From a virus: a stretch of 24,425 bases of DNA. Made by a program: the position numbers and the translations under genes. The stretch spans positions 1 through 24,425 of IMG/VR virus record IMGVR_UViG_3300025151_003787. The stretch is one strand, 5' to 3'. The notes below the pieces were generated by a model, which was not told the origin of the DNA, ran no database searches, and saw nothing but the letters and a program-made list of their open reading frames with translations. Each line of letters starts with the position of its first letter. Position 1 is the first letter of the stretch. Positions 1 to 24,425 of the stretch are shown piece by piece.

Positions 1-84
1 TAAGTTAGTCGCCGTAACACCATGCCGGGTACCTGTTAAATATATGGTCTTACTCTCAGCGTTGAGATATGCTATCCTATTTTT

Positions 85-684
85 ATGGTTTATAAAGATA
101 CTAATAAAAAACCTACAGCTGCAAAGCGTTTGAGTATGCTTACACCGGATGGGTTGAGGAGAAGGGTCTTAGATGCTATCCCTACATGGGAGAAGTGGCA
201 CAGAGTATTACGACAAGTGGCTGTCTTGTTACCTACGCATGGCGATATAGATGCGATTGCTGAGGCTTTGGAGATGACATCTGACTCTTTAGAGAAGTTG
301 ATTAAGAAAAACCCCGATTTTGAAAAATTTTTGGAGGCTTACGCCTCTACTGGTGAATACCCTGTACAAGAAAGCAAGGGGGTTATATTAAAACATAGTC
401 ATCTTGTAGAACAGTTAGCCAACGAGTCTAGTGTTATTGCGTTAATCAAATTAGAAAGAAGTAATAAGTCTAACTTAGACCAGAAGATTGTAGAGGATGC
501 CGGTTGGTACCTTAACATTAAGCATGATTCCGAAAAGTATAAACAGTTCGTTGACCACAACACTACTAAGTATAGAGAAAAGATAGAGTATAAAGCAGCA
601 CAGGCTAAGAGTAGCTCTAACGGTAGTGGCTTACAACACTTTAAGCAAACTATAGACCCAGAGGAACTAGCTCCTGTTGAATAA
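85..684 (+). CDS. putative terminase small subunit
   Basis: A 199-aa protein directly upstream of, and overlapping, the large terminase. That position is typical of the small subunit, which recognises phage DNA and hands it to the packaging motor. Residues about 52-80 (around DIDAIAEALEMTSDSL) look like a helix-turn-helix of the kind small terminases use to bind DNA. The rest is charged and helical, and the C-terminus is Ser/Gly-rich and acidic. No catalytic motif is expected or seen. The start is uncertain: the ATG at 85 lacks a clear ribosome binding site, and an in-frame ATG at 136 (residue 18) would still keep the whole helical part. Function is inferred mainly from gene order and the helix-turn-helix-like stretch, because small terminases diverge too far to recognise by sequence alone. 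Confidence 0.6.
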   Translation: MVYKDTNKKPTAAKRLSMLTPDGLRRRVLDAIPTWEKWHRVLRQVAVLLPTHGDIDAIAEALEMTSDSLEKLIKKNPDFEKFLEAYASTGEYPVQESKGVILKHSHLVEQLANESSVIALIKLERSNKSNLDQKIVEDAGWYLNIKHDSEKYKQFVDHNTTKYREKIEYKAAQAKSSSNGSGLQHFKQTIDPEELAPVE

Positions 685-2206
685 ATATACTTACATGCCT
701 ACAGAATGGCAGAAAAAACTACATGGCGTTAAGTCTAGGGTTAAATATATATGGGCTGGTCGTAGGGCTGGTAAAGGTAGAGCAGTTATTCAGGAAGCTT
801 TAAGTCTTATAGATGAAACATCTAAGAAAAAGTTTGTAGTTAATGGTGTTGATATGACTAATACCCTAGTACCCCCTATACATATATGGACAGTGGCTCC
901 TACACGGGCACAGATGAGACAGGTATGGAATGAAATGAAAGCGTTTATTCCTGAACACCTAATTAAGAAAAGAGTAGCCGGTCAAGCAGGTGGTAGAGGT
1001 TCTGGTTGGAAAGAAGATGAGATGTATGTAGAACTGGAAATGAGAGATGAATTAGGTAATTGGCTTCCGGGTACACACAGAAGAACTGTATTGTGGGAGT
1101 TAAAGTCAGCAGATAACCCTGAGTCATTACAGACTGTAGGATTAGACTTTTTACACATAGCTGAGGGTCAGGATATTAAAGAAGCTGCATGGCATAAGGT
1201 AAGACCTACTCTTAACTCTCCGGGTAGAATGGGCAGGGCTTGTATAGAAGGTATACCACCTATATCTAGGTCTCACTGGTTCTCTAGGAGGTTTCGTGCT
1301 GCAGAAAACAAACCAGACAATAATGCAGTATCTATAAGAGCAACTACATTTGATAACCACTATCTTAGTAAAGAACAGTTAGAAGATATACAAAAAGAAA
1401 AAGAACTAACTACAGAAGCTATATGGGAGAGACACTATATGGCTAAACAACCTGAGGGTGCTGGTGGGTTCTTTTCTAAAATACATGAAGCTAGTACTGG
1501 TAGAGAACAGTTAAGACCCTCTGCAGATAGACAGTATGTAGCTGGATTAGACTTAGGTAAACAAGTAGACCCTACAGTATTAATTATTAAAGATAGAGTA
1601 ACTAGAGAGTCTGTATATGCTATGGAAATGCTTAAGACAGACTGGGTACTACAGAGAGAAAGTATAGCAAAGGAATGTGAAGATTGGGGTGTGCAAGAAG
1701 TTAGAATAGATAGTTCAGGTATGGGTGGTGATGTAATCTATGATGAGCTATTAGCTATGAATGTACCGGTAGTAGCATTTAAGTTTACACCACAGTCTAA
1801 ATACCAATTATTTCTTAACTATGCTATAGCCTTACAAAATGGTACTGTGCATTTTCCTACATCTTGGGATAAACTAAAGAATCAGATGGAGGCGATAGAG
1901 GTGAAACAGTCCGGTATGGGTTATCAGTTTTCACACCCTGATAGTCCACATGATGACTGGGTAGATGCTGAATGTTTAGCATTAATGGCTTGCGACCCAG
2001 CTATGCTAGATGAAAACCAACAGCAAGTAATACCTAGCATAAGGACTTTAGAACCTTTAGGTGGTGTGTCAAATACTTCTAGAATTATTCAAAGAATAAA
2101 AAGAGAAAGAAGAAGAAAACAAATAGAGGAGCTTCAAAATACTCACCCTGATTTGGTGCTAAATGGAGTTCCGTTAACACTTGAGGAGAATGTCCAATGG
2201 CAATGA
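677..2206 (+). CDS. terL: terminase large subunit (packaging ATPase and nuclease)
   Basis: The 509-aa motor protein that pumps DNA into the prohead and cuts it. Visible motifs: a Walker A-type loop at residues 28-34 (GRRAGKG after an aromatic strand); a Walker B/catalytic region LDFLHIAEGQD at 156-166, with E163 as the likely catalytic acid; and an RNase H-fold nuclease with acidic residues at D292 (AGLDLG), D345 (VRIDSSG) and the DDWVD cluster at 426-430. Length and domain order (ATPase then nuclease) fit the family. The start used is a TTG at 677, which follows a GAGGA sequence at 661-665 and overlaps the upstream gene by 8 bases. An in-frame ATG at 695 is a realistic alternative and would remove six residues. 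The 3' end overlaps the portal gene by 10 bases, so the two are probably translated together. Confidence 0.93.
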   Translation: MNKYTYMPTEWQKKLHGVKSRVKYIWAGRRAGKGRAVIQEALSLIDETSKKKFVVNGVDMTNTLVPPIHIWTVAPTRAQMRQVWNEMKAFIPEHLIKKRVAGQAGGRGSGWKEDEMYVELEMRDELGNWLPGTHRRTVLWELKSADNPESLQTVGLDFLHIAEGQDIKEAAWHKVRPTLNSPGRMGRACIEGIPPISRSHWFSRRFRAAENKPDNNAVSIRATTFDNHYLSKEQLEDIQKEKELTTEAIWERHYMAKQPEGAGGFFSKIHEASTGREQLRPSADRQYVAGLDLGKQVDPTVLIIKDRVTRESVYAMEMLKTDWVLQRESIAKECEDWGVQEVRIDSSGMGGDVIYDELLAMNVPVVAFKFTPQSKYQLFLNYAIALQNGTVHFPTSWDKLKNQMEAIEVKQSGMGYQFSHPDSPHDDWVDAECLALMACDPAMLDENQQQVIPSIRTLEPLGGVSNTSRIIQRIKRERRRKQIEELQNTHPDLVLNGVPLTLEENVQWQ

Positions 2207-4101
2207 GTTATGCTGAAATGGAAAGTGCTGCAGAACAGACTGCAAATTTTTTATCTGCATCTCCAGAAGATGAACCAGAACTTACTTTACAATGGATTAG
2301 AGCACAAATGTCGCAAGAAGGAGTTATGGCTTCCTTCCGTAATTTTTATAGAAACTGCGAAGAAGCAGATGATTTTTATTTAGGTGATTTTGATTTTTCA
2401 GTACCAGAAGGTGGTAACCAAGTAAAACTAGGTACTTTCCATTCTATTATAGAAACACTTGTAGCTCATGCTAGTCCTAAGTATATAGACATAGATGTAC
2501 CACCACCGGGTCCTAGAGCTGCTGCTAGAGCAGAGCTTATAGAAAAGTTCCTACAAGGTGCTCATCACATGATTCAACAAAATACTCCTGTACAAAGAGA
2601 GATAGTAAAACATCAAGGATTGTATGGTGTTGCATGGGCAAAATACGAATTTGCTGGACATATGTGGAGTGATTTCCCAGACCAAGAAGAAGGTGAGTCA
2701 GATGCTTCATACAAGGAGAAAATACAGCAAATCATTACTGACAGAAAATTTAATTTCCCAATAATTGCTGAGGTTGTGAATCCTCAAGAGTGTGTGTGGG
2801 ATATAGCATCTACAAATCCTAGATGGATTATAAAGTTTTGTGAGATGGATGCTTCATGGGTAAAAGCACACTTTCCAGAGTACGAAGGTAAAGTAAGTGG
2901 AACTGTAGAGTTTTTAGAAGTATGGACATCTACTCATGTAGGTTATGTAGCTGATGATAGATGGGCTATGGCACCTAGACAACACAATTACGGAAAAATA
3001 CCTTTTGTACAGTACTACCCACAAATGGGTGTAAAAACTATAGGTAGAAAGCCAGAACATCTATATAGAGGTATAGGTCATGGTAACTTTGGTATGCTTA
3101 GAGCAGAATCAAGATTAGCATCGCAGTACTTAGATATAGTCGGTAGAAATGCTTGGGCTAATATTTCATTTAGAGGACCTAGAGGTCTTACAGAAGAAGT
3201 TATGTCAGAGTATTCTCAAGAGCCGGGTGCTAGAAACTATGTACCACCTAATGTTGAAGTAGTTCCAGACCCAGTAGCAGAGGCACCACAAAGTATATTA
3301 ATAGCTATGCAAACTATAAAAGGTGCGATAGAAGCTAATACAGTTCCTAGCGTAACTAGAGGAGAAAGACCAGTAGGAGCAGCATCTGGTTATCATACTG
3401 CTGTTCTTGCAGGTATAGCTAGTTTAAACTTTAGTGCTGTAGCAAATGCAACCGAAAGAGGTATGCAGGAAGCTAACGAAATATTATTAAGGATAGTTGA
3501 AGATGTAATTATGGATGAGGTTACTGTATTTGGTAAAACAGAATCAGGTAACTTAGATGCTAAACTAAAACCTAACGACATTCGTGGACATCATGTAAGC
3601 ATAGTTAGGTTAAATAGCACTAGCCCAGAAGAACAAGAAAGAAAACTAGGTCTTTGGAGAGATACTTGGAGAACTGGTTTCGTAGATTGGGCAACAGCAT
3701 TACGAAGTGCTGGTGTATCTAACCCATTAGAAGTTATAGGTAACAGAATAGCTGAAGATTTCTTTGAAATGCCTGAAGTTAAAGGATTGTTTGCTCAGAT
3801 AGCTGCAGAGAAACTACCTCAACTATCTCAAGCTATACAAGCAGCAACAGGTACTACTACAGATAACGCTACATCTATAGCTGCTAATATATTAAATACA
3901 CAAGGTTCTACTCAATTAACTAATCCGGGTAACTTTGGTCCGGGTAATCAAGCTGCTGCAGGTGGTGGACAAGTACCTAGACCAGTAATGCCGGGTAGTT
4001 TAGAAGAAATGAATCAGGTAGGTAGACAGATAGCAGGACCTAGAAGTGGACCTAGAAGAACAGTTGGAGCAGATATGGCTCCGGGAGGTGGTAACTACTA
4101 A
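2197..4101 (+). CDS. portal protein (head-tail connector)
   Basis: A 634-aa protein forming the dodecameric ring through which DNA enters and leaves the head. It follows the large terminase directly, and its length matches portals of short-tailed phages of the T7 gp8 type (roughly 500-700 aa). Recognisable portal-like stretches include a wing/clip region with many aromatics (about residues 180-330), SRLASQYLDIVGRNAW near 305-320, and a helical segment after IRGHHVSIVRLNSTSPEEQE near 465-485. The last ~75 residues are a Gly/Pro/Gln-rich, probably disordered tail. AGGAG at 2184-2188 lies 8 bases before the ATG at 2197, which favours that start over the second ATG at 2203. The stop codon overlaps the next start as TAATG. 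All six Pro-Gly pairs use CCG, while the other prolines are CCA or CCT (see findings). Confidence 0.88.
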   Translation: MAMSYAEMESAAEQTANFLSASPEDEPELTLQWIRAQMSQEGVMASFRNFYRNCEEADDFYLGDFDFSVPEGGNQVKLGTFHSIIETLVAHASPKYIDIDVPPPGPRAAARAELIEKFLQGAHHMIQQNTPVQREIVKHQGLYGVAWAKYEFAGHMWSDFPDQEEGESDASYKEKIQQIITDRKFNFPIIAEVVNPQECVWDIASTNPRWIIKFCEMDASWVKAHFPEYEGKVSGTVEFLEVWTSTHVGYVADDRWAMAPRQHNYGKIPFVQYYPQMGVKTIGRKPEHLYRGIGHGNFGMLRAESRLASQYLDIVGRNAWANISFRGPRGLTEEVMSEYSQEPGARNYVPPNVEVVPDPVAEAPQSILIAMQTIKGAIEANTVPSVTRGERPVGAASGYHTAVLAGIASLNFSAVANATERGMQEANEILLRIVEDVIMDEVTVFGKTESGNLDAKLKPNDIRGHHVSIVRLNSTSPEEQERKLGLWRDTWRTGFVDWATALRSAGVSNPLEVIGNRIAEDFFEMPEVKGLFAQIAAEKLPQLSQAIQAATGTTTDNATSIAANILNTQGSTQLTNPGNFGPGNQAAAGGGQVPRPVMPGSLEEMNQVGRQIAGPRSGPRRTVGADMAPGGGNY

Positions 4102-4289
4102 TGGCTAAACAAAATAGCAATAGTTTAGATATAGGATTTAGTAAATTCCTAGATTATGCTACCCTAGCATTAAAGGCAGTAGATAATAGATATAAAGAAT
4201 TTGAAGTGCCAGAGGTAAAACAAAAACAGCAAAGAGTAGTGAGACCTAAACCAATAAATTTAAATAACCCATTTCAAGGAGATTTTTAA
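4101..4289 (+). CDS. small protein of unknown function downstream of portal
   Basis: A 62-aa basic protein with no family I recognise. It starts on the last base of the portal stop codon (TAATG), with a GGAGGTG-type site at 4084-4090, and ends directly before the ATG of the next gene. It begins MAKQNSNSLDIGFSKFLDYA, has a predicted helix at about residues 12-35, and ends in a Lys/Arg/Pro-rich tail. Its place between the portal and two large virion-type proteins suggests a small structural or assembly factor, but nothing in the sequence proves that. The tight coupling on both sides makes it likely to be a real gene. Confidence 0.7.
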   Translation: MAKQNSNSLDIGFSKFLDYATLALKAVDNRYKEFEVPEVKQKQQRVVRPKPINLNNPFQGDF

Positions 4290-6959
4290 ATGCCGTGGAT
4301 ACAAACAGAAGAAGGTGGATTAGTTTGGGAGCCAGAAACACAAGGTAATACTTATATGGGTGGAGTAACTAGCCCTATGTCTTCTCAAGCAACAACAACT
4401 AACCCTTATATAAGCACAGTAGCTCCTCCACCAACTCAACCTGAGTTTGATTTTGATAAATCTTATTTTGCACCAGAAGGACCAACTTCTGTAGACGAAG
4501 GTCCAAACTTAATGAGTCTTTCTGATATACCACCTAATTTAAATCAAAATATGATAACTGCTCCTAAAGGTTTAACTGATGCTGATTTACCAGTTGAATT
4601 TCAAAACGCAGAGCTTAGAAATACTATTACTCAAAATATGTTAAATTCAGCTCCAGAAGCATTTCGTTTGGCAATGATAGCTGGTGGTAAAGATTATATG
4701 AATCAAGTACCTGTTGATGAATTTATGAGAAATTATCAAAAAGATGGTATGTATAGTGATGGCTCTATAGAAACTATATTAGCTTTTGCTAATCAAATGG
4801 GAGCATCACCTGAAGACATTATAGATATCTATGCTCCGGGTGGAATGAGAGACCCACAAAGAAGGCTTTTAGATAAAGTAGCAGCAGACCCAAGTGGAAT
4901 AACTCTTAGTAGTGCAGAAAGAGCAGAATATGAATCAATAGTAGCTGCAATAAATGCAGGTACACTTTATTCTCCATATGCTCTTAACGTGCTTAATATG
5001 GAACGACCTGATTTAGGTCTTAATCCAATGGAAACTACGGTAGGTCCTGATGGAAATATGATTGGAAGTGGTTTGCCGGGAAGTCAAGTTCAAGGTTTTT
5101 CACCTGCTGAACAAATACAAGCACAAGATTATTTACGAGAAATACAAAAATATTTAACAGGTTTAACAGAGGTGGTTCCAACATTACCTACTAACTTAGC
5201 ACGAACTTATGTAGACGCAGCAGGTATACAACAACCTACCCCTGAATACCAAACAATATTAGATGCTTATCAAGGTGCACTAGCAGAACAAACTGGTAGA
5301 GAAATGCAACAAACTGAATTTGATAGAGAATTGCAACTTCAACAAAATCAGTTAGATGCTGACTCAGAAGCTTTAGCAAAAACATTAGATTCAAATAATT
5401 TTGCTGCTTACATACAAGCTTATAATAATGATAATAATATTACGCTTCAAAAGTATTTAGAAAGTAGAAATAATTCTCTTGAAAGATTTAGAATAGAACA
5501 ATCGCAACAGTTAGCAAGAATTACTGGGCAAACTGACAAAGAAATACAACAAATGATTTCTTCAGCTCAGCAATATGTAGCAGAAAGAAATGGAATTAGT
5601 GCTAGAGAAGTAGCAGATATACAAGCTGGTGTTGCAAGGCAAGTAAGTGCAGATGAAATTTCTATTGCTAGTATTCAGCAGCAAATGCAACAAGAAATTG
5701 CTAGATTAACTGGATTAGATGAAAGATATATAGCAGACCAACAAGCTGAAGCTCAAAAAAGTATAGCAGCAGACAATAGGGCTGCAGAAGAAAGAATAGC
5801 ATTAGAAAGCAGAACTGCTAACATTGCAATCGCACAAAGCACTAATACAGCAGAAACTGAAATAGCAAAAATAAGTGCAGATGCACAAATACAGATAGCA
5901 GAAGATAATAGAATATCTCAAGAAAAAGTAGCTCTAGCAAATTCATTAAATGTAGTTGCAGCAGCAGAAGCTACAGGTTTAAGTCAAGAAAAAGTTGCAC
6001 AGATTCAAGGAGATTATAATAAAGCAGTAGCAGAAGCCACTGGATTGTCAGCACAAGAAGTTGCAAAAATACAAGGATTATCTCAAGAGCAAATAGCTAA
6101 AATTAAAGCAGCATCTGAAGTTCAAGTAGCTCAACAAGCAGCTCAAGCACAAACAGGTGCAGCTCAGTTAGGAGCAGCAGAACAAAGATTTGCAACTACT
6201 ACACAAGCAGGAACAGAAAGAGCTATTGCACAATTACAAGCTGATACACAAACAAGAATAGCTCAAATACAATCTGATACTAGCAGAGACCAAGCAGCAA
6301 AAAATTTAGAAATAGCAACTGTTCAACAACAAGCTCAGGAAGCTATAGCAAGAATACAACAAGAAGGACAATTAGCTATTGCTCAACAACAGACTAATCC
6401 GTTTGGGTTATCTGCTGAAGAATATATGGCTATGCAAACTGCTCCGGGTGCAGTAAGTCCTGCAGATACATTAAGTACTGAGCAATATATAGATTTACAA
6501 AACTCACTTGCTAGAGGTGGTTTAAGTCCAGCACAACAAATTCAATTATATGAAGCACAGCAACAAGCACAAGCAAGTGCTCAAAGAGGAGGATTAACTC
6601 CACAAGACTTTATTAGTTTGCAAGAATCTGTAGCAAGAGGTGGTCTTACACCTGAGCAAAGATTAGCTGAACAACAACAAGGTCAATCAGTACAAGCATT
6701 AACTGCATTATTAACATTATTATCTAACCCTAGTGCTTTAGGTGCACTATCTACACTATCATCAGGTCAGACACCATTTGGTGGTGCAATACCTAGTGCA
6801 GCAGCATTACAGGGTAGGTCAAATGAGTTCTTAAACTTCTTACAAGGAGCTTTTGGAGCAGCAGGTGTAACTCCTTCTGCTTTAGTTAATTTAATACAAG
6901 GAGTAACTCCAGCAGGAGTATCTAATCCATTTGGAGCATTAACTGGTCAGGTGGCGTAA
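4290..6959 (+). CDS. Gln/Ala-rich coiled-coil virion protein, possible internal or ejection protein
   Basis: An 889-aa protein in three parts. Residues 1-330 are mixed and Pro/Asn-rich. Residues about 330-702 form one long, nearly uninterrupted heptad-like helix rich in Ala, Gln and Glu, with recurring units such as EVAxIQ, QEKVAQIQ, EQIAKIK and TRIAQIQ. Residues about 703-889 are a low-complexity tail with three copies of an RGGL(S/T)P motif (near residues 741, 765 and 783) and a Gly/Ala/Pro-rich end. No enzyme motif is seen. AAGGAGAT at 4276-4283 gives a strong ribosome binding site. Long coiled coils next to a giant protein recall the ejected internal virion proteins of short-tailed phages (T7 gp14-gp16), which build a channel across the cell envelope. 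The assignment rests on composition and context. A tape-measure role is less likely because no long-tail genes are present. Confidence 0.6.
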   Translation: MPWIQTEEGGLVWEPETQGNTYMGGVTSPMSSQATTTNPYISTVAPPPTQPEFDFDKSYFAPEGPTSVDEGPNLMSLSDIPPNLNQNMITAPKGLTDADLPVEFQNAELRNTITQNMLNSAPEAFRLAMIAGGKDYMNQVPVDEFMRNYQKDGMYSDGSIETILAFANQMGASPEDIIDIYAPGGMRDPQRRLLDKVAADPSGITLSSAERAEYESIVAAINAGTLYSPYALNVLNMERPDLGLNPMETTVGPDGNMIGSGLPGSQVQGFSPAEQIQAQDYLREIQKYLTGLTEVVPTLPTNLARTYVDAAGIQQPTPEYQTILDAYQGALAEQTGREMQQTEFDRELQLQQNQLDADSEALAKTLDSNNFAAYIQAYNNDNNITLQKYLESRNNSLERFRIEQSQQLARITGQTDKEIQQMISSAQQYVAERNGISAREVADIQAGVARQVSADEISIASIQQQMQQEIARLTGLDERYIADQQAEAQKSIAADNRAAEERIALESRTANIAIAQSTNTAETEIAKISADAQIQIAEDNRISQEKVALANSLNVVAAAEATGLSQEKVAQIQGDYNKAVAEATGLSAQEVAKIQGLSQEQIAKIKAASEVQVAQQAAQAQTGAAQLGAAEQRFATTTQAGTERAIAQLQADTQTRIAQIQSDTSRDQAAKNLEIATVQQQAQEAIARIQQEGQLAIAQQQTNPFGLSAEEYMAMQTAPGAVSPADTLSTEQYIDLQNSLARGGLSPAQQIQLYEAQQQAQASAQRGGLTPQDFISLQESVARGGLTPEQRLAEQQQGQSVQALTALLTLLSNPSALGALSTLSSGQTPFGGAIPSAAALQGRSNEFLNFLQGAFGAAGVTPSALVNLIQGVTPAGVSNPFGALTGQVA
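6522..6660 (+). repeat. three-copy RGGL(S/T)P motif in coiled-coil protein
   Basis: Within the C-terminal part of the coiled-coil virion protein, the hexapeptide RGGLSP or RGGLTP occurs three times at irregular spacing. Each copy is followed by a short Gln-rich helix (PAQQIQL, PQDFISL, PEQRLAE). The codons differ between copies (AGA-GGT-GGT, AGA-GGA-GGA, AGA-GGT-GGT), so the repetition is kept at protein level and is not a fresh DNA duplication. Confidence 0.65.
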
Positions 6960-9900
6960 TGGTATCGCCATTTAGAAATCCTTTTGATAATGAACCTACT
7001 GAAAGAAGTAGCAGATGGTCTTTTTTTAAGACTAAACAACAACAGATAAAAGACAGAAGGGATGCCCAAAGAAGACAAGCTCTTGCTAATCAACAAGCAG
7101 TATTTCAAAGACAAAATTTTACTCCTACACCTATACAAGATATAAATGTTGATAATTTATTTGAAGGTGCACAATCTGAAGCACTTATAGCTCAGGCAAA
7201 TGCAAATAACCCTAATCCTGCACTTAGAGAAGAAAGTAAAGGTTGGTTTAGTACATTAATGCAAAAATGGGATGATAAAACTGTAGAATTTGCAGGTAGT
7301 TCGTTAAATCCTTTTAATGCAGTAATTAACTTATATAATCCTTCTGCTGCTAGACAAATAGAATTGAAAAAAATGCGATATAAAAAAGAATATATTGCAT
7401 CTGGTCTAACAGATAAAGAAGCTGGAAGAAAAGCACAAAGAGCTGCTTGGAGAGAAACAGATATATCTCAAGTTAAAATAGCTGGAAAAACTATAGACCC
7501 AATTAAGTTTATGGGTGAAGTTGTTTCTGACCCTACTAACTTAGTATTTTTTGGTGCAGGTACTGCTTTAAAAGCTGCAGTAAAAGGTGGTGCAGCAATA
7601 GGTAGAAAACAATTAAAACTAACTGGTGCTAAGTTTGCAGATACAGGTAAAACAAAGACAGGCAATATTAAAGATATGGTATTAGAAGATGAGCTTATAA
7701 CTAATCCCGGTTTTTATTGGCAAAAACAAGCAGCTAGTGAATTAGATAAAACCTTTTTTCAAGGAGGAACTTTTGCACAACAAACTGCTGCTAGAAAAAC
7801 ATTTAGAAAATATTTATATGAACCTGAAAAATTAACTGAAAAAAACCTAAGAGATATTTATAACGACACAACAATATCTAATGCTTTAAGTAGATATAAA
7901 GCAGGAGAAATAAGTACAGAATCTTATGCAAGAAAAATGACTTATGAAAAATTTGAAGAATTATACAAAGCACCGATAGTTAAAACTAATAAACAATTTT
8001 TATCAAATCCTAAGTCAGACTATCAATATTTAGCTTTACAGGGTACAGCAGACAGTGCTGATTACATAACAGATTTAAAAGCTATGGGTTATGCTCTTGC
8101 TAATACTAAATCAAAACTAATGGCACCTTTAAGATTTGGCTGGAAATATATTGACCCTGCACCTTTTCAAGTAAACTCAAAATTAGGTAGAGCTTTATTA
8201 ATACATGGTGCTAGAGAAAACGATAACAAAGTTTTAGTAGCTAATGCAGTTAGAAAACAAAAAGAACAATGGAAAAAATTAAGTTTAGGTGATGATATAG
8301 ACCTTAATAATTTGCCAGAAGAAGGAGCATTTGAAGCTTTAATAAATCCTAAATACGATTTTGCAGCAAATGGAAAAAATAAAGAAGCATTAGATTATTG
8401 GGGTACTTTTTTAGAAGAAGCTTTTGATGACACTGGTAAGTTAGCACCTCATATAAGAGCAACTAAAGCACAAGAAGAAGGGCTTAGGAAGATTCTTGAT
8501 GGATGGGGAGAACACGCAACACATTTAGTAGAAAATGGAGTTTATAGTCCTCAGCAAATGGGTCTTGCTGTAAAAACAGCAAAAGATGGAAGTCTTTATT
8601 ATGAACAAGATTTATTGCAAAGTGGAAGACGTTATGTAGGTCATATAGTTGAATCTATGGGTGATAGAGAATTAAGAAATCCTGTAGTTAATTTTACTAG
8701 AGCTTCTGGAGAAAGACCAAGAAAATATGCAAGTGATTTTACAAATGCTTTAGATGATGAAATTGCAGAATTAACAAGAGACCAAGCAAGAGAAATGGGT
8801 ATTAAATACCTTAATAATCCTATATCTGTTTACGACATAAAAAGTGGTGAAATAATGGATAGAATAAATGATGTTGCTTTTATTAACAGAATGAAAATAC
8901 TTGGAGATAAAAGATTCCAAACAAGTGATAGTTATCTTGCTGTAAAGAAAAAAATAGCAGACGTAGAAGATACTTTTAATAGTATTGTAAAAACAATAGA
9001 AGAAACATCTTTTAATCCAAAAGCAACAGGTAAAAAAACTTTTCTAGCAGCCGGAGTAAATGAATTTGGAACAGAGCTTAAAACTATTTTACAAAACGTA
9101 GATGCTGATATAGCACCTGAAATAGAAGGCGTAACTAAAAAAATGTTAGAAGTTTTAGATGGTCCAATGAATCAAAGAGCTAGACAGTTAGAAAATGTTG
9201 AAAACGAATTAGCAACTGTAATAACCAAGATGGATGAAGAAGGAGCTATTATTTCAGAGCTAAGAAGAACATTAAATAAAGGTTTGCCTGCTTTACCACC
9301 AATAGATTTAGAAAAATCTACTAGGTCAAGAATAAAAACAGTATTAGGTGGTGCATCTCATAAAATAATGGAAGGAAAAGGAGAATTTGATGTTAATACT
9401 TTACTTAATATAAGAAACCAAAAAATACTAGAAGATGTTGTAGGTTCTGCAAAAATTGATGCTAATTACCCAATAAGAGGTAAAGATATAGGAACTCCTA
9501 TTTCTGCAAGAAAAATTGTATTACCAAAAAATATTGATGAGCTAAGACAATTAAGAAAAGACTTAAAAAATGTTCAACAAAAAATGGTAATGAGAAATTA
9601 CTCAAAAGCTGTAATAGCTAATGTTAATGAAACAGAAAGAACAGTATTTAGATTAATAAAAGAACATAACGCTACATCAAAATTAAAAGTTAACAGAAAA
9701 GAATTAGACCCGATAAAAGATGTGTTAAATAAACTAGACGAATTGCAATTAGACAATCCTTTAGTAGTGCAAAAAATTAATAATCAAGATTTATTTAAAA
9801 ATCTAAATGATTTGGTAAGAGGATATACCAATTTAAAAAGTAGAAGAATAGCAGATAAATTTAAACAACAATTAATTAGAGAAAGTAAGATTGTAGTAAA

Positions 9901-12814
9901 CACATTAGATGATTCTATTAGAACTAAAAATGAACTAGCTGAAAAATTAATTGATGCAGTTGGTTCAATAAACAATAACCCAGAATTAGCAAAAAAATAT
10001 TTTGGAAATTATTTTACTAAAAAAGGCACATTTAGACAGTCTGTTATGAAAGATATTGATACGCATTTTCCAGCAATATCAGATATATTAGTAAAGTTCC
10101 AACAAGACCCTCAATACTTAAATGATTATAAAAAAGGATTAATAAGTTTACAAAATGATTTATTGCCTATAGTAAAACAAACACTAGCTAAACATCACGA
10201 AGACCTTAGTAAAATAAAATTAAGTTATTACAAAAGAAAAGACCCAGAAGGTATTAGAAAAACTTCATTGTTTGGAAAACAAATATCTGGAATAGAAGAA
10301 ACACAACGATTAAAAGATGCTAATTTAACTAATGTTAATTTAAGAAATGGTATACCTACAAAAGAATTAGAAAATTATTTGTTTAGTAATGCAGATAAAA
10401 CACGAATAGAAAAATTCTTTGGTCAAAAACAAGGACAGGGATTTGCTGGTAAATTTGGAGCATTACTTGAAACTGCTGGAACTGTAGGAGATATTATTAG
10501 ATTAATGAAAGTAGGTTATGACTTAGGTGCTCCGTTAATTCAAGGTTTACCATTGTTAGTTACAAATCCTGCAGGTTGGGGTAAAGCGTCATGGTATCAC
10601 TATAGAACATTTGCTCAAAGCAAAGAAGCAGTAGCTGGTTATTTTGCTAAAAACTCTCATGTAATAGATGAAATGATAGAGTCTGGTGTAGAAATATCAG
10701 GTGAAGGATTAGATTATTATAGTGCATTTAAAGATGGAACATTGTTTAATCAAGTATTAGAAGGTACAGATAAGCAAATAGCAAAAATACCAATATTAGG
10801 AAGAATAGTAGATAAAAATGCAGGTTTATCTGGCATTACCAGTAGATTTAATGATGCTTTTGATGTTTTTGGAGATATAGCAAGAATAGAAATGTATCAA
10901 GCATTAAAAAATGTAGCTATTAAAAAAAGCATAGGTGGTGGTGTTATAAGACGTACAACAACTGAAAGTGCTGTACCTGATGGCACAGATTTAGGCATGA
11001 TGCAATTAGCTGATACTGTAAACAAAATGACAGGTGTTTTTAATTCAAGAGCTAGAGGAGCTAATAGGTCTACTATGGCTTTTGATAGGTCATGGGCATT
11101 CTTTTCTCCTAGATATACAAGAGCAAGTACAGCATTAATAGCTGATGCTTTAATAGGTGGAGGTAGTAATGTTACTGGTTATGCTGCAAGGCAAACTTTA
11201 TTTAGAATGCTTAATGCAGGTATGATAGCTTATGTAGGTCAGGTACAGTTACGAAGAATGATGGAAGAAGAAGCAGGTGTGCCTGAAGAACAAAGAACAA
11301 AAGCTTATTTAGACCCTAGACCTGTAGCTGAAGGTGGAGATGGTGGTAAATTTATGAAAATAAGAATAGGAAGTGAAGGCAGAGAAAGCTATGTGGGTAT
11401 AGGTGGTTTTTGGACTGGTTTCTTAAAACTTGCTTCTAATATAGCACTTGACCCAGCTTTTAGAGGAGATAAATCAGATTCTCCATTATTTATGACAGAT
11501 GAAGTAGGTAAAGGCACTACAGCTAGTTTACTTAGTAATCCTATAATTCAGTGGCTTAGAGGTAGGCAACCTCCTACTTCTGGTTTAATGTGGGATTTAA
11601 GTTTAGGTCATGACTTCATAGGTAATCCTTTAGAAACTAAAACAGATTGGGGTAAACATTTAGGTAAACAAGCTGTTCCGTTTTGGGTAGAACATGGATT
11701 TATGACTGGAGACGAAAATAAATGGGATAGACCAGCAGGTATGTTTGCTGAATTAAGTGGTTTTCAAGCAAATGAAGTTTCAGACTGGCAGAACTTACAA
11801 GACTTAAAAGATGAGTTAGCTATGAAACATCATGGAGTTATGTGGGATGATTTACCTATATTACAGCAAGAAGAAATTAAAATGGCTACAGTTGGAAGCT
11901 CTGATGATATTCAAGTTATAGAAGATAAAATATATGATGAAAGAAAACAATATCCATTAGGAGACAAAGCTCAAAAAGTTATGCCTGAGTGGTTTAGGAT
12001 TATAGATGATATACAAGCAGACTTTGACGAAAAAGCTGTAGAAATAGATTCTGCTTTAGATAATAACGAAATAGATGTGGCTATGTATGTAAAGCATATG
12101 AATGCTATAAGCAGAGAAAAAAGGTTATCACAACAACAACTTAAACAAGAAGAAAGATTTAAACCTTTATATAAAAACTTTGAATATCAAACTATAGACC
12201 AAAAAACAGGTGTTGCTGATTACTTTTTTAATGAATATATGAATTTAATATCAGATAGTGCTCAGTTTTCTTTATTGCCTCAAAATTTACAAGATATAGG
12301 TCTTATGGATTCTGACATGATAGATTGGGATGCAAAAGCACAAGCTATAGCTAATTTTGAAGATAGAGTTGGACCACAAGTAATGGAATATATAAATAAA
12401 CGAATGAATACTAAACCAAGAGTAGGTGATGTTCCACACCCTGTATACGAAGAATACTTAAGAGGTAGAGAAAAGTATCTAAATGATTACTATCAAAGGG
12501 TAGAACAAGAAGCTTTAGCTTTAAGAGGTGATGAAGCAATAGAACAATGGAATAGTTACAAAAAATCATCATATCCTGTTAGAGAAGAAATAGAAAGAGG
12601 CAGCCCTCTTATTAAACAGATTTTGCGTGATATTAATAAAGCTAGACAACTACTTAGAAAAAATAACCCAGACTTAGATGCTTTTCTATATAGATTTAAT
12701 GTAGGTGGAACTACTACCCTACTACATAGTTATAATAAGTCAGACTATAGAAAAGGTGAACTAGCTCAACCGTTTCCTATGGAAAGATACACTCCCGGCT
12801 TTACAACAGATTAA
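6959..12814 (+). CDS. giant 1951-aa virion protein, possible DNA-ejection protein
   Basis: The largest gene, nearly a quarter of the window. It starts on the stop codon of the coiled-coil gene (TAATG), with AGGTGG at 6949-6954. The N-terminus (residues 1-60) is basic and Gln-rich. A segment near 190-215 reads GEVVSDPTNLVFFGAG and then Ala/Gly-rich, amphipathic or membrane-active in character. Residues about 620-1140 are long charged helices, likely coiled coil. Residues about 1175-1215 are hydrophobic (LIQGLPLLVTNPAGWG). Residues about 1360-1530 are aromatic and Gly-rich, similar in feel to the modules of large polyvalent phage proteins. No lytic transglycosylase (present at the N-terminus of T7 gp16), polymerase or protease motif was found. 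Size, helix content and pairing with the coiled-coil gene point to an internal virion protein ejected into the host. This is inference, not recognition of a family. Confidence 0.6.
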   Translation: MVSPFRNPFDNEPTERSSRWSFFKTKQQQIKDRRDAQRRQALANQQAVFQRQNFTPTPIQDINVDNLFEGAQSEALIAQANANNPNPALREESKGWFSTLMQKWDDKTVEFAGSSLNPFNAVINLYNPSAARQIELKKMRYKKEYIASGLTDKEAGRKAQRAAWRETDISQVKIAGKTIDPIKFMGEVVSDPTNLVFFGAGTALKAAVKGGAAIGRKQLKLTGAKFADTGKTKTGNIKDMVLEDELITNPGFYWQKQAASELDKTFFQGGTFAQQTAARKTFRKYLYEPEKLTEKNLRDIYNDTTISNALSRYKAGEISTESYARKMTYEKFEELYKAPIVKTNKQFLSNPKSDYQYLALQGTADSADYITDLKAMGYALANTKSKLMAPLRFGWKYIDPAPFQVNSKLGRALLIHGARENDNKVLVANAVRKQKEQWKKLSLGDDIDLNNLPEEGAFEALINPKYDFAANGKNKEALDYWGTFLEEAFDDTGKLAPHIRATKAQEEGLRKILDGWGEHATHLVENGVYSPQQMGLAVKTAKDGSLYYEQDLLQSGRRYVGHIVESMGDRELRNPVVNFTRASGERPRKYASDFTNALDDEIAELTRDQAREMGIKYLNNPISVYDIKSGEIMDRINDVAFINRMKILGDKRFQTSDSYLAVKKKIADVEDTFNSIVKTIEETSFNPKATGKKTFLAAGVNEFGTELKTILQNVDADIAPEIEGVTKKMLEVLDGPMNQRARQLENVENELATVITKMDEEGAIISELRRTLNKGLPALPPIDLEKSTRSRIKTVLGGASHKIMEGKGEFDVNTLLNIRNQKILEDVVGSAKIDANYPIRGKDIGTPISARKIVLPKNIDELRQLRKDLKNVQQKMVMRNYSKAVIANVNETERTVFRLIKEHNATSKLKVNRKELDPIKDVLNKLDELQLDNPLVVQKINNQDLFKNLNDLVRGYTNLKSRRIADKFKQQLIRESKIVVNTLDDSIRTKNELAEKLIDAVGSINNNPELAKKYFGNYFTKKGTFRQSVMKDIDTHFPAISDILVKFQQDPQYLNDYKKGLISLQNDLLPIVKQTLAKHHEDLSKIKLSYYKRKDPEGIRKTSLFGKQISGIEETQRLKDANLTNVNLRNGIPTKELENYLFSNADKTRIEKFFGQKQGQGFAGKFGALLETAGTVGDIIRLMKVGYDLGAPLIQGLPLLVTNPAGWGKASWYHYRTFAQSKEAVAGYFAKNSHVIDEMIESGVEISGEGLDYYSAFKDGTLFNQVLEGTDKQIAKIPILGRIVDKNAGLSGITSRFNDAFDVFGDIARIEMYQALKNVAIKKSIGGGVIRRTTTESAVPDGTDLGMMQLADTVNKMTGVFNSRARGANRSTMAFDRSWAFFSPRYTRASTALIADALIGGGSNVTGYAARQTLFRMLNAGMIAYVGQVQLRRMMEEEAGVPEEQRTKAYLDPRPVAEGGDGGKFMKIRIGSEGRESYVGIGGFWTGFLKLASNIALDPAFRGDKSDSPLFMTDEVGKGTTASLLSNPIIQWLRGRQPPTSGLMWDLSLGHDFIGNPLETKTDWGKHLGKQAVPFWVEHGFMTGDENKWDRPAGMFAELSGFQANEVSDWQNLQDLKDELAMKHHGVMWDDLPILQQEEIKMATVGSSDDIQVIEDKIYDERKQYPLGDKAQKVMPEWFRIIDDIQADFDEKAVEIDSALDNNEIDVAMYVKHMNAISREKRLSQQQLKQEERFKPLYKNFEYQTIDQKTGVADYFFNEYMNLISDSAQFSLLPQNLQDIGLMDSDMIDWDAKAQAIANFEDRVGPQVMEYINKRMNTKPRVGDVPHPVYEEYLRGREKYLNDYYQRVEQEALALRGDEAIEQWNSYKKSSYPVREEIERGSPLIKQILRDINKARQLLRKNNPDLDAFLYRFNVGGTTTLLHSYNKSDYRKGELAQPFPMERYTPGFTTD

Positions 12815-12868
12815 ATATAGAGTTAAACTATAGACAATATTAATTAAGTAAGTGAAAGGCTACGGCTA

Positions 12869-13642
12869 ATGACTACCGAAGATAGTGCTAAGGCACAAGA
12901 GCAGAATACTAATGAGGAAGCTAAGGCTATAGAACAAGTTAGTGATGATGTAAAAAATGCTGTTGAGGAAGCAGTTAATAGTCCAGAGACAGAGGAAGCA
13001 CCTTTGACTCGTGCAGATTTAGATGCGTGGGCTGCAGAACGGAAAGCTGTGTTTGACCAAGCTCAAGGTAGAGCTCAGAACATAACACAGGAAAAAATAA
13101 AAGAAGTTCAAGATGCAGCAAGGCAAGAAATTAATTCTGCAGTACAGGACTTAGAGGATATGCTTGATGATGATGCTAAGGAAATGTTTAGGCAAAAAAG
13201 AGCTCAAAGAGAAGCTCAAGAGCAACAAGCAGAAATGCAAGAAGCTATAAAGTTTTATAAAGAAGCTAAAAATAATGCTAATAATATATCCCAAACAACA
13301 TTGTCAAAAGAAGAACTGGGTTCTTTAGAAGATGGCATAAATGCTGTTGCTAAGAATTTAGGGGTATCTATTACTGCTAGGGATAATAGTGTGTGGAATG
13401 GTTGGACTACAGATATGAATTATAATGATTCTTTAGCTCTGGCTACTAAAAACATTAGTGCTATGGCTAAATCTGGTTCTACTACTCAAACACCTAAACC
13501 TAAAGGTAACGTACCACCTTCTACTCAAGGAGCTCCCACTACAGCCAAAAAGTTGTATAACAATCAAGCAGAACTAGCGAGAGCTTTTTCATCAGGTGAA
13601 ATTGATTTACAACAATTCAAAGAATTAAAAAATAAACTTTAA
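12869..13642 (+). CDS. capsid scaffolding protein candidate
   Basis: A 257-aa, strongly acidic, helical protein immediately upstream of the major capsid gene, the usual place for the scaffold that guides shell assembly and is then removed. The N-terminal half is Glu/Gln/Ala-rich and likely coiled coil (residues about 10-135, including DLEDMLDDDAKEMFRQKRAQ). A Pro/Thr/Ser-rich linker (about 200-225) leads to a short basic-amphipathic C-terminal helix ending KELKNKL. A small basic C-terminal helix is the part of P22- and T7-type scaffolds that contacts the coat protein. AAAGG at 12855-12859 lies 9 bases before the ATG. It is preceded by a 54-base gap, one of only two real gaps in the window, where a separate promoter could sit. 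Confidence 0.75.
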   Translation: MTTEDSAKAQEQNTNEEAKAIEQVSDDVKNAVEEAVNSPETEEAPLTRADLDAWAAERKAVFDQAQGRAQNITQEKIKEVQDAARQEINSAVQDLEDMLDDDAKEMFRQKRAQREAQEQQAEMQEAIKFYKEAKNNANNISQTTLSKEELGSLEDGINAVAKNLGVSITARDNSVWNGWTTDMNYNDSLALATKNISAMAKSGSTTQTPKPKGNVPPSTQGAPTTAKKLYNNQAELARAFSSGEIDLQQFKELKNKL

Positions 13643-13654
13643 AAAGGATAAATA

Positions 13655-14560
13655 ATGGCTACAGGATTGACGCTATCAGACTCATCAAGTCTGGAGGACA
13701 TGAGTGCCATAATGATAGCTAACGCTATCGCTAATATTGAACCTGCTGGACCAACAAACCAGTTAGTAACTCGTTATGATATTCCTAAAGGGGTAAAACA
13801 AATTAATGTTCCTCTATGGGGTAGAAACGATGCTGCTGCTTTGACAGAAGGTGTAGATATTTCTGTTCCACAACAACTTGGTGTAACTGTAAGAAACCTA
13901 ACTGCTACAGAACATGGTTTACTTACTTTTGTATCAGACAAGCTTGTGAGACAGAATAACGAATCAGTTATGGCTCATGTCGGAGAAGTTCAAGGAAACG
14001 CTGTTGGAAGATTGCTAGAAAGCGATTTAATAACATTGTTTGACGGATTCTCAGTTTCAGCACCGGGTGCAGGAAACGCTGGTACTTTTTACCACGTTGC
14101 AGGTGCTGTTTCATACTTAAAAACAGATAATAACTCATCTTTCGGACCAGCTCCGGGCACACCTAATGGTGTATTCCACCCAGAGCAAATCAGAAGATTT
14201 GTACAAGAATCTACATCTATTCAAGGTGGTGGTTCAACTGGTATGGCTGCACAGCCTATTCCAGAAGGATACTCTGCCGAAGTACTTAGAAACTACTACA
14301 GAGGTAATGAACAGATATTTAACGTACCTATTTATGAATCTGGTGTAATTTCTAGGGATGGCTCTGGAGATTCAAAAGGTGCTATTTTCGCAAGAGAAGC
14401 ACTAGCACTAGCTATGGAAACTGAAATCAGTGCTGAAGAAGAAAGAGACATTTCATTAAGAGGAACTGAAGTTGTAACCACAGGTAACTGGGGTGAACTT
14501 GAGATTGTTGATACTTGGGGTGTTGAATTCTATTCTGCAACTGACGCAGCTTTCAGTTAA
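13655..14560 (+). CDS. major capsid protein candidate (HK97-like)
   Basis: A 301-aa protein right after the scaffold, with a strong ribosome binding site (AAAGGA at 13643-13648, 6 bases before ATG). It has features expected of an HK97-fold coat. The N-terminal arm is polar and helical (MATGLTLSDSSSLEDMSAIM). An extended strand (VKQINVPLWGR) leads to an E-loop-like region with TEGVDISVPQQLGVTVRNLT, then a spine-helix-like stretch (VMAHVGEVQGNAVGRLLESD). A Gly/Pro-rich P-domain follows, and the C-terminal part returns to strands (EVVTTGNWGELEIVDTWGVE). There is no protease or delta domain; its role fits a shell built with a separate scaffold. The gene uses more C-ending codons (TTC, AAC, TAC) than its neighbours, as expected for the most abundant virion protein. 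I infer the family from order, length and strand pattern. Confidence 0.8.
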   Translation: MATGLTLSDSSSLEDMSAIMIANAIANIEPAGPTNQLVTRYDIPKGVKQINVPLWGRNDAAALTEGVDISVPQQLGVTVRNLTATEHGLLTFVSDKLVRQNNESVMAHVGEVQGNAVGRLLESDLITLFDGFSVSAPGAGNAGTFYHVAGAVSYLKTDNNSSFGPAPGTPNGVFHPEQIRRFVQESTSIQGGGSTGMAAQPIPEGYSAEVLRNYYRGNEQIFNVPIYESGVISRDGSGDSKGAIFAREALALAMETEISAEEERDISLRGTEVVTTGNWGELEIVDTWGVEFYSATDAAFS

Positions 14561-14567
14561 GGAATAA

Positions 14568-14951
14568 ATGACTTCTGAAGCAGATATATTTGAATATCAA
14601 AGTAAAAGACCGGTAACTACAAGGACTGGTTTTGGTGGATTAGATTTATCTGCTGAAGAAGGGCAATTCACAGTTATTTATGATGGCTGGGATGGAACTC
14701 CATTTAGAGTTAGAAACATAGAAGTTGAAAGATACTTAAGTAAGACTAAAAATCAAACTACAGTAGATAAAGACGGAAAGTTTAAAATTATAGGTGAATC
14801 TATACCAGCATTCGTTAAGAATAAAGAAGAAGCTAAAGTTGTCTCTGGTGATACGAAAGGATTTATAACCCCTAGTAACGCCAACGCATATCGCAAGAAA
14901 GGTAGGCGTGGAGGCAAGAGAGCAAGGAGAAGAAATGTTGTTAGAAACTAA
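14568..14951 (+). CDS. small head protein with strongly basic C-terminus
   Basis: A 127-aa protein eight bases after the capsid gene, with AAGGAA at 14559-14564 partly inside the capsid stop codon. The body is beta-rich (FTVIYDGWDGTPFRVRNIEVERYL). The last ~20 residues are almost all Arg, Lys and Gly (KKGRRGGKRARRR), as in nucleic-acid-binding tails. The bases encoding this tail also carry the AAGGAG ribosome binding site (14924-14929) of the next gene, and the two genes overlap by 17 bases. I do not recognise the family. Position after the capsid gene suggests a head completion, decoration or DNA-contacting protein. Confidence 0.7.
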   Translation: MTSEADIFEYQSKRPVTTRTGFGGLDLSAEEGQFTVIYDGWDGTPFRVRNIEVERYLSKTKNQTTVDKDGKFKIIGESIPAFVKNKEEAKVVSGDTKGFITPSNANAYRKKGRRGGKRARRRNVVRN

Positions 14952-15294
14952 AACGATTGAATCAATTTGGAACGATACAGTTAATACTATAAAGATAAGT
15001 GATGCTAAACAAACCTATCAGGATTATTTAGATAAACATAATTTAGAAACATTACCTGTTCCAGAGTGGAGCAATCAGGTTGATATGGCATATTTTTGGT
15101 TGCAATCTAGCGTCAACGGACAGCTTGTCTGGGAAAAAACTAAGGCAAGGGCTACTTGGGATAGTGTTGTCAGGTTAATTGAGAAAGGTGCTCTCTTTGC
15201 TCCCCCTGAGGTAGAAGCAGAAGATAGAAGCACTCTCAAAGATGAGCAGCTCCCTGAATTAGAAGCAACTGATGCTTCTTCAAAAAAAAAATGA
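14935..15294 (+). CDS. small head/neck protein of unknown function ending at an A10 run
   Basis: A 119-aa acidic protein beginning MLLETKTIESIW. A longer reading from an ATG at 14908 exists, but AAGGAG at 14924-14929, five bases before the ATG at 14935, decides the start. The body is helical with several Trp residues (EWSNQ, FWLQSS, LVWEKTKARATWDSV). This resembles small head-tail joining proteins in size and place, though I cannot name a family. The C-terminus is acidic and disordered (about residues 90-116), then Ser-Ser-Lys-Lys-Lys. The final codons lie in a run of ten A's (15282-15291) that forms an A-AAA-AAA slippery heptamer. The stop TGA overlaps the ATG of a 33-codon ORF in the -1 frame. 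Confidence 0.7.
   Translation: MLLETKTIESIWNDTVNTIKISDAKQTYQDYLDKHNLETLPVPEWSNQVDMAYFWLQSSVNGQLVWEKTKARATWDSVVRLIEKGALFAPPEVEAEDRSTLKDEQLPELEATDASSKKK
15282..15294 (+). promoter_or_regulatory. A10 slippery run with ATGA stop/start overlap
   Basis: Ten consecutive A's, read as tcA AAA AAA AAA TGA in the upstream gene, followed by the overlapping ATG of the next small ORF (ATGA). The heptamer A-AAA-AAA is a classical -1 slippery sequence, and the downstream ORF lies in exactly the -1 frame. The overlap also allows simple stop-and-restart coupling. Which of the two operates, if either, cannot be told from sequence. Confidence 0.5.
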
Positions 15295-15392
15295 TTAAAT
15301 GTGGATTTAAATTTAGAAACAATAGAGTGTGTCAGAGAGAATACCAAACTATGGGTAGGTTTCTCACACACCGTAAAAAACATGGAGTATAA
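15291..15392 (+). CDS. 33-aa zinc-finger-like microprotein
   Basis: A short ORF filling the gap between two head genes. It starts at MIKCGFKF and ends at HGV before a TAA. From the second Cys, residues fit the right half of a classical C2H2 finger exactly: C14-x3-Y18-x5-F24-x2-H27-x3-H31, with the family's aromatic and hydrophobic core positions filled. The first Cys is at residue 4, so the Cys pair is spaced C-x9-C instead of the usual C-x2-4-C. The protein is very basic. It starts inside the stop codon of the upstream gene (ATGA) and can also be reached by a -1 slip on the A10 run, giving a C-terminal extension of the upstream protein. A GGAG at 15384-15387 within its end serves the next gene. 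The intact finger pattern and neat packing argue for a real gene. A DNA- or RNA-binding role is inferred. Confidence 0.6.
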   Translation: MIKCGFKFRNNRVCQREYQTMGRFLTHRKKHGV

Positions 15393-15397
15393 ATACT

Positions 15398-15742
15398 ATG
15401 ACAGCAGGTACTAGACAATACGAAAGTGTTAATTCTACTACTACTACTATGTCGGGTAATGCAGACATGACTATCACTGCAGCTAGTGACAAGTTACAAA
15501 TTGTTGACCCCGGAGGTAGTGCTAGGAACTTAGACCTTATTTTTGTTGATGCTTCTGAGACTGGTGTAACAACTGGTTTCGCTGAAGTGTACATACAGAA
15601 TGAGGCTGATGCAGATGAAGCACTTACTATTAGAGATGGAAACAACTCTGATAATGCTATTGGTGTTCTTGACCAGAACGCTGGTGGATGGTTCAAATTT
15701 GTTGCAGGACAATGGGTGTCTTCAACATCTGGACTTAACTAA
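15398..15742 (+). CDS. beta-rich head decoration-like protein
   Basis: A 114-aa protein starting at ATG 15398, 10 bases after GGAG (15384-15387). It is Thr/Ser/Asp/Gly-rich with alternating strands and no long helix: TITAASDKLQIVDPGGSARN, DLIFVDASETGVTTGFAEVYI, then a C-terminal WFKFVAGQWVSS. The pattern (a metal- or Gly-rich turn, then paired strands ending in a Trp-x-W hairpin) resembles small capsid-surface or tail-spike head domains of marine phages. I cannot place it in a named family. No membrane segment is present. It is followed by the largest intergenic gap in the window, so it may end a transcription or translation block. Confidence 0.65.
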   Translation: MTAGTRQYESVNSTTTTMSGNADMTITAASDKLQIVDPGGSARNLDLIFVDASETGVTTGFAEVYIQNEADADEALTIRDGNNSDNAIGVLDQNAGGWFKFVAGQWVSSTSGLN

Positions 15743-15754
15743 AAATTGAATAAT

Positions 15755-15844
15755 ATTATTGGTGGGTGGTTTGTTAAAGTTACAAAAGTTCTAACTCCCC
15801 AAATTTAGACCTCTCAGTTTACAGCTCTGCTGCCCACCGGTAAT
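15755..15844 (+). ncRNA. candidate structured RNA: long-range 16-bp stem in the intergenic gap
   Basis: The 123-base gap 15743-15865 carries two complementary arms. Bases 15755-15770 (ATTATTGGTGGG then TGGT) pair with 15829-15844 (GCTG then CCCACCGGTAAT) in one unbroken 16-bp helix. Five of the pairs are G-U, which would be mismatches in DNA but are fine in RNA. The enclosed 58 bases can form a smaller GTTA/TAAC hairpin (15773-15776 with 15792-15795). No U-run follows, so it is not a standard terminator. The AGGAGA ribosome binding site of the next gene begins about 10 bases after the helix. A translation control element, a processing site or an attenuator are all possible. I do not recognise a known RNA class. 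Confidence 0.45.
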
Positions 15845-15865
15845 TAATATATATAGGAGAACAAT

Positions 15866-16165
15866 ATGTCATCAGGACACGAAAAATTAGCTGTTGATGC
15901 TACTGTAAGAACATTACAGTCTGTTCCAGCTGCATCTAATTATGCAGCAGGTAAATGTGAAACAGCTTCAATTAGATTTAGAACAGACGGCACAGACCCA
16001 GCAACTGCTACAGGTGTGCTAATTAAAGCAGATGAAAACTTTAGAATTTACGGTAATGATGTTTTAAATCAAATTAAATTTGTTGAAGCTACAAGCACAG
16101 ATGCTGTTATTAATGTATCTTATGGTATTGATAATAGTGGAAAACACGGCGTAGAAGTCGGTTAG
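15866..16165 (+). CDS. small virion decoration-like protein
   Basis: A 99-aa protein with AGGAGA at 15855-15860 ahead of its ATG. The sequence reads as a single small beta sandwich: HEKLAVDATVRTLQSVPAA, CETASIRFRTDGTDPATATG, ENFRIYGNDVLNQIKFVEATSTDAVINVSYGI. The order of a short apolar strand, an RFR-x-DGTDP turn, then IKF-x-x-A/T-x-S-x-DAVINVSY is one I associate with small structural proteins common in marine phage genomes. They sit between head and tail genes and are thought to decorate the capsid or support fibres. The name is therefore by resemblance and position. It is separated by one base from the next gene. Confidence 0.65.
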   Translation: MSSGHEKLAVDATVRTLQSVPAASNYAAGKCETASIRFRTDGTDPATATGVLIKADENFRIYGNDVLNQIKFVEATSTDAVINVSYGIDNSGKHGVEVG

Positions 16166-16166
16166 T

Positions 16167-16625
16167 ATGTCAAACAAATCTAGCGACAAAAATATATTTA
16201 AATCAAAACAGGAAGTAACTTGGGTTGATACAGTCATTGAAAAAGATGGTGTAAAGAAACAAGTTTTTATTCCTGACACTCATGATGCTTATGGAGATAA
16301 AAAATCTGTAAAACAAATTACTGAGGATTTTGTAGGTAAACACAGTGATAATCAGACTGCTGTTAAAGCAGGAGAAGATGCTCAAAGGCAATTAGAAGAA
16401 ACTGATTTTAATTCTGTTATTAAAAAAATAAGAGAAGATAAATGGAAGTCTCAAAATAAAATGATGGACATGATGGTTCATACTGATAAAACAACTGGAG
16501 AAACTACAGGAGCAACTATTACTTTTATGACTACAAATAGTGATGGACTAAGCTACCCTAGAAATGTACACTTAGACCAAACCGAAATACAAAAGGTAAT
16601 AGAAAGAACAAATGGAGGTAGCTAG
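16167..16625 (+). CDS. hypothetical charged protein between head and neck genes
   Basis: A 152-aa polar protein rich in Lys, Asp, Thr and Gln, without transmembrane segments or recognisable motifs. It begins MSNKSSDKNIFKSKQEVTW and has a middle segment with alternating charges (residues about 45-95, likely helical) and a Met-rich short stretch (KMMDMMVH near 100). It starts one base after the previous stop with only a weak ribosome binding site, so translation may depend on coupling. Its stop codon overlaps the GTG start of the next gene (TAGTG), and its last codons hold that gene's GGAGGT. It could be a head-tail joining or assembly factor, but nothing visible fixes the function. Confidence 0.65.
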   Translation: MSNKSSDKNIFKSKQEVTWVDTVIEKDGVKKQVFIPDTHDAYGDKKSVKQITEDFVGKHSDNQTAVKAGEDAQRQLEETDFNSVIKKIREDKWKSQNKMMDMMVHTDKTTGETTGATITFMTTNSDGLSYPRNVHLDQTEIQKVIERTNGGS

Positions 16626-17941
16626 TGACTACCACAACAGTAAATACAATTTTACCAGAGTTTGCAGACTCCATAGGTGCTTATGTAGGCTCTTTTAGCA
16701 CAACTACTACTATTACTACTAATACATCTGTTATATCTACAGGACTTAAAGATATAGGTTTTACAGATGACGATGTATTAAATGATTTTTTTATAAGAAT
16801 TACAAGTGGTAATAATGATGATGTAATAAGACGTGTATCTGATTACACAGGTAGTTCAGGAACTATTACAATTACAGGAACTAATTTAACTGCAGATAGT
16901 GGTACAGGCACAACATTTGAAATTTACAGGTATGACCCTAATCAATTAATTAATTCACTTAATGCAGCATCACGAAGGTCTTTTCCTACACTACATAAAG
17001 TAGTACATGATAGAACATTAACTACTTCTTACCAACAATATAGATATACTAGACCTAGCAGCATTATGCCTAGATATGTTAGACAAGTATACATAGTTCC
17101 TAAGTTTGACGTAAAAACATATTCTGAAAATATAATAAATGATTTAAATTGTGATTTTGAAGAAAGCACATCTAGTGTTCCTGACGATTGGACAGACTCA
17201 GCTAATATTACTGACGCTATAGAACTAGATACTACAGACCCTAATAACAATATGGTTTACAGAGGTAATAGTTCAGCTAAACTAACTTGTGCTGCTTCTA
17301 GCACAGGAACTTATACTTTATCTGTAAACAGCCCTACTAATTATGAATCAGAGGAGTTAAACTTCTCTATATGGGTATATTCAAAAAACGCAGACCTTGT
17401 ATCGCCAATGATACAAATAGATTCAGATACGGCTGTTACAGGAACAGCCCATTCTGGAGGTGGCTGGGAAAGATTGACAGCATCTACGACAGCATCAAAC
17501 ATTGGAAGCACTATAAAAGTAGGTCTAAGTTTCGGGAGCAACGGCAGTATTTATACTGTGTATGCAGACGAAGCTATGCTGACTTCTGGTTCAACTGAAG
17601 TTCCATTAGGTAACGAAAGCATAATACATGATTGGAGAGAAGAAGGAGATTATATTAGATTTATAGGTACTCCTGTTAGTTTGTATCAAATGCACGTTGT
17701 TGGTGTGGCTCATTTAGAAACACTAAGTACTACTGGTACTACTACAATTACTTTAGAACCACATCAAAGAGATTTATATTATTCTTACGCAGCAGAAAGA
17801 TTCTTTGAGGCTGAATTAGACCAAACAAGTTTTGAAGACCAAACAGCAATACTAAGAACTATTCAGCACTACAGAAATAGACGAGAAGAAGGTGTTGGAG
17901 CTATGATAATGCCTTCATTAAAAAAAGGTGTAACTAGCTAA
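16625..17941 (+). CDS. neck/tail adaptor candidate with inserted jelly-roll domain
   Basis: A 438-aa protein with a GTG start, decided by GGAGGT at 16614-16619 five bases upstream and a TAGTG overlap. Residues about 1-105 form a Thr-rich beta domain ending FEIYRYDPNQL. A helix (QLINSLNAASRRSFPTL) then leads to a strand pair around residue 150. Residues about 170-322 are a separate domain: an opening DFE...DDW, a Y-RGNSSAK-L strand, WVYSK, a WERL strand and a closing YADEAMLTSG. This is the strand pattern of a CBM4/9-type jelly roll. The C-terminus is helical (YYSYAAERFFEAELDQ, ILRTIQHYRNRREEG). A helical protein interrupted by beta insertions, located between head and tail-nozzle genes, fits an adaptor of the T7 gp11 or P22 gp4 kind, but much enlarged. 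That assignment is inferred from layout. Confidence 0.6.
   Translation: MTTTTVNTILPEFADSIGAYVGSFSTTTTITTNTSVISTGLKDIGFTDDDVLNDFFIRITSGNNDDVIRRVSDYTGSSGTITITGTNLTADSGTGTTFEIYRYDPNQLINSLNAASRRSFPTLHKVVHDRTLTTSYQQYRYTRPSSIMPRYVRQVYIVPKFDVKTYSENIINDLNCDFEESTSSVPDDWTDSANITDAIELDTTDPNNNMVYRGNSSAKLTCAASSTGTYTLSVNSPTNYESEELNFSIWVYSKNADLVSPMIQIDSDTAVTGTAHSGGGWERLTASTTASNIGSTIKVGLSFGSNGSIYTVYADEAMLTSGSTEVPLGNESIIHDWREEGDYIRFIGTPVSLYQMHVVGVAHLETLSTTGTTTITLEPHQRDLYYSYAAERFFEAELDQTSFEDQTAILRTIQHYRNRREEGVGAMIMPSLKKGVTS
17134..17592 (+). other. CBM4/9-like jelly-roll domain in neck protein
   Basis: Encodes residues about 170-322 of the neck protein. It shares the strand order and landmark residues of the domain in the next gene: FE near the start, a W about ten residues on, a GN(S/Y)S-x-K strand, a WE strand and a closing Y-x-D(E/D). 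Bases 17401-17520 count 52 G+C of 120, above the roughly one third of the surroundings. It is bounded by adaptor-like helices, as expected for an insertion into a loop. Confidence 0.55.
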
Positions 17942-20403
17942 TGCCAAGTAACTATGATGTAAAACTAACTAAAACAGATGGTAGTTCTAATCAAGTATTA
18001 ATTACATTAGATAGAACTGCAGATAGTGGTGGTTACTCTGTTGAACATTTATCACCAGACCCACCTAGACAAGCTGTTGATGCAGCAAACTATCAACAAC
18101 AGTCTCCTGATTTAGGTTTAGTGTATGACCAAGATTCTTTTCATAGAGGGTTTGGGCAAACTATTATAGAACGATTTGATACTGCAGATACAGCAAACAG
18201 AGCTAGAACTCAATACTTTTATAGTGATGGCGTACTAGGAATGTTTAAAGGTGAAGCTACTATGGGTTATCAAGAAGATGATGTAGACCTTTTATTAAGA
18301 AATGGTAGATTTGAAAATGGTAGTGTATCAGAATGGACTGGTACTAATGTAACTATAGCTTCTGAAACCGGTACTGTAAGAAATGGTAATTATAGTTTAA
18401 AAGCTACAGTAGGTTCTAATAACGGAACAATTACTCAAGCGTATAGTGGTAGTGCAACACCCCTGAGAAGCCGAGAAATGACGTTTGTAGCGTTTGTAAG
18501 GCGTGAGAGTGGGTCAGGTACCATAACAGCTAAGATAGTTGATTCTGAGGGAACTACGACAGGCACGTCATCTACTTCAGCAGCAGCAAGTGATTGGGAA
18601 GTAATTTATGCAACAAGAACTATAGATTCTAGTGCAACAAGTGTTACCTTTACTTTAACAGCTAGTACAGCAAGTGATATATTTTATATAGATGATATAG
18701 GCGTAGTGCTTACTGGTGGAACTACCTTTACTACTCCATTAGAATTTAAAGATAAAATATATATAGCTTGTGGTAGAGCTTTATATGAATGGGATGATAG
18801 TAATGTATATTGGAAAGCTGTGTATGTTGATGCTGCGTACACTATAACTGATGTAGAGTCTTTTGATAATGCACTATATATAGGGTTTGGAACAAGTCAG
18901 GTCTATTACAGAAGCACAGATGCAGAAACATGGGCTGTACCTTCTACTAATTCAGGTAATGGTAGATATGCAGAATATTTTGCAAAAGGTAGAAACGCAA
19001 GTGGCGACCTTGCATTATTTAAAAGTAGAACAAATCAAATATCCGTATCAACAGACCCTAGCGATACAGCTAACTGGGGAACAGAAATACAATGTGGAGA
19101 CCCTGACCGAGATGTAACTAATTTGTTTTCATCTAATGATATTGTATATGTAGGTAGAGAAGATGGTTTATTTGCTTACGATAGAGCAACTAATAAGTTT
19201 AGAGATTTGCAGCCTGAAGCTAACTTTTTTCCTGACACAGATAACTTTGCAGTAGCAACTGGTAGGTCAGGTTCTATATTTGCTTCTGGTGGAGACCAAT
19301 CTTTTTGGCAAATACAATCAGGGTTTTTTGATGGAGCTTATCAGTGGAATGATTTATCCTATTTATTTAAAGCATCAGGTGTATCTGGTTTTGGTGGTAG
19401 AGTATCAGCTTTAGCACAAGACAGAAATAATTTATTTGTTGCACTAGCAGACGACCTAGAAGCTGAGACATCTTTTCCTTACGACTTTCCTTTTAGTTTT
19501 GCTGGTGCACAAAAATCTCAAACTATTAGATTGCTTAGTGTAAGGTCTCAACAAGAGAGTGCTGGTCAACAGCCTGAAACTATAGCACATACTATATCTA
19601 CATATAATGTAAGTTCTATATCAGCTATGGGTAAATTTAAAGGTGATGTAAGAACAAGTTTGTTTGTGTGTGGGAATAAATCAGAAGATAGTTTGTCAGC
19701 TATATCTAATGATACTTTACCTAGAGTTGTGAGAGTGCGTATGCCTATTAGAAACGAAAACCCTTCTGTAAACTCACTCACAGAACAAAGACTAACAGGT
19801 AATTTATTTACAGGTTATCTTAATTTTAACTTTCCAGATGTAAACAAATCTGCTGTTAAGTTAAGCATAACTGGGCAAAACTTAGATTCAAACAAGTATA
19901 TTACTGTATATTATAAAACTGATGATGCAAGTAATGATGACACAAGTGGTTGGACTGTATTTGGTAGTGATGGAAAATTTACATCGTCAGGTCAAACAAT
20001 AACATCTGCTTTGCAACTTAATTTTAAACGTATTAGATTTAAGATAAGTTTTACTAGCAATAGCAATGGTACTGGACCAAAACTAACTGGTTTTGTATTT
20101 CATTCTATGTGGAATCCAATAGAATATAGACGTTGGATAGTTAGTACTAAACTAACAGATAGACGTAGTTTATCTATGCGTAGAGTTAGAAACAATACTT
20201 TAAGACTAGCTGACTTAGGTAATTTAGAGACCTTGAGAAAAGAACCACTTATACTTTATACTGATATAGATGGCAGTAGTCATTATGTAAATATGCGTTA
20301 TGCAGATGAACTTATAAGAAGTAGAACGCAATCTACTAGAAATATTAAGCAAGAACAAACTAGAAGGTTGCTACTACAACTTACGGAGGTTAAAACTAGC
20401 TAA
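17941..20403 (+). CDS. tail nozzle-like beta-propeller protein with inserted jelly-roll domain
   Basis: An 820-aa protein starting on the upstream stop codon (TAATG). Residues 1-115 form an N-terminal beta domain. Residues about 116-260 are a CBM4/9-like jelly roll (GRFENGS...EW, GNYSLKATV, DWEVIYA, IFYIDDIGVV). Residues about 265-520 contain repeated blade-like units (KIYIACGRALYEWD, ALYIGFGTSQVYYRS, IVYVGREDGLFAYD, SIFASGGDQSFWQI, NLFVALADD), which read as a beta-propeller. A further sandwich (about 600-720) and a basic C-terminus (RRSLSMRRVRN, then ADELIRSRTQSTRNIKQEQ) end the protein. T7 gp12, the tail nozzle, is also a large propeller-containing protein located just after the adaptor gene, so a nozzle or tail-tube role is the best guess. 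Confidence 0.62.
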   Translation: MPSNYDVKLTKTDGSSNQVLITLDRTADSGGYSVEHLSPDPPRQAVDAANYQQQSPDLGLVYDQDSFHRGFGQTIIERFDTADTANRARTQYFYSDGVLGMFKGEATMGYQEDDVDLLLRNGRFENGSVSEWTGTNVTIASETGTVRNGNYSLKATVGSNNGTITQAYSGSATPLRSREMTFVAFVRRESGSGTITAKIVDSEGTTTGTSSTSAAASDWEVIYATRTIDSSATSVTFTLTASTASDIFYIDDIGVVLTGGTTFTTPLEFKDKIYIACGRALYEWDDSNVYWKAVYVDAAYTITDVESFDNALYIGFGTSQVYYRSTDAETWAVPSTNSGNGRYAEYFAKGRNASGDLALFKSRTNQISVSTDPSDTANWGTEIQCGDPDRDVTNLFSSNDIVYVGREDGLFAYDRATNKFRDLQPEANFFPDTDNFAVATGRSGSIFASGGDQSFWQIQSGFFDGAYQWNDLSYLFKASGVSGFGGRVSALAQDRNNLFVALADDLEAETSFPYDFPFSFAGAQKSQTIRLLSVRSQQESAGQQPETIAHTISTYNVSSISAMGKFKGDVRTSLFVCGNKSEDSLSAISNDTLPRVVRVRMPIRNENPSVNSLTEQRLTGNLFTGYLNFNFPDVNKSAVKLSITGQNLDSNKYITVYYKTDDASNDDTSGWTVFGSDGKFTSSGQTITSALQLNFKRIRFKISFTSNSNGTGPKLTGFVFHSMWNPIEYRRWIVSTKLTDRRSLSMRRVRNNTLRLADLGNLETLRKEPLILYTDIDGSSHYVNMRYADELIRSRTQSTRNIKQEQTRRLLLQLTEVKTS
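18289..18720 (+). other. CBM4/9-like jelly-roll domain in tail nozzle-like protein
   Basis: Encodes residues about 116-260. It aligns by eye with the domain in the upstream gene. Bases 18451-18570 count 59 G+C of 120, against 40 of 120 in the next 120 bases, and use codons such as CCC, CGA, GCG and ACG that are scarce elsewhere. The boundaries are set by the N-terminal beta domain and the first propeller blade. Confidence 0.55.
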
Positions 20404-22991
20404 TGGCAAAAGAATTTAAACATGATAGCGTAGGTACTCAGCTTACACAAAATGAATATGAGTCAACTACTGGGCACGTTATAGCCTCACAAGCAGTTGG
20501 AGATATAGTATATGCTAGTACAACTAGCCAATTAACAGGCTTAGCTATAGGAGAACAAAACCAGATACTTACTGTTAGTTCTGCTGGTATTCCTGAATGG
20601 GTAACAAGTATAACTTTAGGTGATGGTGATGCTGAAGATGTAGCTGTAATTATAGATGGTAATGCAGTAGATTTTCATATTGGTTTAGATGATAGTGCTG
20701 ACGATTTAGTTATAGGTACTGGTTCTACTTTAGGAACAGCAACAGCAATTAGCATAGATGGTGGTGGCACATTAGCTACTACTTTTTATGGAGATGTAAC
20801 ACTAGGGGGAACTACCCCTACTTTAACAATAGGAGATGCTGGAGCAGAAGATACTGCAATAGTATTTGATGGTAACGCCCAAGATTTTTACATAGGACTT
20901 GATGATTCTGCAGATGATTTAATAATAGGTTTAGGTAACACAGTAGGTACTACTCCTGCTATTTCAATAGACGAAAATAGAAATGTTACGTTTTCTGACG
21001 GAAGCATAGATATAGATATAGCATCACATGATACTTCTAACGGATTAAAATTAGGAGGTACTTTAGTTACTTCTACTGCAGCAGAATTAAATATACTTGA
21101 TGGAGTAACATCTACAGCTACAGAGCTTAATATTATGGATGGAGATACATCTGTAGGTACAAGCACAGTAGCAGACGGAGATGGAATCGTAACTAACGAT
21201 GGTGGCACTATGAAGCAAACTACTGTTCAAACATTTGCTACATACTTTGCTGATGAAATAACTGCTATGTCTAACCTAGTTACAACTGGAGCTTTAAACT
21301 CAGGCTCAATTACTTCTGGTTTTGGAAGCATTAACATAGGTAGCTCTACCCTAACTACATCAGGTACTACAGATTTAGGAGCTACTACAGTAGATAGTCT
21401 AAGCGTTTCTGATGCAAACATAACTAATGTAGGAGATATAGCATTAGACAGTATTAGTGCTGATGGTAATGATATTAATATTGCTATGACAGATAACAGG
21501 AGCACAGCTCTTACTATCAAAGAAAGCACAAACTCTTATTTAACATTTATTACTACTAACAGTAGTGAAAAAATACAAGTTCACCAAGCATTAGATATTG
21601 ATGCAGCTTCTGATTTTGGCAGTAACGCTATGACTAATGTAAACATAGACAGTGGAGCAATAGATGGAGTAACACTAGGCTCTAACTCAGCTATTACTAC
21701 TGCTACTATAGATAATGTAATTATAAATGGTACAACTATTGGTCATACTGACGACACAGATTTAATTACTTTAGCTGATGGTATAGCTACAGTAGCTGGA
21801 GAAGTTTCAATGACTACCCTAGATATAGGTGGCACTAATGTAACAGCAACAGCTGCAGAACTAAACTTATTAGATGGTGGAACATCAGTAGGTGGTTCAA
21901 TAACATTAGCAGATTCTGATGGTGTTGTAGTAAATGATGGTGGAACAATGAAAACTATTCCTGCATCAGATGTAAAGACTTATGTAGGAGCAGGTGATAT
22001 TACAGGCGTAACAGCAGGTGATGGTATTACTGGTGGTGGAACTTCAGGTGGAGTTGAAGTTTCAGTAGACTTAGGCACTAACTCTGGTTTAGAAATATCT
22101 AGTAACAAGTTACAAATTGCAAAAGGTATATCAGAACACGATACTGCACAATTTGGTGCAGGTGTTGATGACGGAGATTTTCTTAAAATTAGTAGCACTA
22201 GCGTAGTAGGTAGAAGTACATCAGAAGTATTATCTGACATAGGTGCACAGGCAAGTTTAACATTTGGAATATCAAATACTAACGCAGTTAAAATTGATGC
22301 TGCTGATGTAGGTGATGATGAGTATGCTAGATTTACAGCCAATGGTTTAGAAAGTAGAACTGCAGCAGAAGTAGCTGCAGACATAGGACCTAGCGTATCT
22401 GACTTGCATGGAGCAGGTGTTGATGGTTCAGCTAACCAACTTCTTACAGATGACGGAGATGGAACTGTTACATCTGAATCTAACCTTACGTTTGATGGTA
22501 GTACATTAACAGTAACAGGAGATTTAACTCCTTCAGGTACAATATCACTTGCAGATGCTAAGCAATTAAGACTTGGTGGTTCACGAATGGCTACAGCAGA
22601 ACCAGCAACTGATGATACTGGTTACGGAATAGTAGTTGGATTTGATAGTGCAGGTTCAGTAACTTTAGGAGATGCTGTGTGCATTAACTCAAGTGGTCAG
22701 GTAACACGAGCAAACGCAGCAAATGGCAGCACAACAGACCCAGCAATAGGAATAGCAACAAACACAGCAAGTAGTGCTGGTGATGATTGTTATGTATTAA
22801 TACATGGTATATGGAGAGATGACAATGAAACTATTGATGAAGGTAAACCAGTATATGTAGGAGAATCAGCAGGAGCAATAACAAAAACTAGACCAAGTGA
22901 TGCTGGAGATTTAATACAAGTATTAGGTATAGGTGTAGGAGATGGCACGTTTTTAGTAATGCCTAGCTTAGATGTAATAGAACACGCATAA
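20403..22991 (+). CDS. repetitive tail fibre protein
   Basis: An 862-aa Thr/Ser/Asp/Gly/Ala-rich protein with GGAGGT at 20385-20390 and a TAATG overlap with the previous gene. It is built of repeats typical of marine phage fibres: two DGNA-x-DF-x-IGLDDSADDL units (residues about 83-110 and 155-185), TAAELN-x-LDG modules (three ELN copies, near residues 225, 240 and 480), and a VTAGDGITGGG motif near 535. The central part is a long series of short strands, as in trimeric fibre shafts. Residues about 717-862 change style to a compact domain (GIVVGFDSAGSVTLGDAVCINSSGQV, ending GVGDGTFLVMPSLDVIEHA) that could be the tip or a maturation domain. Fibres bind the host surface. The receptor cannot be inferred. 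The N-terminal ~50 residues probably attach to the tail. Confidence 0.72.
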   Translation: MAKEFKHDSVGTQLTQNEYESTTGHVIASQAVGDIVYASTTSQLTGLAIGEQNQILTVSSAGIPEWVTSITLGDGDAEDVAVIIDGNAVDFHIGLDDSADDLVIGTGSTLGTATAISIDGGGTLATTFYGDVTLGGTTPTLTIGDAGAEDTAIVFDGNAQDFYIGLDDSADDLIIGLGNTVGTTPAISIDENRNVTFSDGSIDIDIASHDTSNGLKLGGTLVTSTAAELNILDGVTSTATELNIMDGDTSVGTSTVADGDGIVTNDGGTMKQTTVQTFATYFADEITAMSNLVTTGALNSGSITSGFGSINIGSSTLTTSGTTDLGATTVDSLSVSDANITNVGDIALDSISADGNDINIAMTDNRSTALTIKESTNSYLTFITTNSSEKIQVHQALDIDAASDFGSNAMTNVNIDSGAIDGVTLGSNSAITTATIDNVIINGTTIGHTDDTDLITLADGIATVAGEVSMTTLDIGGTNVTATAAELNLLDGGTSVGGSITLADSDGVVVNDGGTMKTIPASDVKTYVGAGDITGVTAGDGITGGGTSGGVEVSVDLGTNSGLEISSNKLQIAKGISEHDTAQFGAGVDDGDFLKISSTSVVGRSTSEVLSDIGAQASLTFGISNTNAVKIDAADVGDDEYARFTANGLESRTAAEVAADIGPSVSDLHGAGVDGSANQLLTDDGDGTVTSESNLTFDGSTLTVTGDLTPSGTISLADAKQLRLGGSRMATAEPATDDTGYGIVVGFDSAGSVTLGDAVCINSSGQVTRANAANGSTTDPAIGIATNTASSAGDDCYVLIHGIWRDDNETIDEGKPVYVGESAGAITKTRPSDAGDLIQVLGIGVGDGTFLVMPSLDVIEHA
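20650..20960 (+). repeat. two-copy DGNA-x-DF-x-IGLDDSADDL repeat
   Basis: Two copies of a ~60-residue unit in the tail fibre: DGNAVDFHIGLDDSADDLVIGTG... and DGNAQDFYIGLDDSADDLIIGLG..., each followed by a TAISID- or PAISID-type strand. They are nearly identical as protein, but their codons differ at many third positions (TTTAGATGATAGT against CTTGATGATTCT), so the duplication is old and kept by selection. Confidence 0.75.
21067..21985 (+). repeat. TAAELN-x-LDG...DG-x-V-x-NDGGTMK modules
   Basis: Two modules of the same design, about 770 bases apart. The first is 21067-21230 (TAAELNILDG, then TATELNIMDGDTSVG, ending NDGGTMKQTTV). The second is about 21841-21985 (TAAELNLLDGGTSVG, ending NDGGTMKTIPA). 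The ELN-x-LDG unit is widespread in marine phage fibres. Here the first module carries a tandem extra copy. Confidence 0.7.
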
Positions 22992-24382
22992 TGGCTAATC
23001 AAGTAAACAAATTAAATGCAATAGCAATAGGAAGCATAGCAAAAGTTAATGGCTTAACAGATGCTAACATTGAAAAAATAAATGGGTTAGAGTTTACTGG
23101 CACAATAGACATATCAGTAGTTACTGGTTACACACAAGTAGCAACTGCTGGTAGCTATAGTTGCAATATGACATACGATGAAGATAATAACTATGTATAT
23201 GTACAATATCCTAGAAATGGTGGTGGTGGAGCAGCAGTTGTAGGTGCATTTAATTCTACTGACCAAGATATAGATTTTGGTTCTGAACAAACTATAGAGT
23301 CATCTAACGCATTTTCTGGTAACTCTTGTGATTACGATAAGGTTAACGACAGAGTGTGGACTACTTGGATTGGTGGTAGTGGTAATGTTCTTTATGCAAG
23401 ATGTGGACAAATTAATTCTGATAAAAGCATTACTTGGGGTGATACATTAACTGTGCAAGATGGTTACAATTCACTAAATAGATATAATCAAGGTTTATTG
23501 CAACAAGGATTAGCAGTAGACCAAAACACAGGTAAATGTTTGATTGTTTGGAATAGTGCTGCAGATACAGTTGGCGACAATGCAAGTAACCATCACATGA
23601 CTGGAGTTATATTAACAATAGATGACCCAAGTGCATCAAGTAGTGATAGCGATTTCTGTGATATATCAGCAGGAAGCCAATCTAGAATTGCAACAAGTGA
23701 GAATGGTCAGTTTGGTATGATTAAATGTCATTACGACCCTGATAATCAAGAATGGGTAGCAATAGTAGATAATAGTGGTGGTACTGATGGCATATTTGCT
23801 TGTAGAGTTACTGATAATTCGGGAACACCAGCAGTAGCAAACATGACACAATTACTTAATAATTCTGGGCATACATTGCAAGGTTCAAATGGTCATAATG
23901 CAAGTAAAGGTGCAACTGGTGGTAGACATGGTGGTCATCATTTTATATATGATACGAGTTCTGACCACTTTATAGTTGGTAGTGCAACTGAAGATGGCAG
24001 CACTACACCAAAACTATTTGCATTTGAAAATACTGGTAGTGCTATAAATTGGGATGAAACTGGTATTGCAGTAAGTCATGGAGTTACTATAAGTCAAAGT
24101 GGTAAAGGTGGAACTATAGTATACAGTCATGCTAGAGGTAGATTTGCTACACATGGTCAAGATGGCGATGAAAAGTTAGAAATATTTAGTTATAATGGTT
24201 CAAGTTTTACAAGCCACAACTCTAGTAGTTTAATTACCATAAGCACAGATGATGACCCTTTTTACAGAGGTGGTGCATCAATGCAAGATATGTCAGCTTT
24301 TGCTAATGGTGCAGTAATGATTGTTGGTACTGATTACGATAGCCGACATCCTTACTACATTCTTTTGGAAATGGGTGGTTAG
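22991..24382 (+). CDS. beta-propeller structural protein, probably tail-associated
   Basis: A 463-aa protein starting on the fibre stop codon (TAATG). Its N-terminus (NKLNAIAIGSIAKVNGLTD, then IEKINGLEF) matches a short lead sequence I associate with marine phage tail proteins. The body contains repeated blade-like strands with a Y/V-D start and a hydrophobic second strand: YDEDNNYVYV (near residue 61), YDKVNDRVWTTW (114), VDQNTGKCLIVW (176), YDPDNQEWVAI (247), YDTSSDHFIVG (320) and YSHARGRFATHG (378). The spacing of 53-73 residues suggests six or seven propeller blades. A His/Gly-rich loop (GGRHGGHHF) precedes the fifth. No hydrolase motif is visible. It may be a receptor-binding or fibre-tip protein. 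Confidence 0.62.
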   Translation: MANQVNKLNAIAIGSIAKVNGLTDANIEKINGLEFTGTIDISVVTGYTQVATAGSYSCNMTYDEDNNYVYVQYPRNGGGGAAVVGAFNSTDQDIDFGSEQTIESSNAFSGNSCDYDKVNDRVWTTWIGGSGNVLYARCGQINSDKSITWGDTLTVQDGYNSLNRYNQGLLQQGLAVDQNTGKCLIVWNSAADTVGDNASNHHMTGVILTIDDPSASSSDSDFCDISAGSQSRIATSENGQFGMIKCHYDPDNQEWVAIVDNSGGTDGIFACRVTDNSGTPAVANMTQLLNNSGHTLQGSNGHNASKGATGGRHGGHHFIYDTSSDHFIVGSATEDGSTTPKLFAFENTGSAINWDETGIAVSHGVTISQSGKGGTIVYSHARGRFATHGQDGDEKLEIFSYNGSSFTSHNSSSLITISTDDDPFYRGGASMQDMSAFANGAVMIVGTDYDSRHPYYILLEMGG

Positions 24383-24383
24383 T

Positions 24384-24425
24384 ATGGCTAAAATAATAAA
24401 AAGAAAATCAGACAATTTAGTAATA
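24384..24425 (+). CDS. partial CDS, cut by the window end
   Basis: An ATG one base after the stop of the propeller gene opens a frame that runs to the window end: MAKIIKRKSDNLVI, 14 codons. The same one-base spacing is seen at 16165/16167, which supports it as a real gene start. It has a basic N-terminus. The rest is outside the window, so no function can be given. Confidence 0.55.
   Translation, partial: MAKIIKRKSDNLVI

What the first reader, a model, noticed from the sequence alone, without database searches (positions are those of the whole stretch)
1..24425. CCWGG is absent while CCSGG occurs 17 times; Pro-Gly codon choice is forced
No CCAGG or CCTGG was found on scanning every CC dinucleotide. 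CCSGG occurs at 25, 1067, 1220, 2506, 3223, 3925, 3940, 3991, 4081, 4836, 5076, 6444, 7706, 12794, 14063, 14153 and 15509. All 16 Pro-Gly pairs in the proteins use CCG or CCC, codons otherwise rare here. In the portal gene all six Pro-Gly prolines are CCG and the others are CCA/CCT. An AT-rich genome would be expected to do the opposite. CCWGG is the Dcm/EcoRII-type motif, so this points to restriction avoidance at W specifically, with S tolerated.
Basis: seen in the sequence. Interest (0 to 1): 0.75.

Follow-up and report, generated by a model that had tools for sequence, protein, structure and literature searches.

The report
Phages forced to choose restriction-site avoidance
This marine phage has removed every CCWGG site (and every GATC site) from its DNA, while near relatives have removed CCGG instead; because any Pro-Gly pair must be written with one or the other, each relative found avoids exactly one of the two, a sign that host cutting enzymes force a choice.

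Summary
It is not chance (0 of 1000 synonymous shuffles; null mean 17). It is also incomplete: GATC is absent more strongly (0 against 64), as are GGCC, TCGA and GCGC.

Among 46 contigs of this uncultivated phage family, 19 avoid CCWGG and 27 avoid CCGG. None avoids both and none avoids neither. The state flipped about eight times on the capsid tree; the nearest opposite relative has a 98% identical capsid protein. Flips are mostly synonymous swaps at the centre base, not C-to-T decay. No phage gene follows the state.

Best reading: host Type II restriction systems, in two alternative kinds, select against one site or the other. Pro-Gly is always CCN-GGN, so it contains CCWGG or CCGG, and no phage can escape both synonymously. 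Some Pelagibacter phages escape both by almost dropping Pro-Gly, Gly-Pro and sometimes Ala-Ala from their proteomes. Host and enzymes are unidentified.

The parts
1..24425 (.). whole contig: no CCWGG, GATC, GGCC, TCGA or GCGC
677..2206 (+). terminase large subunit; 2 Pro-Gly, both CCG
   Evidence: Pfam Terminase_3/Terminase_6C, PHROG terminase; codons
2197..4101 (+). 634-aa protein at the portal position (no database match); 6 Pro-Gly all CCG, 34 other Pro all CCA/CCT
   Evidence: portal role by position only
4290..6959 (+). 889-aa virion-region protein; 3 Pro-Gly all CCG
6959..12814 (+). 1951-aa protein; 2 Pro-Gly, both CCC
13655..14560 (+). major capsid protein; 2 Pro-Gly, both CCG; used for the family tree
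   Evidence: 30-33% identical to annotated capsid proteins of Pelagibacter phages; weak Phage_capsid_4 match
15398..15742 (+). 114-aa protein whose only proline precedes Gly and is CCC
25..29 (.). CCGGG outside the called genes
1067..1071 (+). CCGGG, Pro-Gly codon pair
1220..1224 (+). CCGGG, Pro-Gly codon pair
2506..2510 (+). CCGGG, Pro-Gly codon pair
3223..3227 (+). CCGGG, Pro-Gly codon pair
3925..3929 (+). CCGGG, Pro-Gly codon pair
3940..3944 (+). CCGGG, Pro-Gly codon pair
3991..3995 (+). CCGGG, Pro-Gly codon pair
4081..4085 (+). CCGGG, Pro-Gly codon pair
4836..4840 (+). CCGGG, Pro-Gly codon pair
5076..5080 (+). CCGGG, Pro-Gly codon pair
6444..6448 (+). CCGGG, Pro-Gly codon pair
7706..7710 (+). 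CCCGG, Pro-Gly codon pair
12794..12798 (+). CCCGG, Pro-Gly codon pair
14063..14067 (+). CCGGG, Pro-Gly codon pair
14153..14157 (+). CCGGG, Pro-Gly codon pair
15509..15513 (+). CCCGG, Pro-Gly codon pair

Best explanation
The window comes from a marine tailed phage whose genome has been purged by selection of the recognition sites of host Type II restriction enzymes: GATC, CCWGG, GGCC, and probably TCGA and GCGC. Its relatives meet one of two alternative restriction activities on the CCNGG axis, one cutting CCWGG and the other cutting CCGG (which includes CCSGG). Every Pro-Gly pair is CCN-GGN, so it must contain CCWGG (N = A/T) or CCGG (N = C/G). Synonymous change can remove one site class but never both, so each lineage sits in one of two reciprocal states and moves between them by swapping the third base of proline codons before glycine. 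Shown: the absences, the exact reciprocity in 46 contigs, repeated switching, synonymous replacement at Pro-Gly, no avoidance of the other class outside Pro-Gly, and no phage gene that tracks the state. Inferred: that the agents are host restriction enzymes, and that hosts carry the two specificities as alternatives.
For: (1) 46 of 46 contigs fall cleanly into one state, 19 W-avoiders and 27 S-avoiders, with no intermediate label. (2) Against a synonymous-codon null, W-type: CCWGG 1/375, CCSGG outside Pro-Gly 35/40; S-type: CCSGG 2/83, other CCGG 13/247, CCWGG 678/625. Pro-Gly is 300/301 CCS in W and 533/535 CCW in S, while Pro elsewhere is about 88-90% CCW in both. (3) Capsid tree: 8 state changes, at least 4 forced by well-supported branches; window and G008 are opposite with 98% identical capsid. 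(4) Of 1145 aligned CCWGG sites from S to W phages 1 is kept, against 2070/3246 between S phages; of 1351 CCGG sites from W to S, 9 are kept, against 1026/1443 between W phages. (5) 73% of single changes at CCWGG are at the central base, and Pro-Gly itself is about as conserved S-to-W as S-to-S. (6) All avoided sites are palindromes matching known orthodox Type II specificities (HpaII, EcoRII/MvaI, MboI, HaeIII, HhaI; named from knowledge), the class that phages are known to avoid (PMC6286503). (7) Both states occur in the same metagenome, e.g. 3300030090, 3300029448, 3300029319 and 3300030406.
Against: No host is known and no restriction enzyme was observed; scans of 84,980 genomes with the terminase and capsid found no integrated relative. 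GATC, GGCC and GCGC avoidance vary separately, so a simple two-host picture is too simple. W-types show a partial deficit of CCGG outside CCSGG (121/272). In low-GC clade 1 the expected number of CCGG is small, so those S labels rest mainly on pooled counts and on CCWGG being present. The four G009-G012 S-type genomes keep 3-6 CCGG, nearly all outside CCSGG.
Confidence: 0.8

Rival explanations
1. Methylation-driven decay: hosts methylate C in CCWGG (or CCGG) and deamination turns the sites into CTWGG or similar, without restriction.
For: C-5 methylation at these sites is common in bacteria (from knowledge); inner C>T makes up 14% of single changes at CCWGG.
Against: C>T at the inner base is the same 13-14% in the S-S control, and 73% of changes are at the central base, which deamination does not touch. 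GATC is lost mostly through A>G or A>T on either strand. Counts go to zero, which mutation without selection would not maintain.
Confidence: 0.04
2. Codon or tRNA preference: CCG/CCC is favoured before Gly for translational reasons.
For: The bias is seen in codon pairs.
Against: CCWGG is also absent in frames 1 and 2 (0/124); sister phages with the same proteins use the opposite codons; the same zero pattern holds for unrelated tetramers.
Confidence: 0.02
3. The phage itself carries a nuclease that destroys host DNA at CCWGG/GATC (or CCGG), and its own genome is cleared to be immune.
For: Viruses with such nucleases are known for other hosts (from knowledge). G006 carries a 174-aa protein that by eye resembles a PD-(D/E)XK nuclease.
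Against: No gene cluster is restricted to and shared across either state in 46 contigs, including several of 35-42 kb. The G006 gene is in one genome only.
Confidence: 0.06
4. Two (or more) separate host species, each with its own fixed set of enzymes, rather than alternative alleles in one host population; the reciprocity on CCNGG reflects host jumps. This is a variant of the best explanation, not an exclusive alternative.
For: GATC, GGCC and CCWGG avoidance often go together; about 8 changes on the tree.
Against: Four samples hold both states; sub-lineages differ in only one axis (L081-L083 against L079/L080/L095 share GATC and GCGC status but differ on CCNGG).
Confidence: 0.35

Closest known systems
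Recognition-site avoidance by non-temperate dsDNA phages against orthodox Type II systems (Rusinov et al. 2018, PMC6286503)
   Same: Near-complete loss of short palindromic Type II sites across the genome.
   Different: Here close relatives avoid complementary sites, and the choice is imposed by a dipeptide; the words synonymous and amino acid do not occur in that paper's main text.
Taboo-free sequence space (PMC7560954)
   Same: Treats restriction sites as forbidden words and asks which sequences can reach each other.
   Different: The term codon does not occur there; here protein coding makes {CCWGG, CCGG} jointly unavoidable wherever Pro-Gly is kept.
EcoRII/MvaI/PspGI (CCWGG) and HpaII/MspI (CCGG) restriction systems (from knowledge)
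   Same: Site classes match the two avoided sets.
   Different: No such enzyme was found; the sets are inferred from absence only.

Membership tests
Type II restriction-site avoidance | Site depleted far below composition and codon expectation, in all frames | tested here: met
Type II restriction-site avoidance | Avoided words are palindromic recognition sites of known orthodox Type II enzymes | tested here: met
   palindrome ranking; enzyme names from knowledge
Type II restriction-site avoidance | Depletion by selection rather than by a mutational route such as deamination | tested here: met
   substitution spectrum with same-state controls
Type II restriction-site avoidance | Host encodes the cognate restriction enzyme | not testable with these tools
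   host unknown; no integrated relative in genome contigs
Type II restriction-site avoidance | Non-temperate lifestyle | tested here: inconclusive
   no prophage copy found in 84,980 genomes, and no integrase among the proteins scanned; not every gene was scanned
Dcm/EcoRII-type (CCWGG) pressure only | CCWGG is the sole avoided site | tested here: not met
   GATC 0/64, GGCC, TCGA, GCGC also absent

The most novel reading that the evidence does not exclude
Pairs of restriction specificities that together cover every codon spelling of a dipeptide (CCWGG + CCGG for Pro-Gly; GGWCC + GGCC for Gly-Pro; GCNGC for Ala-Ala) cannot be jointly evaded by silent mutation. Host populations holding such pairs split phages into reciprocal types, or force them to drop the dipeptide from the whole proteome, as HTVC026P-like Pelagibacter phages appear to have done.
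Probability: 0.55. Interest if true: 0.85.

Novelty: new variant of a known kind. Interest (0 to 1): 0.72.

Why it matters
Restriction-site avoidance is usually treated as a silent change of a phage genome. Here it has a hard limit set by the genetic code: two host enzymes can make a dipeptide impossible to encode safely. That gives a concrete reason for phages to be locked into host types, a natural set of sister phages with reciprocal states and repeated switching in which to study how a genome with dozens of sites is cleared, and a testable link between restriction and protein sequence. It also lets sequence alone predict which restriction specificities an uncultured host population carries.

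Tried and rejected
Deamination, codon preference, chance and a phage-borne agent were tested and rejected or disfavoured. Host identification failed: no prophage or host contig through terminase or capsid, no tRNA genes in the 20 loci scanned, and the nearest isolate capsids are only about 30% identical. The idea that phage methyltransferases mark one state is suggestive only: they occur in 5 of 27 S-type and 0 of 19 W-type contigs, Fisher p about 0.06-0.07, and their specificity could not be read from sequence. Clustered GATC leftovers in G002, L069 and L074, which would suggest recombination, were not seen; the sites are spread out. The first ORF called at the methyltransferase locus of G005 was a wrong frame and was corrected.

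Full report
Observation. In the 24,425-base window CCAGG and CCTGG do not occur and CCSGG occurs 17 times, at exactly the positions given. All 16 Pro-Gly pairs use CCG or CCC, while 249 of 266 other prolines use CCA or CCT. Permuting synonymous codons among the window's own genes gives 17.3 CCWGG on average and never fewer than 11 in 1000 trials; it also gives 64.5 GATC, 18.3 TCGA, 13.1 GCGC and 8.5 GGCC, all of which are 0 in the window. Aspartate before a codon starting with C is GAC 50 times out of 50, although GAT is otherwise preferred 414 to 82.

Relatives. The window is a fragment of an uncultivated marine tailed phage. Among its proteins that were compared, only the terminase and capsid have clear database relatives, and the nearest isolates by capsid are Pelagibacter phages at about 30% identity. 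Terminase and capsid scans of IMG/VR gave 45 further contigs of the same family, many of 20-42 kb. The first eight already showed that some relatives have GATC and CCWGG but no CCGG. Over the whole set, 19 contigs avoid CCWGG and keep CCSGG; 27 avoid CCGG (hence CCSGG) and keep CCWGG; none does both or neither.

Counts against a codon null. In the 19 W-avoiders CCWGG is 1 against 375 expected; in frames 1 and 2 alone it is 0 against 124. CCSGG outside Pro-Gly is 35 against 40, so these phages do not avoid it. In the 27 S-avoiders CCSGG is 2 against 83, other CCGG is 13 against 247, and CCWGG is 678 against 625. Pro-Gly is spelled CCS in 300 of 301 cases in W-avoiders and CCW in 533 of 535 in S-avoiders; proline elsewhere is about 88-90% CCW in both.

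Switching. On the terminase tree at least two changes of state are needed; on the capsid tree with 40 contigs eight changes, at least four of them forced by strongly supported branches. The window and G008 have 98% identical capsid proteins and opposite states. Contigs of both states come from the same metagenomes. GATC, GGCC and GCGC avoidance are further axes that partly vary independently: L070 and L081-L083 avoid CCWGG but keep GATC and GGCC; G006 and G007 keep GCGC.

How the change is made. In aligned S-to-W comparisons 1 of 1145 CCWGG sites is kept, against 2070 of 3246 between S phages; 73% of single changes are at the central base, and the inner C>T fraction (14%) equals that of the control (13%). 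In W-to-S comparisons 9 of 1351 CCGG sites are kept, against 1026 of 1443 between W phages. Pro-Gly itself is about as conserved across states as within them. This fits purifying selection on DNA words with the protein kept, and does not fit methylation-driven decay. The pairs of contigs are not independent, so these are counts, not significance tests.

Agent. No gene cluster among the 46 contigs is both restricted to one state and shared across its lineages, so a phage-encoded cause is unlikely. The avoided words are palindromes of common Type II specificities, the class phages avoid (PMC6286503). DNA methyltransferase genes occur in five S-type contigs (G004, G005, G008, L080, L095) and in no W-type contig, which is suggestive but not significant.

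Why exactly one. Pro-Gly is CCN GGN. With N = A or T it contains CCWGG; with N = C or G it contains CCGG. The two restriction specificities therefore cover every spelling, and a phage that keeps its Pro-Gly pairs (16 in this window) cannot escape both by silent change. This follows from the genetic code and accounts for the absence of double avoiders in this family. The absence of contigs avoiding neither needs the further inference that nearly all hosts of this family carry one or the other activity. A similar split exists at Gly-Pro: 19 contigs avoid GGCC and spell Gly-Pro through GGWCC, L079 and L080 avoid GGWCC and keep GGCC, and 25 do neither.

The third way. As a control, Pelagibacter phages with distantly related capsids were examined. 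HTVC026P, HTVC202P, HTVC111P and HTVC112P have almost no CCNGG and GGNCC. Their proteomes hold 1, 0, 1 and 3 Pro-Gly (16-19 expected) and 0, 0, 1 and 1 Gly-Pro. HTVC026P has 0 Ala-Ala against 36 expected, with 0 GCNGC in the whole genome, and HTVC111P has 3 against 40; Pro-Pro and Gly-Gly are normal. HTVC010P, on the same host strain as HTVC026P (HTCC1062), has normal numbers. In 80 metagenomic relatives Gly-Pro is 9 against 280 and Pro-Gly 74 against 280; Ala-Ala is bimodal, with contigs such as L105 at 0 against 23. CCNGG and GGNCC are also depleted in frames 1 and 2 (4/42 and 6/45), so the pressure acts on DNA. These phages appear to have paid in protein sequence what the window's family avoids paying by choosing one site class. 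Whether the agent there is restriction is inferred by analogy.

Known work. Searches of the paper library found the general rule of Type II site avoidance (PMC6286503) and a mathematical treatment of forbidden words (PMC7560954), but no account of a dipeptide-forced choice or of dipeptide loss. The library lacks most subscription journals, so priority is not established.

Limits. Host and enzymes are unknown, contigs are mostly partial, and genes were called by open reading frame. The reciprocity and the codon facts do not depend on these; the mechanism does.

Noticed in passing
L098, L100, L101, L184 (HTVC026P, 202P, 111P, 112P) and L102-L181: Pelagibacter phage proteomes nearly lack Pro-Gly and Gly-Pro, and some lack Ala-Ala entirely (HTVC026P 0 against 36), matching loss of CCNGG, GGNCC and GCNGC from the DNA.
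   Followed up: partly
window 1-24425: GATC, TCGA, GCGC and GGCC are each absent, GATC most strongly (0 against 64).
   Followed up: yes
L079, L080 against the 19 GGCC-avoiding contigs: A second complementary pair at Gly-Pro: GGWCC-avoiders keep GGCC, GGCC-avoiders use GGWCC.
   Followed up: partly
L087, L088: Besides GATC, GGCC and CCWGG, these two avoid many more palindromes (CASTG 0/68, CTSAG 0/58, AAGCTT 0/26, CTGCAG 0/21, TCGA 0/16), suggesting a host with an unusually large set of enzymes.
   Followed up: no
L069, L074, G002: GATC is partly lost (11/30, 18/64, 11/60 against the codon null), with RGATCY 0/33 in L069 and L074; either a BstYI-like specificity or a clearing in progress.
   Followed up: partly
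L185 1106-5235 (contig of L080), L027 (G005), L026 (G004), L008 187-678 (G008), L186 (contig of L095): DNA methyltransferase genes (C-5, N6/N4 and phage Dam types) only in S-type contigs; in G004 the C-5 gene sits between the gene upstream of the terminase and the terminase itself.
   Followed up: partly
G022, G005, G013, G014 just upstream of the gene that precedes the terminase: A 235-244-aa MUG113 (GIY-YIG-like) protein at the same site in both states, nearly identical across distant relatives, probably a homing nuclease.
   Followed up: no
L182 (HTVC103P) and L183 (HTVC010P): Both have CCWGG but no CCGG, i.e. the S state; HTVC103P (first 45 kb) also has no GATC.
   Followed up: no
G006, 1817-2341 in terminase orientation: A 174-aa protein that by eye resembles a PD-(D/E)XK nuclease, without a Pfam or NCBIfam match, in one W-type genome.
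   Followed up: no
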